Below, piece after piece: positions 1 through 64,000 of a DNA stretch of 64,000 nucleotides. The stretch comes from Myxococcales bacterium. Its GTDB lineage: Bacteria > Myxococcota > B64-G9. Position numbers and translations under genes: made by a program. The notes beneath the pieces were generated by a model. It was not told the origin of the DNA. It made no database searches and saw only the letters and a program-made list of their open reading frames with translations. The stretch is taken from positions 62,001-126,000 of the forward strand of contig JAAZNF010000092.1 of the NCBI GenBank assembly GCA_012798435.1, given 5' to 3'. Each line of letters opens with the position of its first letter. The stretch's first letter is position 1.

Positions 1-754
1 AGACGCAGGCGTTCTCCTCGCAGCGGTAGGGGAGCAAGGCCCCGTGACAGTCCGCGGCGCTCTGGCACACGCCCGCCTCGCGCAGAAGAGGATAGGACAC
101 GGGTTGGCTCCCGGGCCAGGGCACGCCGCCGGCCGCGCCCAGGATGGAAAGGACTCCCGCCGCCGCTGCGGCGATTCCCAGGGCGCGGTCGGAGACGCCG
201 GTGGCGCGCAGGTGCAGCACCCCGGCCACCGCCGCCAGGAAGAAACAGGCGTAGCCGAGGAAGGCGGTGATCACGTGGATGTGCAGCCACCAGGACTGGA
301 GCGCCGGGACCAGGGGGAGCACGTCGCGCTGGAGCTGGAGCGAGGCCAGCCCCATGGCCAGGTTCGCCAGCACCATGGCGGCCACGGTGAGCGGGAAGGC
401 GGCGCGGCCCTTCCAGACGCGCTCGGCCACGAGCCCGGCCAGCACCAGCGCGAAGCCGAAGAACACCAGCGACTCGTACAGGTTGGTGAAGGGGGGGTGC
501 CCCAGCCAGGCGGAGAAACGCTCGAACCCCTCCAGCGCCCGGCCGAGCGCGCGCTCCGAGGCCAGCACCTCGATGCGCCCGCCCTCGTACCAGCGCCAAC
601 CCAGACCCAGGGCGTGGGCCGAGAGCCCCAGCCATCCCAGCAGAAGCACCAGCCGGCGCAGCCAGGCCTTCCGCGTGGCGAACGCGACCAGGGCGAGCAG
701 GCACGCCGCGAGATACGCGGCGAAGGCCGCGCTGAAGAAGGTCTGGCTGGTCAC
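1..754 (-). CDS. ccsA: Cytochrome c biogenesis protein CcsA (3' end outside window)
   Basis: System II cytochrome c maturation: with ResB, CcsA moves heme across the inner membrane and attaches it to apocytochromes. About 251 residues are visible. They begin at a GTG whose GTGA overlaps the resB stop (4 bp), which suggests translational coupling. Several hydrophobic segments are seen, and a Trp-Trp followed by two His near residue 175 lies in the region where CcsA proteins carry a heme-binding His and Trp-rich loop. The canonical tryptophan-rich motif itself lies beyond the window edge. Near residues 228-250 there is a loop with four cysteines (CQSAADC, then CEENAC), which I do not associate with ordinary CcsA. 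The family call rests on the ResB neighbour and the membrane pattern. Confidence 0.8.
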   Translation of the reverse strand, partial: MTSQTFFSAAFAAYLAACLLALVAFATRKAWLRRLVLLLGWLGLSAHALGLGWRWYEGGRIEVLASERALGRALEGFERFSAWLGHPPFTNLYESLVFFGFALVLAGLVAERVWKGRAAFPLTVAAMVLANLAMGLASLQLQRDVLPLVPALQSWWLHIHVITAFLGYACFFLAAVAGVLHLRATGVSDRALGIAAAAAGVLSILGAAGGVPWPGSQPVSYPLLREAGVCQSAADCHGALLPYRCEENACV

Positions 755-2139
755 CGGGGCCCTCCCGTCGTTCGGGTCCGCAGACGTTCACCCACGTCCC
801 GCTCGAACTCCTCCGCGCCCCGGCGCGCCCACAAAAACACCTCGAGCGTCCCCTGGGGCGTGGGCCGGATCCACAAGCGCCGGTGTGCGGGGCCGAAGGC
901 GAGCAGCAAGCCGAAAAGGAGCAGCGCGCTCCCCAGCCACAGCACCGGCGGCGACGGGTCGCGGCTCACGCTCAGGACGGTGGCGTAGCCCGGCCGCACC
1001 GAAAGCAGCGAAAGCGCCGGCCGCGCGGGCAGGAGGACGGACAGGTCGAGCGGGTGGCGCAAAAAGAGCGGATATCGCTGGCGCCGGCCGTCCGGGTATT
1101 CGACCTCGATGCGGGCCAGGTCGCCGTGCGGCGTGCCCGTCTCGATGCCGTGCAGGCGGTAGCGGCCGCCATCGGGCGCGCGCAGGATCTCCTCTCCCGG
1201 CGCGAAGCTCACCTCGCGCGACCCGTCCCCATGGGGGAGCCGCAGGGTGGCCCGGTCGAGGGCGCGCACGGCCTGGTAGCTCGACTGGAACAGCCGGTAC
1301 CCCTCGCGCGCAAACGGCCGGTTCACCTCGAGCCGCGCGCGCTGGGGCGGCTGGCCGACGCCTGTGACCTCGATCTCGCTCACGTAGTGCCGCACCGCCA
1401 TGTCGCCCGGGGCGTAGCGCAGGATGGAAAAGTCCAGGCAGCGCACCCGGAAGGGGAGGTGCAGCATCTCGGAGCCGCCCTCGGGGAGCTGGACCTCGAC
1501 CGCGTCGCTCTCTTCGCCCGGTGCCAATGCCAGCGTTCCCTCCAGCGAGGCCACCTGGCCCAGGCCGCCGCCGAGCAGGATCACGATGATGCCGAGGTGT
1601 ACGAGCAGGAAGCCGGCCCGGCCGAGACGCCCCCGCTCGGCCAGCCAGAAGGCGCTGTTCTGTGCTGCGCGGCGAAGTGGCATTCCCGTGCGACGGCGCG
1701 CCTCGTCGATGGTCACCGGCCGGTCCCACGGGATCTCCAGCCGGCGTACCCCGGCCACCCCGGACGGCTCCGGCGGGCAGCGGGCGAGCTCCCGGCCCAG
1801 CGAGAAGAGGCGGGGCAGGGAGCAGGCGGTGAGGTTCAGCGAAAGGAGCAGGAGCAGCAGCGAGAACCACCACGAGTGGAACAGATCGAAGGCCCCGAAG
1901 AAAGAGAGCAACTGGAAGGCGACGGGCGAGTACATCCGCTCGAGGTGGAGCGCGCTCAGGCCGGGGGATTGGGGAAGCTGCGGGACGAACGTCCCCAGCA
2001 CCGCGCCCGCGCCGATGAGCAGCAGCAGGGCGATGGCCAGGCGCACCGAGGAGAAGGCGCGCCACCAGGCGTCGATCAGCCGCATGAACCCGCTGCCGCT
2101 TTCGGGCGGCGAGGGGATGTCGGTCGTGGGACGGGCCAT
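751..2139 (-). CDS. resB: Cytochrome c biogenesis protein ResB
   Basis: 462 residues. ResB (Ccs1) is the partner of CcsA in the system II heme-delivery and cytochrome c synthetase complex of the inner membrane. The N-terminus has the typical ResB opening: an amphipathic start, then a hydrophobic helix ending in GTFVPQ (residues about 30-55). A second membrane segment follows near 95-115 and a third near 170-195. A large periplasmic domain follows, containing NRPFAREGYRLFQSSYQ at roughly 275-290, and a last membrane helix lies near 395-420. Start ATG is 4 bp after the stop of the tetraheme cytochrome, and its stop overlaps the ccsA start. The three genes form one operon, so the machinery probably matures the neighbouring cytochrome as well as others. 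Confidence 0.9.
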   Translation of the reverse strand: MARPTTDIPSPPESGSGFMRLIDAWWRAFSSVRLAIALLLLIGAGAVLGTFVPQLPQSPGLSALHLERMYSPVAFQLLSFFGAFDLFHSWWFSLLLLLLSLNLTACSLPRLFSLGRELARCPPEPSGVAGVRRLEIPWDRPVTIDEARRRTGMPLRRAAQNSAFWLAERGRLGRAGFLLVHLGIIVILLGGGLGQVASLEGTLALAPGEESDAVEVQLPEGGSEMLHLPFRVRCLDFSILRYAPGDMAVRHYVSEIEVTGVGQPPQRARLEVNRPFAREGYRLFQSSYQAVRALDRATLRLPHGDGSREVSFAPGEEILRAPDGGRYRLHGIETGTPHGDLARIEVEYPDGRRQRYPLFLRHPLDLSVLLPARPALSLLSVRPGYATVLSVSRDPSPPVLWLGSALLLFGLLLAFGPAHRRLWIRPTPQGTLEVFLWARRGAEEFERDVGERLRTRTTGGPR

Positions 2140-2143
2140 GCGC

Positions 2144-2605
2144 TCAGGGCCGGGCCTTCTCGCGGCCGTGGGTGATGGCGGACCACATGCGTGAATGTTC
2201 GTAAGGCCGGATGGCGGGGGTGGTGTCGTTGTGGCAGCGGCGGCAAGAATCTTCCTTGGGATCCAGCAGGCCCACCAGGTGCGAGAGCTCGCGGTCCTTC
2301 ATCACGTGGGTCTTGGCGTAGACGAGGCCGGCGCCGTGGCAGGTCTCGCACTGCACCCCGGCCTGCGAGGGCTGGTTGCCGCCGTGGCACTGGGTGCAGC
2401 GGGGATCGGCGCGACGCTCGGCGGGGAGCGCCTCGTTGGCCTTCCGATGGGCGGAGGCCTGCCACACGGCGTAGGCCGAGGGGTGGCACTCGGCGCAGCG
2501 GCCCGCTCCCGTCATGTCGCCCGTGGGGCTCGGAGAAATCGTGGCGGCGGCGGCCGCGGCGGCGAGCAGCGCGGGGAGCCACAGCAGGTGGACAAGGCGC
2601 TTCAT
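2144..2605 (-). CDS. Small periplasmic tetraheme c-type cytochrome
   Basis: 153 residues: an N-terminal signal peptide (about residues 1-22, hydrophobic with an alanine run) followed by four CXXCH heme-binding motifs (CAECH, CTQCH, CETCH, CRRCH). Extra histidines could act as distal ligands. The protein is expected to be periplasmic and to carry electrons, with partner unknown. It belongs broadly to the cytochrome c554/NapC-NrfH-type multiheme pool, but without a membrane anchor after the signal. It is first in an operon with resB and ccsA, only 4 bp before resB, so its heme attachment enzymes are made with it. Start ATG is preceded by a TTGACA promoter. I cannot assign an electron donor or acceptor. 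Confidence 0.85.
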   Translation of the reverse strand: MKRLVHLLWLPALLAAAAAAATISPSPTGDMTGAGRCAECHPSAYAVWQASAHRKANEALPAERRADPRCTQCHGGNQPSQAGVQCETCHGAGLVYAKTHVMKDRELSHLVGLLDPKEDSCRRCHNDTTPAIRPYEHSRMWSAITHGREKARP

Positions 2606-2613
2606 GCCGGAGA

Positions 2614-2641
2614 CCTTAGGGCGGGGGTGCGCCGGTGTCAA
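2614..2641 (-). promoter_or_regulatory. Predicted promoter of the tetraheme cytochrome-resB-ccsA operon
   Basis: On the minus strand: TTGACA (2641-2636), 16 bp spacer, CTAAGG (2619-2614), then the ATG at 2605. The -35 box is perfect; the -10 box is weak. The -35 overlaps the stop codon of the upstream membrane-protein gene. Confidence 0.45.
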
Positions 2642-4095
2642 GCGGTGGAGGTATCGTCGTTCTGCAGCCGCAGGATGAGCCGGCCGAGCAGGCCGAGGAA
2701 CAGGACCAGGGTGATGATGGCCAGGACCAGCGTGAGCCCCGCCAGGGTGAGCCCCAGGGCCGGGCCGATGCGGGTGAAGCGCAGCAGGAGCTGCACCAGC
2801 ACCGAAAGCGGGATGGTGAAGCCCAGCATCCAGCCGATACGTCCCACCCGCTCCCGGATCCGCTCCATGTCCAGTGCACGCCCCAGGCGGAAAAACGCCA
2901 CCAGCAGCGCCACCATGCCGACGAGCGCCAGCACCTGGCCGCCGAGCGAAAGCCAGGGCGCGGTCTTCACCGCGGCCATGACCGTCGAGATGCGGCTGGA
3001 GAAGATGCCAAAGACGAGCGCGGTGGCGGCCAGATCCGAGAGCACGCCGGCGATCATGACGCCGAGCGCGAGGCCCGCGGGTGCGCGCGCGCGGGTGGAG
3101 GCCGGCAGCGTGGTGGCGAAGCGGGCCATGCCGGCGACCATGACCACGCCGCAGGCGAGCGAGAGCAGCGAGGTCGTTACCAGGAAGAACTTCATCGCCC
3201 CGAGCGAGCGGCCGAGCTGGGCCAGCACCAGCAGGATCATTCCCGAGACGGTGACGCCGAGCCGCCACAGGAGCGCGCTGCGGTAGGTGGCGAGGCCCCG
3301 GCTCACCCCGGCCGGAAACTCCACAGCCGGAGAAGCTGGCGCGGCGGCCTCGCTCGTCACCGCCGGTTTCAGGACCACCGCCCGGGCGTGGGCCAGCGAA
3401 AGGAAAAAGATCCCGCTGGCGAAGGCCAGGGAGAACGCTGTCGCCAGGGAGAAATGAACCCACGGGTGATCGAGCTGGAGCGGCCGCTCGATGACGCCGC
3501 TGTACAGCACGATGTTGAATCCGTACAGCAGGGTCGCGCCGGCGACGGTGGCGATGAGGGGCCGGACGAGCGACGGCCCCCCGTGGTCTCGTTGGCGCCC
3601 CATGAAGGTCGCGATCAAGCAAAAGATCGCCGCGACCTCGATGGCCACACCTGCCCAGAACAGGATGGGCCAGAGCACGCGCCATGTGTCGGGGTCCAGC
3701 TTCGAACCGGCCACCTGCGCCAGGTGCACGATGAGGTAGAAGGTGTCCAGGAGCGCCTGCGCTCCCCACAGGATCAGCGCGGCCCGGGCCAGGGCCGCTT
3801 TGTCGCGAGGGAACGTCGAGGTGTACCAAAACAGCCCCAGCACCATCCCCAGGACGGACAGCCAAACGAGACCCTGGAAGATGGGATACAGGTATTCGGT
3901 CCAGGAGAGGTCGTCGTAGCCGCCGTCCTCCGCAAACAAGGCCTTCCGGGTCAACACGGCGAGCAACCGGGGGACGATGGCCAACACTGCCTGGATGAGC
4001 ACGCAGCCGGCGAAGAGCAGCAAGCCGGTGCCGGCACGCTCGGCTGGCCGCTGCGCGGTTGAGGGCGCGGGGTCGAGGGTTCCGGGTGTCTCCAT
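2638..4095 (-). CDS. Polytopic membrane protein, function unknown
   Basis: 485 residues, with roughly eleven or twelve hydrophobic segments across nearly its whole length, starting near residue 20, and short charged loops. A periplasm- or cytoplasm-facing segment near 235-260 is rich in Ala/Pro/Glu. I do not recognise a conserved catalytic motif. The start at 4095 is chosen over an upstream in-frame ATG because AAGGAGC lies 4-10 nt before it. The gene stands 32 bp before the tetraheme cytochrome operon, whose promoter overlaps its stop, so it could be co-transcribed with it. It has no visible relation to the aminotransferase upstream, from which it is separated by about 350 bp of palindromic DNA. 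Membrane protein is safe; any transport or respiratory role would be a guess. Confidence 0.75.
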   Translation of the reverse strand: METPGTLDPAPSTAQRPAERAGTGLLLFAGCVLIQAVLAIVPRLLAVLTRKALFAEDGGYDDLSWTEYLYPIFQGLVWLSVLGMVLGLFWYTSTFPRDKAALARAALILWGAQALLDTFYLIVHLAQVAGSKLDPDTWRVLWPILFWAGVAIEVAAIFCLIATFMGRQRDHGGPSLVRPLIATVAGATLLYGFNIVLYSGVIERPLQLDHPWVHFSLATAFSLAFASGIFFLSLAHARAVVLKPAVTSEAAAPASPAVEFPAGVSRGLATYRSALLWRLGVTVSGMILLVLAQLGRSLGAMKFFLVTTSLLSLACGVVMVAGMARFATTLPASTRARAPAGLALGVMIAGVLSDLAATALVFGIFSSRISTVMAAVKTAPWLSLGGQVLALVGMVALLVAFFRLGRALDMERIRERVGRIGWMLGFTIPLSVLVQLLLRFTRIGPALGLTLAGLTLVLAIITLVLFLGLLGRLILRLQNDDTSTA

Positions 4096-4183
4096 GCGAA
4101 GCTCCTTTTTATCAGCACCAGTAGGCGGAACAAGGGGTCGGTATTTCGCAGTTGTCACCGAGAGAGATATCTGTCTAGCCTTC

Positions 4184-4255
4184 GCCCGACCTGCGCCGTC
4201 AAGGGTTTTCAATCGCCTTGCGACTCGCTTCGCTCGCCCTTGACGGCGGTCGGGC
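4184..4255. repeat. Long imperfect inverted repeat in intergenic region
   Basis: Arms 4184-4205 and 4237-4255 (core GCCCGACC and GCCGTCAAGGG, with a 3-nt bulge) pair to form a stem of about 19 bp around a 31-nt loop. There is no T-tract on either side, so it is not a classical intrinsic terminator. This is one of three palindromes in the 352-bp gap 4096-4447; I see no gene there. Confidence 0.6.
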
Positions 4256-4276
4256 TACGGCTGAAATCGCTGCTAT

Positions 4277-4300
4277 GAGGAGCATGCAGGCATGCTCCTC
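4277..4300. repeat. Perfect 10-bp inverted repeat
   Basis: GAGGAGCATG, 4-nt loop, CATGCTCCTC. It lies between the aminotransferase stop and the membrane-protein promoter region. It could act as a transcript-end hairpin or a protein-binding site; no T-tract follows. Confidence 0.55.
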
Positions 4301-4356
4301 CTCAGGAAAGAGGACATACAGTTTTTCTGGGAATACCCTGGTCAGCAGGTTTTCTC

Positions 4357-4375
4357 CGGTCAGCGCGGCTGACCG
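4357..4375. repeat. Perfect 8-bp inverted repeat with 3-nt loop
   Basis: CGGTCAGC, GCG, GCTGACCG. It sits 73 bp beyond the aminotransferase stop (minus strand) and could end that transcript, although no T-tract follows in that direction. Confidence 0.5.
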
Positions 4376-4447
4376 AGGGCGGTCGAGTGTCGGCCGGGAA
4401 GAATATGGGACGACGTCGGGGGGCGGCGCTTCTCTGACGCACTTGGC

Positions 4448-5674
4448 TCAGCGCGTCTCGACCACCGCGGCCGGGTCCTTCTTGGGGTTCTCGATGGCGT
4501 CCTTCATGCGCCGGATGCCTTCCTTGATCTGCTCCTTGGCGGTGGCGTAGGACAGGCGCACGTACTCCTGGTCCTCGTCGGGGAAGCGCGAGCCGAAGCA
4601 GGTGCGCCCCAGCACCGCCACGTTGGCCTCGTACAACACGTACTCGGCCAGCACCTTGGAGTTGGGCAGGCCCAGCGCCTTGCAGGCCCCGGTGACGTTG
4701 GGGAAGACGTAGAAGGCCCCACGCGGCTCGACGCAGGAGACGCCCTTGATGGAGTTCAGCCCGTCCACCACGATGCGGCGCCGCTCGCGGAACTCGTTGA
4801 CCATCTTCTTGACCTCGTCGCGCGGCCCGCGCAGGCCCTCCATGGTGGCCATCTGGGAGAAGGAGCAGGTGCAGGAGTCGGAGTTGGTTATGAGGCGGGA
4901 GAGCTTCGGCGCCAGGGTCTTGGGCATGACGCCCCAGCCCACCCGCCAGCCGGTCATGGCGAAGGTCTTGCTGGAACCGTCGATGATGACGGTGCGCTCC
5001 TTCATGCCGGGCAGCTGAGCGATGGAGAGGAACTCACCCTCCCAGACCATCTGGTTGTACACCTCGTCGGAGAGCACCCAGCAATCGTGCTTCTTGGCGA
5101 CGTCCGCGATGGCCTTGATGTCGGCCGGGGTCAGCATGCCGCCGGTGGGGTTTTGCGGCGAGTTGATGATGATGAGCGCGGTCTTCTTGGTGACGCGCCG
5201 GGCCAGATCGTCCACGTCCAGCGAGAAGCCCTTGGACTCCAGCAGCGGGTAGGGCACCGGCTTCGCGCCCACGAAGTTGATCATGGATTCGTAGATGGGG
5301 AAGCCGGGGTTGGGGTAGAGGACCTCGTCGCCCTCCTCGGCCACCGCCAGGATGGTGTGGAAGATGATGGGCTTGGCCCCGGGAGTGACCACCACCTCGT
5401 CGGGATCGCAGGAAAAGCCCGGGCGCACCCGCATGGTGTCCTCCACGATGGCCTGGCGGAAGGGCAGCAGGCCGTTGGAGGGCCCGTAGTGGGTCCAGTT
5501 CTCGTCCAGGGCCTTCTTGGCGGCATCCTTGATGTTCTTGGGGGTGTCGAAGTCGGGCTCGCCGATGGCAAACGAGATGATGTTGCGCCCGTCGGCCTTG
5601 AGGCGGTTCACCACCGCCAGCACGTCGAACGCCGTCTCGGTCCCCAGCCTGTCGATACGCTTTGCGAACTTCAT
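4448..5674 (-). CDS. Class I PLP-dependent aminotransferase (aspartate aminotransferase type)
   Basis: 408 residues, the usual length for fold-type I class I aminotransferases of the aspartate/aromatic group. These exchange an amino group between an amino acid and 2-oxoglutarate in the cytoplasm. Visible landmarks: AIGEPDFDTP near residue 36 (substrate-side loop), NSPQNPTGG near 170 (contains the carboxylate-binding Asn region), SDEVYNQMVWEG near 202 (Asp-x-x-Tyr for the PLP ring), and SSKTFAMTGWRVGW near 235 with the Schiff-base lysine. Near the C-terminus, RLSYA supplies the conserved substrate Arg. Start ATG has GGAGGATC just upstream. It is monocistronic and divergent from arsR. The exact substrate (aspartate, alanine or aromatic) cannot be read from sequence. 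Confidence 0.9.
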   Translation of the reverse strand: MKFAKRIDRLGTETAFDVLAVVNRLKADGRNIISFAIGEPDFDTPKNIKDAAKKALDENWTHYGPSNGLLPFRQAIVEDTMRVRPGFSCDPDEVVVTPGAKPIIFHTILAVAEEGDEVLYPNPGFPIYESMINFVGAKPVPYPLLESKGFSLDVDDLARRVTKKTALIIINSPQNPTGGMLTPADIKAIADVAKKHDCWVLSDEVYNQMVWEGEFLSIAQLPGMKERTVIIDGSSKTFAMTGWRVGWGVMPKTLAPKLSRLITNSDSCTCSFSQMATMEGLRGPRDEVKKMVNEFRERRRIVVDGLNSIKGVSCVEPRGAFYVFPNVTGACKALGLPNSKVLAEYVLYEANVAVLGRTCFGSRFPDEDQEYVRLSYATAKEQIKEGIRRMKDAIENPKKDPAAVVETR

Positions 5675-5703
5675 GGGATCCTCCGCGAGTTAGTGTCTCA
5701 GCG

Positions 5704-5732
5704 AACGTAGCTTTGCCGTCGGCGCAAGTCAA
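5704..5732 (-). promoter_or_regulatory. Predicted promoter of the aminotransferase gene
   Basis: Minus strand: TTGACT (5732-5727), 17 bp spacer, TACGTT (5709-5704), 29 nt before the ATG. It diverges from the arsR promoter 130 bp away. Confidence 0.6.
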
Positions 5733-5865
5733 CCCTTGCCTCCTTTCCCGCGCCCCCGGTCGAAAACGGGCTCGGCAACGCCGCGGTGTGGCCCGGGCAC
5801 TGGCTTCGGCGCGCCGACCGGCGCATTGTCCACTGGCGGGGTTGGAGGACGGGGCGAAGAAGCGA

Positions 5866-5894
5866 TTGACAACTTGGCCAAGTCGCCACATACT
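5866..5894 (+). promoter_or_regulatory. arsR operon promoter with embedded 12-bp palindromic operator
   Basis: TTGACA (5866-5871), 17 bp, CATACT (5889-5894). The spacer holds a perfect palindrome, ACTTGGCCAAGT (5872-5883), directly after the -35 box. A repressor dimer bound there would block RNA polymerase, which is how ArsR-family repressors normally control their own operons. Assignment of the palindrome to this ArsR is inference from position. Confidence 0.75.
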
Positions 5895-5918
5895 TGTCCG
5901 GGTCTGTGGGAGGTGTGC

Positions 5919-6215
5919 ATGGTCGCCAAGGGTGAGAACTTTTTTCGGCGGCAGGCGCGGGTGCTCAAGGCGCTGGCGAACGAGTCTCGGCTCCAGATCG
6001 TCGACCGGCTCTCGCGCGGTGAGTGCTCGGTGGGCGAGCTGACGGAGCTGGTGGGCTCGGATCGCTCGACCGTGTCCAAGCACCTGTCCGTGCTTCGTGC
6101 ACACGGCATCGTGGACGACCGCCGGGAGGGGAACGTGGTGTACTACCGGCTGCTCACCCCCTGCGTGGTGAACTTCTTCTCCTGCGTCGCTCAGGTGATC
6201 AGGGAGGGCACATGA
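5919..6215 (+). CDS. ArsR/SmtB-family winged-helix metalloregulator
   Basis: 98 residues, typical for ArsR repressors, which bind DNA as dimers and release it when a metal or metalloid binds. The core runs from LKALANESRLQIVDRL (about 15-30) through SDRSTVSKHLSVLRAHGIV (recognition helix, about 46-65) to the wing REGNVVYYRL (about 70-78). The classic alpha3 motif ELCVCDL is not kept: only one Cys occurs there (GECSVGEL). Two further cysteines eight residues apart lie near the C-terminus (about 81 and 90), so the sensing site may be alpha5-type. ATG has GGGAGG 5 nt upstream. It is first in the operon, with a palindrome in its promoter. Ligand unknown: arsenite, copper, zinc or other. Confidence 0.9.
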   Translation: MVAKGENFFRRQARVLKALANESRLQIVDRLSRGECSVGELTELVGSDRSTVSKHLSVLRAHGIVDDRREGNVVYYRLLTPCVVNFFSCVAQVIREGT

Positions 6216-6292
6216 AAGACGATCCGCTCCTCCCCCCGTCCAGCTCGTCAACGGGGCCAGGTCGTCACGGTTGGCTGGGAGAGCCGATATGA
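6212..6292 (+). CDS. Possible 26-residue coupling ORF between arsR and the permease
   Basis: A 26-codon ORF whose ATG overlaps the arsR stop (ATGA at 6212-6215) and whose TGA overlaps the permease ATG (ATGA at 6289-6292). AGGGAGGGC lies just before its start. The peptide is rich in Ser and Pro with no recognised domain. Its two stop-start overlaps suggest a ribosome could pass from arsR to the permease through it. It may be a coupling or leader peptide or may not be a functional protein. Confidence 0.35.
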   Translation: MKDDPLLPPSSSSTGPGRHGWLGEPI

Positions 6293-7464
6293 GGGAACGG
6301 ACGAAACTTGGGCTGATCCTGGCCGTCTTCGCCGCCTGCTGGTTCCTGCCCACGGAGAGCGATCGGTTCTGGAGCGCCATCCAGGAGAGCCTGTCGCTCG
6401 TCAAGTGGTATGCGCGCGAGCACGTCCTGCTGTGCCTCATCCCGGCCTTCTTCATCGCCGGGGCCATCAGCGTGTTCGTGAGCCAGGGCGCGGTGATGAA
6501 GTACCTGGGACCGAAGGCGAAGAAGGCGGTCGCCTACCCCGTGGCCGCGGCCTCGGGGACCATCCTGGCGGTGTGCTCGTGTACGGTGCTGCCGCTGTTC
6601 GCCAGCATCCACAAGCGGGGGGCCGGGCTCGGGCCCGCCACCGCCTTCCTCTACTCGGGACCCGCCATCAACGTGCTGGCCATCATCCTCACCGCCCGGG
6701 TTCTCGGCCCCGAGCTGGGCATCGCCCGGGCGGTGGGCGCCATCTCGTTCGCGGTGATCATCGGCTTGCTGATGCACCTCATCTTCCGCAAAGAGGAGGC
6801 TGCGCGGCAGGCCGAAGGACCCGTCGTGATGCCGGATGAGGAGAAGGGCCGAGCCCTGTGGCAGGACGGGCTCTACTTCGCCGCCATGGTTGGCATCCTG
6901 GTCTTCGCCAACTTCGGCAAGCCCGCGGCCGGGGAAGCTGGCGTCTGGGCGGCGCTCCATTCGGTGAAGTGGATCGTGACGGGCGTGCTCGGGCTGGGCC
7001 TCGTCGCCAGCCTCGTCGCCTGGTTCAAGAAGGACGAGCTTTCGACCTGGGTCGACTCGAGCTGGACCTTCGCCAAGCAGATCCTGCCGCTCCTGCTCGG
7101 CGGGGTCCTGGTGGCGGGCTTGCTGCTCGGCGGGCCCGGTGGCTCGGAGCGTGGCCTCATCCCCAACTCCTGGATTCAGCAGGCCGTAGGCGGCAACTCG
7201 CTCCTCGCCAACCTGTTCGCCTCGGTCGTCGGCGCCTTCATGTACTTTGCCACGCTGACCGAGGTGCCGATCCTCGAAGGTCTGATCAAGTCGGGGATGG
7301 GCCAGGGACCGGCGCTCGCGCTGCTGCTTGCCGGACCGGCGCTTTCCCTGCCCAGCATGCTCGTCATCCGTAGCGTGATGGGGACCAAGAAGACCGTCGT
7401 ATTCGTCGGCCTGGTGATCGTCCTGTCCACGGTCGCGGGTTTGATCTATGGCGCGTTCTTCTAG
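6289..7464 (+). CDS. Permease of the SO_0444 / DUF318 (ArsP-like) family
   Basis: 391 residues and about ten membrane helices: an inner-membrane exporter. The signature CSCTVLPLFASIHKRGAGLGP (near residues 95-112) with SGPAINVLA just after is the hallmark of the DUF318/ArsP/SO_0444 permeases. These are reported to export trivalent organoarsenicals (ArsP) or Cu/Zn (SO_0444 type). A second copy of the half-signature (LLAGPALSLPSMLVI) occurs near 350, consistent with two repeats. The start at 6289 has GGGAGAG upstream; the track to 6271 would need a TTG start without a site. The ArsR gene upstream and thiol proteins downstream support export of a thiophilic metal or metalloid. Substrate not decidable here. 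Confidence 0.85.
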   Translation: MRERTKLGLILAVFAACWFLPTESDRFWSAIQESLSLVKWYAREHVLLCLIPAFFIAGAISVFVSQGAVMKYLGPKAKKAVAYPVAAASGTILAVCSCTVLPLFASIHKRGAGLGPATAFLYSGPAINVLAIILTARVLGPELGIARAVGAISFAVIIGLLMHLIFRKEEAARQAEGPVVMPDEEKGRALWQDGLYFAAMVGILVFANFGKPAAGEAGVWAALHSVKWIVTGVLGLGLVASLVAWFKKDELSTWVDSSWTFAKQILPLLLGGVLVAGLLLGGPGGSERGLIPNSWIQQAVGGNSLLANLFASVVGAFMYFATLTEVPILEGLIKSGMGQGPALALLLAGPALSLPSMLVIRSVMGTKKTVVFVGLVIVLSTVAGLIYGAFF

Positions 7465-7522
7465 ACCCACGGGATAGGTCGTCGAACCTGGGAGCGTATC
7501 CCCCCAAAAAAAGGAAGAACCG

Positions 7523-7888
7523 ATGGAAGACCAAGGCAAGAAGCTCGTGGTGCTGGCCTGCTCGGGCGCCTCCAATACGGGGGCCTATTCGGACCTGGCC
7601 GCTCGCAGGCTGATGGCTGGCGGGAAGGGCAAGATGCTCTGCCTGGCGCGGTTCGCGGTGGATCCGAAGTTCGCAGAGACATCGAAGCGAGAGCTCGAAA
7701 CGCTCGGCGACGACGGCGAACTGGTGATCCTCGACGGCTGCCCGGTCAATTGCGCCGAAGAGATTATGAAGAAGAGCGGTTTTATGAAGTATCGCCACAT
7801 CAACACCACGGATTTTGGCATTATCAAGGGAAAGACCCCGGTGACGGAGGACAAGATCGGCGAAATCGTGAAGGCGGTCATTCATTAG
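7523..7888 (+). CDS. DGC-domain putative zinc-binding protein (first copy)
   Basis: 121 residues, cytoplasmic. It matches the DGC family (Pfam DGC domain), named for the conserved Asp-Gly-Cys. Here DGCPVNC lies near residue 72, with an earlier ACSGASNTG (Cys at about 13) and a MLCLA cysteine near 38, giving the four family cysteines presumed to bind metal. The biochemical role of the family is not established. AAGGAAG lies 12 nt upstream. It follows the permease by 58 bp and precedes a small membrane protein. A second, diverged DGC gene lies in the same operon at 8367. Such proteins may hand metal or a thiol-bound species to the permease; this is inference from context. Confidence 0.8.
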   Translation: MEDQGKKLVVLACSGASNTGAYSDLAARRLMAGGKGKMLCLARFAVDPKFAETSKRELETLGDDGELVILDGCPVNCAEEIMKKSGFMKYRHINTTDFGIIKGKTPVTEDKIGEIVKAVIH

Positions 7889-7897
7889 AGGTGGGAC

Positions 7898-8119
7898 ATG
7901 CCCGAACCCCAAGACATCTACGCTCACACCCACGCGCCAGTGGCGCCGGGGCAGCCCTGTCAGTGCGAGCAGCAGACCGGTGACGCGCTGTTCTGGATCG
8001 CCGTCGTCCTGGGGAGCTTCTGGCTCATCGATCATCTCAAGAGCTGGATTCGGAAACTCAAACACCGCCGCGTGAGCGGGACCGTCACGGGCGATTCCAT
8101 GGAGGAGAAGAAACCATGA
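7898..8119 (+). CDS. Small single-span membrane protein with N-terminal Cys pair
   Basis: 73 residues. The N-terminal 30 residues contain two His (HTHAP) and a CQCEQ pair. A single hydrophobic helix (about residues 31-46) follows, then a basic stretch (KLKHRR) that suggests the C-terminus is cytoplasmic and the Cys/His part periplasmic. Start ATG has GAGGTGGG upstream, 9 bp after the DGC gene; the stop overlaps the next ATG (ATGA). I recognise no family. Its Cys/His content and place between a DGC protein and a thioredoxin suggest metal or thiol handling at the membrane. Confidence 0.7.
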   Translation: MPEPQDIYAHTHAPVAPGQPCQCEQQTGDALFWIAVVLGSFWLIDHLKSWIRKLKHRRVSGTVTGDSMEEKKP

Positions 8120-8370
8120 AGATCAAGGTGTTGGGAACCGGATGCCCGAAGTGCAAGAAACTCTTCGCCGAGGCCGAGAAGGCCATCGCCCAGTCGGGGC
8201 AGGCGGCCGAGCTCGAGAAGGTCGAGAAGATCGACGACATCATGAAGTACGGCGTCATGATGACGCCCGCGCTCGTCATCGACGAGGAGGTCAAGGCGAG
8301 CGGCCGCATCGCGTCGGTCTCGGAGATCGTCACCTGGATCACCACGGCCGCCGCGAAGGCCAAACCATGA
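8116..8370 (+). CDS. Small thioredoxin-fold redox protein (CPKC)
   Basis: 84 residues. It matches the small thioredoxin-like family often annotated as redox-active disulfide protein 2 (MTH895 type). VLGTGCPKCKKL near residues 5-15 gives the CPKC active site, and MMTPALVIDEE near 53-62 carries the cis-proline of the thioredoxin fold. It is cytoplasmic, with no signal peptide, so it could reduce the cysteines of the DGC proteins or the regulator. It is joined to both neighbours by ATGA overlaps (8116-8119 and 8367-8370). This gene type is common next to ArsR-permease pairs in anaerobes, which supports the operon reading. Confidence 0.85.
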   Translation: MKIKVLGTGCPKCKKLFAEAEKAIAQSGQAAELEKVEKIDDIMKYGVMMTPALVIDEEVKASGRIASVSEIVTWITTAAAKAKP

Positions 8371-8771
8371 GCGGCGGCCAAGACTGTTGCTGCGCGACCG
8401 GGGTCCCGACGCTCATCTTCGCCTGCTCGGGCTCGTCGAACGTCGGCCAGCTCACGAACAGCCTGGCGCTGCGCCTCGCCCGCGAGAGCGTCGGGACGAT
8501 GTCCTGCCTCGCGGGGGTGGGCGCGCACTTGAGCGGTTTTGTCGTGCCGGCCAAGGACTGCGAGCGCCTGGTGGTCCTCGACGGCTGTGAGCACCGCTGC
8601 GCGCTCAAGACCCTCGAGCACGTGGAGGCGAAGCCACACGTCTACTTGAACCTCGCGGAACTCGGCTTCGTGAAGAAACACGGGGTACTCGCGGACGAAG
8701 CGGAGCTCGAACGAGCGCACGCCCTCGCGATCGACCGGTTGAAGGGATTTGCATGCTCGACAGCTTCGTAG
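8367..8771 (+). CDS. DGC-domain putative zinc-binding protein (second copy)
   Basis: 134 residues. Second DGC family member of the operon, clearly diverged from the first: LIFACSGSSNVGQL near residue 16, MSCLAGVGA near 45 and VVLDGCEHRCALK near 71 align with the four-cysteine scheme. It has an additional N-terminal Cys triplet (CCC at residues 7-9) absent from the first copy, and a Cys near the C-terminus. The start overlaps the thioredoxin stop; its 3' end overlaps ccdA by 19 bp. Two paralogues in one operon suggest either two substrates or a relay. Family biochemistry is not known, so no reaction is assigned. Confidence 0.8.
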   Translation: MSGGQDCCCATGVPTLIFACSGSSNVGQLTNSLALRLARESVGTMSCLAGVGAHLSGFVVPAKDCERLVVLDGCEHRCALKTLEHVEAKPHVYLNLAELGFVKKHGVLADEAELERAHALAIDRLKGFACSTAS

Positions 8772-9460
8772 CCAACGCCAACCAGTACATCCACACCAAC
8801 CCGTGGCTGGCGCTGGTCGCGGTGTTCGTGGGCGGCATCCTCACCGCCTCGAACCCCTGCGTGCTGGCGATGATCCCTTTGATGATGAGCTTCGTCGCCG
8901 GGCGCAAGGAGGACAAGCTCGGGGTGCTGCGCGCCTTCCTCTTCTCGCTCGTTTTCATCCTCGGGCTCGCGGTGACCTTCACCGTGCTCGGGATGATCGC
9001 CGCGCTCGCCGGAAAGATGTACGGAGACGTGTCGGGGGTCTGGAACTGGATCGTCGCGGCCGTGTGCGTCGTGATGGGCCTGCACCTTATGGGCGTGCTC
9101 ACCATTCCCATCCCGTCGTTGGGCGGAAAGCTGCAACCGAAGACCCGAGGATTGCTCGGCGCGCTCGTGCTGGGCCTGCTCTTCGGCGTCGTCTCGGCTC
9201 CCTGCGCCGCGCCCATCCTCGTGGTCCTCCTGACCTACCTCGCCGGTTCGGGCTCCTCGGTCGCGTGGGGCGGCTCGCTCCTCCTCGTCTATGCCCTCGG
9301 GCACAGCGTCCTGATCCTGATCGCCGGGACGTCAATGGGAGCCGCGAGACAGCTCATCGAAAACAAGAAGGCCACGCGGGTGCTGGAGCTCCTGCGCAGA
9401 GGCGCGGGTGCGGCGATCGTGCTCGTCGGGGTCTACTTCGCTTACAGAGGTCTGCAATGA
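8753..9460 (+). CDS. ccdA: CcdA-family membrane thiol-disulfide transporter
   Basis: 235 residues with six predicted membrane helices. CcdA/DsbD-beta proteins pass electrons from cytoplasmic thioredoxin across the inner membrane to periplasmic thiols. The two redox cysteines are visible in their usual settings: ASNPCVLAMIPL (about residue 43) and SAPCAAPIL (about 152). The start lies inside the 3' end of the DGC gene and the stop overlaps the next ATG. Flanked by a cytoplasmic thioredoxin-like protein upstream and a periplasmic CxC lipoprotein downstream, it fits a complete trans-membrane reducing relay dedicated to this operon. It could also serve cytochrome c maturation; the octaheme cytochrome lies further downstream. 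Confidence 0.85.
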   Translation: MLDSFVANANQYIHTNPWLALVAVFVGGILTASNPCVLAMIPLMMSFVAGRKEDKLGVLRAFLFSLVFILGLAVTFTVLGMIAALAGKMYGDVSGVWNWIVAAVCVVMGLHLMGVLTIPIPSLGGKLQPKTRGLLGALVLGLLFGVVSAPCAAPILVVLLTYLAGSGSSVAWGGSLLLVYALGHSVLILIAGTSMGAARQLIENKKATRVLELLRRGAGAAIVLVGVYFAYRGLQ

Positions 9461-9894
9461 TGACGCAACTCACGAGTCTGCTGATTGGTTTGGCCCTGTC
9501 GTTCGCGGCGGCTGGGTGCAGCAACCCGTCTAATGCCGCGCCGGGAGCGGCGAGCGCCAGCACGGCCAACGCCCCCCTGGCCGCGTCCACGAGTCCTGCG
9601 GCCACGAAAGTCACGAAGATCGTCTTCGTCGGCAAGCAGAACGCGTGCGACTGCACGAGGAGGACCATCGACGCTGGCTGGGCTGCCCTTCAGAAGGCGC
9701 TCGGCACGCCGGCCAAGCTGCCGGTCGAGCGGCTTCAAATCGACACGGAGGGAGAGATGGTCGCGCCGTATCGAAAGCAGAAGCCCATGATGGCGCTGCC
9801 CGCGATCTACTTCGTCGACGGCAAGAACGTGGTCCTGGAGCTGCTCCAGGGCGAGGTCAGCGAGGCCCAAATCGCTGCAGCGCTGGGGAAGTGA
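9457..9894 (+). CDS. Thioredoxin-like lipoprotein with CxC motif
   Basis: 145 residues. Lipoprotein signal with lipobox AAGC (Cys about residue 21), then an Ala/Ser/Pro linker to about residue 50. A thioredoxin-like domain follows: IVFVGKQN then ACDCTRR, giving CDC near residue 65, and MMALPAIYFVDG near 110, where the proline would be the cis-Pro. CxC instead of CxxC favours disulfide isomerisation or metal binding over simple reduction. It overlaps ccdA by 4 bp (ATGA, two tandem ATGs), so it is the natural periplasmic partner of CcdA. No closer family known to me; the thioredoxin fold is inferred from motif order. Confidence 0.7.
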   Translation: MMTQLTSLLIGLALSFAAAGCSNPSNAAPGAASASTANAPLAASTSPAATKVTKIVFVGKQNACDCTRRTIDAGWAALQKALGTPAKLPVERLQIDTEGEMVAPYRKQKPMMALPAIYFVDGKNVVLELLQGEVSEAQIAAALGK

Positions 9895-9957
9895 GAATTG
9901 CGAATGCGCAATGGGGCACACAACAGGGAGAGCACGGTCATATGGCCGAGAGGCCAA

Positions 9958-11307
9958 ATGCGCAGCGCCAGGTCCTTGCTCGCTGTCGGCCTCGCATGTG
10001 CCATCTTCGTGTCTCCCGCGTACGCCGACTCGACTACCTCTTCTCCGGGACTCACCGTCATCGACTTACCCAAGGCGCTCGAGCTGGCCTTGCAGAATAA
10101 CCCCGAGCTGAAGGCGGCGCAGAGCGATATCGGCGTGGCCTCCGCGCAGCGTGACCGCGCGGCCTCGGGACATTGGCCTACGTTGAGGGCGCAGGCCGGC
10201 TGGACGGAGTACCGCCGCAACCAGCGGCTCTATCCCGCAACGAGCCCCGGTGAGCCGGCGGTCATTTCACATCACCTGCTCGGGGGCGACGTCGTCCTGT
10301 CCTTTCCTCTCTACTCTGGTGGGCGCATCAGCGGGAACGTGGACGTGGCCGAGCTTGCAGAGGACTCTGCGCGCGATACGAGCCAGTGGACGAAAGTCGA
10401 CCTCGTCTTCCAGGTGACGGCGACGTACTACTCGATCCTCGCGCAACGACGGCTGATCGCGGCGCTCACCTCCGCTGAAGAAGCGATGGCCAAGAACATC
10501 GAGCGGCTCGACGCGCTCGTGGCCGAGAGGAAGGCCGCGCCGCTGGATCGTCAGCGCATGGAGGTCCGCCTGGCGGCTCTCAAGCAGCGCCGGGTCCAGG
10601 AGGAAGCTGCGCTCAAGGTCCAGACGCTCAGCCTGCTGTCGCTCATCGGGCTCAGCGGCGACCGAGCGTCATTCGAAATCGTCGGCGACCTGGGCAAGCC
10701 GGGCGGGGCGCCGGCGCCTTCTTCGGAGAGCCTCGTGCAGGACGCCGTCGCGCGTCGCCCCGACTGTCGCGCCTTGAGGTCCGCGGTACGCGCCCAGGAG
10801 CGTCGGATCGATGTGGCCCAGGCGGGCCACTACCCTTCGCTCCTGGTCCAAGGTTCCTACGGTATGCGCTGGGGCCTGTGGCCGAGCGAGCAGCCGGACG
10901 GTGCAAGCGCCCTGGCCGATGTTGGCCAGGTGGGGCTTTACCTCGATGTGCCGATCTTCGAAGGCGGTCGGGTCACCGCCGAGGTGCGCGAGCAGCGGGC
11001 CCGGCTGAGCTCGATGCGGGAGCGGCTGCGGCAGGCCGAGCTGCGAGTACGCCTCGAGGTCGAGGCAGCCCTACTCGACTACAGGGCGGCCATGGAGCGA
11101 GTAGCACTGTCGGAGGCGACCATCGGTCAGGCCACGGAGGCGTTCCGTGTGGAGACCGAGAAGTACACGGAAGGCAAGAGCACCATTTCGGACGTTCTGA
11201 GTGCGCAGTCCGATCTCTTGGATGCCGAGGCCAGCCGCGCACGTGCGCTGGCTGACGCCAACATCGCGGCGGCCGCCCTCACGCGAGCTCTGGGAGAAAC
11301 GGCATGA
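9958..11307 (+). CDS. TolC-like outer membrane efflux protein
   Basis: 449 residues from the ATG at 9958, chosen because a clean signal peptide follows (to AYA-DS near residue 23); upstream in-frame starts lack one. The protein shows the TolC/OEP layout: two repeats of long coiled-coil helices, each opened by a strand, with the repeat openings LPKALELALQNNPELKAAQSD near 36 and SESLVQDAVARRPDCRAL near 240. It is the outer-membrane channel of the tripartite pump completed by the next two genes. Its stop overlaps the adaptor start (ATGA at 11304). A 60-bp gap separates it from the thiol genes, with no terminator seen, so it is probably in the same transcript. Confidence 0.85.
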   Translation: MRSARSLLAVGLACAIFVSPAYADSTTSSPGLTVIDLPKALELALQNNPELKAAQSDIGVASAQRDRAASGHWPTLRAQAGWTEYRRNQRLYPATSPGEPAVISHHLLGGDVVLSFPLYSGGRISGNVDVAELAEDSARDTSQWTKVDLVFQVTATYYSILAQRRLIAALTSAEEAMAKNIERLDALVAERKAAPLDRQRMEVRLAALKQRRVQEEAALKVQTLSLLSLIGLSGDRASFEIVGDLGKPGGAPAPSSESLVQDAVARRPDCRALRSAVRAQERRIDVAQAGHYPSLLVQGSYGMRWGLWPSEQPDGASALADVGQVGLYLDVPIFEGGRVTAEVREQRARLSSMRERLRQAELRVRLEVEAALLDYRAAMERVALSEATIGQATEAFRVETEKYTEGKSTISDVLSAQSDLLDAEASRARALADANIAAAALTRALGETA

Positions 11308-12446
11308 CCTCTAGAAAACACGTGATCTGGACGGCCGGCGTCATCGCGGTGGTCCTCGCCGTGATCGCCGGGGTCGTTCTCCTGGGTCGGCAGAACGGGC
11401 AGCCTCCGGCGGCGAGCAAGAAGAGTGATGGGCTCGCCGTCGAAGTACGGGTCGCCAAGGCGAAGACCGACACGATCCGTAGGGTTCGCGAGTTGGCCGC
11501 CACGGTCGAGCCAACCCGAATGGCACGTCTGGCATCGCCCGCCGAGGGACCGGTAGACAGATTGCTCGTGCGCGAGGGGGACCTCGTCAAGAGCGGGCAG
11601 CTCCTCGTGGTCATCGGCCGCAACCGCACTACGCGCGCCAAGCTGCTGTCGGATCGCGAGGAGCTTCGCAGGCTCCAAGACGAGTTCGAGCGTATGGAGC
11701 GGTTGGTCGCCAAGGGGGCGGTTGCCGGTGAGATGCTCGACAAGACGCGAGCCGACCTCGAGCGTGCCAAGGCCGTCGTCGAAGCGGGTGAGGAGGTGAC
11801 CTCCGATTTCCAAATTCGCGCCCCCTGGTCCGGCGTTGTCTCCCAAGTCCTGGTCCAGGAGGGTAACTACGTCGCGCCGCGGGTTGTCCTCTTAGAGATC
11901 TTCGATCCGGCGAGCCTGGTCGTCCGCATCGCGCTGCCCGAGGCCATCGCGCTCAAGGTTCAGCTTGGCGCCGAGGCGCGGGTGCGTTTCGATGCTTTGC
12001 CCGATGACGAGGTCGTCGGCGAGGTGACGCGGCTCTACCCGGAGCTGGATCGAAAGCTGCGCATGCGCGTCGCCGAGGTCGGCGTCACTAACCAGAAGGC
12101 TCTCGCGCCGGGAATGTTCGCGCGAGTTCACGTGACCGTGGAGGTGGTGCCCGAAGCGGTGGTCGTTCCGGCCACGGCCGTGGTGACCACACCCAAGCAG
12201 GAGCAGGCGCTGTTCGTCGTCGAGGGCGAGGTCGCACATCTACGGGTGATCAAGGCCGGCATCGAAGAGAGCGGCCGTCTTCAGATCGTATCGGGCGTGA
12301 GCGCGGGAGAGGTCGTCGTTGCCTCCGGCCACCAGAAGCTGAAGGACAGTGCGCGGATTCGGGTCAAGGAGGATGAGCCGAAGGCCGAGGGTCGGCCCGC
12401 GAGCCCGCCGAGCAAGGCAGGCAACCCAGAGGTCGGCCGACCATGA
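11304..12446 (+). CDS. RND periplasmic adaptor (membrane fusion protein)
   Basis: 380 residues. One N-terminal membrane anchor (about 8-27), then the lipoyl/barrel-sandwich halves (SPAEGPVDRLLVREGDLVKSGQ near 80 and IRAPWSGVVSQVLVQEGNYV near 170). A short coiled-coil hairpin lies between (about 115-160), then a beta-barrel domain and a membrane-proximal domain. The tail is Pro/Lys/Glu-rich. It links the RND pump in the inner membrane to the TolC channel. It lacks the long His/Met-rich N-terminal extension often seen in CusB-type copper adaptors, so substrate is not obvious. It overlaps both neighbours by 4 bp, giving a strict TolC-MFP-RND operon. Confidence 0.9.
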   Translation: MTSRKHVIWTAGVIAVVLAVIAGVVLLGRQNGQPPAASKKSDGLAVEVRVAKAKTDTIRRVRELAATVEPTRMARLASPAEGPVDRLLVREGDLVKSGQLLVVIGRNRTTRAKLLSDREELRRLQDEFERMERLVAKGAVAGEMLDKTRADLERAKAVVEAGEEVTSDFQIRAPWSGVVSQVLVQEGNYVAPRVVLLEIFDPASLVVRIALPEAIALKVQLGAEARVRFDALPDDEVVGEVTRLYPELDRKLRMRVAEVGVTNQKALAPGMFARVHVTVEVVPEAVVVPATAVVTTPKQEQALFVVEGEVAHLRVIKAGIEESGRLQIVSGVSAGEVVVASGHQKLKDSARIRVKEDEPKAEGRPASPPSKAGNPEVGRP

Positions 12447-15400
12447 GGATCACCGAGGTCTCCACCAAGCGACCGCTCTCCACGGCCGCGCTGGTCCTGG
12501 TCCTCCTCGTCCTCGGCGTCTACGGGATGGCGAGGCTGCCCGTCGACTTCCTGCCGGACGTGACCTACCCGTTGGTCAAGGTTCACATCTGGTGGCGCGG
12601 GGCCACGCCCGAGGAGATCGAGCGACAGGTCGCCGACCCGGTGGAGCGACAGCTCTCCACCGTCGATGGCCTGGACTATCTGGAGTCCTCCTCGATCGAG
12701 GGCATGTACACCCTCCAGGTCAACTTCAGGTACGGCGTCGATGTGGATGTGGCCTACCAAGACGCGTTGGCGGCCATGGCGCGCGTCGCCCGGGAGCTGC
12801 CCAAGGACCTGGAGCCGCCCATCGTGATCAAGGCCGATCCGTCGCAGCTTCCGGTGCTCCAGCTCACGGTCAGCTCGGGCGGCTGGGATCTGGTCAAGCT
12901 GCGCGATTGGGTCGATCGGTGGCTGCGTGACCAGCTCGTGGCCGTGCAGGGCGTGGCTGGCACCGAGGTGGTCGGTGGCCTCAAGCGCGAGATCCGCGTG
13001 CATATCGATCCGATGGTGGTCGAGCGTCATCAGCTCGGCCTCGATGACCTCGTCAAACGATTGGCGAAGGAGAACATCGAGCTGTCGGCCGGACGTGTCA
13101 CCGCCGGCAAGCGCGAGCTCATTGCCCGCACCACCGCGGAGTTCGCCTCACTCGACGAGTTGCGCAACGTGGTCGTGGCCCGCTCGGGCGAGGCCCGGCT
13201 GCTCCTCGGCGACATCGCCACGGTGGAGGACTCCCACGAAGAGGTGCGGGTCATCACCCGGCTGGACGGCAAGCCGTGCGTCAAGCTGAGCGTGCTCAAG
13301 CAGGCGGACGCCAACACCGTGGAGGTGGCGAGCGCCGTCATGAAGCGGCTGGACGAGCTTCGCCCCGGCCTGCCTCCAGGGGTCTCGCTCGGCGTCGTCG
13401 AGAACCAGGCCGAGTATGTCGAGTCAGCTCTCACCGGTGTCCGCAACACCGCGATCGAGGCGGCGATCTTGCTCGTGCTGCTGATGGCGCTGTTCCTCGG
13501 CAATTGGCGCCAGGTCGTCGCCATGACCTGGGCTCTGCCGTTTACCATCCTGACGAACTTCGCCTGGATGAACCTGGCCGGCATTTCGCTCAACATCTTC
13601 TCGTTGGGAGGCCTGCTGGTTGCCATCGCGGTGGACCTCGACAACTCGATCATCGTGATCGAGAACATCACCCGCCTGCGGCGCGAGCGTCCGGAGCTCG
13701 GCAGCGCGCGCCTCGTCGTTGCCGCGGTTCAGGAGGTGGGGCCGTCGGTGCTGGCCTCGACGCTCTCTTTCCTGGTCTTGTTCCTGCCGTTCCTGTTGGT
13801 TCCGGGGCTCGCGAGCCTGCTGTTTCGAGACTTGGTGCTTGTGGTCGCGGGGGTCATGTGCATCAGCTTCGTCAACGCCATCGCGGTGACGCCCGTGATC
13901 ATGGCGTTGCTCCTGCGCAGCAGCGCCGGGACCACGAGCGAGACGCGCTTCGAGCGGCTCGTTCACAGGGTGACGCTGGCCTACGGCCGGTCCCTCGGTT
14001 TCGTGCTGCGTTGGCGAGCCGCAACCATCGCGGTCTTCATCGGAATCGCGGCGCTCGGCCTCGTGTCCGTCTCGCAGCTTGGGACGGAGTTCCTTCCCCG
14101 CATGGATGACGGCCGTGTGATGGTGAAGGTGCGGCTTCCCACCGGCGCGGCGCTTGGCCAGATGGATGGCGCGCTCAAGCACGTCGAGTCCCTTGTCAAA
14201 GACGACCCGCTGATCGAGAGCTCCTTCGCCCTGGTAGGTGGCAAGGTCTGGGGTCTCTACACCTACGAGATCGCCAATGAGGGCGAGCTGAACATCCAGC
14301 TCATCCCGCGCGGCAAGCGGGACCTGACCACCGCGCAGTACGTGACGCGCCTCGAGAAGGTGCTCGCCGAGCACCCGCTGCCCGCCGGCAAGGCGATGGC
14401 GATGCAGATGAAGACCAAGGGCATTCGGGGCAGCTCGCTCTCCGAGATCGAGGTGAAGGTGCGCGGTAGCGACACGAACCGGCTATTCGCCCTGGCGCGC
14501 GAGGTCGGAGAGCGCATGTCCAAGGCGCCCTTCTTGACCAACGTGTACCAGTCGCTGGACATGAGCAAACCCGAGCTTCAGGTCAGCATCGACCGTTTCA
14601 GGATCGCCGACCTGGGCCTCACCGCGAGCGACGTGGCGACCTCGTTGCAGCGCCTGGTGAGAGGAGAGGTCGCGTCTCGTTACCGTGACGGAGACGAGTA
14701 CTACGGCATCCGTCTGATGGTGCCGGAACCCATGATCACGTCTCGCGCCTCGCTCGAGGAGCTGCCGCTCTTCTGCGGCTCGTCCGGCGGCTGTACCCGT
14801 GTTCGAGATGTTGCCCGGGTGGTGGAGGCGGTAGGCCCGGTCGAGATCGTCCGCGAGGACCAGATCAAGCAGGTCGTCGTGCGGGCCGACCCCTCCGGGG
14901 TCAGCGTCGGTGAGGCGCTCGCGCGGCTCAAGAGCAGCCTGGGCGCCATGGACTGGCCGCAGAGTTACGAGGTCAAGTACGGCGGTCAGGCCGAGCTGAT
15001 GGGTGAAGCAAAGCAAAGCCTGATGCTCGTCCTCGGCTTCGCGCTCTTCTTCGCCTTCGTGATCCTCGTGGTGCAGTTCAACCGACTGCGCATCCCGTCC
15101 ATCATCCTTGGAACCGTGCCTTTCTCATTGGCCGGCGTCGCGCTGCTCCTCGCCGCGACGAGCATCCCCGTCGGGACCACCGTCGTGATCGGCCTCCTGG
15201 TGGTGGTTGCCGCGCATGTGACCGAAGGAGTCCTCCTCCTGACGTACGCGGAGACCGCTCGCTCGACGGAGAACACCGATGCCGTTCACGCGGTGATCAA
15301 GGCCGCCACCACGCGCTTCCGTCCGCGGCTGATGACCGCGCTCGGCGTCATCATCGGCCTGTCTCCGATCGCGCTCAATCTCGAGGACGGCGGTGACATG

Positions 15401-15577
15401 CTGCAGCCGATGGCCGTGGCGGCGATCGGCGGGTTGCTGGTGACGGTCGCCGTCGCGCTCTATCTGGTGCCGGTGTTGTATGCGGTGGTGACGCGAGGGA
15501 CTCATGAGTTGAACGCTGTCGTGGTTGCCGATGTGTCAGAACCAAGTCCGCTTGATACAGAAGGAGAGAATCCATGA
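12443..15577 (+). CDS. RND-family efflux transporter permease
   Basis: 1044 residues, the full length of an AcrB/CusA-type proton-driven pump. TM1 at about 12-30, two large periplasmic loops (about 35-335 and 565-870), and TM2-6 and TM8-12 around them. TM4 carries VDLDNSIIVIEN with acidic residues for proton relay, while the equivalent TM10 segment reads VVAAHVTEGVLLL, with a His and Glu instead of the usual Asn-Asn. In the second periplasmic loop a CGSSGGC (near residue 776) puts two cysteines six apart just before RVRDVARV, which is unusual. It lacks an obvious CusA methionine triad. Context suggests a thiophilic metal, metalloid or thiol conjugate as substrate. Confidence 0.88.
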   Translation: MRITEVSTKRPLSTAALVLVLLVLGVYGMARLPVDFLPDVTYPLVKVHIWWRGATPEEIERQVADPVERQLSTVDGLDYLESSSIEGMYTLQVNFRYGVDVDVAYQDALAAMARVARELPKDLEPPIVIKADPSQLPVLQLTVSSGGWDLVKLRDWVDRWLRDQLVAVQGVAGTEVVGGLKREIRVHIDPMVVERHQLGLDDLVKRLAKENIELSAGRVTAGKRELIARTTAEFASLDELRNVVVARSGEARLLLGDIATVEDSHEEVRVITRLDGKPCVKLSVLKQADANTVEVASAVMKRLDELRPGLPPGVSLGVVENQAEYVESALTGVRNTAIEAAILLVLLMALFLGNWRQVVAMTWALPFTILTNFAWMNLAGISLNIFSLGGLLVAIAVDLDNSIIVIENITRLRRERPELGSARLVVAAVQEVGPSVLASTLSFLVLFLPFLLVPGLASLLFRDLVLVVAGVMCISFVNAIAVTPVIMALLLRSSAGTTSETRFERLVHRVTLAYGRSLGFVLRWRAATIAVFIGIAALGLVSVSQLGTEFLPRMDDGRVMVKVRLPTGAALGQMDGALKHVESLVKDDPLIESSFALVGGKVWGLYTYEIANEGELNIQLIPRGKRDLTTAQYVTRLEKVLAEHPLPAGKAMAMQMKTKGIRGSSLSEIEVKVRGSDTNRLFALAREVGERMSKAPFLTNVYQSLDMSKPELQVSIDRFRIADLGLTASDVATSLQRLVRGEVASRYRDGDEYYGIRLMVPEPMITSRASLEELPLFCGSSGGCTRVRDVARVVEAVGPVEIVREDQIKQVVVRADPSGVSVGEALARLKSSLGAMDWPQSYEVKYGGQAELMGEAKQSLMLVLGFALFFAFVILVVQFNRLRIPSIILGTVPFSLAGVALLLAATSIPVGTTVVIGLLVVVAAHVTEGVLLLTYAETARSTENTDAVHAVIKAATTRFRPRLMTALGVIIGLSPIALNLEDGGDMLQPMAVAAIGGLLVTVAVALYLVPVLYAVVTRGTHELNAVVVADVSEPSPLDTEGENP

Positions 15578-16194
15578 TTAACCCCAAGGACTACTACGAG
15601 CACGGCCTCGCGCTGCACGGTCACAAGTGCCCCGCGATGCCCATGGGACTACGTGTGGGCGCGGCCGCGATGAACGCCCTGGGCGTCGAGCGCGCCAAGG
15701 ATGGCCAGCTTCTGGCGCTGGTCGAGCTTGGCGACGACCATTGCGCCACCTGCTTCGCCGACGGCGTGCAGATGATCACCGGCTGCACCTTCGGCAAGGG
15801 CAACATCAAGAAGCTGCACTACGGCAAGTGGGGCGTCACGCTGGTCGATGTCGCGACAGGCCGGGCCGTTCGGGTCACGCCCAAGGCCGAGGCCATGCTC
15901 GCGAACAAACAGACGGAGTTCTTCAAGGAGTACCGCGAGAAGGGTGTCCCCGCCTCCAAGGTGCCGCTCGAAGTCGTCGAACCGCTGGTTCAACGGGTCA
16001 TGGGCGCGCCCGATGAGAAGCTGCTCTCCGTGGGCAAGCCCTTCCAGTACGAGGTCCAACGCCGGCCGCACTCATTCTCGAGCCTGGTGTGCGACAATTG
16101 CGGCGAGATGGTGGTCGAGGGCTACGCGCGACTTGTCGGTGACAAGAGGGTCTGCATCCCCTGCCAGGAGAAGCTGACCGGCGCCAAGGAATGA
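15574..16194 (+). CDS. FmdE-family protein with C-terminal zinc ribbon
   Basis: 206 residues. FmdE (formylmethanofuran dehydrogenase subunit E-like) family: the N-terminal HGHKCPAMPMGLRVG (about residues 14-28) is the family signature, with DDHCATCFADGVQMITGCTFGKGN (about 58-80) adding three cysteines. The C-terminal CDNCGEMVVEGYARL...RVCIPC (about 170-198) is a four-Cys zinc ribbon. Outside methanogens the role of FmdE proteins is unclear; they often occur near molybdenum, metal and electron-transfer genes. Soluble, no signal peptide. AAGGAGAG lies just upstream, and ATGA overlaps the RND stop. A cofactor or metal-chaperone role is a hypothesis only. Confidence 0.85.
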   Translation: MINPKDYYEHGLALHGHKCPAMPMGLRVGAAAMNALGVERAKDGQLLALVELGDDHCATCFADGVQMITGCTFGKGNIKKLHYGKWGVTLVDVATGRAVRVTPKAEAMLANKQTEFFKEYREKGVPASKVPLEVVEPLVQRVMGAPDEKLLSVGKPFQYEVQRRPHSFSSLVCDNCGEMVVEGYARLVGDKRVCIPCQEKLTGAKE

Positions 16195-16216
16195 GCCCGA
16201 GGAGAACGCACGACGC

Positions 16217-16960
16217 ATGACCGCCATCATCGCAGGGCTCATCACGTTCGGATTCACCGCGCTTTTGACCATCGCCGGCGTCGGCGCGGCGTTCGTGTTG
16301 ATCCCTGTCTTCCTGGCCCTCGGCATCGAGGTCCACACCGCGATGGCGACCGCGCTGCTCCTCAACGCCGTCGCCATGTCGGTCGCCTCCGTCAACTTCG
16401 TCCGCAAGCGGCTCGTCGTCTGGAAGGTGGCGCTGCCGATGGTGGTGGTCGCGTCGACGCTGTCGCCGCTCGGCGCGTGGGTTAGCCAGGGGCTGGATCG
16501 GACCGTGCTCCTCTGGCTGTTCGTCGGCTTCCTGGTTTTTGCGGCGCTGATGATGCTCCTCTACACACCGCGGGCGCGGGAGACGACGAGTGGGAGCGGA
16601 ACCCTGCTCGTCGTCGGTCTCGGCGTTGGCGGCGTGGCCGGCTTTCTCGGCGGGCTGCTCGGGGTCGGCGGGGGCAACATCATTGTCCCCGCCCTCGTCG
16701 CCTATGGGTTCGATCCGAAGAAGGCGTCGGCCAGCACCTCGTTCGTCGTCATCTTCTCGTCCCTGACGGGGTTCCTCGGCCACATGTCGCTCGCCGGCAT
16801 GAACTACGCCTTGCTCGGCTGGACCACGGCCGGCTCGGCCGCAGGGGCCTTGCTCGGTTCGTGGCTCATGACCGACAAGCTCAAGGGCCGACAGGTCAAG
16901 TTGCTGATTGGCGTGGTGCTGCTGGGCATCGCGGCGAAGATGGCTTGGGGGCTCCTTTGA
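16217..16960 (+). CDS. TauE/SafE-family sulfite/anion exporter
   Basis: 247 residues with eight predicted helices in two repeats, as usual for TauE/SafE (DUF81) permeases. These export sulfite, sulfoacetate or other small organic or sulfur anions. The second repeat has FLGGLLGVGGGNIIVPAL near 150, matching the family glycine-rich helix, and the first has the degenerate counterpart ITFGFTALLTIAGVGAAFVLIPVFL near 7. GAGGAGAA is 12 nt upstream of the ATG. The stop overlaps a TTG start of the porin gene. A sulfur-anion exporter beside an octaheme cytochrome and thiol proteins hints at sulfur chemistry in this operon; substrate is not determined. Confidence 0.85.
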   Translation: MTAIIAGLITFGFTALLTIAGVGAAFVLIPVFLALGIEVHTAMATALLLNAVAMSVASVNFVRKRLVVWKVALPMVVVASTLSPLGAWVSQGLDRTVLLWLFVGFLVFAALMMLLYTPRARETTSGSGTLLVVGLGVGGVAGFLGGLLGVGGGNIIVPALVAYGFDPKKASASTSFVVIFSSLTGFLGHMSLAGMNYALLGWTTAGSAAGALLGSWLMTDKLKGRQVKLLIGVVLLGIAAKMAWGLL

Positions 16961-18354
16961 GGCTGTCGCGCCACCAGAACGTCGGGAGTCCCAGGCTCGG
17001 GCTCGCCGCTTGTCTTGTCGGCCTGCTCGTGATGGCTGGGCGCTCCGTGGCGCGTGCGGGCGAGGAAACCGAGAAGCCGAACAGCCAGGACGAGTTTTGG
17101 TCAAACCTCAAGAACATGCGGGCCGGCCCCGTGACGTTCGACCTCGGTGGGCAGGTGCGGCTGCGCTACGAATACGACGACGGCTTATCCATCAAGGGCT
17201 TTGAACCGGGCGGCCACGATCAGCTTCTGCTCGAGCGCATACGCCTCGACTTCTCCGCGCGCTTCTGGGATCGGCCGCGCCTCTTCCTTCAGCTTCAGGA
17301 TGCCCATCCCTTTCTGACCAGGCTCGGGCAGGCGGACTTCCCGACGAGCAGCCCGATCGAGGACACGCTCGACATCCGTCAGCTCTACGCCGAGTGGCTG
17401 AAGATCGGGGACAGCCCATTCGGCTTCCGGATCGGAAGGCAGCAGATCGCTTACGGCGACCAGCGCGTGTTCGGTCCCGGCAACTGGGGCAACACCGGCC
17501 GCTTCGCCTGGGACGCAGCCATGTTGAAGCTCGACACCGACTGGCTCGCGACAGACCTGTGGGTCGGCAAGTTCCTGACCTACCAGACCGACGTCTGGCC
17601 CAACCGCTCGAACGAGGACTTCTGGACGCTGGTCGGCTACCTGCAGCTCAAGGGGTTGCCGTTGCGCCTCGATCTCTTCTACGTCTTCAAGTACGACGGC
17701 AGCGGCAAGAGCGCGGGCGAGTCGGGCGCGGGCGACCTGTCGACCCACACCATCGGCTTCCAGGTTGAAGGCCGCGCCGCGAAGGTGATCGACCTGGCCT
17801 GCACCTTCGTCGGCCAGTTCGGGCGCTTCGGGCGTGACGCGGTGAGAGCCTTCGGCGCCAACATCAAACTCGGGGTCACCGCGCCCATGTCATGGAAGCC
17901 GAGGCTCGGCGTTCAGTACACCTGGGGCTCGGGCGACGCGGACCCGGACGACGGCGTGCACCAGACGTTCGATGGCGTGTTCGGCGGCCGCGACATCTTC
18001 TTCTATGGGTATCTCAACCTCTTCTTCTGGGCGAACTTGCACGACGCCGAGGTGGACTTCAGCGTGAAGCCCTGGTCAGGGCTCACCTTCTACGTCGAGT
18101 ACCATCACTTCAACCTGGATCAGGCCAGGGACGCCTGGTACACGACGGGTCTCAAGGCCTACCGGCGCGACCCGAACGGCGGATCGGGGACCACGCTCGG
18201 CGACGAGCTCGACATGCGCGCCGTCCTCAGCCTGTGGAACCACCTCGAGCTGATGGCCGGCTACGGCCGATTCTTTCCCGGCGGATTCGTGAGGGCCACG
18301 GGCGTTTCACCGGCGGCCAACTGGTACTTCGTCCAGGGAGCCTATTCCTGGTGA
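16957..18354 (+). CDS. Outer-membrane beta-barrel porin (alginate-export-like domain)
   Basis: 465 residues starting at TTG (TTGA overlap with the tauE stop); this start gives a complete signal peptide ending near AxA-G at residue 32. The rest alternates short amphipathic strands with aromatic ends (for example QVRLRYEYD, FGFRIGRQQIAYGD with a conserved RQQ...YGD, GVQYTWGSGD) and ends in Trp, as expected for an 18-strand-type barrel. RIGRQQIAYGDQRVFG near 155-170 is typical of the alginate_exp (AlgE-like) porin family. Located directly before an octaheme cytochrome, it could be a solute porin or the barrel of a porin-cytochrome conduit. No decision possible from sequence alone. Confidence 0.8.
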   Translation: MRLSRHQNVGSPRLGLAACLVGLLVMAGRSVARAGEETEKPNSQDEFWSNLKNMRAGPVTFDLGGQVRLRYEYDDGLSIKGFEPGGHDQLLLERIRLDFSARFWDRPRLFLQLQDAHPFLTRLGQADFPTSSPIEDTLDIRQLYAEWLKIGDSPFGFRIGRQQIAYGDQRVFGPGNWGNTGRFAWDAAMLKLDTDWLATDLWVGKFLTYQTDVWPNRSNEDFWTLVGYLQLKGLPLRLDLFYVFKYDGSGKSAGESGAGDLSTHTIGFQVEGRAAKVIDLACTFVGQFGRFGRDAVRAFGANIKLGVTAPMSWKPRLGVQYTWGSGDADPDDGVHQTFDGVFGGRDIFFYGYLNLFFWANLHDAEVDFSVKPWSGLTFYVEYHHFNLDQARDAWYTTGLKAYRRDPNGGSGTTLGDELDMRAVLSLWNHLELMAGYGRFFPGGFVRATGVSPAANWYFVQGAYSW

Positions 18355-18365
18355 AAGGAGCGAGC

Positions 18366-20876
18366 ATGATGAGACGGACACTCACAAGCCAGGGGATGAG
18401 CACGACGGGGCTCGCCGTGTCGGGCCTCGTGGCGCTCGGCCTCGCCGTCGGCTGTGGCGACCTAGAGCCGCAGGGCGTGCCGGTTCGACCGGAGGATGCC
18501 CCCGCCCGTGCCTCGGGTGTCTGCCCGCCGTTCCAGCTCCGCGACGAGGCGGGCAACGTCATCGACCCGGTAAAGGGCGTGAACGACACGGTGCCGTACT
18601 CGCCGCGGCAGACCTGCGGCGCCGCTGGCTGTCACGACTACGGCAAGATCACCGAGGGCTTCCACTTCACCCAGGGCAAGGGGGAGCGGGTGCCGGCCAA
18701 GATGGCCGAGCGCTACGCGTGGGTGACCTCGCCCGGCAACTACGGCGGCAACTGGTGCTCGCCCGCGCCGCTGTACCGCCAGCTCGCGCCCAAGAAGAAC
18801 CAAAGCGCCCGCGAGATCGACATGACCTCGTTCGAGTTCGTCACCGCCACCTGCGGCAACTGCCACCCGGGTGGCGGCCCGCTGGAGCTTGACCGCGACG
18901 GGAAGCGCTACGACGCCTGGATGCGCGACCCCACCTCGGGCCTGACCGCGGGCGGGGAGAACGGGCTCGACGGCGACTACTTCAAGGCGCGCTGGTCCGA
19001 GACGGGCGTGATCGAGGCGGACTGCCTGCTGTGCCACCAGCCCGAGTACGACTTCAAACGCCGCAACGCGGAGCTTGCGAACCTGAACTTCCGCTGGGCG
19101 GCGACATCCGGGGCCGGCTTCGGGGCCGTGACCGGGAAGGTGGGCGCCGGCGAGCAGCCGACCGTCACCTACGACAAGAACCGCTTCGACGCCGAGGGCA
19201 ACGTCCTCGTCCACATCGCCCCCGAGCCGCGCAACGAAACCTGCCTCACCTGCCATGCCAAGCCCGATTGGAAGAAGCGTGGCGCCAGCTACTCCACGCG
19301 CACCGATGTCCATATGGCCGCCGGGCTGCGCTGCGTGGACTGCCACGCGGCCGGCAGCAACGCGGCCGATCCGCGCATCCGAGGCCGCGAGGTCCATCAG
19401 TTCGGCAAGGGTGACGACCCCTCTGGCTTCGTGCGCAACGACCTCGACAACACCGTCCGCTCCTGTGAGAGCTGCCACCTCGAGGGCTGGCGCAACGCGC
19501 CGCGCGCCTCTCACGCCTGGCTGCCGCCGCTGCACCTGGAGAAGCTCGCCTGCCAGGCCTGCCACATCCCGACCCGCGCGGTGAAGAGCGCGCTGGTTCA
19601 GGCCAGCGACGTCTACAACCCCGCGCCGCGGATCACGCCGCCGGGAAAGCACATCTGGACCTTCTACGACCAGGACATGGCGTTCTGGAATCACTACGGC
19701 GAGCTCGAGCTGTTCTCGAACAAGGACCAGCCGACCGACGTCACACGGCCGACACTCTTTCGCTACCAGGGCAAGATCTACCCGGGCAATCGGGTGCACA
19801 GCGCCTGGGTGGGCTTCGAGGAGCAGGGGAAGCCGGGACTCAACCAGCTCTTCATGAAGGACTTCTTCCAGATGTGGGCCCAGCACCGGACCGATCCCAA
19901 GAGCAAGTACCCGGAGCTGGCGAAGATCACCGATGACAACCAGGACGGCATCATCGAGGTGAACCGGCCCGAGGAGATCGACGCGCTGCTCTCGGCGACG
20001 AAGGCATTTCTTGCGTCGACGGGCTTCCCGCTCGAGGGCCGGCGCTTGGTATGGGTCTCGGACAGCAAGGCGTACACCTCGGCGAGCGAGCCCCGGGAGC
20101 TGCCACGAGAGGAGTGGGAGGCCACGGCCTACGCCTCGGTGTACAAGTTCTCGCACGACGTCTCGCCCGCCCGGGCCGCGCTCGGCGCCGGGGGTTGCAC
20201 CGACTGCCACCGCCCGGGCTCGCCGTTCTTCCAGGGGGCGGTCCTCGATGTGGTTTTCGATGGCGACGGCGCGCAACCGCGCTGGGCGCCCAATCACCGG
20301 ATCCTCGGCCTGTCGTCGTCCTGGGTGACGCTGGGCGCGTTCCGCGAGGCCGGGCTCAAGCCCGTGGTCTACGGCCTCGGCGCCGCCGTCCTGCTGCTGC
20401 TCGCCGGGCTCGGCCTCCGTCGTCTGCTCGTCGCTCGGCTTGGCGCGCGTCCGCACCGCGCCGCGCTGCTCGCGAGCGCCGCCTCCGGTATCGGGGTGGT
20501 GGGACTGCTCATCCTCGCGGCATCGCCCGACTGGTTGAGCTATGTCATTGTCAGGCGCTTCACGCTCGACGCGAACCACGCCTGGGTCTCTCTCCTCTGC
20601 TTCGGCATCGGGGCGGCGACGGCGTTTCTTCCAGTGGCGGCCTCGGGTTGGCGAAACAAATCGCTGCGGTTGCTCAACCTCGTGATCTGGACGGGCCTCG
20701 CGGCCGGCGCCGTATCGGGCGCGCTGATGTTCGCCAAGCTTCCGGCGCTGGCCAGCTTGAATCGGCTGGCCTACACCGGCCTGGAAGTCGGCCTGGCGAT
20801 AGCACTTCTCGGTGCCTGCGGCTCGCTCTTGCTTCGGCTGGCGGCATCGGCCGCCACCAATGCCGGGAAGGCGTGA
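18366..20876 (+). CDS. Octaheme c-type cytochrome lipoprotein with C-terminal membrane domain
   Basis: 836 residues from the first of two tandem ATGs (AAAGGAG upstream). Lipobox LAVGC near residue 36. Eight heme motifs: one CX4CH (CGAAGCH, about residue 83) and seven CXXCH (CGNCH 162, CLLCH 219, CLTCH 292, CVDCH 322, CESCH 366, CQACH 395, CTDCH 611). The gap between the seventh and eighth is filled by a domain with an EF-hand-like DDNQDGIIEVNRPEE (near 520). After about residue 660 come five hydrophobic helices, with a His in DANHAWVSL. Octaheme cytochromes of the tetrathionate-reductase/hydroxylamine-oxidoreductase groups reduce or oxidise S or N compounds, but family membership here is unproven. 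The membrane part may exchange electrons with quinone. Confidence 0.8.
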   Translation: MMRRTLTSQGMSTTGLAVSGLVALGLAVGCGDLEPQGVPVRPEDAPARASGVCPPFQLRDEAGNVIDPVKGVNDTVPYSPRQTCGAAGCHDYGKITEGFHFTQGKGERVPAKMAERYAWVTSPGNYGGNWCSPAPLYRQLAPKKNQSAREIDMTSFEFVTATCGNCHPGGGPLELDRDGKRYDAWMRDPTSGLTAGGENGLDGDYFKARWSETGVIEADCLLCHQPEYDFKRRNAELANLNFRWAATSGAGFGAVTGKVGAGEQPTVTYDKNRFDAEGNVLVHIAPEPRNETCLTCHAKPDWKKRGASYSTRTDVHMAAGLRCVDCHAAGSNAADPRIRGREVHQFGKGDDPSGFVRNDLDNTVRSCESCHLEGWRNAPRASHAWLPPLHLEKLACQACHIPTRAVKSALVQASDVYNPAPRITPPGKHIWTFYDQDMAFWNHYGELELFSNKDQPTDVTRPTLFRYQGKIYPGNRVHSAWVGFEEQGKPGLNQLFMKDFFQMWAQHRTDPKSKYPELAKITDDNQDGIIEVNRPEEIDALLSATKAFLASTGFPLEGRRLVWVSDSKAYTSASEPRELPREEWEATAYASVYKFSHDVSPARAALGAGGCTDCHRPGSPFFQGAVLDVVFDGDGAQPRWAPNHRILGLSSSWVTLGAFREAGLKPVVYGLGAAVLLLLAGLGLRRLLVARLGARPHRAALLASAASGIGVVGLLILAASPDWLSYVIVRRFTLDANHAWVSLLCFGIGAATAFLPVAASGWRNKSLRLLNLVIWTGLAAGAVSGALMFAKLPALASLNRLAYTGLEVGLAIALLGACGSLLLRLAASAATNAGKA

Positions 20877-20884
20877 CCCGGATT

Positions 20885-20941
20885 CCCGGCGGGCGGTCCC
20901 TGTCGACGGGTTGGCCGCTGCTCGGCTGGACCGCCGCCGGG
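20885..20941 (+). terminator. Strong hairpin after the arsR-cytochrome operon
   Basis: Arms 20885-20899 (CCCGGCGGGCGGTCC) and 20928-20941 (GGACCGCCGCCGGG) pair with one bulge around a 28-nt loop, starting 9 bp after the cytochrome stop. There is no T-tract, so intrinsic termination is uncertain, but the position fits an operon end. Confidence 0.4.
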
Positions 20942-20980
20942 TCTGGCGGCGCAGCGCGGATGAGCGGCTGAATTCAACAC

Positions 20981-21009
20981 TTGTGACTGGCGCTGCTCCT
21001 TGGCAGAAT
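20981..21009 (+). promoter_or_regulatory. Predicted promoter of the UbiA gene (leaderless)
   Basis: TTGTGA (20981-20986), 17 bp, CAGAAT (21004-21009), then 6 nt to the GTG start at 21016. Transcription would begin on or next to the start codon, and no Shine-Dalgarno is present. Confidence 0.55.
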
Positions 21010-21015
21010 GCGCCC

Positions 21016-22092
21016 GTGTCGAACTGGATCCACATCCTGCGCACAGGCAACCCTCAGGAGGGCGTGCCCCTGGGGCCGGTGAGCCGCTGGCTGCTCATCA
21101 CCCGCGCCTGCGTTTTCTCCATGACCGCGCTCTCCGCCGGTATCGGGGGGCTGCTGGCCGCCCGGGCCGGGGCCTTCGACTCTCTCTCGTTCTCGCTGGT
21201 GTTGATCGGGCTGTTGTTGGCGCACGCCTCCAACAACATGCTCAACGACTACTTCGACGTCCGCCTGGGGGTGGACACCCCGGGCTATGCCAGGACCGCC
21301 TATGCCCCGCATCCCCTCTTGTCGCGTCTGGTGAGCGTGCCGGCCTTGTGGCTGGCGATCTCCCTGTGCACCCTGGCTGAACTGGGTGTGGCGCTTGTGC
21401 TTACCTCCTGGAAGGGCTGGCCGGTGCTGGCCTTCGCTGCGGCGGGTTTGGCCCTGTCGGTGTTCTACGTGGCACCGCCCTTGAAGCTCAAGCATCGCGG
21501 GTTGGGAGAGCTGGCCATCTTCGCCATCTGGGGCCCGCTCATGATCACGGGCACCTTCTACGCTCTGGCGGGGACGCTGCCTTGGCAGGTATGGCTGGCC
21601 TCCATGCCCTACGGGCTGGCGGTGATGGCGGTGGTGGTGGGAAAGCACCTCGACAAGCGCGCCCAAGATCGGGAGCGCGGAGTGGGTACCCTGCCGGTGC
21701 TCCTGGGTGAGCGGGGAGGCCGGCGGCTGATGGCTGCACTCGTTCTGCTGCTCTACCCCAGCGTGACCGTTCTGTCGCTGGCCCGCCTGTTGCCATGGGC
21801 GGCCCTTCTCGTGTGGCTGTCGCTGCCCCGGGCGCTGCGGGTGGTGAGAATGCTCCGACTCCCCATGCCCGACTCGCCCCGGGCGGCCTTCGAACTGGCT
21901 GCGGATGCCATCCCCCGCGATCTGCGGCGGCAATACGATCCCGCTCTGGGCGGGCAGCGCTTTCCGCTGTGGCCGTTGTGGTTCGTGGTGTGGGGCGTGT
22001 GGTGGGTCCGCGTGGCCGGGGCCTGGCTGCTGGCCGGCCTGGCGTTCGGCCTGGCGGAGCCGTGGCTGCTGTTCCACCTCTGGGGCGGCTGA
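21016..22092 (+). CDS. UbiA-family prenyltransferase (MenA-like)
   Basis: 358 residues, nine or so membrane helices. UbiA enzymes attach a polyprenyl chain to an aromatic acceptor in the inner membrane. The first Asp-rich motif is NNMLNDYFDVRLGVD near residues 74-88 (NDxxD type) and the second is DKRAQDRERGVGTLPVLLG near 213-231, which bind the Mg-diphosphate. LVIGLLLAH before the first motif fits helix 2. The GTG start replaces longer upstream frames because it is preceded by a promoter with the -10 six bases away. The acceptor (dihydroxynaphthoate for menaquinone or another) is not determined; no other quinone gene is nearby. Confidence 0.85.
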   Translation: MSNWIHILRTGNPQEGVPLGPVSRWLLITRACVFSMTALSAGIGGLLAARAGAFDSLSFSLVLIGLLLAHASNNMLNDYFDVRLGVDTPGYARTAYAPHPLLSRLVSVPALWLAISLCTLAELGVALVLTSWKGWPVLAFAAAGLALSVFYVAPPLKLKHRGLGELAIFAIWGPLMITGTFYALAGTLPWQVWLASMPYGLAVMAVVVGKHLDKRAQDRERGVGTLPVLLGERGGRRLMAALVLLLYPSVTVLSLARLLPWAALLVWLSLPRALRVVRMLRLPMPDSPRAAFELAADAIPRDLRRQYDPALGGQRFPLWPLWFVVWGVWWVRVAGAWLLAGLAFGLAEPWLLFHLWGG

Positions 22093-22226
22093 ACGGCCGA
22101 CCGCGGCGGGTTTTCCCTGTCCCGTTCCTCCCCAAGCTCTGACCCCAGCCGCAGGTGAGATGTGCGGGCCTGCGCTGGCGGAGTGAAGCTGGCGGGTCCC
22201 GCTCCTGCCGCCGGCTGCCTCCAGGC

Positions 22227-22240
22227 GTGACCCGCGTCAC
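22227..22240. repeat. Short inverted repeat GTGAC-N4-GTCAC
   Basis: GTGAC (22227-22231), 4 nt, GTCAC (22236-22240) in the 336-bp gap between the UbiA gene and the IPT lipoprotein. Operator-like spacing; regulator unknown. No gene is seen in the gap 22093-22428. Confidence 0.4.
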
Positions 22241-22255
22241 ACGCGGAGGGCTTCG

Positions 22256-22295
22256 CTCGACGCGCTGGTCGAGACCTCTCGACGCATTGGTCGAG
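22256..22295. repeat. Two tandem palindromic sites CTCGAC-N6-GTCGAG
   Basis: Site 1: 22256-22273; site 2: 22278-22295. Both have identical 6-bp inverted arms and 6-nt spacers (GCGCTG and GCATTG). Their centres are 22 bp apart, two helical turns, as for cooperative binding of a dimeric regulator. They lie about 135-170 bp upstream of the IPT lipoprotein start. Confidence 0.5.
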
Positions 22296-22428
22296 TCCGA
22301 CCGCGGGATGCCGGCGGTGGCTGGTATAAGCCCTCTGTGGGCCGAATCCCGCCCCTGGCGAGGCGATCTGGTTGGCATGTTTTTCGCTTTGAAACACATT
22401 CAAATCCCGGGGGGAAGGAGGACAGGCG

Positions 22429-25400
22429 ATGAACGCCGGCCGACCGTATCTTGTCCTGATTTTCCTATTTCTTTTCAGCGTAGTATCGTGCAGCCGAAAC
22501 ACCGATCGCATCGCGGGGCCGGACCCCACCTTGGACTCGGTGAGCCCACCGATCGCTTGTGTGGAACAGGAGAGCCGGACCTTCGCCATCGCTGGCTCGG
22601 GGCTGGCCCCCCTGGTCAAGGACGTCCTGTCCGACCCGGAGGCGATCCTCCCGGCGCTCACCCTGGTGCGGGTGAAGGACCTGGCCGGCCAGGATCTCTC
22701 CGGCGAGCAGGCCTACCCCGTGCCGGTCGAGGCCACGCGCTGGAAGAGCCAGGCCGCCATGGAGTTCGACCTCCTGCCCGCGGCCGCGCTCGCCCACGGG
22801 CTCTACCGCCTGGACGCGAAGAACGGCTCCGGCCGGGAGGCGAGCCTGTCCGAGGCGCTCACCCTGGTGCCGGCGCCGGAGGTTCGCGCGGTCGAGCCGG
22901 ACGTGGCGTGTGTGGCCCAGGCGGAGCGCCGCCTCACCGTCCGTGGGGAAAACTTCCTGGTGCTCGACGGGGTGCTGCCCGAGGTGAGCATCGGCACGGT
23001 GAAGCTCACCGCCGCCGAGGCCCAGGATTGCGCCGACGTGCCGGTGCCGCGCGGCGCGGCCCGCCTGTGCGCGACCCTTCTCGTGGACGTCCCGCAGGGC
23101 GCCGTGGCCGAGGGTTTGCACAGCGTGACTGTGGCCAATCCGCTGCCCGCCGGGTGCAACACCCCGGTGGGGGTGAACCTGCGCATCGTCCCGCCGCCGG
23201 TGCTCCAGAAGGTGGAGCCGGATCTGGTGTGCCTGGAACAGAGCGGCATCGAGCTCGTGCTCACCGGCAGTGACTTCCTCGAACTCGATGGCGACGTGCC
23301 GCAGGTTCGCATCGGCACGCTGGTGCTCCCCGCGGTCCCCGAGAATTGCGAAGCGCTGACGGGGACGCAGATCGAAGTCCGCCGCTGCACGGTGTTGCGG
23401 GTGGCGCTCGAGAAGGACGCGCTGACGGCCGGGGCCTATGCGGTCGCGGTGCAAAACCCGCTGCCGGCCGGTTGCGAGAGCGCCGAGAGCGTCTCCCTGG
23501 CAGTGGTACCCGGCCCGAGCATCGCCGCGATGGTGCCGGACGAGTTTTGCGGCGAGAAGGAAGCTCGCACCGTGGAGATCCAGGGCAGCGGCTTTTTGGA
23601 CGTGGAGGGCGCGCTGCCCCGGGTGAGCGTGGGTGGCCTGGATATCGCCGCCAGCTCTGTCGCGGACTGCACCGCCGTGGCTGGGACGCTGCTCTCCGTC
23701 CGCACCTGCGAGCGCTTGACCTTCGTGCTCCCCGCCGGCGCGCTGCCCGCGGGCAGCTATTCGGCGACCGTGACCAACCCGCCTCCGGCGGATTGCAGCG
23801 GCGGCCCGGCCGGGTCTTTCGTGCTCACCCCGGCCCCGGCCATCGCCCGGGTGCAACCGACCGTCCCCTGCCAGCCGGGCGCCACCGACTTCACCATCAG
23901 CGGCCAGGGCTTCCTGCGCATCGGTGGCGAGGTCCCGACGGTGCGCTTCGAGCAGACGGCGGCCAGCGTCTCTTCGCTCGATGGCTGCCAGGACTTCACC
24001 GCCCTGGCCGGCGCGTCCGTGTGCACCTCCATCCGGATCACCGTGCCGGCGGGCACCGTGGGGTTGGGCGACTACCGGGTGTCGGTGACGAACCCCGGCG
24101 CACTCGCCTGCAGCGGCGAGTTCACCTCGTACATGGGCCCGCCGCCGGTGCTCTCTTCCGTCTCCCCGCTGCGCCTGTGCGACAGCGGCGGAAACCTCGC
24201 CGCCACCGGCCAGAACTTCCTGCCCGGCACCGTGCTGTCGCTCTCCGGCCCCGGTGGCACGTACGACGTGGAGACCACCTACGTCGACGCGCAGCATCTG
24301 ACCGGCGTCCTGTCGGGACGGGTCATGCCGGGCGTGTACGACGCCATCGCCACCAACCCCGACGGCTGCGCCGACACGCTGGAAGACGCCATCGAGATCA
24401 CCCCCAGCCCGGTGATCTTCTTCGTGGATCCCCCGGTGGCCTACAACGGCATTCGCCTCCAGGTCACGCTGTACACTTCGGGCCTGCTGGGTTCCGTCTC
24501 GAGCGTACGCATCCAGCCGAGCGGCGATCCGGCGAACGCCCTCGATCTCGTCTTCACGGTGAACACCCAGAACCGCATTCAGGCGGTGCTGCCGGCGGGG
24601 CTGGCGGCCGGGGCGTACGACGTGCTGGTGACGGACGACCTCAACTGTAGCGGCATCCTGGTCGGTGGGCTTTCGGTGGTCGAGCAGCTCACCGTCTCCG
24701 TGGAGCGCATGGAGCCACCCTTCGGCTGGACCCAGGATCGCACCGGCGCCAACGTGTACTCCACCGTTCCGGCGCCCGCGGGGATGGAGAACTTCCTGCC
24801 CACTCCGCGCCTGTACCTCAACCCCAAGGACGGCGGACCGGGCGCGCTGGCCTCGGAGCTGCGCAGCATCGCCTTTGCCAGCGCGGGCCGGCTCTCCGCC
24901 ACGGTGCCGGCGGGGCTCCCGGTGGGCACCTATGACCTGGTGGTCATGAACCCCGACGGCGCGGTGGGCCTGCTGGCCGACGCCTTCGAGGTCACCGAGC
25001 TGGCGCCGCCGGTGATCTTCTCGCTGCTTCCCGCCAGCGTGATCAACCAGGACGTCCAGACCATCACCGTGGCCGGCGCCAATTTCCGCGCGCCGACCTT
25101 CTCGGCCGATTGCCGCCAGCCGGCGGGGACGTTCGTGCCGCTGACGGGCACGATCACCGCGGGGACGGAGACCGAGCTTACGGTGGACATCAACTTCACC
25201 ACCCAGACCGTGGCTGACAACTCGGTGTGCATCGTGAAGGTGACGAACGACGATGGCACCTACGCCACCTTCTCCGCGCTGGGGGTTACCAACCCCTCGC
25301 TCAACCTGGATCACTTCGTGGCGGCCAGCCCCATGAACGTGGCGCGGCGCGCACCTTGTGCCGCCGCCGGCGCCGCGCTGCCGGGCGCCTCGTTCCTGTA

Positions 25401-26751
25401 CGTGTTCGGCGGCGACAACGGCACCACCCGCGACAGCACCGCCGGGGCCTTCTATGACACGGTGGAGATGGCGGCGGTGGGGCCCTACGGTGACCTCTCC
25501 GAATGGATCGTGCTGCCGTACCGCATGCCGCAGCCGCGCTCCTTCCAGGCCTGCGCCGCGCAGGGGCGGTACATCTTCGTTGCCGGCGGCAACGGCGGCG
25601 CTGGGGCGGTGGACACGGTGTGGCGGGCCAAGATCCTCGATCCAGACGAAGCGCCGGTGATCCGTGACGTGAACCTCAGCGTGCAGGAGTATCACACGGC
25701 GCTGCTCGCGCCCGGGCGATACTCCTACCGCGTCTCCTCGTTGCGGCCGGCCAGCGACTTCGAGAACCCGCTTGGGGAGACGCTGCCGGGTGACCCCATG
25801 ATGGTGCAGATCCCGGACATCGAGCAGCGCCTGGTGGTGACCATCGTCTGGGACGCGGTGCCGGGGAGCGCCGGCTACCGCATCTACCGCACCCCGGCGG
25901 CCGATCCGCCCGGGCAACCGGAGGTCCTGATAGCCGAGGTCGGTGCCGCGGTGCTCCAATGGAGCGACGATGGCAGCGCCACGCCGGGTACCGAGCAGCC
26001 CCTGCCGCTGGGCGCCCTGGGGCGCTTCGCCGCGCTGCCTTCGCTTTCCGCTCCGCGCGAGGGTGCGGGTATCGCCCTGGCTGCGGATCCGGCGGACGAC
26101 AGCATGCGCTATCTCTACCTTCTGGGAGGCCGCAGCAGCGCCTCGGCGGGTCTGAACAGTGTGGAACGGCTGCCCATACAACTGAATGCCGACGGCACGC
26201 AGCAGCTCGGCGCCCAGTGGATCGTCGGGTCCGCGGACATCGGGCCGGTGCGCTGGCAGATGCAGGCCTTCGTGGCCGATCAGTACAGCGCGCCCAACAT
26301 CATGCCGGACGGAGAGACCTGGATCTACGCTGGCGGCGGGCTGCGCCCGAACAACCTCACCACGCTCCAGCCGGACGTGGTGGCGCTCAAGGTCGAGGCC
26401 GGCGGAGCGTTGGGCGAGAGCGCCGGGAACCGGTACGAGGTGGACACCATGCAGCCGTACAAGGCCGGGTACTACGGCGCCCTGTTCAATGACCAGCTCT
26501 TCGCCTTCGGCGCCACCATGGCCAACGCCAGCACCGAGTCGAACTCCATCGAGATGTGTCCGGTGGGCGGGGCCTGCTCGGGCACCATCCCCGATCCGCC
26601 GGACCTCGCCAACTGGAACAACCTGGGCATCGATCTGGTCGTGGCGCGCTACCTCATGGCCGGCGCTGTGAGCAACGCCTTCGTGTTCCTGCTGGGCGGG
26701 ATCGACGGAAGCGCGCAGCCGCTGGCTTCTTGCGAAAAGACCCTCTGGTGA
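22429..26751 (+). CDS. Giant surface lipoprotein with about nine IPT/TIG repeats and Kelch region
   Basis: 1440 residues. Lipobox VVSC (Cys about residue 21). Residues about 35-960 hold roughly nine IPT/TIG-like Ig-fold repeats of 85-105 residues, each opening with a Val-x-Pro segment and ending near TNPxPxxC. Repeats 2-5 each carry a regular set of cysteines, suggesting a disulfide inside every domain, which is uncommon for IPT folds. From about 965 come Kelch-like blades (YVFGGDNG, YIFVAGGNGG, LYLLGGRSS, AFVFLLGGIDG). An FN3-like stretch (APGRYSYRVSSLRP, GSAGYRIYRT, about 1098-1150) interrupts the blades. GGAAGGAGG lies upstream of the ATG. It probably faces outward and binds carbohydrate or protein; no enzymatic residues seen. 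The next gene follows at 11 bp. Confidence 0.8.
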   Translation: MNAGRPYLVLIFLFLFSVVSCSRNTDRIAGPDPTLDSVSPPIACVEQESRTFAIAGSGLAPLVKDVLSDPEAILPALTLVRVKDLAGQDLSGEQAYPVPVEATRWKSQAAMEFDLLPAAALAHGLYRLDAKNGSGREASLSEALTLVPAPEVRAVEPDVACVAQAERRLTVRGENFLVLDGVLPEVSIGTVKLTAAEAQDCADVPVPRGAARLCATLLVDVPQGAVAEGLHSVTVANPLPAGCNTPVGVNLRIVPPPVLQKVEPDLVCLEQSGIELVLTGSDFLELDGDVPQVRIGTLVLPAVPENCEALTGTQIEVRRCTVLRVALEKDALTAGAYAVAVQNPLPAGCESAESVSLAVVPGPSIAAMVPDEFCGEKEARTVEIQGSGFLDVEGALPRVSVGGLDIAASSVADCTAVAGTLLSVRTCERLTFVLPAGALPAGSYSATVTNPPPADCSGGPAGSFVLTPAPAIARVQPTVPCQPGATDFTISGQGFLRIGGEVPTVRFEQTAASVSSLDGCQDFTALAGASVCTSIRITVPAGTVGLGDYRVSVTNPGALACSGEFTSYMGPPPVLSSVSPLRLCDSGGNLAATGQNFLPGTVLSLSGPGGTYDVETTYVDAQHLTGVLSGRVMPGVYDAIATNPDGCADTLEDAIEITPSPVIFFVDPPVAYNGIRLQVTLYTSGLLGSVSSVRIQPSGDPANALDLVFTVNTQNRIQAVLPAGLAAGAYDVLVTDDLNCSGILVGGLSVVEQLTVSVERMEPPFGWTQDRTGANVYSTVPAPAGMENFLPTPRLYLNPKDGGPGALASELRSIAFASAGRLSATVPAGLPVGTYDLVVMNPDGAVGLLADAFEVTELAPPVIFSLLPASVINQDVQTITVAGANFRAPTFSADCRQPAGTFVPLTGTITAGTETELTVDINFTTQTVADNSVCIVKVTNDDGTYATFSALGVTNPSLNLDHFVAASPMNVARRAPCAAAGAALPGASFLYVFGGDNGTTRDSTAGAFYDTVEMAAVGPYGDLSEWIVLPYRMPQPRSFQACAAQGRYIFVAGGNGGAGAVDTVWRAKILDPDEAPVIRDVNLSVQEYHTALLAPGRYSYRVSSLRPASDFENPLGETLPGDPMMVQIPDIEQRLVVTIVWDAVPGSAGYRIYRTPAADPPGQPEVLIAEVGAAVLQWSDDGSATPGTEQPLPLGALGRFAALPSLSAPREGAGIALAADPADDSMRYLYLLGGRSSASAGLNSVERLPIQLNADGTQQLGAQWIVGSADIGPVRWQMQAFVADQYSAPNIMPDGETWIYAGGGLRPNNLTTLQPDVVALKVEAGGALGESAGNRYEVDTMQPYKAGYYGALFNDQLFAFGATMANASTESNSIEMCPVGGACSGTIPDPPDLANWNNLGIDLVVARYLMAGAVSNAFVFLLGGIDGSAQPLASCEKTLW

Positions 26752-26762
26752 GGAGGTTTGTC

Positions 26763-27395
26763 ATGCGTACCGCAATCGTTCTTTGTGTGCTGCTGGCAAA
26801 CGGTGGTGCCTTCGCCGCCGAGACCGAGGCGGTGGCCGAGAAGACCCTCATCGCCGCCGGCCTCAAGGGCGGCCTGGTCTTTCCCCAGCTCAACACGCCG
26901 CTCTCCACCTCGTTCACCGTCCACCTGGAAGCGGCCGGCTACCTGCCCTTCTGGGGGTCCCGGCTGGGTCTGGTGTTCGCCGTCGGCTATCGTCAGGCCG
27001 CGGCCTCGGGGAGCGGTGAGGACGCCCGGCTGCCGGAAGGGGTCTACACCTGGGAGGCCACCCGGCGCGAGGTCTTGCTCGATGTCGGTCCCTCGCTGCG
27101 GGTGATGGACGCGAGCTGCGCCTGGAACCTCTCCTTCGCCGCCGGCCCGCGCATCGCCATGACCTCGTTCGTGGAGAACGGCAGCGCGGGCGGGGAGAGC
27201 TTCGGCGAGCACGACGAGCGGGCCACCCTGCCGGGGATGTTCTTCGGCGTGCAGGGCGAGTACCGCCTGGGGCCGGGGGCCGTGTTCGCCGAGCTCTCGC
27301 TGGGCGTGGCCTTCGAGGATCTGCGCACCGCGGGGAACGTCTCGGCCGCCTCGCTCGATCTCCTGCTGGGCTACCGCTTCTGGTTCTCCTTCTAA
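26763..27395 (+). CDS. Small outer-membrane beta-barrel protein
   Basis: 210 residues with an N-terminal signal peptide (to AFAAE near residue 19) and alternating strands ending in a C-terminal Phe (FWFSF), the usual Bam recognition end. About eight strands are suggested by the Gly/aromatic spacing (GLKGGLVF, LGLVFAVGY, EVLLDVGPSLRV, LSFAAGPRIAM, GVQGEYRLG, AELSLGVAF, LDLLLGYRFW), as in OmpA/OmpX-sized barrels. GAGGAGG is 6 nt upstream. It is 11 bp after the IPT/Kelch lipoprotein and is probably in its operon; the barrel may help export or anchor that lipoprotein, but this is only context. Confidence 0.75.
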   Translation: MRTAIVLCVLLANGGAFAAETEAVAEKTLIAAGLKGGLVFPQLNTPLSTSFTVHLEAAGYLPFWGSRLGLVFAVGYRQAAASGSGEDARLPEGVYTWEATRREVLLDVGPSLRVMDASCAWNLSFAAGPRIAMTSFVENGSAGGESFGEHDERATLPGMFFGVQGEYRLGPGAVFAELSLGVAFEDLRTAGNVSAASLDLLLGYRFWFSF

Positions 27396-27402
27396 TTCGA
27401 GT

Positions 27403-27430
27403 TTGACAACCTCGCCGCGCGGGTCATAGC
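27403..27430 (+). promoter_or_regulatory. Predicted promoter of the M3 peptidase gene
   Basis: TTGACA (27403-27408), 16 bp, CATAGC (27425-27430), 50 nt before the GTG start. It shares layout and -10 type with the ugd promoter (47596-47569). Confidence 0.5.
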
Positions 27431-27479
27431 CTCCTTGGACGAACGGCCGCCCACTGGCGGCCCGAGCAAGGAGGCGAAC

Positions 27480-29678
27480 GTGAGAGCTCTTGCCCTGTGT
27501 GCCCTGCTGTGTGTTGCTGCGACGGCCTGTCACGAGGCAGCGAAACCCGACACCGCGCCGGCCCCGGTGGCGACCCCTACGGCAACACCGCCGGCAACCC
27601 CGACCGCGACGGAGGCGACCGTGCAAAACCCGCTGGTGAAACCCTGGACCGGCCCCTTCGGCGGCGTACCGCCCTTCGACCAGGTGAAGGTCGAGTATTT
27701 CAAGCCCGCCCTCGAGATCGGCATGGCCGAGCAGCTCGCGGCCATCGCCCGCATTGTGGCCAACCCGGATCCTCCCACTTTCCAGAACACTATCCGCGAG
27801 TTGGAGCGCTCCGGGCGGACCCTGGACCGGGTGGCGCGGGTGTACGGGGTGTGGTCCTCGGCCATGAGCACGGACGACTTCCAGAAGGTCGAGCAGGAGA
27901 TGGCGCCGCGGCTCGCCGCCTTCGCGGACCAGATCGTGCAGAACCCGAAGCTCTTCGAGCGCATCGAGGCGGTGTACGAAAAGCGTGCGTCCTCCGGCCT
28001 CACCCCCGAGGAGCAGCGGCTGGTCTGGCTGGTTCGCACCAACTTCGTGCGCGCCGGGGCCAAGCTCGACGCGGCCGCCAAGAAGCGGGTGGCCGAGATC
28101 AACCAGCGCCTGGCCACCCTCACCACCCAGTTCTCCCAGAACGTGCTGGGCGACGAGAACGAGCGCTTCACCGTGCTGGAGAAGGAAGGAGACCTGGCCG
28201 GGCTCTCCGACGCGCTGAAATCCGCCTTCGCCGCCGCCGCCGCGGAGAAGAAGCTCGCCGGCAAGTGGGTGGTGCCGAATACCCGCTCGGCGGTGGAGCC
28301 TTTCCTCACCTTCTCCAGTCGCCGGGATCTGCGCAAGAAGGTGTGGCAGGAGTTCGTGAGCCGCGGCGACCACGGCGACGCGCGCGACAACAAGGCCCTC
28401 ATCACCGAGATCCTGGCGCTTCGCGCCGAGCGCGCGAAGCTCCTCGGCTACCCCAGCCACGCCCACTGGCGGGTGGAGGACTCCATGGCCAAGACCCCCG
28501 AGGCCGCCATGGACCTCATGCTCAAGGTATGGCCGGCGGCGGTGGCGCGGGTGCGCGAGGAGGTGGCCGACATGCAGAAGGTGGCCGCCCGCGAGGGGCA
28601 GAAGGACCCCATCGAGCCCTGGGACTACCGTTACTACCAGGAGAAGGTGCGCAAGCAGAAGTACGACCTCGACGAGAACGAGCTGAAACCCTACCTCCAG
28701 CTCGAGAAACTCCGCGAGGCCATGTTCTTCGTCGCCGGCAAGCTCTTCGACCTGCACTTTGCGCCGGTCACGGGCGTTGCGGTGTACCACCCCGACGTCA
28801 CGGTGTACGAGGTGAAGGACGGCGCGGGCAAACACGTGGGGCTGTGGTACTTCGACCCCTACGCCCGGCCCGCCAAGCAGTCCGGGGCCTGGATGAACGC
28901 CTACCGTGATCAGGAGCGCTTCGACGGGGACATCTCCACCATCGTTTCCAACAACGCCAACTTCGTCAAGGCCGCGCCTGGACAACCAGTGCTGATCGGC
29001 TGGGACGACGCCGACACCATGTTCCACGAGTTCGGCCACGCGCTGCACGGCCTGTGCTCGAACGTGACCTACCCCTCGCTTTCCGGCACCTCGGTCGTGC
29101 GCGACTTCGTGGAGCTCCCCTCGCAGGTGCTGGAGCACTGGCTGTCGGTGCCCGAGGTGCTGAAGACCTTCGCGCTGCACTACCAGACCGGCGCGCCCAT
29201 GCCCGAGGCGCTACAGAAGAAGATCGAGCAGGCCAGCCGCTTCAACCAGGGCTTCGCCACGGTGGAGTACCTGGCCTCGGGGCTGATGGACATGAAGGCC
29301 CACCTGGTCACCGACCGGCCGGTGGAGGCGGCGGCCTTCGAGAAGGAGACGCTGGGCGCGCTGGGCATGCCGCGCGAGATGGTCATGCGCCACCGCTTCC
29401 CGCACTTTCTGCACATCTTCGGCGGCGACGGCTACTCGGCCGGCTACTACAGCTACCTGTGGGCCGACACCCTGAGCGCCGACGCCTTCGAGGCCTTCTT
29501 GGAGGCCAAGAACCCCTTCGACCCCGAGGTGGCCGCGCGCCTCAAGAAGCACGTCTTCTCGGTGGGCAACACGGTAGATCCGGCCGAGGCCTACCGGGCC
29601 TTCCGCGGCCGCGACGCCGGCATCGGCGCGCTCATGCGCGAGCGGGGCTTCCCCGAGCCCAAGAAGGCCTCGAAGTAA
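27480..29678 (+). CDS. M3-family zinc oligopeptidase, lipoprotein
   Basis: 732 residues. Lipobox near residue 18 (ATAC), then a Pro/Thr/Ala-rich linker to about 50, then a full M3 (thimet oligopeptidase/Dcp type) domain. FHEFGHALHGL (about 517-527) is the HExxH zinc site; the third ligand is probably the Glu in FVELPSQVLEHW about 25 residues later. Cleaves short peptides. The lipidated, exported form is less usual than the cytoplasmic enzyme and would act in the periplasm or outer membrane. The GTG at 27480 has AAGGAGG upstream and gives a complete lipoprotein signal; the longer frame does not. Confidence 0.92.
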   Translation: MRALALCALLCVAATACHEAAKPDTAPAPVATPTATPPATPTATEATVQNPLVKPWTGPFGGVPPFDQVKVEYFKPALEIGMAEQLAAIARIVANPDPPTFQNTIRELERSGRTLDRVARVYGVWSSAMSTDDFQKVEQEMAPRLAAFADQIVQNPKLFERIEAVYEKRASSGLTPEEQRLVWLVRTNFVRAGAKLDAAAKKRVAEINQRLATLTTQFSQNVLGDENERFTVLEKEGDLAGLSDALKSAFAAAAAEKKLAGKWVVPNTRSAVEPFLTFSSRRDLRKKVWQEFVSRGDHGDARDNKALITEILALRAERAKLLGYPSHAHWRVEDSMAKTPEAAMDLMLKVWPAAVARVREEVADMQKVAAREGQKDPIEPWDYRYYQEKVRKQKYDLDENELKPYLQLEKLREAMFFVAGKLFDLHFAPVTGVAVYHPDVTVYEVKDGAGKHVGLWYFDPYARPAKQSGAWMNAYRDQERFDGDISTIVSNNANFVKAAPGQPVLIGWDDADTMFHEFGHALHGLCSNVTYPSLSGTSVVRDFVELPSQVLEHWLSVPEVLKTFALHYQTGAPMPEALQKKIEQASRFNQGFATVEYLASGLMDMKAHLVTDRPVEAAAFEKETLGALGMPREMVMRHRFPHFLHIFGGDGYSAGYYSYLWADTLSADAFEAFLEAKNPFDPEVAARLKKHVFSVGNTVDPAEAYRAFRGRDAGIGALMRERGFPEPKKASK

Positions 29679-29722
29679 TCGTCCCGTCCTCTCCCTCCTT
29701 GCGCGGCTGCAACCCGAACCCG

Positions 29723-29744
29723 CGCTGCCTGCGCTAGCGTTTTT
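29723..29744 (+). terminator. Weak intrinsic terminator candidate after the peptidase
   Basis: A short GC stem (CGCT...AGCG) is followed by five T (29740-29744), 45 nt after the peptidase stop. The stem is short, so termination would be weak. Confidence 0.3.
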
Positions 29745-29779
29745 GGCCCGCGGCGCGAAGGTGCATCCGCCGTTTTCGT

Positions 29780-29817
29780 TTGACAAGGCCGGCTGGTTCG
29801 CCGGATAGTCCAGCCGG
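29780..29817 (+). promoter_or_regulatory. metK promoter overlapped by an inverted repeat
   Basis: TTGACA (29780-29785), 17-18 bp, GGATAGT (29803-29809). An 8-bp inverted repeat, CCGGCTGG (29789-29796) and CCAGCCGG (29810-29817), brackets the -10 box. It could be an operator or an early transcript feature. The leader is about 45 nt, too short for a SAM-I riboswitch. Confidence 0.5.
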
Positions 29818-29859
29818 TTTCGGGGCCGAGAACGCCCCGCCTGTCACGGGAGAGACCGC

Positions 29860-32308
<2,449 letters not shown>

Positions 32309-32314
32309 GCCTCC

Positions 32315-33139
32315 ATGGACTGGCTGCAGAGCCTGGTGCTGGGGGTGGCGCAGGGGCTCACCGAGTTTCTGCCGGTATCCTCCACCGCCCACCTGCGGGT
32401 GCTGCCGGCCCTGCTGGGTTGGCCCGACCCCGGCGCCGCCTGGTCGGCGGTGATCCAGCTGGGCACGCTGGCGGCGGTGCTGCTGTACTTCGCCCGCGAC
32501 GTGGGACGCATCCTGGCCGCCTTCTTCCAGGGGGTGTTCGCCGGGCACCCCTTCCGCGACGAGCATTCTCGCCTGGGGTGGATCTTGATCCTGGGCACCG
32601 CGCCCATCGCCGCGGCCGGGCTGCTGTTCGAGGATGCCATCGAGAGCACGCTGCGCTCGCTGTGGGTGGTGGCCGCGGCCCTGGCCGGGTTCGCCCTGCT
32701 CCTTTTGCTTTCGGAGCTGGTCGCCTCGCGCCACCGCAACCTGCGCGAGGTCACCTGGCTGGACGGTTTGATGGTGGGCGCCTTTCAGGCGCTGGCGCTC
32801 ATCCCCGGCGCCTCGCGCTCCGGGGTCACCTTGAGCGGCGGGTTCTTCCTGGGCTTCGCCCGGTCCGACGCAGCGCGTTTCTCCTTCTTGCTCTCCATCC
32901 CGGCGGTGGGGTTGAGCGGCGCCTACGAGCTGTGGAAGCTATTGCGCGGCGAGCTGGGGCCGTTCGATCCCACGCCCGTGCTGCTGGGGGGCGCGGCGGC
33001 CTTCGGCAGCGGCCTTCTGGCCATCGCCGGGCTCATGCGCCTGCTGCGCTCGCACTCCACGGCGGCATTCATCGTGTACCGACTGCTGCTGGCGTTGACC
33101 ATCGGTGGCCTGCTGCTCGGCGGGGTGCTCCAACCCTGA
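32315..33139 (+). CDS. uppP: Undecaprenyl-diphosphatase (BacA/UppP)
   Basis: 274 residues, eight or so membrane helices. Dephosphorylates undecaprenyl diphosphate to recycle the lipid carrier for peptidoglycan and other wall polymers. Two family motifs are intact: GLTEFLPVSSTAHL (about residues 14-27, with the catalytic Glu) and LIPGASRSGVTLSGG (about 162-176, with the Arg and the PGxSRSG signature). Only 6 bp after ahcY, so it is translated on the same mRNA; no functional link is evident. It is convergent with the kinase gene, 10 bp away. Confidence 0.97.
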   Translation: MDWLQSLVLGVAQGLTEFLPVSSTAHLRVLPALLGWPDPGAAWSAVIQLGTLAAVLLYFARDVGRILAAFFQGVFAGHPFRDEHSRLGWILILGTAPIAAAGLLFEDAIESTLRSLWVVAAALAGFALLLLLSELVASRHRNLREVTWLDGLMVGAFQALALIPGASRSGVTLSGGFFLGFARSDAARFSFLLSIPAVGLSGAYELWKLLRGELGPFDPTPVLLGGAAAFGSGLLAIAGLMRLLRSHSTAAFIVYRLLLALTIGGLLLGGVLQP

Positions 33140-33149
33140 CGCCGGCAAG

Positions 33150-34820
33150 CTAGTACTGGAAGGTCGAGCCGCCGATGAACTCGCGCAGGATGGAGTTCTG
33201 CGGCACGGCGTCCGGGAAGATGCCCACGAACAGTGCCAGGAACTTCATCATGCGGTGCACCTCGCCGTAGGCGGGGTGCTCCTGCGGCACCTCGAGCAAG
33301 AAGCGCTCGGCGTACACCTTGAGCACCGCGGACTCGTAGGGCAGGGCGGTGTTGAACATGTCGTCGGCGGATTCCTGGAAGGGGAAGATGTTGCGCACCT
33401 CGCCGCGCCGCACCGAGGGCCACAGGCGGAGCGTCTCGGCGGGGGAGTAGCCGCGGTACAGGCGGTCCCGAACGATGCGGCGCAGCAGCCGGGCGTCGCT
33501 GGTGCGGATGCGGTTGGCGTCGTCCAGGCACAGCTGGGTCAGCGCGCTCACATAGACCTTGTACTTGCTGGCCGCCGGCACCTGGGCGGTCAGGCGCTCG
33601 TTGAGACCGTGGATGCCCTCGACCACCAGTAGATCGCGCTCCCCGAGTTTGAGCGGCCGCGCCCGTTCCGGGGGTTGGCGGTGGCCGCTGGGGAAGTCGA
33701 ACACCGGCGTCTTCACCTCGCGACCCTCCAGCAGATCCACCAGGTGCTGGTTGAACAGGTTGAGGTCGATGGCCTCGATGGACTCGAAGTCGTACTCGCC
33801 GTTCTCGTCGCGGGGGGTCTCCTCCCGGTCGCGGTAGTAGTTGTCGATCGACAGCCCCACCGGGTTCAGCCCGCTCACGCGCAGCTGCACCGACAGGCGC
33901 TTGAGGAAGGTCGTCTTGCCTGAGGACGACGGGCCGGCGATGAGCACCAGCCGGATGCGGCGCCGGTTGTTGACGATGGCGTCGGCGATCTCGGCGATGG
34001 CCTTCTCGTGAAAGCCCTCCGAGACGCGGATCAGATCGTCGATGCCGCCGTTGAGGCACAGCTGGTTGAGCTGGCCCACGTTCTCCACGCCCAGGGCGTG
34101 GTTCCATTCGCGCGTCTGGCGGTGGATGAGGAACAGCTTGGAGGTGGCGACCGGCGGCTCGTCCAGCGGTCCCGTGAATTGCGGGGTGGGGAATCGTAGC
34201 ACGAACCCGGGCGGGTAGGGCGACAGGCCGAAGCGGGTCAGGTAGCCGGCCGAGGGTGGCACCGGGCCGTGATGGAGGTCCAGCGTCTGGCCCAGGCACA
34301 CCAGGCGCACCGTCTCGTGCCAGAAGGTGCGCAGCAGCGCCACCCGGTCCAGCAGGTTGAGGTTGGTGAAGCGGCGGATGGCCTCCGGCACCCCGCAGCG
34401 CTCTTGCTCGAAGGGCAGATCCTGGGCGGCGAGCCCCTTCATCCGCTCGCGGATGGCGTCCAGGTGACGGCGGTTGATGGCCGGTTCGCCGATCCAGTCG
34501 AAGAAGACGCCGTCGGCCAGCGACTGGCCCACCACCAGACGCACGTTGGGGAAGAGCTGACGGGTCGCCTCCAGCAGCAGCAGGGTGCAGCCGCGCCGGT
34601 AGATCTCCTGGCCCGCCTCGGTGTCGGCGTCGATGAGCTGGACCTTGGCACCATCGTACAGGTCGCTGTCCAGCGGGACGAGCCGATGGTTGACCAACGC
34701 GCCGATGGGGCGCTTGAGCTCGGTGCCGTTGTGGCTGTCGGACGCCGCCAGGGCCAGGATGGTGGTGGACTCCGGGACCTTGAGCGCTCGGCCATTGAGT
34801 TCGATTTGGATCATGCGCAT
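33150..34820 (-). CDS. TGS-domain nucleoside kinase (uridine kinase fold)
   Basis: 556 residues. An N-terminal TGS/ThrRS-like part (about 1-75) is followed by a domain resembling the second editing region of threonyl-tRNA synthetase (about 90-210), and then a P-loop kinase of the uridine kinase/PRK fold. Walker A is GPSSSGKTTFLKRL near 285-298; DNYYRDREETPRDENGEYDFESIEAIDL follows near 320-350, typical of uridine kinase; IVRDRLYRGY is the arginine/lid region near 445. Predicted to phosphorylate a nucleoside with ATP. The -10 hexamer TACAAT ends 7 nt before the ATG with no Shine-Dalgarno. A near ATG six bases downstream is an alternative start. Divergent from the ThDP enzyme. Confidence 0.85.
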   Translation of the reverse strand: MRMIQIELNGRALKVPESTTILALAASDSHNGTELKRPIGALVNHRLVPLDSDLYDGAKVQLIDADTEAGQEIYRRGCTLLLLEATRQLFPNVRLVVGQSLADGVFFDWIGEPAINRRHLDAIRERMKGLAAQDLPFEQERCGVPEAIRRFTNLNLLDRVALLRTFWHETVRLVCLGQTLDLHHGPVPPSAGYLTRFGLSPYPPGFVLRFPTPQFTGPLDEPPVATSKLFLIHRQTREWNHALGVENVGQLNQLCLNGGIDDLIRVSEGFHEKAIAEIADAIVNNRRRIRLVLIAGPSSSGKTTFLKRLSVQLRVSGLNPVGLSIDNYYRDREETPRDENGEYDFESIEAIDLNLFNQHLVDLLEGREVKTPVFDFPSGHRQPPERARPLKLGERDLLVVEGIHGLNERLTAQVPAASKYKVYVSALTQLCLDDANRIRTSDARLLRRIVRDRLYRGYSPAETLRLWPSVRRGEVRNIFPFQESADDMFNTALPYESAVLKVYAERFLLEVPQEHPAYGEVHRMMKFLALFVGIFPDAVPQNSILREFIGGSTFQY

Positions 34821-34827
34821 GGGCCCG

Positions 34828-34833
34828 ATTGTA
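34828..34833 (-). promoter_or_regulatory. -10 box of the kinase gene, 7 nt from the ATG
   Basis: Minus-strand TACAAT (34833-34828); 7 nt remain to the ATG at 34820. No clear -35 or Shine-Dalgarno. Consistent with a leaderless transcript. Confidence 0.45.
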
Positions 34834-34915
34834 CCGAAGCCTTCCCCGCACGCCACTTTTTTCGGCGGGTCGGGTCTGCTAATGTGGGCGCGGCGCTTGG
34901 CGCCAAGGAGCCGGC

Positions 34916-36649
34916 ATGGGCACGGGCGACTGGGGACACATGAGCGGCGCGCAGGGGGTGGTGGACAGCCTGCGCCGGGCCGGCGCCACGCGCGTGTTCG
35001 GTTTGCCATCGGTGGAGAACAGCCTGCTGTTCGAGGCTCTGCGGGGCTCGGGGCTGGAGCTGGTGCTAGCCACACGCGAGGCCGGCGCGGCCATGATGGC
35101 CGACGCCCATGCCCGCCTCACCGGCTCGGTCGGGGTGTGCCTGCTCTCCGCGGGGCCGGGGTTGCTCTCGGCGCTGGAGGGCATCGCCCAGGCGCGCCGG
35201 GACTCGTCGCCGCTCCTGGTCCTGATCGCCGGGGCGCCCTCGGGCGGCAGCGCCGCCTTCACCGAGCCGTTTCCGGAGGCCCGAGCCGCGGTCCGGCCCT
35301 TGTGCAAGGAGACGATCCGCGTCGAGGCGGCCGAGGAGGTCCCGCTGCACCTGTCCCGGGCATTGCGCTTGTGCCGGGAGGGGGAGCCGGGCCCGGTAGT
35401 GGTCGAGATCCCGCGCGAGGTCCAGCGCGAGCGCGCCCGCATGGAGGGCACCGGCTTCCGGCCTGGGCCGCGCGTGCTGGACGAGGCGGCCGAGGCCGGG
35501 CTGAAGCAGGCGCTCTCGCTCATCGAACGCTCACCCCGCATCTGTCTGTACGTCGGCGCCGGCGCCGTCGAGGCCGCCGAGGAGGTGGCCGAGCTGGCGG
35601 TCCGTCTCGGCGCCCCGGTGGCCAGCACCATCTCCGGCCTGGGCGTGCTGCCCTTCATCCATCCCTGGTCCGTGGGCTTCGGACCGGGGCCGGCGGGGAA
35701 CCCGGTCGCCGAGAAGGCCTTCGCGGACTGCACCCTCTTGCTGGCCGTGGGCTGCCGCTTCGCCGAGGCAGCCACCGGGTTCGGATGCTTTCGCCCCGGC
35801 GTACCGATGGTGCACGTCGACGTCGCCCCCCGGCCCCTGAACGCGAGCTTTCCGAAGACGCTCCAGATCGCAGCGCCGGCCCGCCTGGCGTTGCGCTACC
35901 TGCTCGACCGGCTCGCCGCGCGCGAGCGCCCCGAATTGTGCGAGCTCATCCGCAACGAGAAACGCGCGCTGCGGTCCGCGCTGGACGAGCGGCCCGAACT
36001 CTCGGACGCCGTCGATCCCATCCGCTTCTTCCGGGTGCTGCGGGAGCTGCTTGCCGGGGAGGACGTGCTGGTGCTGGACTGCGGCCAGCACGCCTTCTAC
36101 GCCCTGTCGGCCTTTCCGGTCATGGCGCCGCGGCGCTGGCTCATGCCGGTGGATTTCCGCTCGGCGGGGTTCGCGGTGCCCGCGGCGGTAGCCGCCAAAC
36201 TGGCGCTGCCGGAGAACCACGTGGTGGCCTGCGTGGGCGATGCGGGTTTCGCGGTGAGCGGCTTCGAGCTGCTCACCGCCAGGCGTTGCAACGTCTCCCC
36301 GGTGGTGGCGGTCTTCGCCGATGAGAACCTGGGCCTGGTGCGCGCCGCCCAGGAGAAGCTCCTCGGTCGCGAGTCCTGCGTGGACCTCGTCCCGGTGGAC
36401 TACCAGAAGCTGGCCGAGTCCCTGGGGGTGGCCTACCTGCGGGCGCGCCGGGACGCCGAGCTCGGCGAGACGCTCCGGCGGGCGCTGACCCTGGAGGCGC
36501 CGGTGATCCTGGAGGTGCGAGCCAGCTACCGGGAAAGCCCTCGCTTCTTGCAGGCGGTGCTGCGCTCGGAGTGGGAGCGGATGCCCCGCTCGCTCGCCCT
36601 ACGGCTCGGGGCGCGCATGCTGCTGCGGCGGCTTTTCGGGAGGCGCTGA
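34916..36649 (+). CDS. Thiamine-diphosphate-dependent enzyme (acetolactate synthase-like)
   Basis: 577 residues: PYR domain, central TH3 domain, PP domain. FGLPSVENSLLFEAL near 27-41 and REAGAAMMADAHARLTG near 56-72 match the ThDP pyrimidine domain with its catalytic Glu. The PP domain has GDAGFAVSGFEL near 441, where the usual GDG is GDA, and the partner Asn-Asn is replaced by Ala-Asp (VFADENLGLVR). So metal and diphosphate would be held by Asp residues. Acetolactate synthase, glyoxylate carboligase, oxalyl-CoA decarboxylase or a sulfo-pyruvate type are all possible. No small regulatory subunit (ilvN) is near, so it is probably not biosynthetic branched-chain enzyme. AAGGAG is 8 nt upstream. 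Confidence 0.75.
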   Translation: MGTGDWGHMSGAQGVVDSLRRAGATRVFGLPSVENSLLFEALRGSGLELVLATREAGAAMMADAHARLTGSVGVCLLSAGPGLLSALEGIAQARRDSSPLLVLIAGAPSGGSAAFTEPFPEARAAVRPLCKETIRVEAAEEVPLHLSRALRLCREGEPGPVVVEIPREVQRERARMEGTGFRPGPRVLDEAAEAGLKQALSLIERSPRICLYVGAGAVEAAEEVAELAVRLGAPVASTISGLGVLPFIHPWSVGFGPGPAGNPVAEKAFADCTLLLAVGCRFAEAATGFGCFRPGVPMVHVDVAPRPLNASFPKTLQIAAPARLALRYLLDRLAARERPELCELIRNEKRALRSALDERPELSDAVDPIRFFRVLRELLAGEDVLVLDCGQHAFYALSAFPVMAPRRWLMPVDFRSAGFAVPAAVAAKLALPENHVVACVGDAGFAVSGFELLTARRCNVSPVVAVFADENLGLVRAAQEKLLGRESCVDLVPVDYQKLAESLGVAYLRARRDAELGETLRRALTLEAPVILEVRASYRESPRFLQAVLRSEWERMPRSLALRLGARMLLRRLFGRR

Positions 36650-36658
36650 GGTGGGCCG

Positions 36659-37198
36659 TCAGTGCGGCCGGATCCGCGGCTTGCGCTCGTCTTCGTCCTC
36701 GTCCTCGTCGTCATCCTCGTCGCGGTCATGGGGGCGGATCAGCGGAAGGCGATCGTCTCGTCGTTCGTCGTGGGGACGGATCTCGGGCCGCCGATCGTGG
36801 GGGCGGATGTCCGGCGAGTCGTCGTGGGGGCGGACGCGCGGCCCATCCCGGTGGGGCCGGACGGCCGGTGGAGGGTTGCCGCGCTGGTAGCGGTTCGACC
36901 GGTAGGCGTCGCCCCGGTGGCGGTACCACTCGTAGTAGGCAGCGCGATGGGCGCGCCAGTGGGAGATGTACACGTGGCGCTCGTGGGCGGGCACCCACAC
37001 CTGGACTCCGTTGACCCAGTAGAAGGGGAGGCCGTCGTCGGTGAAGTACACCACGTAGCCGTCGTACAGGATGGGCTCGTAGCCATATTCCACGATCGGC
37101 GCATCCACCACCACCACCCCGTGCGGGATGTGCGCCCGGAAGACGCAGCCCGAAAGGGGCAGGGACAAGGCGGCCAGAATGAGCGGGATCGGTTTCAT
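36659..37198 (-). CDS. Lipoprotein with PH-repeat tail and acidic tract
   Basis: 179 residues. Lipobox SGC near residue 18. Residues 20-105 form an aromatic, Tyr/Val/His-rich domain with no recognised family (YGYEPILYDGYVVYFTDDGL). The last 75 residues contain six short Arg-Pro-His units spaced by Asp/Arg-rich linkers (VRPH, VRPH, IRPH, IRPH, IRPH, IRPH), and a run of about 11 acidic residues lies just before the final unit. The His/Asp-rich tail could bind a metal or polymer; this is inference. AAGGAGGAA is just upstream of the ATG. It ends 9 bp from the ThDP gene (convergent). Confidence 0.75.
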   Translation of the reverse strand: MKPIPLILAALSLPLSGCVFRAHIPHGVVVVDAPIVEYGYEPILYDGYVVYFTDDGLPFYWVNGVQVWVPAHERHVYISHWRAHRAAYYEWYRHRGDAYRSNRYQRGNPPPAVRPHRDGPRVRPHDDSPDIRPHDRRPEIRPHDERRDDRLPLIRPHDRDEDDDEDEDEDERKPRIRPH

Positions 37199-37283
37199 GG
37201 GTTCCTCCTTGGGGACAGTGTATGGCCAGTGTCCACAGGGATCAACGGGACGAGGAGGGGCAACATTCAATCGTCCGTCGTGG

Positions 37284-37311
37284 TTGCGGCCGGCCGGCCA
37301 TCTGCTATGCT
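37284..37311 (+). promoter_or_regulatory. Predicted promoter of the ABC operon (leaderless)
   Basis: TTGCGG (37284-37289), 16 bp, TATGCT (37306-37311), then 6 nt to the GTG at 37318. No Shine-Dalgarno. Confidence 0.5.
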
Positions 37312-37317
37312 GCCCTC

Positions 37318-38242
<925 letters not shown>

Positions 38243-38250
<8 letters not shown>

Positions 38251-39094
38251 GGCCGGTGCAGACACGGGCCGCATCCTGGACCAGGGCTACCGTCGATTCA
38301 CCGGCGCGCGCCGTCCCCCCGCGCGGGTGTCCTGGGTGATCGCCCTGGAGGAGTTGCGCCAGGCCTGGAAGGAGAAGCACTTTCGCCGCGTGGTCTGGGC
38401 CGCGCTGCTGCCGCTGCTGTTCTTCGGGGTGCTGGTGTTTCTCAAGCGCTTCATGCCCATGGTCGGCTTCGGCGGCGACGAGGGGGTGCGCCTGTTCCGG
38501 GTGCAGCAGTTCTGGTCGGTGTTCGTGGTCTTCTACGTGGGCCGCAACGCCATCGGGGAGGAGCTGCGCACCGGCGCGCTCGAGCTGATCTTTTCTCGCC
38601 CGGTGAGCTTTCCGCGATACCTGGCCGGCAAGTGGCTGGCGCTCGTTCTGGCGGTGGTGGGGATCATCGCGGTGCCAGTGTGCCTGCTCGGGCTGTTCGA
38701 GCTGCTGTGGACACCGGGGAGCGACCTCGCGCACTTTGCACGCCTGGTGACGAGTGCGGTGTTTGCGAGCGTGCTCGTCGGGTTGGCCCAGGGAGCGCTC
38801 ATGCTGGCCATCTCGGCGCTGGCCGGGCGGGGGACGGCCGCCGGCGTGGTGTGGGTGCTCCTGTATCTCGTGCTGGGAGGAGCGGCCGAGGGCGTCTCCC
38901 ACGCCACCGGTTCGATGGAGGCCCTGGCTCTGTCGCTGAACGGCGCCGGCGGTGGGCTCTTCTCGAACCTCATGGGGTCGTCGACGTTCCAGGCGACGGT
39001 GCCGGCCTGTCTGGCGGGGCTGGTGGGGTACGCGGCCCTGGGCGCGGGGCTCACCTTGCTGCGCCTGCGGCGCTACCGGAAGGGAGCGTCATGA
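38243..39094 (+). CDS. ABC-2 type transporter permease
   Basis: 283 residues. A cytoplasmic N-terminus of about 45 residues precedes six hydrophobic helices (from LLPLLFFGVLVFLKRF at about 54). IGEELRTGALELIFSRPVSFPRYLAGKWLAL near 110-140 is the ABC-2/YhjD-like motif linking the coupling helix and membrane domain. It overlaps the upstream ATPase by 8 bp and the next ATPase by 4 bp, so the products are probably made in fixed ratio. Inner membrane. Without a substrate-binding protein nearby, export is more likely than uptake; the cargo is unknown. Confidence 0.85.
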
Positions 39095-40008
39095 ACCTGA
39101 CGATCCGCGCCCGGAACCTCTCCAAGTGGTTCGGCCAGGTGGTGGCGCTGAACGACCTCACCTTCGAGCTGGCGGCCCCGCTGATCGGGTTACTGGGCCA
39201 GAACGGCGCGGGGAAATCCACCCTGCTCAAGCTCCTGGTCGGCCTTCTCGCTCCGTCGCGCGGCGAGGTCAGCCTGGATGGGCGCCATCCCCGCCACGAC
39301 CGGCGACTGCGGCGCCAGCTCGGGTACAGCCCTGAGCTCGATCGCTTCTACGAGGATCTCTCTCCGGCCGAGTTCTTGCTGGTGATGACCCGCCTGCACG
39401 GCCTGCCCGCCGAAGCGGCCCGGACGGCGACACAAGAGACGCTGGAGCGCGTGGGCCTGTCCGCGCATGCGCAACGGCCCATCCGCACCCTGTCCCATGG
39501 CATGCGCCAGCGCCTGAAGGTGGCGCAGGCCCTGGCGCACCGGCCGCGCCTGCTGGTGCTGGACGAGCCGCTGGCCGGGCTGGATCCGCTCGGCCGCATC
39601 GAGTTGAATCGCCTGTTTCGCGAGGAGGCCGCCGCCGGCTGCACCATCTGGATCTCCAGCCACGTCTTGCACGAGCTGCAGGCCCTCACCGACACGGTGC
39701 TGTTGCTGCACCGCGGGCGGCTGCTCGCCGAGGGCTCGGTGCGCCGGATCCGCGATCTCATCGATGCCCATCCGCACCGGGTGGCGGTCGGCTGCGCGCG
39801 GCCCCGGGAGCTGGGCGCCGAGCTGGCGCGCCTCGATCACGTGCGGCGCATCGAGTTCACCGCCAAGGGCCTGGTGGTGGAGACCGAGCGCGCGGACGAG
39901 TGTTACGACGCGCTGGGGCGGCTGGGGGCCGAGGGCACCCTGGGCATCCATTCCCTGGACGCGCTGGACGACAACCTGGAGGCCGTGTTCCGGTACCTGA
40001 CTCAATGA
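39091..40008 (+). CDS. ABC transporter ATP-binding protein (second of pair)
   Basis: 305 residues. Walker A GQNGAGKSTLLK near 36, signature LSHGMRQRLK near 129, Walker B LLVLDEPLAGLDP near 150, SSH switch near 188. It shares layout with the first ATPase, including the C-terminal extension, but sequence is clearly different, so it is a paralogue rather than a duplicate. Start ATG overlaps the preceding permease stop (ATGA), and the stop overlaps the next permease start. It would pair with the downstream permease. Confidence 0.9.
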   Translation: MNLTIRARNLSKWFGQVVALNDLTFELAAPLIGLLGQNGAGKSTLLKLLVGLLAPSRGEVSLDGRHPRHDRRLRRQLGYSPELDRFYEDLSPAEFLLVMTRLHGLPAEAARTATQETLERVGLSAHAQRPIRTLSHGMRQRLKVAQALAHRPRLLVLDEPLAGLDPLGRIELNRLFREEAAAGCTIWISSHVLHELQALTDTVLLLHRGRLLAEGSVRRIRDLIDAHPHRVAVGCARPRELGAELARLDHVRRIEFTAKGLVVETERADECYDALGRLGAEGTLGIHSLDALDDNLEAVFRYLTQ

Positions 40009-40805
40009 ACCCGACTGGCGAATCCAACCCTCCGCCCTCATCTGCGCTGGCCGCCGCTTTGGTGGCCCGCTTGTTCTTCCGCACCGGCCTGCCGCGTCGG
40101 CGCCTCCTGTGGTTGTCCGTGTTGTTGCTGCTGCCGCTCTTGGCCGCCCTCGCCTACCGCCTGTCCGGCGAAGGAGAGGGCTCGGCGTGGTTTCGCGAGA
40201 CCGCCGTGCCCATGTTCGTCGAGTTCTTCGCGCTCGGCCTGTCTCTATATCTAGGCGTCGCCAGCCTGGCCGATGAGATCGAGGACGGCACCATCGTGTT
40301 CTTGTTCTGCCGGCCCGTGCCGCGCGGGCTGGTCTTGCTGGCCAAGGTGGTGGCGGTGATCGGGGTGGCCGGGATCGGGCTCTCGGCGTCGCTACTGCTC
40401 GTGTTTCTGGGCTGCCACCTGCCCGACGGAGACGCGCTGTGGGCCGCGGCTCCGCTGCTGGTCCGCGTCCTGGGCGTGCTGTGGCTGGAGGTGCTGGTCT
40501 ACACCGGTTTGTTCTCACTGGCGGGCTCGTTGCTGCGCCGGCCCATGTTGCTGTCCATCATCTTCGGGTTCGGTTGGGAGGTAACGGCCAGCCACCTGCC
40601 GGGGGACCTGCCGCGGCTCACTTTGATGTTCTACCTGCGCTCGCTGCTGGGGCTCTCCCCCGGGGCCGAGAACATGCTGTCTTCGCTGGTGCCCCCGCTG
40701 CCGCCGGCGGACGCCGCCACGGCCCTGGCGGTGCTGCTGAGCGCGGCCGGGGTGTTCATCTCTCTCGCTGCCTGGATCATCGGCCGACGCGAGTACCGCC
40801 TGTAG
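40005..40805 (+). CDS. ABC-2 type transporter permease
   Basis: 266 residues, six hydrophobic helices, beginning with a basic cytoplasmic N-terminus. DEIEDGTIVFLFCRPVPRGLVLLAKVVAV near 85-113 is the counterpart of the coupling motif in the upstream permease, so both belong to the ABC-2 export family. The gene overlaps the ATPase stop by 4 bp. It is last in the operon; the next gene is convergent, 13 bp away, leaving no room for a separate terminator. Confidence 0.85.
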   Translation: MNPTGESNPPPSSALAAALVARLFFRTGLPRRRLLWLSVLLLLPLLAALAYRLSGEGEGSAWFRETAVPMFVEFFALGLSLYLGVASLADEIEDGTIVFLFCRPVPRGLVLLAKVVAVIGVAGIGLSASLLLVFLGCHLPDGDALWAAAPLLVRVLGVLWLEVLVYTGLFSLAGSLLRRPMLLSIIFGFGWEVTASHLPGDLPRLTLMFYLRSLLGLSPGAENMLSSLVPPLPPADAATALAVLLSAAGVFISLAAWIIGRREYRL

Positions 40806-40818
40806 CTGTTGCGCCGGC

Positions 40819-41772
40819 TCACTGGAGCACGCGGCCGTGGAGCACGGCCTCCAGCCGGAACAAGAGCTCCTGCTCGGCCTCGTTCAGCGACTCGGCGCCG
40901 TGGGCCTGCAGGCGCAGGTCCAGCTCGGCCCGGCGCCCTACCAGCACCCGCCGCTCATCGGGAGACAGCGCCTCGATCCCCGCCTGCTCGGCGCGGCGCA
41001 GCAAGGCGTCGAAGGAGGGCGCGGCGGCCCGCCGGGCGATCCAACGCCGGGCCCGGGCCAGCGGCCGAAAGGTGCGGGCGCTTCCCGCGGGCCGTGACAG
41101 GCGGCGTTCCAGCAGGGCGAGCCGGAGCTCCTGGATGTTGATCACCGCCAGCAGCCCGAGCAACATGAGCGACAGCGCGCCGAAGTCCGAGAGGATGGCG
41201 TACACCGCGGCTCCGATCAGCACGGCGAGCGACGTCACCGCGCTGACCAGCCGGGCGCGCGCCGCTCCCAGGCGGCGGTACAGGATGGCCCGGAAGGCCT
41301 GTCCGCCGTCCAGGGGATACACCGGCAGCAGGTTGAACAGCAGCAGCACCAGGTTGAGCCAGAACAGGGCCGCGGCCAGCCACCCGGCGAAGCCGGCCGG
41401 GTCGAGGACGGCGCGAAGCAGCAGGGCCGGGATCAGCAGCACCAGATTGACCGCCGGACCGGCCAGGGCCACCACGATGGACTGGCGACGGGAGAGCGGC
41501 CCGGCATGCTCCATCAACCCACCGAACAGGTGCAAGGTGATGCCCAGGATGTGCTGGCCGAAGCGGCGCGCCACCAGGGCGTGCCCCAGCTCGTGCAGCA
41601 GGATGATGAGGGCGAGCAGGAGCAGCCACAGCAGGAGCTCCGGTTGGCGGTTCATCAGCGCCTGCAACCCGAAGAAGGTGGCGATGAGGATGGCCCACAG
41701 CGAGAGGTACACCGGGATGCCGAAGAGGGTCAGCACCCGGTAGCGGCTGTCGAGGCGGTTTTCGCTGAGCAC
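40819..41772 (-). CDS. Site-2 protease family (M50) membrane metallopeptidase
   Basis: 317 residues, about five or six membrane helices. HELGHALVARRFG near 60-72 is the zinc-binding HExxH in the first helix; NLLPVYPLDGGQAFRAIL near 148-165 carries the conserved Asp of the third ligand region. The C-terminal 100 residues are hydrophilic and helical with no PDZ domain, unlike RseP. Such proteases cut membrane-bound substrates such as anti-sigma factors; the target is not visible here. The start is GTG. It is 27 bp from lolA, so the two may be co-transcribed. Confidence 0.85.
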   Translation of the reverse strand: MLSENRLDSRYRVLTLFGIPVYLSLWAILIATFFGLQALMNRQPELLLWLLLLALIILLHELGHALVARRFGQHILGITLHLFGGLMEHAGPLSRRQSIVVALAGPAVNLVLLIPALLLRAVLDPAGFAGWLAAALFWLNLVLLLFNLLPVYPLDGGQAFRAILYRRLGAARARLVSAVTSLAVLIGAAVYAILSDFGALSLMLLGLLAVINIQELRLALLERRLSRPAGSARTFRPLARARRWIARRAAAPSFDALLRRAEQAGIEALSPDERRVLVGRRAELDLRLQAHGAESLNEAEQELLFRLEAVLHGRVLQ

Positions 41773-41799
41773 GCTTGCCTGCCAGAGCGGCGCCCCACG

Positions 41800-42444
41800 C
41801 TAGGGGCGGGGCGCTTCGATGACCTCCACGCCGGGCGGGATGTCGAAACGAAAGGCCTCGTCCTTGAGGCCCACGTTCACCGCCATGCGGGAGAAGAACA
41901 AGTGGTTCTCGTTGCCGCCTGGGTCCAGGACCAGCGTCTCGCTCACCCGGTAGGTTTGCTTCTCCACCACGAAGAAGAGCCGGGAGAAGCGGGCGGGCTT
42001 GCGCGGGGTGAGTTCGAGCACCCAGTGCTCCGGCCCGCCCAGGTCGCTGCGCGTGGCGAAGGCCACCTCGAACTCCTCCCGCAGCTTGCCCCGGCCCCAC
42101 AGGAAGGTCACCGCGGTGGAGAGCTCGGCGTCGCTGAAGGAGCGCTGCACCATCACCTGCTCGAGCTCCGGGTCGTAGATGTACAGTGCCGTCCCGTCGG
42201 CCACAAAGTGCTTCTCCTGGGGGGTGCGGTAGTCCCAACGCATGCGCCCGGGCTTCTTGATGTACACGAAACCCGTGCTCTGCTTCTTCTGACCCAGGGC
42301 CTTGCTCTGGTACTCCTGGCGAAAGGAGGCCTGAAAGTCGGTGGTGGTCTCGTAGAACTTCTGGACCCCGTCGGCCACCTGGGCCGCGCTGGGGGCGGCG
42401 GCGGGCGGGGCCAGTAGAAGCAGCAGGCTGCACAAGGTATTCAT
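41800..42444 (-). CDS. lolA: Outer-membrane lipoprotein carrier protein LolA
   Basis: 214 residues with a signal peptide (to about 21). LolA ferries lipoproteins from LolCDE across the periplasm to the outer membrane, fitting the many lipoproteins in the window. Family features: FYETTTDFQASFRQEYQSK near 28-46 and GFVYIKKPGRMRWDYRTPQEKHFVADGTALYIYDPELEQV near 57-96, the hallmark GxxxxxxPgrfrWdY of LolA. AGGACG is just upstream of the ATG. It lies between the site-2 protease and rimO (17 bp). Confidence 0.92.
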   Translation of the reverse strand: MNTLCSLLLLLAPPAAAPSAAQVADGVQKFYETTTDFQASFRQEYQSKALGQKKQSTGFVYIKKPGRMRWDYRTPQEKHFVADGTALYIYDPELEQVMVQRSFSDAELSTAVTFLWGRGKLREEFEVAFATRSDLGGPEHWVLELTPRKPARFSRLFFVVEKQTYRVSETLVLDPGGNENHLFFSRMAVNVGLKDEAFRFDIPPGVEVIEAPRP

Positions 42445-42461
42445 GGCGTCCTCCACCGGGC

Positions 42462-43838
42462 TCAAGCAGAGCAGACGGTCGCCGTGGGCGGGGCATTCAG
42501 CGCCGCGTGGCTGCCGTCGGGCGTCTCGGCCTCGAGATCGTACGCGTCCACCCGGCGCACCACCGCCCGCACCATGTCCCCCGGCTCGCCCCGCCCGCGG
42601 ACGAAGGTCGCGCCGTCCACCTCCGGCGCCTGGCTGGCGCTCCGGCCCAGCAGGCGCTCGCCGTCGGTGCCCTCGATGAGCACCTCGACGGTCTTTCCCA
42701 GCAGGCCGCGGTGGTACTCCAGGGCGAGATCGTGTTGCAGGCGCATCAGCCGCTCGCGGCGCGCGCGGGCGACGGATGCCGCGGGCCGTCCGGGCAGGCG
42801 CGCGGCCGGCGTGCCCGGCTCCGGAGAGAAACAGAACACGCCCAGCCGTTCGAAGCGGCACCGGCGCACAAAGCGCTCGAGGGTCCGGAAGGCGCGCGCG
42901 TCCTCGCCGGGGAAGCCGGTCATGAGAGTGGTGCGCAGCACCAGCCCTGGCACCTCGGCGCGCAGCCGCTCCACCAGGCGAACCAGCGCAGCGAAATCCC
43001 CGCCGCGGCGCATGGCCCGCAGCACCCCGCCATCCGCGTGCTGTAGCGGCAGGTCGAGGTAGGGCAACACCGGCTCTCCCCGGGCGAGCACGCGCAGCAG
43101 GCCACGCTCGAGGCCGCTGGGGTAGAGGTACATCAAGCGCAGCCAGTACAGGCCGGGGGTGCCCGCCAGCGCCTCCACCAGGTGCGCCAGGCGCGGCCGG
43201 CCCCGCAGGTCGCTCCCCCAGGACGAGAGGTCCTGGGCCACCAGCACGATTTCCTTGATGCCCAGACGGGTGAGCGTCTCCGCCTCGCGGCACAGATCCG
43301 AGAGCGGGCGCGACCGCTGGGGGCCGCGCAGCGATGGGATGATGCAGAAGGAGCAGCGTCGCGAGCACCCCTCGGCCACCTTGAGGTAGGCCGCGCCCGG
43401 CGACAGGGAGTTGGCCCGCGGGGTGCGGTGGCTGGGCAAGAACGAGCGGCGCGGCGCGGCGCAGGAGAAGACGGGCGAGTCGGGACGGGCCAGCGCCCGG
43501 GCCAGGCGGCCCACCTCGGCCGGGCCGGCGATCGCGTCGATCTCGGGCGCCAGGCGGGCGAGCTCCTTCGCCCCCAGGCGGGCCGGCAGGCAGCCGCACA
43601 CGATCAGGCGCCGGCAGCGCCCCGACCGCCGCAGTTCGCTGAAGCGGCGGATGGCCTCCAGGGACTCCTGCACCGCGTCCCCCACGAAGGCGCAGGTGGC
43701 CAGGATGATGAGGTCGGCCTCGGCCGGGTCGTCCACCGCGACACGGCCACCGCCAGCGGCGCCGGCCCACAGGATCTCCGCGTCCACCCGGTTCTTGGGG
43801 CAGCCCAGCGAGACGATGTGGAAGGTCGATGGCGACAT
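42462..43838 (-). CDS. rimO: Ribosomal protein S12 methylthiotransferase RimO
   Basis: 458 residues. Radical SAM enzyme that adds a methylthio group to Asp of ribosomal protein S12. The N-terminal UPF0004 domain has SLGCPKNRVDAEIL near 9-22 and three cysteines for the auxiliary [4Fe-4S] cluster. The radical SAM motif is CSRRCSFCIIPSLRG near 151-165. A C-terminal TRAM domain covers about the last 65 residues. GCPKN...VDaE distinguishes RimO from MiaB, which reads GCxxNxxDSE. Similar activity on tRNA cannot be fully excluded. Confidence 0.9.
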   Translation of the reverse strand: MSPSTFHIVSLGCPKNRVDAEILWAGAAGGGRVAVDDPAEADLIILATCAFVGDAVQESLEAIRRFSELRRSGRCRRLIVCGCLPARLGAKELARLAPEIDAIAGPAEVGRLARALARPDSPVFSCAAPRRSFLPSHRTPRANSLSPGAAYLKVAEGCSRRCSFCIIPSLRGPQRSRPLSDLCREAETLTRLGIKEIVLVAQDLSSWGSDLRGRPRLAHLVEALAGTPGLYWLRLMYLYPSGLERGLLRVLARGEPVLPYLDLPLQHADGGVLRAMRRGGDFAALVRLVERLRAEVPGLVLRTTLMTGFPGEDARAFRTLERFVRRCRFERLGVFCFSPEPGTPAARLPGRPAASVARARRERLMRLQHDLALEYHRGLLGKTVEVLIEGTDGERLLGRSASQAPEVDGATFVRGRGEPGDMVRAVVRRVDAYDLEAETPDGSHAALNAPPTATVCSA

Positions 43839-43895
43839 GCGAGTGTCCTGCTCGGGGCGCGAAGGCGCGGCGGCGGGCGGTGACCGCGGCCCGCG

Positions 43896-45245
43896 CTAGA
43901 ACCCGTAAGCCTTTCCCTCCTCGACGACCGCTGCGCCCGGGAGGCCCGCCTGCTGCAACGCCTGCCGCAAGCCCTCGGCGGCCAGGGGCTCGCCGTGGTT
44001 CACCAGCCATTTCCCCGGCGGCCCCGGGATGCGCCGAGCCCACTCGAGCAAGGCCGGCTGGTCGGCATGCGCGGAGAAGCCGTTCAGGGTGGCGATGCGC
44101 GCGTGGACCTCGACCGGCTCGCCGTGGATGGTGATCTTCTTCTCACCGTCGATCAACCGGCGCCCGAGGGTGCCCTGGCCCTGGAAGCCGACGAACACCA
44201 CCGTGGTGCTGTCCCGGCCGAGGAAGTTGCGCAGGTGGTGCAGGATGCGCCCGCCAGTGCACATGCCCGCGCCCGCCACCACGATGGCCGGGGGGCGCTG
44301 GTCGCGGATGGCGCGAGACTGGTCGGCGGAGGCGATGCGCCGCAGCGCCGGGAAGGTGAGCGGCAGGCGCCCGTCGCGGATCATCTCTCGCGTCTCGGGG
44401 TCGTAGCACTCGCCGTGGCGCCGGTAGATGTCGGTGGCCCGCTCGCCCATGGGCGAGTCGAGCAGCACCGGGATCTCCGGGATGCGGCCGCTCTCCATCA
44501 GGGCCCGCAGTTGAAAGAGCATCTCCTGGGTACGGCCGATGGCGAAGGCCGGGATCAGCACCATCCCCCGCCGTCGCACCGCCTCCTCGACGATGGTGGC
44601 GAACTCCTCCAGGGTCTCCTCGCGCCCGCGATGGCGCCGGTCGCCGTAGGTGGACTCGATCACTACCGCGTCCGCGGGGGCATCCCAGGCCAGGGTGGGA
44701 TCGCGGATGATGGGGGTGTTCATCACGCCCACGTCGCCGGAGAAGAGCAGGCGCCGGCCCTGGTGCTCGAACAGCACGTGGGAGGATCCGAGGATGTGCC
44801 CGGCGTCGCAGAGGGTGATGGCCAGATCGCCGATCTCGATCCGCTCGCCGTATCCCAGCGGGCGCATGAGCGCGCGGGCCCGGCCGATCTCCTCCTCGGT
44901 GTACAACGGCTCGTCGGACTTCTGGCCGCTGAGCCGCACCGCGTCCCGCCACACCAGCTCGGCGATCTCCAGGGTGGCGGCGTGTCCCAGGATCGGGCCG
45001 GCGAAGCCCAGCGGGGCCAGCAGCGGCGCCCGGCCCGCGTGGTCGAGGTGTCCGTGGGTGAGCACGAGCGCGTCCAGGGCGCCGGGCTCGACCTGGGGGG
45101 GACGCCGGTTCAGCTCCTCGGCGTCGGACTCTCCCTGGACCATGCCGCAATCCACCAGCACCCGCCGGCCGGCCCATTCCACCAGCGTGCACGATCCGGT
45201 GACGCGCCCCGCGGCGCCGAAGAAGGTGAGCGTTCGATCGGACAT
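43896..45245 (-). CDS. MBL-fold/beta-CASP RNA-nuclease-like protein
   Basis: 449 residues. Metallo-beta-lactamase core with LTHGHLDHAGRAPLL near 62-76 (HxHxDH), a central beta-CASP domain, and a C-terminal RNA-specificity segment (LNGFSAHADQPALLEWA near 380-396 with the last His). This is the bacterial/archaeal CPSF-73-like family that processes RNA ends. The start at 45245 has GAGGTGA upstream; a GTG nine bases earlier is possible. It runs between the epimerase-like gene (10 bp gap) and rimO, all on the same strand. RNA substrate unknown. Confidence 0.85.
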   Translation of the reverse strand: MSDRTLTFFGAAGRVTGSCTLVEWAGRRVLVDCGMVQGESDAEELNRRPPQVEPGALDALVLTHGHLDHAGRAPLLAPLGFAGPILGHAATLEIAELVWRDAVRLSGQKSDEPLYTEEEIGRARALMRPLGYGERIEIGDLAITLCDAGHILGSSHVLFEHQGRRLLFSGDVGVMNTPIIRDPTLAWDAPADAVVIESTYGDRRHRGREETLEEFATIVEEAVRRRGMVLIPAFAIGRTQEMLFQLRALMESGRIPEIPVLLDSPMGERATDIYRRHGECYDPETREMIRDGRLPLTFPALRRIASADQSRAIRDQRPPAIVVAGAGMCTGGRILHHLRNFLGRDSTTVVFVGFQGQGTLGRRLIDGEKKITIHGEPVEVHARIATLNGFSAHADQPALLEWARRIPGPPGKWLVNHGEPLAAEGLRQALQQAGLPGAAVVEEGKAYGF

Positions 45246-45255
45246 GAGGGTCACC

Positions 45256-46230
45256 TCACGAGTCGTATAACCGCCGCAGTTCGTCCGGTAGCGCCTGGAA
45301 CCAGTCGCAGAAGCGGCGCAGGCCTTCCTCCGGCGTGACCGCCGGTGCGAAGCCGAGCTCGTCGCGCAAGCGCCGCACGTCGGCCCAGGCCTGCGGCAAC
45401 TCCCCGGGCCGAAGCGGCCAGGTCTCGGAGCGCAACAGCACGTCGAACCGGGCGGCGACCTGGCCTGCCACCTGGAGCAGGGTGGTGCTCTCGCCCGAGC
45501 CCAGGTTGAGGATGCGAAACGGCGCGGGTCGCTCCAACGCCCGCCGCATGGCGGCGGCCGCGTCGTCGACGAAGATGAGGTCCCGGCTCATGCTGCCGTC
45601 GCCGGCGATCGGCAGTGGACGGCGGGCGGCGGCGGCGCGCGCCAGGGTGGGCAGCAGGCGGTGCGGGGATGGCCAGGGCCCGTAGAGGGAGAACAGCCGG
45701 AACACGGTGATGTTGACCGGCGTTCGCAGGGAGAGCGCGTGGGCGCCGAGCTCCAGGGCGCGGCAGGCCGCGCCGAGGGCCGACAGGGGGCGATCGCACG
45801 GGTCGTCTTCGCCCTGGGGGTAGCGGCGCGAGGCACCGTAGGCGTGGGCCGAGGACAGCAGCACCACCTGGCCGATGCGCAGCCGCCGGCACTCGGCCAG
45901 AAGCTGGAGCCCCGCGCCGGCGTTCAGACGCAGGCACTCTGCAGGATGGGCCTCGGCCCACTCCAGGTCGCGCCGGCCGGCCAGGTGCACCACCGCCTCG
46001 GGCAGGAAACGCCGCAGCGGCTCCTGCAGCGCCAGCGCGTCGCGCACGTCGCAGCGCTCAAGGGAGAAGTGGCCGCTGGCTCGCGCCCCGGCCAGGCGCG
46101 CGGCCGGCAGGGAGGAAGGGTCCTCGGCGTCCCGCACGTCCAGCCCCAGCACCCGGTGGCCTTCGGCGCACAGCAGGTTGGCGAGCGCCGCGCCCAGATG
46201 GCCCGCGGCGCCGGTGATGAGCACCTTCAC
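45256..46230 (-). CDS. SDR-family epimerase/dehydratase homologue lacking the catalytic Tyr-Lys
   Basis: 324 residues. Extended SDR fold: the NAD-binding GAAGHLG is near residue 7, and SSAHAYGASRRYP near 120 matches the usual SSxxVYG. In the active-site helix, the canonical SxYGxSKxxxE is replaced by SALGAACRALE near 140-150, so both the catalytic Tyr and Lys are absent. It is therefore unlikely to do standard epimerase chemistry unless other residues serve. GTG start; GTGA overlap with the ugd stop. Placed directly after ugd, it may be a non-catalytic or binding protein in nucleotide-sugar metabolism, or a diverged enzyme. Confidence 0.8.
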   Translation of the reverse strand: MKVLITGAAGHLGAALANLLCAEGHRVLGLDVRDAEDPSSLPAARLAGARASGHFSLERCDVRDALALQEPLRRFLPEAVVHLAGRRDLEWAEAHPAECLRLNAGAGLQLLAECRRLRIGQVVLLSSAHAYGASRRYPQGEDDPCDRPLSALGAACRALELGAHALSLRTPVNITVFRLFSLYGPWPSPHRLLPTLARAAAARRPLPIAGDGSMSRDLIFVDDAAAAMRRALERPAPFRILNLGSGESTTLLQVAGQVAARFDVLLRSETWPLRPGELPQAWADVRRLRDELGFAPAVTPEEGLRRFCDWFQALPDELRRLYDS

Positions 46231-47534
46231 GCGCCGCCCCTTCCCATGCCGACGTAATGGAACCCCAGGGCCCGCATCTGAGCTGGATCGTAGACGTTGC
46301 GCCCGTCGAAGATCACCGGCGAGCGCATCAAGGAGCGCATGCGCTCGAAGTCCGGACGGCGGAACTCGTTCCACTCGGTGACCACGGCCAGGGCGTCGGC
46401 GCCCTCCAGGGCATGGTAGTTGCCGCGGCAGTATTCGACCGCGTCCCCCAACACGCGCCGGGCGGTCTCCATGGCTTCCGGATCGTAGGCCCGCACCCGG
46501 GCCCCGTGCGCGAGCAGCTCCCGGATGAGCACCAGCGCCGGCGCCTCGCGCACGTCGTCGGTGCGCGGCTTGAAGGCCAGCCCCCACACGGCGATGACCT
46601 TGCCCGCCAGCGTCGGGGCGAAGTGCGCCTGGATGCGCTCGAACAGCACCCGCTTCTGCCGCTCGTTGACCCGGTCGGTGGCTTTCAGCATCTCCAGGCT
46701 CAGCTCGAACCGCTCGCCGGTGGCGATGAGGGCGCGTACGTCCTTGGGGAAGCAGCTCCCACCGTAGCCCGCCCCGGGGAACAGAAAGGCGCCCCCGATG
46801 CGCCGGTCGCTGCCGACGCCGCGGCGCACCAGGTCCACGTCCGCGCCCACCCGGTCGCACAGCAGGGCCAGCTCGTTCATGAAGGAGATGCGCGCGGCCA
46901 GCAGGCCGTTGGCGGCGTACTTGGTCATCTCGGCCGACAGCGGGTTCATGAACAGGATGGGGTTGCCGGTGCGCACGAAGGGCTCGTACAGGTCCGCCAT
47001 CACCCGGCGCGCCTCCTCGTCGTCGGTGCCAATCACCACCCGGTCGGGGCGCAGAAAGTCGTCCACCGCCGCGCCCTCCTTGAGGAACTCCGGGTTGCTG
47101 ACCACGCAAACCGGGTGGGTGGTACGGCGGCGGATGGTTTCCTCGACCCGGGCGGCGGTCCCGACCGGCACGGTGCTCTTGTTCACCACGATGAGCGGGC
47201 CCGTCATGGCGTCGCCGATCTGCTCGGCCACCGAAAGCACCGCGGAGAGGTCGGCGGAGCCGTCCCGGCTCTCGGGCGTGCCCACGGCGATGAAGGCCAC
47301 CCGCGCGGGGCGCACCGCCTCGGCCAGGTCGGCGCTGAACTGCAGCCGGCCCTCGCGCACGTTGCGCTCGAGCAGATCGGAGAGCCCCGGCTCGTAGAAG
47401 GGCACCCGGCCCGCCCGCAGCTTGGCCAGCTTCTCGTTGTCCACGTCCACCAGGGTGACGTCCTGCCCGCTCTCGGCGAAGCAGGTCCCGGCCACCAGAC
47501 CCACGTACCCGGCGCCAATCACCGCGATGCGCAT
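46227..47534 (-). CDS. ugd: UDP-glucose 6-dehydrogenase
   Basis: 435 residues. Oxidises UDP-glucose to UDP-glucuronate with two NAD+. The N-terminal Rossmann fold GAGYVGLVAGTCFAESG is near 7-23. STVPVGTAARVEE near 118-130 and NPEFLKEGAAVDDFLRPDRVVIG near 147-169 match the family; GYGGSCFPKDVRALI near 256-270 has the catalytic Cys. WGLAFKPRTDDVREAPAL near 317-334 is in the C-terminal domain. GGAGGCGG is just upstream of ATG. It has a TTGACA promoter and overlaps the SDR gene; the product is a precursor for polysaccharide or lipid A modification. Confidence 0.95.
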   Translation of the reverse strand: MRIAVIGAGYVGLVAGTCFAESGQDVTLVDVDNEKLAKLRAGRVPFYEPGLSDLLERNVREGRLQFSADLAEAVRPARVAFIAVGTPESRDGSADLSAVLSVAEQIGDAMTGPLIVVNKSTVPVGTAARVEETIRRRTTHPVCVVSNPEFLKEGAAVDDFLRPDRVVIGTDDEEARRVMADLYEPFVRTGNPILFMNPLSAEMTKYAANGLLAARISFMNELALLCDRVGADVDLVRRGVGSDRRIGGAFLFPGAGYGGSCFPKDVRALIATGERFELSLEMLKATDRVNERQKRVLFERIQAHFAPTLAGKVIAVWGLAFKPRTDDVREAPALVLIRELLAHGARVRAYDPEAMETARRVLGDAVEYCRGNYHALEGADALAVVTEWNEFRRPDFERMRSLMRSPVIFDGRNVYDPAQMRALGFHYVGMGRGGA

Positions 47535-47568
47535 GCCGCCTCCACGCCAGCCCCCGGCACGCGCCGAG

Positions 47569-47596
47569 TCTATGCGGCCGGGCGCGACCTTGTCAA
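47569..47596 (-). promoter_or_regulatory. Predicted promoter of ugd
   Basis: Minus strand: TTGACA (47596-47591), 16 bp, CATAGA (47574-47569), 35 nt before the ATG. Confidence 0.6.
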
Positions 47597-47618
47597 AGGT
47601 GCGGCCAGGGTGGCCGGG

Positions 47619-49265
47619 TCAGCAGACCACGCGGAACTCGCGCCAGGCCTGGCGCGCCAGCCACTTGCGAAACCGGGGATGAGCGATGGAGATCAGCCCG
47701 CGGATGAACTCCGCCTGGCTGCGCCCCGACACCCGGAACAGGCCGTGCTCGGTGACCAGAAACAACCGCGCCCCGTTGCGCCCGCCCATGAGGTCGGGGC
47801 CGACGTGGCTCAGCGGCGTTCCGCGCGGCAAGAAGGGGAAGATGGACGAGCGCAGCTTGCCCTCGGGGGTGCGGTGGGTGGACTTGAGACACAGATAGCC
47901 CACGCCGCCGTTGGCCAGGCCGCGGAAGATCATGGCTCCGCCGCCTACGCCGGAAAAATGGTTGCGGTCGCGCCCGCCCGAGTTGACGTGGCCCTGGAAG
48001 TCCACGCTCAGGATGTTGTTGATCCCCAGGCCGCCGTAGAACCCCTCGGAGATCACCACCCGCGAGGCGGAGGCGACGACCACGGCCGGGTTGCGATCGA
48101 GCCGGCGATAGAAGTCGCTACCCGCCTCGGCCATGGTGAAGGTGCACACCAGCTTGCCGTCCAGGGGCGTGCGGCGGCCGTCGCTTTCGATGAAGTGCGA
48201 GCCGGCGATGCGGCCCGCCTCGAACAGCTCCAGGGTGAACGGGTCCAGCATCTCGGAGTACTGGCGGCCGCGCCAGCTCGATTGGCGTAGCCCGCGGATG
48301 GCCTGCACCCCCGTGCCGCCGATGCCCACCTGGACGGCTCGGCCATGGGTGAGCTGCCGGTTCTCTTCGATGTGGTTTACGATGTGCTCGGCGATCTGCT
48401 GCTCAATCTTGGATGGAGAGGTGAAGGTCCCCACCGGCACGCAGGGCAGCGGGCCGTCATCCAGGACCACTCGCAGGCGCCCGGCCTCGGCGATCCCGCG
48501 CAGGCGCTCGACGGCGACGGTGTTGGGGGCGTCGCCGTAGCCGCGGGTGAAGGGCAGGCCAGGGTTGAGGTAGAGCACCACGTCGATCACCGGCTGCTGG
48601 ATGATGCGCTCCAGGATCTCGCCGTTGGCGCCGCTGGCGATGCCGTGGCTGAGCTCACCGTTCTCGTCAGGCGGGGTCATGCACAGCACGAAGGCGTCCA
48701 CCAGGGGCTTTCCCTCGGCGTCGATGCCCATGGACTCCACCGCGTCGGGGAAGTGGATCGACTGCATGTCCATGATCCCCATGCGGCTCACGTTGCGCCC
48801 CGCGAACTCGGGGTAGAGCACGCGCAGCATGGGGAGAGCGGGGATCACGATGTTGTTGGCCGGGCCCAGAAAGGGCGAGGAAAAGGTGATGCGGCGCGCC
48901 TGCAGTTCCCGGTAGTGGGCGATGAGCCGCCGCAGCCCATCCAGCTTGCGGCTGACCTGTCCCAGGCGGGCCGTGGCGCGCCCGAGCAGGGGCACGTGCT
49001 TCAGGCGCCTGGCCGCGCCGGCCAGCCGGTCGCGGGCGGCGAGCGCGTCCCCCACGCACAGCGGATGGGGCGCCATGAACAGCGCCTGCTTGATGCGCAG
49101 GTCGTGGATGTCGTGCGCTTGGATGAAGCCCCACAGCGATTGGTAGAAGGTATGCGGCTCCGAGGTGGCGAAGCCGGTGGCGATGGTGCTGTGCGAGCGG
49201 ACGACCGCGCGCAGGGCCTCATCGTGGGAGCAGACGCATTTTTCCAAGAAGGGGGGAAGGTTCAA
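47619..49265 (-). CDS. Acetyl-CoA hydrolase/transferase family protein
   Basis: 548 residues from a TTG whose TTGA overlaps the MORN gene stop, with GGAGG 5-10 nt upstream; a longer frame reaching across that gene is rejected. Two-domain CoA-transferase fold. YSEMLDPFTLELFEAG near 340 resembles the SEMFSDG segment that holds the catalytic Glu, and HFSGVGGGAMIFRGLANGG near 443-461 matches the family SGVGGxxDF loop. It should move CoA between acyl groups or hydrolyse acetyl-CoA; the acceptor is not determined. It is last in its operon with a MORN lipoprotein, with which it has no obvious functional link. Confidence 0.85.
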   Translation of the reverse strand: MNLPPFLEKCVCSHDEALRAVVRSHSTIATGFATSEPHTFYQSLWGFIQAHDIHDLRIKQALFMAPHPLCVGDALAARDRLAGAARRLKHVPLLGRATARLGQVSRKLDGLRRLIAHYRELQARRITFSSPFLGPANNIVIPALPMLRVLYPEFAGRNVSRMGIMDMQSIHFPDAVESMGIDAEGKPLVDAFVLCMTPPDENGELSHGIASGANGEILERIIQQPVIDVVLYLNPGLPFTRGYGDAPNTVAVERLRGIAEAGRLRVVLDDGPLPCVPVGTFTSPSKIEQQIAEHIVNHIEENRQLTHGRAVQVGIGGTGVQAIRGLRQSSWRGRQYSEMLDPFTLELFEAGRIAGSHFIESDGRRTPLDGKLVCTFTMAEAGSDFYRRLDRNPAVVVASASRVVISEGFYGGLGINNILSVDFQGHVNSGGRDRNHFSGVGGGAMIFRGLANGGVGYLCLKSTHRTPEGKLRSSIFPFLPRGTPLSHVGPDLMGGRNGARLFLVTEHGLFRVSGRSQAEFIRGLISIAHPRFRKWLARQAWREFRVVC

Positions 49266-49681
49266 TAGGCCTCCATCCCCCCGCGGTACTGTTTCTCCAT
49301 CAACTTGTGGCCCTGCTCGTCGTAGTCGATCCAGACGCCTTCCTTGAGCCCGCCGCGGTACCCGCCCTCGGCCGCCTTCTCGCCGTTCGGGTGCCAGAAG
49401 GTCCAGCGGCCTTCCTTCATGCCGGCGCGGTATTCGCCCGCGGCGGCCTTCTTGCCGTTGTCGTGAAAGAACGTCCAGGGCCCCTCGCGCAGGCCGTCCC
49501 GGGTCTCGCCTTCGGCCTTCTGCCCCGAGCCCTCGACGGGCGGGAGAGGTTCGGGATTCGTACCCGCGTCCACCGAGACGATTTCGACGCCAGAATCGCC
49601 TACCGGGGCCGTGGCTCGATCGCGACAGCCGGCGAGAACCCAGGCGAGGCACAGCGCGCAACCGATAGCGATGTCTTTCAT
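49262..49681 (-). CDS. MORN-repeat lipoprotein
   Basis: 139 residues. Lipobox LAGC (Cys about residue 19); then about 35 residues of Asp/Glu/Pro linker; then three MORN-like units near 62-130, each containing GxxEGxW..F/Y..G (LREGPWTFFHDNG, MKEGRWTFWHPNG, LKEGVWIDYDEQG). Similar YwqK-like proteins are annotated as antitoxins in some databases, but here no toxin partner is present and the protein is exported, so a surface-binding role is more likely. GGAGGATCC precedes the ATG. The stop overlaps the TTG of the CoA hydrolase. Confidence 0.85.
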   Translation of the reverse strand: MKDIAIGCALCLAWVLAGCRDRATAPVGDSGVEIVSVDAGTNPEPLPPVEGSGQKAEGETRDGLREGPWTFFHDNGKKAAAGEYRAGMKEGRWTFWHPNGEKAAEGGYRGGLKEGVWIDYDEQGHKLMEKQYRGGMEAY

Positions 49682-49802
49682 TGGATCCTCCGGATTCGGG
49701 TCTTGTCCTAAAGACGCGTAAGAGCAATCCCGGATCCGCCGGCATCATAGGGCGGGCGGCATTCCGGATCAACCGCAAGATGAGAAAACGCTCGCGGGCC
49801 GA

Positions 49803-49832
49803 TTGTGAAAGCTGACCAGAACGCTGTATCCT
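49803..49832 (+). promoter_or_regulatory. Predicted promoter of the FG-GAP lipoprotein (leaderless)
   Basis: TTGTGA (49803-49808), 18 bp, TATCCT (49827-49832), 7 nt to ATG at 49840. No Shine-Dalgarno. Confidence 0.5.
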
Positions 49833-49839
49833 GTAACCC

Positions 49840-52800
49840 ATGAAACGGCGAAGCGCTCCATGGGTCGGTTTTCTCTGGCTGGCGGCCTTGGTGTTCGGGG
49901 CCGGCTGCGACGTGTTCCTGCCGGCCGCGGGCGGGCCCGATCAGCCGTGCCTCGAGAACGGCACCTGCAAGACGGGGCTGGTGTGCCTGAGCGGGACCTG
50001 CCGGCCGGGGTGCGTGAAGGACTCCGATTGCGGCGACGACATCGCCTGTACGAGAGACGGGTGCCACTCGGGGGTGTGCTCGCACGTGGCCGAGGATGCC
50101 CGCTGCCCGGACGACGGCCAGTTCTGCAACGGCATCGAGTACTGCGACGAGCTTCTGGGCTGCCAGCGTCGTGACGAGCCCTGCCCCGGCCGTGCCTGCG
50201 ACGAGGGCAGCGATGTGTGCGTCTCCTGCGGGGACGGGGTGGTGACCGCGGCGGCCGGTGAGCAGTGCGACCCCGGTCCGCCGCAGAACGACGTGTGCTG
50301 CGATCCGACAACCTGCCGGTGGGCGGCAAACGGTGTCGAGTGCGGCGAGCGGTTCTGCGCCTTCATGGAGTGGTGGAAGCACACCTGTGAAGACCACCAG
50401 TGCACGGGCGAGGCTCTGGCCGAGCGCTGCCTGGACGCCAGCGAGTGCACCGTCGACTCCTGCGACGAGGCGCTCGGCTGCGTGCACACACCCCTCATGA
50501 ACGGCAGCGAGTGCGGCAGCCGCTATTGCCAGGAACTGGACTGGCGAAAGCAGGTGTGCCAGGACGCCGTCTGCGTGGAGACGGCGCTGGTCGCCTCCTG
50601 CGATGACATCGACTCCTGTACCGAGGACACCTGCGATCCGGTCAACGGTTGCCTGAACCAGCTGGTGCCGAACACCTTGCCCGACATTTGCGGCAGTGGC
50701 AGCGACGAAAACTGCGACGGCATCGTCGACGGGTGCTGTGGGCCGGAAGGCACCTTTGCCGTGGAGGCCCGAATTCTCGTGGGGACCGCTCCCCGCGGGA
50801 TCGCCGTGGCCGATCTCGACCGGGACGCGATCCTGGACGTGGTGGCGGCAGACAGTGGCTCGAACGGCGTGAGCGTGCTTCTCGGAGGCGGCAGCGACGG
50901 CCGCGGGGATGGGACATTCCAGGCGAAGGCGGACTACGCCGCGGGGACGGGGCCCTCGGCCATCGCGGTCGGGGACTTCAACCGGGACGGCAACCCGGAC
51001 CTGGCCGTGGCGAATCGCATCTCGAACGACGTCAGCATTCTCCTCGGCAAGAGTGGCGGCGAGTACGGGGCGTTTTTGCCCGCCGTGAACTACGCCACCG
51101 GGACGGGGCCTTCGGCGATCGTGAGCGGCGACTTCAACCGGGACGCCATCCTGGATCTGGCGGTGGCGAACGCGGGCTCCAACAACGTGAGCGTGCTGCT
51201 CGGAGGCGGAAGCGGTGGCCGTGGGGACGGGACGTTCGGCGCCAGGGTGGACTACGGCGCGGGGACGGGGCCGGCCGGGATCGTCACCGGGGACTTCAAC
51301 CGGGACGCCATCCTGGACCTGGCGGTGGCGAACGCGGGCTCCAACGACGTGAGCGTGCTGCTCGGAGGCGGAAGCGGTGGCCGCGGGGACGGGACGTTCT
51401 TGGCCAGGGTGGACTACGCCGCCGGGACGGGGCCTTCGGCGCTCGAGACCGGAGACTTCAACCGGGATGCCATCCTGGACCTGGCGGTGGCCAACGCGGG
51501 CTCCAACGACGTGAGCGTGCTGCTCGGAAACGGAAGCGACGGCTGCGGTGATGGGACGTTCGGGCCCAGGGTGGACTACGCGGCGGGGACAGGGCCGAGC
51601 GCCGTCACCGTCACCGACTTCGACAAGGACGGCATCCTGGATCTGGCGGTGGGAAATGCAAGCTCGAACAACCTGAGCGTGCTTTTCGGCAATGGGAGCG
51701 GCGGGCGCGGCGACGGGACGTTCGGGGCCAAGGTGGACTACGCCGCGGGGACAACCCCCGCCGCGCTCACGACCGGCGACTTCAACGAGGACGGCATCCT
51801 CGACCTCTTGGCGGCGAATGCCGGCTCGAACGACGTGAGCCTGCTGCCGGGCCGGGGGAGCGGTGCGCGGGGGGATGGAGCCTTCGGCGCCGCGATGCAT
51901 CTGAGCGCAGCGGCGAGCGTGTACTGCGCAATCACCGCCGATCTCAACGCCGATGGGGTGCTGGACATCGTCGCCACCGATGACGAGACGGACCAGGTGA
52001 GCGTGTTTCTCGGCGTGGGAGTGGATGGCCGTGGGACCGGGACGTTTTCGAACCGGGTCGAGTATGGCACCGGAGACACGCCCGCCTATCTCGCACTCGG
52101 CGACTTCAACGCGGACGGGATCCCGGACATCGTGGCGACCAACTTTCTTTCCAACTCCGTGAGCGCGCTCCTCGGCAACGGAAGCGGCGGCCGCGGGAAC
52201 GGGACCTATCAGTCCAGGAGAGACTTTGAGACCGGGAGCCGGCCGCGCGGCGTTGCCACCGGCGACTTCAACGCGGACGGCATCCTGGACCTGGCCGTCG
52301 TCAATGTGAACTCGGACAGCTTGAGCGTCTTGCTGGGGAGCGGCGCCGATGGACGAGGCGACGGTAGTTTCGCAACGAAGGTGGATTACCCAGTGGATGA
52401 CCAGCCACGGATCGTGGCTGTCGGGGACTTCAACTCGGACGGTATTTCGGACCTTGTCGTGGTGAACACGGGGGCTGACACGGTGAAAGTCCTGCTGGGG
52501 CGCGGCTCCGGTGGGCGTGGCGATGGAGCCTTCACCATTGGGGATGCCTACCCGACCGACGACCAGCCTCGTTTTGTTGCCATCGGTGATTTCAACGCGG
52601 ATCGGATTCAGGATCTGGTGGTGGCGTGTGGAGGAGCCAGTACGGTGAACGTGTTCATGGGGACCGGGAGCGAAGGTCGAGGAGACGGGAAATTCTCACC
52701 TCGATTGACATTCCCGGTCGGCCTCTTTCCGACGGGTGTCGCCGTAGCAGATCTGGATGGGGACGGCATCCAGGACCTCGTGGTTGCGAACACCACGGCG

Positions 52801-53013
52801 GGGACCCTGTCCACCCTGCTGGGGCGGGGAGTCAACGGGCGGGGGGATGGCTCCTTCGGGGAGAAGTCCGACTTTCCGACGGGTGGCGAGTCCTTCACCG
52901 TGGTCCTGGGGGATTTCAATTCCGATGGGATTCTCGACGCGGCTTCTGGGAACCAAGACACCAAGAACGTGGCGGTGCTCCTGGAGGCGGGCGCCTGCCT
53001 GCCGTCGCCCTGA
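49840..53013 (+). CDS. Cysteine-rich FG-GAP/VCBS-repeat surface lipoprotein
   Basis: 1057 residues. Lipobox FGAGC (Cys about residue 23). Residues 35-305 contain about forty cysteines in tandem small disulfide units; CGDGVVTAAAGEQCD near 130 matches the cysteine-rich repeat common in Myxococcota proteins (DUF4215-like). From about 310 come 14 FG-GAP/VCBS units of about 54 residues (xDFNxDGIxDLxVANxxSNxVSVLLG), which fold as a beta-propeller binding Ca through Asp-rich loops. Units 3-5 are nearly identical in DNA (162-bp period). It should sit on the cell surface, probably in adhesion. Convergent with the GH36 gene. It has no Shine-Dalgarno, and the -10 box sits 7 nt before the ATG. Confidence 0.88.
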   Translation: MKRRSAPWVGFLWLAALVFGAGCDVFLPAAGGPDQPCLENGTCKTGLVCLSGTCRPGCVKDSDCGDDIACTRDGCHSGVCSHVAEDARCPDDGQFCNGIEYCDELLGCQRRDEPCPGRACDEGSDVCVSCGDGVVTAAAGEQCDPGPPQNDVCCDPTTCRWAANGVECGERFCAFMEWWKHTCEDHQCTGEALAERCLDASECTVDSCDEALGCVHTPLMNGSECGSRYCQELDWRKQVCQDAVCVETALVASCDDIDSCTEDTCDPVNGCLNQLVPNTLPDICGSGSDENCDGIVDGCCGPEGTFAVEARILVGTAPRGIAVADLDRDAILDVVAADSGSNGVSVLLGGGSDGRGDGTFQAKADYAAGTGPSAIAVGDFNRDGNPDLAVANRISNDVSILLGKSGGEYGAFLPAVNYATGTGPSAIVSGDFNRDAILDLAVANAGSNNVSVLLGGGSGGRGDGTFGARVDYGAGTGPAGIVTGDFNRDAILDLAVANAGSNDVSVLLGGGSGGRGDGTFLARVDYAAGTGPSALETGDFNRDAILDLAVANAGSNDVSVLLGNGSDGCGDGTFGPRVDYAAGTGPSAVTVTDFDKDGILDLAVGNASSNNLSVLFGNGSGGRGDGTFGAKVDYAAGTTPAALTTGDFNEDGILDLLAANAGSNDVSLLPGRGSGARGDGAFGAAMHLSAAASVYCAITADLNADGVLDIVATDDETDQVSVFLGVGVDGRGTGTFSNRVEYGTGDTPAYLALGDFNADGIPDIVATNFLSNSVSALLGNGSGGRGNGTYQSRRDFETGSRPRGVATGDFNADGILDLAVVNVNSDSLSVLLGSGADGRGDGSFATKVDYPVDDQPRIVAVGDFNSDGISDLVVVNTGADTVKVLLGRGSGGRGDGAFTIGDAYPTDDQPRFVAIGDFNADRIQDLVVACGGASTVNVFMGTGSEGRGDGKFSPRLTFPVGLFPTGVAVADLDGDGIQDLVVANTTAGTLSTLLGRGVNGRGDGSFGEKSDFPTGGESFTVVLGDFNSDGILDAASGNQDTKNVAVLLEAGACLPSP
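51130..51615 (+). repeat. Near-identical 162-bp tandem repeats inside the FG-GAP gene
   Basis: Units begin at 51130, 51292 and 51454 with a 162-bp period (54 codons) and share long near-identical stretches, unlike the flanking units. They suggest recent duplication and possible length variation in the population. Confidence 0.75.
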
Positions 53014-53034
53014 ACCCGCCAGCGCTCCCCGGTC

Positions 53035-55467
53035 TCAATCGAAGGTCACCGATAGATCGTGCCAGCCCGGGTCCGCCCCCGGAAAGCGCAGGCGCAGGAC
53101 CTCCGGCCGGGGCCTCTCTTGCGCCAGAGAGGGGTGGCCGGCGAGCGTGGCGGTCGCGGGGGAGAAACCGGACGGCAGCCACACATCGATCGTCTGCGAA
53201 AAGCCGCGGGTGGTGTGGACGCGCGCGTGCAGCGTACGCCGGGCGCCGTCCCAGCTCTCGCCGTCCAGGACGCCGGGGCCCATCAGGATGTGCCGGTTGG
53301 TCCCGAGGATGGCCGGGTGGTCGGGGCGCGGCCGGAGTCTCAGCACGCGCGCCGAGTGCGGCGGCAAGGCGAGTTCCACGACGCCGGAGAGCTCGCCGAG
53401 AAACTCATCGCTCCAGAACTCGTAGGCCAAGACAGGGCCGGCGAACCCGAGCGCGCCAAGATCGATGGGGTGGGCCCGCTCGGCGCCGTCCGGCATGTCT
53501 CGGTAGGGGTTCTGCGAGAGGTCGCGGTTCTGGCCCCAGTGGAAGAGCCCCAGCACCGCCCCGCCGGGGAGCGGCAGGTGCCACACCTCGGGGAACTCCC
53601 GCGCGAAAAGGTCGAGGGGGCGGGCGGTGAGGCCGGTGAGCGGCAGGATGCGGCGGTAGCGATCCACCTGCTCCGGCGTCAGGTTGGCCGCGTCCTCGCC
53701 CAGCGACACCATCCCGCCCGAGAGGGCGGCCGCGCTCAAGAACGCGGTGGCCTCTGCGAGCGTGACGTCGCGGAAGAACACCTGGTCCTGGTGGTTGAAC
53801 CACACCCGGCCGTTCAGCCAGTAGCGCCGCGCCGCCATGCGCACGCCGGGCTTGATGCCCTGGGCCGAGATGCCCCCGCCGCCGGGGTAGCCCTTGCGCG
53901 CGCAGTCCTCGCCGCCCTCCCAGCAGGGCCAGGTGTCCAGGCCGATGCGAAAGCCCTGGCACAAGCCGTAGTTGGGCACGGCCTGGGAGATGTTGATGAA
54001 GTGGATGTCGCTTCCGAGCCGCTCGCGGAAGGCGCGCAGCGCCTGGCGGTAGAGTCGCACCGGCGTCCGCTCGAAGTGTGGAGTGAACTCGGAGAGCAGC
54101 ATGTAGTAGGCGAAGTCGAGCTTCAGGCTGCCGAACTCCCAACCCCGGACGCGCTCGGCGAGCATCTCGGCGTAGGCGCGGACCTCCGCCCGCGCCGGAT
54201 CGAGCGCGTGCATGTCGGCGGGCATGAGCACCTGGCCGTACAGGCCCTTCGGCAAGAACCACTCCGGGTGCTCGCGAAAGAGGCGCGACTCCTCCCGGGC
54301 GCAGAAGGGCGCCAGCCACAGCTCGGGGACGAGCCCGTGTTCTTGGATGCCCGCCGCGACCGGCTCTATGCCGTCGGGAAAACCCGCGCGAACGTTCCAG
54401 TCGCCCCAGGTGTCCTGCCAGCCCTCGTCGAGCTGCATGCTGGAGAGACCGAACTCGCCGAAGGCCTCCTCGAGGCGCGCCGCCGCGTCCAGCAGATAGG
54501 CGGCGTCGAGATCGGTCCGCGGCGGGGTGGTGGTGTACCACGAGTCCCAGCCCGAGAGCGGCGCCGCAGGGAGCGCGACGCGGTGGAACTCGCCCAGCGC
54601 GTCGCCGTAGGCCTCCAGTGCGTCAAAGGGGGAATTTTCCCCAAAAATGAGCAAGGCCGTCCCGCCCATGAGCCGCGCCTCCGCGGGGAGCTCGACCGTC
54701 CAGGGGAAACGCGCCTCGGCCGAAAGATCGGTGAACGGGATGCGGTCTTCGATCGGCCGGGCGGTCTGCGCGTCGGTTCCGAAGGCGACCAGCGGCACCG
54801 CCCAGTCGAAGTCCAGAAAACCGACGAGGTGGGCGATCCCGCTTTCCAGGTCGAGCGCCAGGGCGCTGCCGTTGGAGTAGGAGGAGTAGTCGGCAAGAAG
54901 CAGGTTGGAGGCGGGATCGGAAAGCGGGCGATCTCCCGGCGCAAGATCCACGAAGAAGTCGACCAGCTCGTCGCTGCCGTTCATGAGAATGCGCGCCTTC
55001 GCCGGATCCCGCCCCAGCACGACCGCGCCGTCGTCGCCGGCGGCGACCCGCAGCGGCCACACCCGGCGCAGACGCACCGGCTGCGAAGGCGCTCGAAACT
55101 CGGTGGCGAGGCGAAGCTGGCGGGGCCGATCCGGCTCGAACCGGATGTCCCACTCGACGGCCAGCTGGCTTCCCAGCGTGCCCTGACAGACCAGCTCGCG
55201 CTCCCCGGCACGCCGGCACGAAAGCGCCGAAGGAAGCGTGGTGATCCGGCGCAGCTCGCCCCCCTCCTCGACCTCCGCGGCCGCGTGCAGGCCGATGATG
55301 GCCGCCGGGCCATCCTTCTCGCGGACGTGCAGCGCTCCTCGGTCCTCATCCGCCTCGACGATCAGCGCGCCGGTCTCGAGCCGCGGCGCGGCGGCCGGAG
55401 AGCAGGCGCACAACGCCCAACACGTCCAGAGAAAGAGATTCCTCCAGGCGCGCCGAGAGGCTGCCAT
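53035..55467 (-). CDS. GH36-like alpha-galactosidase, lipoprotein
   Basis: 810 residues from the ATG at 55467, which gives a lipoprotein signal (LCAC, Cys about residue 22). N-terminal beta-sandwich to about 290, then a TIM barrel and a C-terminal beta domain (last 120). Barrel motifs of GH36/melibiase type: SGWDSWYTTTPPRTD near 310, MQLDEGWQDTWGDW near 348, and GSLKLDFAYYMLLS near 452, whose Asp is the expected nucleophile. GLDTWPCWEGGEDCARKGY near 510 probably carries the acid/base Asp. Cleaves terminal alpha-galactosyl or related residues; substrate not proven. Exported and lipid-anchored, so it acts at the cell surface. Convergent with the FG-GAP gene, 21 bp gap. Confidence 0.85.
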   Translation of the reverse strand: MAASRRAWRNLFLWTCWALCACSPAAAPRLETGALIVEADEDRGALHVREKDGPAAIIGLHAAAEVEEGGELRRITTLPSALSCRRAGERELVCQGTLGSQLAVEWDIRFEPDRPRQLRLATEFRAPSQPVRLRRVWPLRVAAGDDGAVVLGRDPAKARILMNGSDELVDFFVDLAPGDRPLSDPASNLLLADYSSYSNGSALALDLESGIAHLVGFLDFDWAVPLVAFGTDAQTARPIEDRIPFTDLSAEARFPWTVELPAEARLMGGTALLIFGENSPFDALEAYGDALGEFHRVALPAAPLSGWDSWYTTTPPRTDLDAAYLLDAAARLEEAFGEFGLSSMQLDEGWQDTWGDWNVRAGFPDGIEPVAAGIQEHGLVPELWLAPFCAREESRLFREHPEWFLPKGLYGQVLMPADMHALDPARAEVRAYAEMLAERVRGWEFGSLKLDFAYYMLLSEFTPHFERTPVRLYRQALRAFRERLGSDIHFINISQAVPNYGLCQGFRIGLDTWPCWEGGEDCARKGYPGGGGISAQGIKPGVRMAARRYWLNGRVWFNHQDQVFFRDVTLAEATAFLSAAALSGGMVSLGEDAANLTPEQVDRYRRILPLTGLTARPLDLFAREFPEVWHLPLPGGAVLGLFHWGQNRDLSQNPYRDMPDGAERAHPIDLGALGFAGPVLAYEFWSDEFLGELSGVVELALPPHSARVLRLRPRPDHPAILGTNRHILMGPGVLDGESWDGARRTLHARVHTTRGFSQTIDVWLPSGFSPATATLAGHPSLAQERPRPEVLRLRFPGADPGWHDLSVTFD

Positions 55468-55637
55468 CCCGCGGGTGCGCGAGCGCGCCGACGCTGACGG
55501 CCCCGCCTGCGCGCGGCAGAGGATCCAGAGGGCTCCCCCCGGGACGGGCAGCGGGACCCGCCGGCCGGGCACGCCAGCCGTCGAACACGCGCGGCAGCGG
55601 AGGCGGGAAGGAGAATGCAATTCAGCCTCCCAGGGGA

Positions 55638-56261
55638 TCAGTGGATCGCGCCGGATTGCGGGAGCACCCCGAGCCCGATCAGCCGCTGCTCCAGGTCGGC
55701 CGGGCCGTTGAACTGGTGCGCCTGTAGGCCCGCCTGCCGGGCGCCCGCCACGTTGGCGGGGAGATCATCCACGAACAGACACGAATTCGCCTTCTCTCCG
55801 GTGCGCCGCACCGCCTCCCGGTAGCCGCGGGGATCGGGTTTCAGGGCTCCGACCTCGAAGCTCAGCGTCGGGTGCGGGATGAGCGAAAGGTGCGAAAAGC
55901 GCGCGCGGCAACAGGCCCAGTGCAAGGGATCGGTGTCGGACAGCAGGCCCACCGGACAGCGCGCAGCCACCCGGGCGAGCAGCGAGGCCATGCCCGGGAT
56001 CTCGGAGAACACGTCGCACCAGCGCCGCGCGAACTCCGGGTAGTCGAGGGGGAGGTTGAACATCCGGCACAGCCGGCGATGGAACTCGAAGGGATCGATG
56101 CGTCCGGTGCCGAAGTCGGAGAACAGCTCCTGCCGGGCGAGCTGCTGGCCGGGGTGAAGCGGGCCGCGCGCATCGACCAGCAGCGGGAATAAACCGCGCG
56201 AAAAGTCCACGTCCACCAGCACCCGCCCCAGATCGAAGATCACCGCGCGCACCGGTTCCAT
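55638..56261 (-). CDS. HAD-superfamily hydrolase
   Basis: 207 residues. Haloacid dehalogenase phosphatase fold: motif I DLGRVLVDVD near 9-18 (Asp nucleophile, followed by Gly-Arg rather than the usual Asp-x-Asp-x-T/V), motif II LLSDTDP near 111, motif III lysine KPDP near 145 and motif IV VDDLPANVAGAR near 168. It acts on small phosphorylated metabolites, unidentified. The second Asp of motif I is replaced (DLGRV), as in a subset of HAD phosphatases. ATG at 56261 has CATGCT 6 nt upstream. Divergent from the PilZ gene. Confidence 0.85.
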   Translation of the reverse strand: MEPVRAVIFDLGRVLVDVDFSRGLFPLLVDARGPLHPGQQLARQELFSDFGTGRIDPFEFHRRLCRMFNLPLDYPEFARRWCDVFSEIPGMASLLARVAARCPVGLLSDTDPLHWACCRARFSHLSLIPHPTLSFEVGALKPDPRGYREAVRRTGEKANSCLFVDDLPANVAGARQAGLQAHQFNGPADLEQRLIGLGVLPQSGAIH

Positions 56262-56267
56262 GGGGCC

Positions 56268-56296
56268 AGCATGCCAAGTTCCGTCCCGCCGTTCAA
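56268..56296 (-). promoter_or_regulatory. Predicted promoter of the HAD gene (leaderless)
   Basis: Minus strand: TTGAAC (56296-56291), 17 bp, CATGCT (56273-56268), 6 nt to the ATG at 56261. No Shine-Dalgarno. Confidence 0.5.
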
Positions 56297-56355
56297 GGCG
56301 CGCGCATGCTTGCGCCCGGGGGCCGGGTTGTGCCATGTTGTGCGGGGGCCGACCC

Positions 56356-56712
56356 ATGGCACCGGATTCCCACAACAGCGCAACGCCCGAGCGCCGCCAG
56401 CACCGGCGCTCGCCGGTCCACGTCCAGGTCCGGGTCGAGCACACCGAGGTGGCGTTTTCCGCCCAGACCGTCAACCTCAGCGCGGGGGGCGTGTTTTTAC
56501 TCACGGAGAAGCGCCTGCCGCCGGGCACCCGCTTGCGCCTGCGCCTGGAGATCCCGTTGCTCACCAAGTATCCCATCCGGGCCGAGGGGGAGGTGGTGCG
56601 CCGGGAGGACGATCCCTGCGGCCTGGCGGTGCGCTTCACCCAGATGGCAGACGAGGATCGTCGGCTGCTCGCCGATCTGGCCGAGCGCGCAGACCACCTG
56701 CTCAAAGAGTGA
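56356..56712 (+). CDS. PilZ-domain protein
   Basis: 118 residues, a lone PilZ domain. RRQHRRSPVHV near 12-22 supplies the RxxxR motif and NLSAGGVFLLT near 37-47 the (D/N)xSxxG motif, which together bind cyclic di-GMP. It would link c-di-GMP to motility, adhesion or polysaccharide output; partner unknown. Start at 56356 is preceded by GGGGG; an in-frame ATG at 56335 would add seven residues. Only 12 bp before the next gene, so probably one mRNA. Confidence 0.85.
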   Translation: MAPDSHNSATPERRQHRRSPVHVQVRVEHTEVAFSAQTVNLSAGGVFLLTEKRLPPGTRLRLRLEIPLLTKYPIRAEGEVVRREDDPCGLAVRFTQMADEDRRLLADLAERADHLLKE

Positions 56713-56724
56713 AAGGAGGACGCC

Positions 56725-57246
56725 GTGGCGCCTCAGTTCGAGATCGACCTGGACCGGGAGAAGATTCGTTATGACAACGAGTGGCTGGGCCGCGAGGAGC
56801 TGGCCGTGCGCATCAAGCGCATGATCGATCAGCAGGACTTCCGCCTGGGCGGGGTGGGCCAGGCGCTGGAGGCCTTGCAGGCGGCGCTATCCTCCGCCCG
56901 GACCCTCAGCGTGAAGTTCAGCCCCGAGGAGCTGGAGCGGTTGGAGCAGCACGCCCGTAGCGCGGGAGTCTCCGGCCCGGCGCTGGTGCGCCAGGCGGTG
57001 CAGGCCTACCTGGCCGCGCAGGCGGCGCCGGTGTCGCTGCCCCCGCCGCGGCCCCTGCCCATCCCGCCGCCGGTGCTCACCGCCATCACCACCGAGCCGG
57101 TAAAACCAGGCGAGGAGGGCGCGGCCATCCCGTTGACCGGCAAGAAGAACGCCGAGCCCGCCAGCGTGGTGGTCGATCCGTCGCTGCGGACCCCACCCGC
57201 GCCGCCCGCCCCCCCGCTGGATGACACCTGGTTCAAGAAGGTGTGA
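56725..57246 (+). CDS. Protein with putative ribbon-helix-helix-like segment and Pro-rich tail
   Basis: 173 residues; GTG start with AAAGGAGG 5-10 nt upstream. Residues about 1-60 are charged and helical. The central segment TLSVKFSPEELERLEQHARSAGVSGPALVRQAVQAYLA (near 60-97) has a strand-helix-helix pattern like CopG/RHH DNA-binding proteins. The last 70 residues are Pro/Ala-rich and disordered. Operon partner of the PilZ gene, so it may be a c-di-GMP-linked effector or regulator; that is a guess. I do not know the family. Confidence 0.6.
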   Translation: MAPQFEIDLDREKIRYDNEWLGREELAVRIKRMIDQQDFRLGGVGQALEALQAALSSARTLSVKFSPEELERLEQHARSAGVSGPALVRQAVQAYLAAQAAPVSLPPPRPLPIPPPVLTAITTEPVKPGEEGAAIPLTGKKNAEPASVVVDPSLRTPPAPPAPPLDDTWFKKV

Positions 57247-57254
57247 TCGGCCGG

Positions 57255-58430
57255 CTAGCGCTCCACCAGCACCGCCTTGCCCATGCCGCCGCCGACGCAC
57301 AGCGAGGCCAGCCCGCGCCGCGCCTTGCGCCGGCGCATCTCGAAGAGCAGGCTGATCACCAGGCGCACGCCGGTGGCGCCCACCGGGTGACCCAGCGCGA
57401 TGCCGCTGCCGTTGACGTTGGTGATGGCGCGGTCGAGCTCCAGGAGCTTCTCGCAGGCCAGGTACTGGGCGGCGAAGGCCTCGTTGAGCTCGATGAGTTC
57501 GACGTCGGAGAGCTTCCAGCCGGCCCGGCCCAGCGCCTTCTTCACCGCCGGCACTGGCCCGTAGCCCATCAGCTCCGGCTCCACCGCGGCCGCGGCGTGC
57601 GCCACCAGGCGGCCCATGGGCGCGAGATTCAGCTCGCGGACCTTCTCGCCCGAGGCCAGCACCACGAAGGCCGCCCCGTCGTTGATCCCCGAGCTGTTGC
57701 CCGCCGTCACCGTGCCGTCCTTCTTGAAGGTCGGCGGCAGGGAGGCCAGTTCCTCCAACGTGAGATCGGTCCGCACGTGCTCGTCGGTTTCGACCACGGT
57801 CTCCTGACCCTTTTTCCCGCTGATGCGCACCGGGACGATCTCCTGGGCGGAGCGGCCCTCTTTGATGGACGCCGCCGCGCGCCGGTGGCTGGTGAGCGCA
57901 AGCTCGTCTTGTGCCTCGCGGGAGATGCTGTACTTCTCGGCCAGGTTCTCGGCGGTCAGCCCCATGATGAGGCCCTTGACGGGATCGGTGAGGCCCTCCC
58001 ACAGGGCGTCGGTGAGCTCGGCATGGCGCAGCCGGTATCCCCAGCGGGCGTTCTTGAGGTAGTAGGGGATGTGGCTCATGGCCTCCACGCCGCCCACCAG
58101 CACGAGGTCGTTCTCGCCGGTCTGGATCTGCTGGGCGGCGAACACCAGCGCCTGCATGCTGGAGGCGCACTGGCGCTGGATGGTCACCGCGGGGGTGGTC
58201 TCCGGCAGGCCGGCGCGAAGGCCGATCACCCGCGCGATGTTGATCTCGTCGGTGCTCATCATGCAGTTGCCGACGATCACGTCCTCGATGGCCTCCGGGG
58301 GCACGTGGGCGCGACGCAGCGCTTCCTTGGCGGCGACGACGCCCAGGTCCGCGGCGCGCAATTTCAAGAACATTCCGCCGAAGTTCCCGATGGCGGTGCG
58401 GCAGCCTTCCAGGATGAACACCTCTCGCAT
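57255..58430 (-). CDS. Acetyl-CoA C-acyltransferase (thiolase)
   Basis: 391 residues, normal thiolase length. Condenses or cleaves acyl-CoA with acetyl-CoA, as in fatty acid oxidation or acetoacetyl-CoA formation. All three active-site segments are visible: QRQCASSMQAL near 85-95 (nucleophile Cys), NEAFAAQYL near 312, GHPVGATG near 345-352 (His) and CVGGGMGKA near 376-384 (second Cys). GGAGGT lies just before the ATG. It has a near-consensus promoter and is convergent with the 56725 gene (8 bp). Whether degradative or biosynthetic is not decidable. Confidence 0.93.
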   Translation of the reverse strand: MREVFILEGCRTAIGNFGGMFLKLRAADLGVVAAKEALRRAHVPPEAIEDVIVGNCMMSTDEINIARVIGLRAGLPETTPAVTIQRQCASSMQALVFAAQQIQTGENDLVLVGGVEAMSHIPYYLKNARWGYRLRHAELTDALWEGLTDPVKGLIMGLTAENLAEKYSISREAQDELALTSHRRAAASIKEGRSAQEIVPVRISGKKGQETVVETDEHVRTDLTLEELASLPPTFKKDGTVTAGNSSGINDGAAFVVLASGEKVRELNLAPMGRLVAHAAAAVEPELMGYGPVPAVKKALGRAGWKLSDVELIELNEAFAAQYLACEKLLELDRAITNVNGSGIALGHPVGATGVRLVISLLFEMRRRKARRGLASLCVGGGMGKAVLVER

Positions 58431-58464
58431 TGCGACCTCCGTAGAGTCGGTTGAAGTGGAGCCG

Positions 58465-58493
58465 ATTGTAGGGGTTTTTACGCGCAGCGTCAA
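58465..58493 (-). promoter_or_regulatory. Predicted promoter of the thiolase gene
   Basis: Minus strand: TTGACG (58493-58488), 17 bp, TACAAT (58470-58465), 35 nt before the ATG. Confidence 0.7.
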
Positions 58494-58569
58494 CTGGGTA
58501 AAGAATCTCTCTCAAAGAATATGCGGTCTGGACGAACGTCTTTTTCTATTGTAAAAACGGGATGATAAT

Positions 58570-58585
58570 TGTGATGACGATCACC
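58570..58585 (+). promoter_or_regulatory. CRP/FNR-like binding site
   Basis: TGTGA (58570-58574), 6 nt, TCACC (58581-58585): nine of ten half-site bases of the TGTGA-N6-TCACA consensus, 24 bp before the ATG of the outer-membrane protein gene. The site overlaps or follows a possible -10 (GATAAT, 58564-58569), so repression is plausible. Regulator identity is inference. Confidence 0.5.
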
Positions 58586-58608
58586 ATGACAAGAAGAAAG
58601 GAGCCGGC

Positions 58609-59190
58609 ATGAAAACCCTCAAGACCTTGGTCGCTTGCTCTGTCCTCCTGTCGAGCGTCGTGGCGTTGGCGCAGGATTCGCAACCCACCTACAGCCGCTA
58701 CCGCACCAACTGGTACATCGGCTTCGGGCTCGGCGGGGGTGGCGCCATCGAGGATGTCGACGGCTCGGTGGTGGAGGAGTTCAGGGGAGGGGTGTCCTTC
58801 ATGTTCAAGGTGGGCGGCGTGCTCAGCCCGGAGTGGTTGCTCGGCTACGAGGTGGGCGCGGTCGGCGTGTTCCAGGAGATCGCCGGGCAGGAATACCAGT
58901 ACACCATCCAGCACCACAACTGTGTGGTCACATGGTTCCCGCTCGCCGACCAGGGGTTGTTCCTGAAGGCGGGGGTAGGCCTGGCCGCGCGCAGCTTCCA
59001 TCTCAAAGACACCCCGACCCAGGACCGGAAGTTCATCACCGGTTTCAACACGCAGCTCGGCATCGGCGTGGAGTTCCAGCTCACGCGCTCCTTCAACCTG
59101 GGTGTCGAGGTCAACTCCTCCGTGAGCGCCCTGGAGGACGAACGGATCGTCAACGACGCCTACGGGATGCTCACCTTCAGCTGGTACTGA
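58609..59190 (+). CDS. Outer-membrane beta-barrel protein
   Basis: 193 residues with a signal peptide (to LAQ near 22) and a barrel of about eight strands (WYIGFGLGGGG, SFMFKVGGVLS, LLGYEVGAVG, CVVTWFPL, LFLKAGVGLAAR, FITGFNTQLGIGVEFQ, FNLGVEVNSSV) ending in an aromatic FSWY. AAAGGAG is 6 nt upstream. It is alone on the plus strand with a CRP/FNR-like site in front. The size fits the OmpW/OmpX-type small barrel; ligand unknown. Confidence 0.8.
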   Translation: MKTLKTLVACSVLLSSVVALAQDSQPTYSRYRTNWYIGFGLGGGGAIEDVDGSVVEEFRGGVSFMFKVGGVLSPEWLLGYEVGAVGVFQEIAGQEYQYTIQHHNCVVTWFPLADQGLFLKAGVGLAARSFHLKDTPTQDRKFITGFNTQLGIGVEFQLTRSFNLGVEVNSSVSALEDERIVNDAYGMLTFSWY

Positions 59191-59302
59191 GCCGCTCCCC
59201 GCTCGACCCGCCACACGGTGGACACGCCCGGCGCGCTGCGAACGGGTGACCGCAAGCGTGGCGGCTGGACGGCGAGTCCTCGTGGCCTACGCTCGGTTTG
59301 TG

Positions 59303-59329
59303 CTGTCAACCCTCATCGGCAGGTATACT
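59303..59329 (+). promoter_or_regulatory. Predicted promoter of the Cys-rich lipoprotein
   Basis: CTGTCA (59303-59308), 15 bp, TATACT (59324-59329). The -10 is nearly perfect; the -35 is weaker and short-spaced. About 95 nt before the ATG; the rest of the gap 59191-59423 holds no recognised gene. Confidence 0.4.
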
Positions 59330-59423
59330 CCGGTCCGTGCAACTTCGCTCGCGGACAGGGCGCTACCGCGGGACTTGCGCTGCATGGGCGCTTGCGGGTA
59401 TTCTCCGGCCTGCGGAGGGAACC

Positions 59424-59951
59424 ATGCGTCGTGCAATCCTTGTTGTCCTTACGCTGGCGTTTGCCGTCGCATCCTGCGGTGAGCCGGCGACGCGGGTGGG
59501 CTCGGTGTGCCAGACGGCCGACCACTGCGGAAAGACCGAGGATAGTTTTGCGCTCACCTGCGACAACAGCATCCCTGGCGGCTCCTGCACCGTGACCCCG
59601 TGTGCCCCGGACGATCCGGCCACCCCGGACGCCGAGGATCGCGCGAGCTGCCCCGAGGGTAGCCGCTGTGTGCGCGAGTGCCCCGCCGGCATGCGCTGCG
59701 ACGAGCTGGCCCGGGAGACGGTGCTGGTGTGCCGGCGCAGCTGCTTCCAGCAGGCCGACTGCCATGAGGTGATCGTGTGCGCGCCGGTGTGCTCGCCGCT
59801 CGACGGAGGTGGCGAGGAGTGCCACGAGGAGTGCAAGAACCAGATGGAGTGCATCCCCTTCTGGGATCTCAGCGCCGCGGAGCTCGCCGCCCAGGACGAC
59901 CCGCCCCGCGCCTGCGTGCTCAAGGGCCGCCACTACCGGCCGGTGCAGTGA
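59424..59951 (+). CDS. Cysteine-rich lipoprotein
   Basis: 175 residues. Lipobox VASC near residue 18; 19 cysteines over the mature chain, spaced like the small disulfide units of the FG-GAP protein at 49840 and similar Myxococcota surface proteins (VCQTADHCG, CRRSCFQQADC, CSPLDGGGEECHEEC). No catalytic motif. GGAGGGA precedes the ATG. Likely an outer-membrane or surface protein of unknown role. Confidence 0.8.
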   Translation: MRRAILVVLTLAFAVASCGEPATRVGSVCQTADHCGKTEDSFALTCDNSIPGGSCTVTPCAPDDPATPDAEDRASCPEGSRCVRECPAGMRCDELARETVLVCRRSCFQQADCHEVIVCAPVCSPLDGGGEECHEECKNQMECIPFWDLSAAELAAQDDPPRACVLKGRHYRPVQ

Positions 59952-60396
59952 TATCTCGCGCGTTACGAAATACATCCCCCTGTCTTTGCTCCCCTTTCTT
60001 GAGGCCCCTTTCCATGGTCATGGTAGCGAACTCCTGAGAAGTCGCAGTTTGTCACTCCGGGCTGCCCAGACTTTGTAGACCTTGCAGCCAGGGTCTCCTG
60101 ATGTGAAGTTTGCGTCTGTCCGCGCCCGCGCTACTGTCATCGCGGCTCACCGCACAATGAAAACGAGAAATTCTCCAGGAAGAGGATGAACATGTCTCCA
60201 TTCTCCTCCCAGTTGCGATTCTCTCTTTGCGCGGTGTCGCGGTGCCGGTGTCGTGGTGCGGTGCCGTGGTGCCAGGGACCCCGGGTTGGGGGACCCCGGT
60301 TTTGCCAAGAGACATCCCCAGCGGAGAAGGGGATCATGGATGCGGTGAACGCCGTGGATATTGTGTACGTTGTACTGCCGTTTCCAGCGAGCCCGC
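59952..60396. other. 445-bp gap, no gene seen
   Basis: Between the Cys-rich lipoprotein and the DUF6599 gene. Contains a low-complexity GGTGCC/GGTGTCG-rich stretch near 60228-60275 and a direct repeat GGACCCCGG (about 60277 and 60291). Short ORFs on both strands lack credible starts or domains. Confidence 0.6.
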
Positions 60397-61272
60397 TCAA
60401 CGGATCTTGGCTGCCCAGCTCTTGGCGGTCTCCGCGTCGGGGGCGCCGGCCGCCCAGCGCAGGACGTTCCCCTCCACCGCCAGCGCGCCGAAGGTGTCGT
60501 CGGGGAGCTTTCCCACCACCGCGCAGTCCTTGGCGGCAGGGAGAGCGAGCTTCTTGGCGAGGGCCTGGCAGGCGGAGAGGGCGGCCGGGGCGGAGGGGTA
60601 CTGCGTCCGGGTGAGGACGATCTCCGCGTCGCCCGCCGCGTACACGGCCAACACCGCCACGGCGCCGGCGGTGAGCAGGGCATCCCCCTCACCGTCGAAC
60701 CAGGTGGTGCGAGCGCACTCGGCGTTCGGCAGGTAGCGGCGCGACCCCTCCAGGGAGCCTTCCGGAAGCCGCGAGAGCAGTTCCGGCATTCCGGGCTTCC
60801 CCGGGAGTGCGGCGGCGGTCTTCTTGGCCAGCAGGACGAGCAGCTCGCGGGCGGCCGCCGGCTCCGACATGGCCACCACCCGCACGAAGTAGCGGTCCTT
60901 GTGGAAGGCCAGCGTGCCGTGGGTCAGCGTGGCGGGCGCTCCAACATCGGGGTGTTCTCCCTTGCTGTTGAAGGCGTACATGCCGAAGGCCTCATTCGGC
61001 CCGCCCATCTGGTAGATCTCCACCGTGGCGCGGCTCGCCCCTTTCTGGTAGCAGCGCACGCCGATCTCGGTGAAGCCGTAGGCCAGGTAGCGCTCGGCGC
61101 CGCCGTCCATGTAGTCGAACAGCCCCTTACCCAAAAACCGCTCGGCCTGTCCGGTGGCGGTGATGCCCTCACCCGGCGCCTCGGGGGGCAGGAAGGCCGT
61201 GCTGTCGGGCCCGCCGGCCGCAGCGCCGAGGAGCGGCGCTGCCAAGAACAGTGGCCATGCAAGGAATATCAT
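60397..61272 (-). CDS. DUF6599-family exported protein
   Basis: 291 residues from the ATG at 61272 (GGGAGGAACG upstream), giving a signal peptide (to about 19); a longer frame is rejected. GLFDYMDGGAERYLAYGF near 48-65 is the motif I associate with DUF6599 proteins of Gram-negative bacteria. The remainder is an alpha/beta chain with no enzyme motif. Predicted periplasmic; function unknown. It runs on the same strand as two other exported proteins (61332, 62016), the first 59 bp away. Confidence 0.7.
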   Translation of the reverse strand: MIFLAWPLFLAAPLLGAAAGGPDSTAFLPPEAPGEGITATGQAERFLGKGLFDYMDGGAERYLAYGFTEIGVRCYQKGASRATVEIYQMGGPNEAFGMYAFNSKGEHPDVGAPATLTHGTLAFHKDRYFVRVVAMSEPAAARELLVLLAKKTAAALPGKPGMPELLSRLPEGSLEGSRRYLPNAECARTTWFDGEGDALLTAGAVAVLAVYAAGDAEIVLTRTQYPSAPAALSACQALAKKLALPAAKDCAVVGKLPDDTFGALAVEGNVLRWAAGAPDAETAKSWAAKIR

Positions 61273-61331
61273 GTTCGTTCCTCCCAACGGATCGACCGCG
61301 GCCGGCCGCGCCGCATTCAGCGCAGTCTCGC

Positions 61332-62003
61332 TCAGTCGCTGGAGTACCTCCACCACAAGCTGGCATGTACGGAATAGCCGCCGCCGTTGATGGTCTGGTC
61401 GAGAAGCGAGATGGGGCAGTACTCGATGCGCGCCTCGACGCTGAGCGACAGGGTGTCCTGGAGTGGCAGCAGGATCCCCAGCAGCGCCCCGAACGCGTAC
61501 CCTTGAGCGTCACCTACCTTGACCACGTTGCCGGTGGAGCCGGCCGGACGCAGGTCGTGGTCGGCCCATAAGCAGGAGTAGCGGTAGCCGAGTCGCCCGC
61601 CCACCAGGAACTCCGGGCCGCGTCCGACCGGGATGGCCCAGATGATGTCGAAGATGAGGCCGGCGATGACGTGGTGGGCGTCTTCGCTCCCCAGCGGCGA
61701 GCCCAGCACCCGGCTGTAGCCCACGTCCACGTTCAGCCGGGCGACGAGTTCGTCCCAAAGCCGTATGGAGCCGAAGAACCCCGCCGTCGGAAACACGAAG
61801 GGATCGACGACGTCCGGCGAGAAGCGCTGCCCGAGATCCAGGCCGATGTAGCTATTGGGGTCCTCGTAGACACGCCGGGCCTGCGCGGGAGCCGAAAAGA
61901 GCAACGCGAGGCCGAATGCGGCCGTAAGACGCAGAAGCCACCCGGAGAAGAGTGGCCGGAGAGGCGCTCGCGCGGTCGCTGCCGGTGCGTTTCTCTTTTT
62001 CAT
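61332..62003 (-). CDS. Outer-membrane beta-barrel-like protein
   Basis: 223 residues. A long basic N-terminus then a signal peptide ending near ARR (about 44). The mature part has strand-like segments (YIGLDLGQRF, FFGSIRLWDEL, VARLNVDVGY, HHVIAGLIFDIIW, FLVGGRLGYRYS, FGALLGILLPL, LSVEARIEYCP, VHASLWWRYSSD) typical of a small barrel, but the end is polar rather than aromatic. GAGGAA is 6 nt upstream. It lies 12 bp from the upstream gene (62016), probably co-transcribed. Confidence 0.65.
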   Translation of the reverse strand: MKKRNAPAATARAPLRPLFSGWLLRLTAAFGLALLFSAPAQARRVYEDPNSYIGLDLGQRFSPDVVDPFVFPTAGFFGSIRLWDELVARLNVDVGYSRVLGSPLGSEDAHHVIAGLIFDIIWAIPVGRGPEFLVGGRLGYRYSCLWADHDLRPAGSTGNVVKVGDAQGYAFGALLGILLPLQDTLSLSVEARIEYCPISLLDQTINGGGYSVHASLWWRYSSD

Positions 62004-62015
62004 GTTGGTTCCTCG

Positions 62016-63026
62016 TCACAGGAGGATGGGGATGCCCGGGTGGGGGCGCCGCTCGACGGTCTCGAAAGCCGTCCCGCGATGGCAACTCAGCGCGCGCAAT
62101 TCGTTCCCCCGGCGGTCCAGGACGCGAAGGTGCAGGTCGGCCAGCCCGGTGTTGTGGCAGTACAGACGCGCGCCGGGCGGATCGAGGTAGGTGACGCCGG
62201 CAAAGGCGCCGCGTTCGGCCGAAACGCGCCCCTGCACCCGCAGCGACCCGTTGTCGAGCTCGAACTCCCAGGCCTCCGGCCGGTAGCGGCTGCGGTTGAA
62301 AAAGCACTGCCGGACGCTGGCGAAACGGTGCCAGGTGCCGTCGAGGCGCAGAAAGAAAAGCAAGATGTGCGGGATGCGCAGCGGCCCCGCCTGGATCTCG
62401 CTGTGCAACCCCTCGAAGACGGCGTCGGGAGCTTCGGCGAAGTCGCCCGCGTTGCACCAGGCCCAGCGAAGAGCGTGTCGGCTGCCCCACAGGTGGGATT
62501 GCTGGCCGGGGGCGTCTCGTAAAAGGAGGCGGCGACCCTCGACGGTGATCTCTCCGGAAAAGCGCGCCAGCGGGTTCGGCGACAGGACCTTGGTCTTGGG
62601 GAAACCGGCGCGGTACATGGCCCGGACGGGGAAGTGCAGCAGCGGCTCACAGTCGGGTTCGAAGCGAAGATCCCAGGCCAGGCGCGGGCCATCGGGGCCG
62701 GTGCCGGCGTGACCGCGGCAGCTTTGGGAGTCGAGGCGGCTGTCCTGGATGCGGATCTCGAAGGGGGCCGCGTTGGATTGCAGGGCCCGGATGGGGAAGG
62801 TGTCCTTGGCGGCCATGTGCTGGCCCGGGCGGCGGGGATCGGAGCACACCGCCCACACCTCGCAGCGCGCGTCCCCGATCCCGGGGAGGGGCGCGGTGAG
62901 CGTGTAGCGTAGCCAGGCACTGATGCCCGTAGCCGGGTCGTGGAGCTTGAGGAAGTACACCTCGTAGTGCCCGGCTCCGCCGTCCCAGCGCAGCCGGTTG
63001 AGCTCGTCGAGCGTCTCGGTGTTCAC
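62016..63026 (-). CDS. CrtC/tocopherol-cyclase-like (AttH-type) protein, tentative
   Basis: 336 residues from the GTG at 63026 (GGGGAGGTG just upstream). It appears all-beta; a block near 155-215 (PLARFSGEITVEGRRL then SHLWGSRHALRWAWC) resembles the GH-xxWG-xxW core of the hydroxyneurosporene synthase/AttH/tocopherol cyclase superfamily, which act as hydratases or cyclases on lipids. There is no signal peptide, so it is probably cytoplasmic. The superfamily assignment rests on this block only; enzyme activity is not claimed. A TATACT -10 (minus strand, 63072-63067) lies upstream. Confidence 0.55.
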   Translation of the reverse strand: MNTETLDELNRLRWDGGAGHYEVYFLKLHDPATGISAWLRYTLTAPLPGIGDARCEVWAVCSDPRRPGQHMAAKDTFPIRALQSNAAPFEIRIQDSRLDSQSCRGHAGTGPDGPRLAWDLRFEPDCEPLLHFPVRAMYRAGFPKTKVLSPNPLARFSGEITVEGRRLLLRDAPGQQSHLWGSRHALRWAWCNAGDFAEAPDAVFEGLHSEIQAGPLRIPHILLFFLRLDGTWHRFASVRQCFFNRSRYRPEAWEFELDNGSLRVQGRVSAERGAFAGVTYLDPPGARLYCHNTGLADLHLRVLDRRGNELRALSCHRGTAFETVERRPHPGIPILL

Positions 63027-63092
63027 GCCACCTCCCCAGAGCACTGAACGAAGATACCCCGACCAAAGTATAAAAGCCAGCGACAAAGGAGA

Positions 63093-63204
63093 CCTGGCGC
63101 GCCGCCTACGGGTAGCCGGAGGCGCGGCTGCCTACCGGCGAGTCCCCTTAGTTGCTCGCCGCAGAGCCGGCTCCGCTACATAGAGGACTCGCCTGGCGCG
63201 CCGC
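63093..63204. repeat. Structured intergenic block with direct and inverted repeats
   Basis: A 13-bp direct repeat CCTGGCGCGCCGC (63093-63105 and 63192-63204) frames a segment with a 9-bp inverted pair GGCGAGTCC (63137-63145) and GGACTCGCC (63185-63193), plus a smaller GGTAG/CTACC stem inside. It is not coding; it could be a transcript structure or a repeat element. Lies in the 255-bp gap 63027-63281. Confidence 0.5.
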
Positions 63205-63281
63205 GTAGATGCGAGGGCGGCGAACTATCTTTGCTTTTGGGTTATCGGTGGAGTTTTGGCCCGTATCCGCCGCGCGAGCAC

Positions 63282-64000
63282 TCACTCGCCGGCCTTGCGG
63301 TCCTCTTCCTTTTGCAGGTCGGTGGCGGCGTCGTCGGCGCGTTTGCGGATTTCGTCGTCCGTGGGGGCGGGCGCCGGTTCCGGGGTGGGCGCGGGGGTCG
63401 GTGCGGGTTTTACCTCGGGCGAGCCGCCCTCGAGCTTGCGCAGCCGCTCCTCGAGGTCCTGGATGCGCTTGTCTTGTTCGTCATCCGACACCCCGAACAG
63501 GAAGCCGAAGCCGAAGCCGTAGGTGAAGTAGGCGATGTCGACCTTCTCGCAGGAATCCTCGAAGCCGATCAGGAAGCGGGTGTAGTTCACCTCCGGACGG
63601 ATGTACCAGCGCTTGCCGCCGAAGGAGACCCCCAGCGTCGCCCCGAACCCCGCGGTGTGGATGTTGGCCTCCTCCTCGTCGGAGCCGCCACTCTCGACCT
63701 CGAGGTTCCAGCCGCTGACCTCGCCCCGGACGTTGCCGTAGATGGCGAAGTGCTCGCCGACCTTGAAGGTGAAGAGCAGCGGCAGAGTGAGCCCGTACTG
63801 GCCGAAGACGATGAAGGGGCGCGAGTAGTAGATGCCCGGGGCGATGGCCATGCTGAAGGCCGGGGTGTTCACGAAGCGCCACTTGAAGTCGCCTTCGATA
63901 CCGAGGAAGAAGAGCTTGAAGCCGATGTCGGTGTTGTCGCCCAGGCCGAAGCGCATCAGGATGTCCGGCAAGGGGTTGGGCAAGGTGCCGGAGAAGTCCT
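63282..64000 (-). CDS. Predicted outer-membrane protein (5' end outside window)
   Basis: About 239 residues are visible and the frame stays open to the edge, so the start is missing; the TTG at 63983 is not the true start. The chain is beta-rich (SMAIAPGIYYSRPFIVFGQYGLTLPLLFTF, FGATLGVSFGGKRWYIRPEVNYTRFLIG), like a small barrel. A coiled-coil segment (DKRIQDLEERLRKLEGG) and a Pro/Thr tail end in Asp/Lys/Glu-rich residues, so it probably has a periplasmic extension. Function unknown. Confidence 0.6.
   Translation of the reverse strand, partial: DFSGTLPNPLPDILMRFGLGDNTDIGFKLFFLGIEGDFKWRFVNTPAFSMAIAPGIYYSRPFIVFGQYGLTLPLLFTFKVGEHFAIYGNVRGEVSGWNLEVESGGSDEEEANIHTAGFGATLGVSFGGKRWYIRPEVNYTRFLIGFEDSCEKVDIAYFTYGFGFGFLFGVSDDEQDKRIQDLEERLRKLEGGSPEVKPAPTPAPTPEPAPAPTDDEIRKRADDAATDLQKEEDRKAGE

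Follow-up and report, generated by a model that had tools for sequence, protein, structure and literature searches.

Fifteen plus-strand genes at positions 5919-20876 of a 64,000-nucleotide stretch of Myxococcales DNA (the window) are best explained as one ArsR-controlled operon whose products span the envelope, from cytoplasm to outer membrane, and detoxify arsenic or another soft metalloid like it. We assign this reading a probability of roughly 70%, based on the gene packing, the single promoter, a conserved operator, the neighbourhoods of its FmdE-family gene, the clade-specific linkage of its cytochrome to arsenic genes and a selenocysteine/cysteine column in that cytochrome. Most of the genes overlap or lie less than 25 bp apart. 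A previous sequence-only reading had proposed a single metalloid system of fourteen genes; all of its gene positions were confirmed, the count becomes fifteen, and the idea of one system is supported by the recurrent neighbourhoods of FmdE and the octaheme cytochrome. The operon and its relatives suggest that arsenic is handled here in a manner not yet described.

The sole sigma-70-like site between 5.6 and 22.5 kb, a span in which shuffled sequence averages 1.1 such sites, is the promoter at 5866-5894 (TTGACA at 5866-5871, 17 nt, CATACT at 5889-5894). Its spacer contains a perfect 12-bp palindrome, ACTTGGCCAAGT (5872-5883), which had already been noticed inside the ArsR promoter and which has a single exact occurrence in the 64 kb. 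Judged from the DNA sequence, this palindrome is likely to be the ArsR operator. Counterpart palindromes (ACTTGGCCAA in loci L049 and L094, ACATGGCCAAGT in L082) occur in the same layout of -35 element plus operator upstream of ArsR. The ArsR/SmtB repressor (5919-6215; NF033788, 91 bits with a cut-off of 55; PF01022) carries Cys36, Cys82 and Cys89, and C36 and the PCxxNFFxC pair are common to permease-linked ArsRs. With these three cysteines, ArsR would leave its operator upon binding the inducer, which we infer to be a trivalent arsenical.

Downstream of ArsR, a predicted 26-codon ORF (6212-6292) may be a real coupling ORF, because it has ATGA overlaps with both ArsR and the permease gene. 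The operon possibly ends at a strong G+C hairpin on the same strand at about 20885-20941. This hairpin, noted previously after the cytochrome gene, is present, but as a terminator it is weak because it has no T-run and is no stronger than shuffled sequence (z -1.34).

The sequence-only reading had also allowed for a split near 9895 or 15574. Two or three transcription units, comprising ArsR through lipoprotein (5.9-9.9 kb), the RND module (9.9-15.6 kb) and FmdE through octaheme (15.6-20.9 kb), would be compatible with any reading of function, and we regard such a division as possible but rather unlikely. The same modules stand apart in L082 and L157/L158, and the RND module is found in some loci only. 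However, a sigma-70-like scan, to which the host's promoters may not conform, found no promoter-like site at either junction. Moreover, the gap at 9895 is about 9 bp (the start codon is uncertain), and the genes at 15574 overlap by 4 bp.

The permease (6289-7464) is of the ArsP_1/SO_0444 type with a CSC motif (PF03773, 253 bits, cut-off 32), and would be the inner-membrane transporter for the arsenical. Cu, Zn and further metals are likewise substrates or ligands of SO_0444-type permeases and ArsR proteins, which counts against the arsenic reading, and the ArsP_1 family, to which the permease belongs, includes Cu/Zn and organometal permeases as well. A generic efflux island for soft metals or organometals (Cu, Zn, Hg, Sb), whose members were gathered by horizontal transfer and share no substrate, would fit the scores of the permease with the SO_0444 Cu/Zn and SaoE organometal families. 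It would also fit the CDF genes near FmdE in 12 of 80 loci, the varying order of modules, and the occurrence of DGC in 2 of 58 genomes of the phylum, which is consistent with gene transfer. Nevertheless, the recurring partners include the arsenic-specific ArsC, ACR3, ArsF and ArsG, and the tight gene overlaps are unlike the product of a loose collection, so we consider this explanation improbable. The selenoprotein organometal systems SAO and Tso resemble the operon in their ArsR-type regulator, SO_0444/SaoE-type permease, DsbD-like protein and selenium among relatives. In contrast to these systems, the window proteins score low with SaoE (116 of 325 bits), TsoR (40.7 of 115) and TsoB (83 of 805), and the permease also falls below the cut-off of the SO_0444 equivalog model.

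Six genes, among them those of a possible thiol relay, follow the permease. These encode a first DGC protein (7523-7888; PF08859, 81.7 bits), a predicted 73-amino-acid membrane protein that has a hydrophobic stretch as well as a CQC motif (7898-8119; supported by codon score, no family match), a thioredoxin with CPKC (8116-8370), a second DGC protein (8367-8771; PF08859, 98.6 bits), a CcdA/DsbD-type transmembrane protein (8753-9460; PF02683, 89 bits) and a predicted lipoprotein with a CxC motif (9457-9894). What had been read as a small thioredoxin is indeed one, and belongs more precisely to the MTH895/ArsE family (TIGR00412, 106 bits, cut-off 62). The lipoprotein stands where ArsF or a periplasmic thioredoxin would be expected, and its homologue adjoins CcdA in L082; it has no family match and no BLAST alignment to an ArsF. 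PDB sequence searches with the octaheme, the second DGC protein and the lipoprotein returned no matches, and a predicted model of the second DGC protein (pLDDT 85) had no solved-structure match below E 0.001. Thiol equivalents would pass from the DGC proteins and the ArsE-type thioredoxin through CcdA to the periplasmic CxC lipoprotein.

This arrangement recalls arsEFG, in that an ArsE-family thioredoxin precedes a membrane protein resembling CcdA/DsbD and, after it, a small lipoprotein of redox type. Besides the thioredoxin ArsE, that system comprises ArsF and ArsG, for which NCBIfam uses the names nitrophenyl nitroreductase subunit and aromatic arsenical efflux permease. Unlike arsEFG, the window lipoprotein misses the ArsF model (NF040494) and its CcdA misses ArsG (NF040495), matching DsbD/TsoB models only. 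True ArsE-ArsF-ArsG sets accompany FmdE in L066 and L078, and both FmdE and an octaheme in L157/L158. The RND module consists of a TolC-type outer-membrane factor (9904-11307, with its start at 9904 or 9976; PF02321), a periplasmic adaptor (11304-12446; TIGR01730, 181 bits, cut-off 95) and the pump (12443-15577; PF00873, 730 bits). The pump is nearer to multidrug (HAE-1) than to heavy-metal pumps (NF033617, 632 bits, versus CusA/CzcA, 430 bits). This affinity counts against the arsenic reading, as does the lack of formal ArsG and ArsF matches for CcdA and the lipoprotein.

The best marker of the system, missing from the title of the sequence-only reading, is the FmdE-family protein (15574-16194; PF02663, 107.2 bits, gathering score 22.9), which has a C-terminal C4 zinc finger (PF01258). 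In alignment its conserved residues are HGHxC, C71 and C173/C176/C194/C197, and it matches PDB entry 2gvi with E=3.6e-31. FmdE-family genes are annotated as formylmethanofuran dehydrogenase parts; neither the 15 genes of the operon nor UbiA supplies another fmd or fwd gene beside this one. A TauE/SafE-family anion exporter (16217-16960; PF01925, 132 bits) and an outer-membrane porin of the Alginate_exp family (16957-18354, start uncertain; PF13372, 186 bits) follow it. Among 80 loci of FmdE relatives, TauE lies near FmdE in 68, TauE or ChrA in 74 and a porin in 33, together with ACR3 (25 loci), ArsC (17), ArsP (18), ArsR (26) and ArsE-type thioredoxin (15). Arsenic genes were present in 32 of the 62 long loci on which this share was counted. 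Most companion genes are more concentrated in the first 5 kb around FmdE than in the next (5-10 kb); for MFP, RND and ArsF such enrichment is slight or absent, which counts against the arsenic reading. The loci include formal matches to ArsF, ArsG, ArsE, ACR3 and chromate-transporter models. To our knowledge, there is no biochemical link of FmdE or TauE to arsenic, and our literature search found no paper tying FmdE to arsenic resistance. An Acidiplasma paper that mentions both (PMC12524180) and a Thioalkalivibrio arsenite paper (PMC6620896) yielded no link between them.

The last gene (18369-20876) encodes an octaheme c-type cytochrome with seven CxxCH motifs, one CX4CH motif, Cys130 and a C-terminal five-helix membrane region. 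The CX4CH at residue 83 is CxxCH in several relatives, for eight predicted heme sites. It had been described correctly as an octaheme; however, it lies outside the named tetrathionate-reductase octaheme family TIGR04315 (50.8 bits with a cut-off of 375; relatives reach at most 54.4). Eight heme motifs and local similarity over residues 216-407 are common to both, whereas the C-terminal membrane region and Cys/Sec130 set the window cytochrome apart. By its sequence, it is a member of an octaheme family without a name, members of which would be called tetrathionate-reductase-like. At the Cys130 column of the alignment, 20 relatives have an in-frame UGA. An AGUU-loop hairpin with the UUG codon accompanies all 20 UGA forms versus none of six Cys forms, and tRNA-Sec scored above gathering in four of four UGA genomes tested. 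These signals mark the UGA forms, though not the window gene, as predicted selenoproteins, with Cys130 as the probable selenocysteine equivalent. The other group of octahemes that are linked to arsenic (L184-L192 type) lacks Cys130, which counts against the arsenic reading. An AlphaFold model built from two octaheme sequences (pLDDT 32) was set aside.

The clade of the window cytochrome holds 11 further sequences from four phylum-level groups. Arsenic genes lie beside all 11, versus none of 14 sequences in two outgroup clades (Fisher p 2e-7), on a score that includes ArsP, its least specific marker; ACR3 or ArsC occurs in nine of the 11 loci. L082 has the same gene set without RND, in three transcription units, with a cytochrome 71% identical. 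In L157/L158 (Myxococcales) every module plus ACR3-ArsC lies on one 27-kb contig as separate units, L190 combines ACR3-ArsC-ArsR-ArsP-Trx-DGC-CcdA-FmdE-TauE-porin-octaheme, and RND immediately precedes the octaheme in L249 and L227. ArsR, permease, DGC/ArsE-type thioredoxin, CcdA, RND, FmdE-TauE, porin and octaheme co-recur in varying order, often with ACR3 and ArsC. The sequence-only reading had allowed that conservation might end at ArsR-permease-DGC; the neighbourhoods compared extend beyond it. The window operon resembles ars operons (arsR-ACR3/arsP-arsC) in its ArsR, promoter palindrome and ArsP_1-family permease, and its relatives add ACR3 and ArsC. It differs in its additional DGC, CcdA, RND pump, FmdE-TauE, porin and octaheme. 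Profile matches to ACR3 and ArsC are absent from the 15 operon genes, another observation that counts against the arsenic reading; the genome has a gene of the SBF family, to which ACR3 belongs, on a different contig.

A sulfur or selenium oxyanion system, with a persulfide-sensing ArsR (BigR/SqrR-like), export of sulfite or thiosulfate by TauE, and an octaheme acting on tetrathionate, sulfite, selenite or tellurite, is in our judgement unlikely. TauE, rhodanese and a YeeE-type Sulf_transp lie close to FmdE in genome G002, and the BigR model gives 57.6 bits on ArsR, although its cut-off of 155 is not reached. Within the genome of the window, a paralogous ArsR-octaheme-cytochrome b561-Sulf_transp-rhodanese cluster lies amid sulfur genes, which also counts against the arsenic reading. 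Furthermore, a Geobacter porin and Sec cytochrome are implicated in selenite/tellurite reduction (PMC5877670), and ExtI is reported to have a metalloid oxyanion phenotype. As in extHIJKL, a porin adjoins a multiheme cytochrome, and relatives of the window cytochrome carry Sec, as ExtKL does. Unlike extHIJKL, the operon has no rhodanese ExtH, an octaheme instead of a pentaheme, and ArsR rather than LysR regulation; the ExtKL model NF040886 gives no match to the cytochrome. The ACR3 or ArsC genes in nine, and arsenic-family genes in all, of the 11 clade loci also oppose a sulfur or selenium substrate. Arsenic plus sulfur, as thioarsenates, could reconcile the two.

Under the arsenic reading, FmdE, a zinc/thiol protein, and the TauE exporter (ChrA in some relatives) would expel an anionic form, with either the porin or the tunnel of RND and OMF as its way out. 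Anchored in the membrane and with Cys130 at the selenocysteine position of its relatives, the octaheme would oxidise or reduce the arsenical, its presumed substrate, in the periplasm. By analogy only, it may exchange electrons with the quinone pool, since its C-terminal region gives no match to the cytochrome b561/FDH-gamma domain borne by one Sec relative. Tentatively, the octaheme might be an extracytoplasmic arsenic redox enzyme that uses heme and a catalytic Cys/Sec without molybdopterin, unlike Aio, Arx and Arr, linked to quinone through its membrane region and working with an unrecognised FmdE-TauE-porin exit for the arsenic anion. The neighbourhoods place the FmdE family and these octahemes in arsenic handling in several phyla. 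If so, the arsenic toolkit gains not only an unnamed cytochrome family, many of its members with selenocysteine, but also a porin and a small pair of exporter proteins at the inner membrane. FmdE-TauE stands beside ACR3 and ArsC in Anaeromyxobacter terrae, A. oryzisoli and Tepidibacillus decaturensis, and isolates with this arrangement would then offer knockout targets.

The operon spans positions 5919-20876, in a host genome of 5.05 Mb and 129 contigs, and comprises 15 plus-strand genes, each backed by codon scores and most named by Pfam or NCBIfam: ArsR, an ArsP-type permease, DGC1, a 73-aa protein, an ArsE-type thioredoxin, DGC2, CcdA, a lipoprotein, OMF, MFP, RND, FmdE, TauE, a porin and an octaheme cytochrome. 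From DGC1 onward, consecutive genes overlap or lie less than 25 bp apart (the OMF and porin starts are uncertain), and a 26-codon ORF shares ATGA overlaps with ArsR at one end and the permease at the other. The sigma-70-like promoter before ArsR is the only one found between 5.6 and 22.5 kb, in a scan expected to give about one chance site. A hairpin follows the operon, yet it is no stronger than in shuffled sequence and lacks a T-run. Upstream and divergent (751-4212, minus strand) are ResB-like genes for cytochrome c biogenesis, accompanied by one for a small protein bearing heme-like motifs; downstream of UbiA, 22429-26751 encodes a protein of 1440 aa in which many repeated segments resemble one another.

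The promoter spacer contains a perfect, operator-like palindrome, ACTTGGCCAAGT (5872-5883), whose only exact copy in the window this is. Similar positions are occupied by TTGACAACTTGGCCAACAT ahead of a close ArsR in G002, a same-family genome (on the contig of locus L094), and by TTGACAACATGGCCAAGT ahead of the ArsR of L082 (Myxococcales AS27). The window ArsR carries cysteines at 36, 82 and 89; ArsRs adjoining the same permease type share the first of these as well as the PCxxNFFxC pair. In G002 (L049:15936-16232), the permease gene after ArsR is shortened to 98 codons, with ArsR and operator apparently intact.

FmdE lies centrally enough for flanks of 10 kb to take in the operon. One pass over 84,980 species yielded 80 loci, with identities down to approximately 60%. 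TauE is nearby in 68 of these, 74 have either TauE or a chromate transporter, and a porin, from two different families, is present in 33. Arsenic genes were counted too (ArsR 26, ACR3 25, ArsP 18, ArsC 17, ArsE-type thioredoxin 15, ArsF 8, ArsG 7). Formal models confirmed ACR3, ArsE, ArsF, ArsG and the chromate transporter, and an ArsC example fell slightly short of the arsenate-reductase cut-off (170.7 versus 174.3). Most companions are denser within 5 kb of FmdE than at 5-10 kb (per 100 kb: TauE 11.6 versus 0.25, porin 4.8 versus 0.25, ArsC 2.5 versus 0.5); MFP and RND show no such excess across the 80 loci. By record title, the loci include Myxococcales, Planctomycetota, Zixibacteria, Spirochaetes, Bacteroidetes, Thiocapsa/Allochromatium and Gram-positives. 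Tepidibacillus and Desulfotomaculum are without an outer membrane, and thus FmdE-TauE cannot depend there on a porin or OMF. At L070, L072, L073 and L219 a chromate-transporter gene stands beside FmdE in TauE's place, in one case immediately ahead of porin and octaheme genes. Our literature search, from which subscription journals were largely out of reach, found no paper linking FmdE to arsenic.

Several loci unite much of the set. L190 (ACR3-ArsC-ArsR-ArsP-Trx-DGC-CcdA-FmdE-TauE-porin-octaheme) approximates the window order without the RND pump. L082 has three adjacent units (ArsR-ArsP-Trx-DGC2-CcdA-lipoprotein, CRP-FmdE-TauE and porin-octaheme), its octaheme being 71% identical to the window cytochrome. 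The 27-kb L086 contig (Myxococcales SKS1.bin3, L157 and L158) carries OMF-MFP-RND-FmdE-TauE-porin, ArsR-ArsP-ArsE-ArsF-ArsG-FmdE-octaheme and ArsR-ACR3-ArsC, and ArsR-ArsP-Trx-DGC-octaheme occurs at L159, in a genome recorded as Chthonomonas. These differing orders argue against mere inheritance of a single arrangement. CMD-domain (AhpD-like) and DUF169 proteins also recur in arsenic islands, beside ArsP or split ArsP genes (L158:2007-3074, L082:18162-19359).

Octaheme relatives were collected by profile searches of three further phylum-level genome groups, and their surroundings were scanned with the same queries. A maximum-likelihood tree of 50 sequences places the window cytochrome (18369-20876) in a 12-row clade (support 100/100) whose 11 other members are all arsenic-linked, nine with ACR3 or ArsC, in contrast to none of 14 in two outgroup clades scanned alike (Fisher p 2e-7, relatedness uncorrected); in the wider clade 26 of 41 rows are linked. 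These counts derive from a profile seeded with arsenic-linked sequences, score ArsP as an arsenic gene, and miss some neighbours concealed by contig ends.

That the operon instead handles sulfur appears unlikely, and we retain this alternative at such a level because the same genome holds a plainly sulfur-flavoured paralogous cluster (ArsR, octaheme, heptaheme, cytochrome b561, two Sulf_transp halves and rhodanese). This second ArsR-octaheme cluster lies at L019:5447-11763 (contig C127), its eight-heme protein matches PF11783, and two same-family genomes have similar clusters (L026, L028).

For arsenic detoxification, the protein families suggest a route across the envelope. A trivalent arsenical would derepress ArsR, the permease would export, and reducing power may pass from the ArsE-type thioredoxin through CcdA to the CxC lipoprotein. 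Anions might exit through FmdE-TauE and the porin, with RND exporting across the outer membrane. The octaheme would perform a periplasmic redox step, candidates being As(III) oxidation, reduction of As(V), thioarsenate or an organoarsenical, or acceptance of electrons from the thiol relay. The nearest published parallel pairs a porin with a selenocysteine (Sec) cytochrome: in Geobacter, where the two are ExtI and ExtKL, reduction of selenite and tellurite suffers when ExtI is lost (PMC5877670, PMC6148476).

Window-type octahemes score far below the TIGR04315 model, under which a review lists one Sec member, from genome annotation, that may or may not belong to this family (PMC13188914). Twenty octaheme relatives (L223, L225, L227, L249, L240, L163, L164, L023, L160 and others) have an in-frame UGA exactly at the window's Cys130 column (GGNWCSPAP), with the frame open on both sides. 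The next conserved Leu is UUG in all 20, giving a short G+C-paired stem capped by an AGUU loop; this Leu codon is CUN in the window and in the six Cys forms with the motif. Single-sequence folding z-scores at this site were not significant; evidence for the hairpin is its conservation. The UGA forms tested end in a cytochrome b561/formate dehydrogenase gamma domain, to which the window cytochrome's five-helix C-terminus has no recognisable homology. UGA-form octahemes, some of them in arsenic clusters and with this membrane domain, are probably selenoproteins. A tRNA-Sec clears the gathering threshold in all four UGA-carrying genomes examined for it, as it does in the window's own genome.

Follow-up and report, generated by a model that had tools for sequence, protein, structure and literature searches.

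A probable octahaem reductase related to octahaem tetrathionate reductase, fused to a five-helix membrane module and frequently encoded beside arsenic genes

The octahaem gene and its surroundings

The gene under study is located in the window, i.e. the whole stretch of 64,000 nucleotides analysed here, and codes for a protein of 836 amino acids that combines eight haem-binding motifs with a membrane module. Its start codon lies 12 bases 3' of the stop codon of an outer-membrane barrel gene and follows closely on the ribosome-binding site AAAGGAG. The island from the ArsR gene through the octahaem gene is encoded entirely on the plus strand and is given below together with the gene downstream.

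5919..6215, + strand: ArsR-family repressor
6271..7464, + strand: permease ArsP_1 (PF03773)
7523..7888, + strand: probable DGC-domain small thiol protein (read from the sequence; the DGC HMM check was made in L025 only)
8753..9460, + strand: CcdA-like thiol-electron transporter (sequence and similarity)
9904..15577, + strand: efflux trio of TolC, membrane-fusion and RND proteins, three ORFs
15574..16194, + strand: FmdE domain with zinc finger
16217..16960, + strand: TauE/SafE permease
16861..18354, + strand: Alginate_exp (PF13372) outer-membrane barrel (listed ORF, which probably begins too early)
18366..20876, + strand: octahaem cytochrome with fused five-helix membrane module (translated ORF)
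20812..22092, + strand: downstream prenyltransferase of the UbiA/MenA kind (listed ORF with an uncertain start)

No gene for ACR3, ArsM or ArsC was found within the 18 kb examined of this island, and the single ACR3 gene in the 5 Mb of the window genome resides on another contig. The Alginate_exp barrel lies near the octahaem gene in 8 of the 20 loci compared, and an FmdE-domain protein with a C4 zinc finger can also be found at L018, L021, L023 and L029. The prenyltransferase, which may make the quinone used, is not conserved beside octahaem homologues. Further downstream, positions 22429-26751 code for a protein of 1440 amino acids that contains a Kelch region and domains resembling TIG/IPT; it seems to have no connection with the island.

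Haem motifs and other features of the protein

With the haem motifs taken from a motif scan, the octahaem gene can be divided as follows.

18366..18455, + strand: signal peptide with lipobox LAVGC (Cys30), next residue G (from the sequence; not family-wide)
18615..18635, + strand: haem 1, CX4CH, CGAAGCH (C84-H90)
18756..18758, + strand: codon of Cys131, an invariant non-haem Cys aligned with Cys64 of octahaem tetrathionate reductase (OTR); four homologues have TGA here, probably for Sec
18852..18866, + strand: haem 2, CXXCH (C163-H167), proposed active-site haem (motif scan and alignments)
19023..19037, + strand: haem 3, CXXCH (C220)
19242..19256, + strand: haem 4, CXXCH (C293)
19266..19277, + strand: D301-x-x-K304, counterpart of OTR D150/K153 (alignments)
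19332..19346, + strand: haem 5, CXXCH (C323)
19464..19478, + strand: haem 6, CXXCH (C367)
19551..19565, + strand: haem 7, CXXCH (C396)
19566..20195, + strand: spacer between haems 7 and 8, residues 401-610 (210 residues; sequence)
19932-19967, + strand: EF-hand-like loop DDNQDGIIEVN, residues 523-533, inside this spacer
20196..20210, + strand: haem 8, CXXCH (C611)
20316..20843, + strand: five-helix membrane module with invariant R660, E661, K665, P666, Y669, R731, D735, H738 and G785

The seven CXXCH motifs and the one CX4CH motif counted in the initial annotation were recovered at residues 84, 163, 220, 293, 323, 367, 396 and 611, the first of these being the CX4CH, and the large spacer with its EF-hand-like loop as well as the lipobox were confirmed at the positions given above. 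With respect to their conservation, haem 1 is CX4CH in 13 of the 18 homologues of sufficient length to judge and CXXCH in the Bacteroidota and Armatimonadota members and the Sec forms, so that CX4CH is optional; D523, D527 and E531 of the loop are invariant in the close family and lost in some distant Sec homologues. The lipobox Cys is missing in about half of the homologues, and lipidation is therefore no feature of the family.

Residues 50-640 amount to about 8 kDa per haem, which exceeds the 7 kDa per haem given as the figure for catalytic cytochromes (PMC7096707) and was counted as support for the catalytic class. AlphaFold2 modelled the haem region with pLDDT values of about 25-50, both within the whole chain and for the head alone. 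A Foldseek search of the whole-chain model against the PDB gave no match with E < 1, and hmmsearch with the full family profile gave no match in the PDB.

A five-helix membrane module that is exchanged for cytochrome b561

Five hydrophobic C-terminal helices within residues 651-826 are predicted both by hydropathy and by the model, with pLDDT values of mostly 75-94. R660, E661, K665, P666, Y669, R731, D735 and H738 are located at the predicted periplasmic helix ends, and the loops on the opposite, cytoplasmic side are rich in Arg, as expected from the positive-inside rule. Searches with the module resulted in single-member chance matches only in Pfam and in no match in the PDB (hmmsearch), and among 58 related genomes it was seen in the octahaem gene only.

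For this domain, a histidine binding either a b-haem or a quinone had initially been considered. H738 is the sole invariant His of the module, and a bis-His b haem would need two. The b-haem part of this suggestion is therefore not supported, whereas a quinone-type membrane domain fits and a quinol site is more plausible. Cytochrome b561 is a known type of quinol module. In L022 and in a second octahaem copy at L016 the five-helix module is replaced by a cytochrome b561 (PF01292), and this swap is the strongest argument for its role: on these grounds it is probably a quinol module and not a b-haem domain. The combination of lipid anchor, eight haems and quinone-type membrane domain on a single chain is likewise in agreement with the evidence. 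A relationship between the two kinds of module was rejected: tested against PF01292, the window module has no Pfam match and lacks several conserved His, and hhalign against the b561 tails of L022 and the second L016 copy gave 0.2%. The octahaem head at L022:8004-10766, fused to its PF01292 domain, is 75% identical.

Distribution of the family

In a single scan of genome contigs, relatives with 52-74% identity were found at 19 loci in seven phyla, namely Thermodesulfobacteriota, Aminicenantes, Acidobacteriota, Nitrospirota, Myxococcota, Bacteroidota and Armatimonadota, the homologues coming mostly from metagenome-assembled genomes (MAGs). About 200 residues are invariant across 17 aligned family sequences, and together with the retention of CX4CH in 13 of 18 homologues this argues that the octahaem architecture is more than chance. 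The head encoded in a MAG labelled Desulfonema shares 83% identity with the window's head, yet within the window's own phylum only 4 genomes out of 195 contain a strong relative, which favours horizontal transfer. Taken from such comparisons, the evidence speaks for a real family that is spreading horizontally among phyla. Neither plasmid-borne copies nor a homologue with established biochemistry were found. A supposed soluble version at L030 was rejected, the membrane module being present in an overlapping frame.

Kinship with octahaem tetrathionate reductase

The best curated model for the octahaem protein is TIGR04315, which describes OTR. What stands is kinship and not membership: the match reaches 50.8 bits, well short of the 375 bits set as cut-off, in comparison to 549.8 bits for a true OTR encoded elsewhere in the window's genome. 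In a profile-profile comparison with five OTR relatives, the family aligned across haems 3-7 with a probability of 98.9% (E 1.6e-17), and the His columns of haems 1, 2 and 8 coincide in three of three MAFFT modes, so that all eight haem motifs are found in the same order as in OTR.

The likeness extends to the active site. Cys131, which across the family is invariant or replaced by Sec, shares a column with OTR Cys64 in all three MAFFT modes, and Lys304 with OTR Lys153 in two of the three (the OTR numbering Cys64, Asp150 and Lys153 being taken from the alignment to 1SP3). In the published structure of OTR, Lys153 is the ligand of haem 2, and Cys64 sits in the pocket. All 20 sequences share six further His (100, 316, 344, 383, 390 and 597), which would suffice for only six of the eight sixth ligands, so that an active-site haem ligated by Lys can be accommodated. 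As judged from these alignments, the octahaem family is a sister branch of OTR within the OTR superfamily, with Cys131 and Lys304 as the counterparts of the active-site residues Cys64 and Lys153.

A natural control for the Cys site is provided by paralogues adjoining OTR genes in the window's GTDB family (L002, i.e. G000:C127, L004, L005 and L006), where the loss of the haem-2 motif went along with that of the Cys and of DxxK, the other haem motifs being retained. By themselves, these paralogues look like an electron-transfer partner or a pseudo-enzyme of OTR.

Probable selenocysteine at the position of Cys131

An in-frame TGA occupies the Cys131 column in homologues from G021, G072 and G073, presumably Anaeromyxobacter-like genomes, and in the second octahaem copy at L016, which reads W-TGA-S at this codon. 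All four TGA genes contain a SECIS-like hairpin that begins 19 bases from the TGA and has the loop AGUU, with stems spanning 7 bp, one of the four containing a mismatch and that of L016 being wholly different in sequence; at the same place, hairpins in the 17 Cys genes reach at most 4 bp. A selB gene above the curated cut-off is present in G021, G072 and G073, and none was found in the MAG of L016, which is incomplete. Sequencing errors were rejected as an explanation, because the same codon is affected in four genes and the hairpins are absent from the Cys genes. TGA at the Cys position, hairpin and SelB were thus found for homologues and not for the window gene, and in the four homologues the TGA is a probable selenocysteine codon. 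The exchange of Cys and Sec at position 131 in turn suggests that Cys131 is probably the catalytic residue.

The second copy of L016 (L016:15392-17802) lies on the same Thermodesulfobacteriota contig, ends in the cytochrome b561 tail and has its own barrel upstream. It also carries a frameshift just 3' of the TGA and may, given this, be decayed or misassembled. In addition, a distant OTR-like octahaem gene at L015 (G021:C1, about 526931-528142, minus strand) has an in-frame TGA between haems 1 and 2 that probably places Sec at the site of OTR Cys64, in line with the one Sec-containing, GenBank-annotated member of TIGR04315 listed in a review (PMC13188914).

Arsenic genes in the neighbourhood of the homologues

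At least one of ArsP_1, ACR3, ArsM and ArsC is encoded near the octahaem gene in 17 of 20 neighbourhoods, and ACR3, ArsM or ArsC in 10 of them. Neighbours of homologues scored 462 bits for ACR3 (curated cut-off 282.8) and 344.9 bits for ArsM (curated cut-off 263); a thioredoxin-type ArsC stayed below its cut-off with 123.3 against 174.3 bits, yet this was its best match. According to a rough estimate that assumes one gene per genome, about 0.06 ACR3 genes would be expected in the 281 kb examined, in contrast to the four loci seen. Other neighbours are ArsR, CcdA, small thioredoxins and DGC proteins. A weak ACR3 match at L025 turned out to be an SBF transporter and was not counted, L025 being included through ArsP_1. 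Two small membrane proteins encoded side by side at L017:5529-6574 look like half-permeases of the ArsP_1 type, the first without a match in Pfam and the second without one in NCBIfam.

All four markers are absent at L016, L021 and L027 (the latter comprising 3.3 kb only), and none of them was found near the Sec homologues in Anaeromyxobacter-like genomes. As the Sec homologues lie outside ars islands, the ancestral substrate may differ. No report of an octahaem cytochrome in ars operons was found in the open-licence PMC literature.

Proposed function and alternatives

With its OTR-like Cys/Lys site and its arsenic-gene setting, the octahaem protein is probably a reductase, so far uncharacterised, that serves respiration or detoxification, and the possible new terminal reductase envisaged at the outset fits the evidence. 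With moderate confidence, we place it in the OTR superfamily as a periplasmic, quinol-driven reductase that has a Cys/Sec-haem site and takes part in the metabolism of arsenic or organoarsenic compounds. Anchored in the inner membrane and facing the periplasm, such an enzyme would oxidise quinol at the periplasmic face of the five-helix module; electrons would enter the haem chain at the membrane-adjacent haem 8 and travel to haem 2, where the substrate would be reduced by the Lys304-ligated haem together with a reactive residue 131, which is Cys here and Sec in some relatives. The likely substrate would be an oxidised arsenical, i.e. arsenate, methylarsenate or a thioarsenic species, which is the least certain part and is taken solely from the neighbourhood; the trivalent products would pass to the thiol proteins and ArsP/ACR3 permeases encoded nearby. 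The more specific proposal of a molybdenum-free, haem- and Cys/Sec-dependent arsenical reductase that is driven by quinol via the new five-helix module and has spread horizontally over seven phyla is tentative and leans towards the doubtful.

The same quinol-linked Cys/Sec-haem reductase might instead act on tetrathionate, polysulfide, thiosulfate, sulfite or nitrite/hydroxylamine, the arsenic genes being adjacent since such islands also handle thiol chemistry. OTR, the closest relative, reduces tetrathionate, nitrite and hydroxylamine in vitro, and both the TauE/SafE permease of the window island and the Sec homologues outside ars islands would agree with such a substrate. However, TauE is present in 4 of 20 loci compared with the 17 of 20 that carry ArsP_1, ACR3, ArsM or ArsC, and no sulfur-oxyanion or nitrogen gene family recurs among the neighbours examined, which leaves this alternative rather unlikely.

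Alternatively, the enzyme might run in reverse, taking electrons from As(III) or methylarsenite in the periplasm and passing them to quinone, with the less toxic pentavalent form as the product. Such a role would suit the arsenic gene context as well as the ability of Cys or Sec to bind trivalent arsenicals, and quinone modules can run in either direction; however, the OTR relatives are reductases, and from established potentials the reaction would be uphill when linked to menaquinone, so that we consider it improbable. Finally, the protein might be no enzyme and merely conduct electrons from quinol, via the adjacent barrel, to acceptors at the outer membrane or outside the cell; a porin-linked conduit had been named as a possibility in the initial annotation. 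The barrel 12 bases upstream and the eight haems would suit such a role, which is likewise improbable, because the barrel belongs to Alginate_exp, is not MtrB-like and is missing from 12 of 20 loci, the cytochrome has membrane helices of its own, and about 8 kDa per haem and the conserved Cys/Sec together with the haem-2 Lys signal catalysis.

Comparison with known systems

The kinship with OTR, the probable selenocysteine and the links to arsenic islands are additions to the initial annotation, which had been made from the sequence alone. With HAO, octahaem nitrite reductase and NrfA the protein shares the character of a multihaem c-type enzyme with many bis-His haems. A placement among HAO or NrfA is nevertheless not supported, as their family models have no match to the protein and it contains no CXXCK; weak matches of the NrfH and NrfB models are located around the CXXCH motifs.

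ExtKL of Geobacter is a multihaem c-cytochrome with Sec, encoded near the porin-like gene ExtI and linked to selenite/tellurite reduction (PMC5877670). Sec in a multihaem c-cytochrome (here in homologues of the octahaem gene only) and a porin-like neighbour are common to both systems, whereas ExtKL has five haems and no reported fused membrane domain, and the similarity of ExtI to phosphate-selective porins is described as weak. The ExtKL model NF040886 is not among the NCBIfam matches of the octahaem protein.

OTR (TIGR04315; PDB 1SP3, Shewanella) has the eight haem motifs in register, the Cys between haems 1 and 2 and the Lys 3' of haem 4 (K153) with a Gly two residues further in common with the family. 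In contrast, its head comprises about 440 residues compared to about 590, and the 210-residue spacer, the CX4CH haem 1, the fused membrane module and the arsenic islands are particular to the octahaem gene. To our knowledge, the physiological substrate of OTR is unsettled, and the Cys/Sec pair at the corresponding site points to a catalytic role of OTR Cys64. In the five-helix module, the family also provides an unclassified membrane unit that putatively oxidises quinol and is exchanged for cytochrome b561 in two homologues.

The respiratory arsenate reductases known so far are of the molybdopterin type. If the arsenical reading is true, the octahaem protein would share its role and its quinol coupling with ArrAB and the associated CymA/ArrC, ArrA being a molybdopterin enzyme whereas the octahaem protein contains haem only. 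Arsenate respiration without ArrAB has been reported, its mechanism not being settled (PMC9751042), and the octahaem family offers a concrete candidate enzyme for this process.
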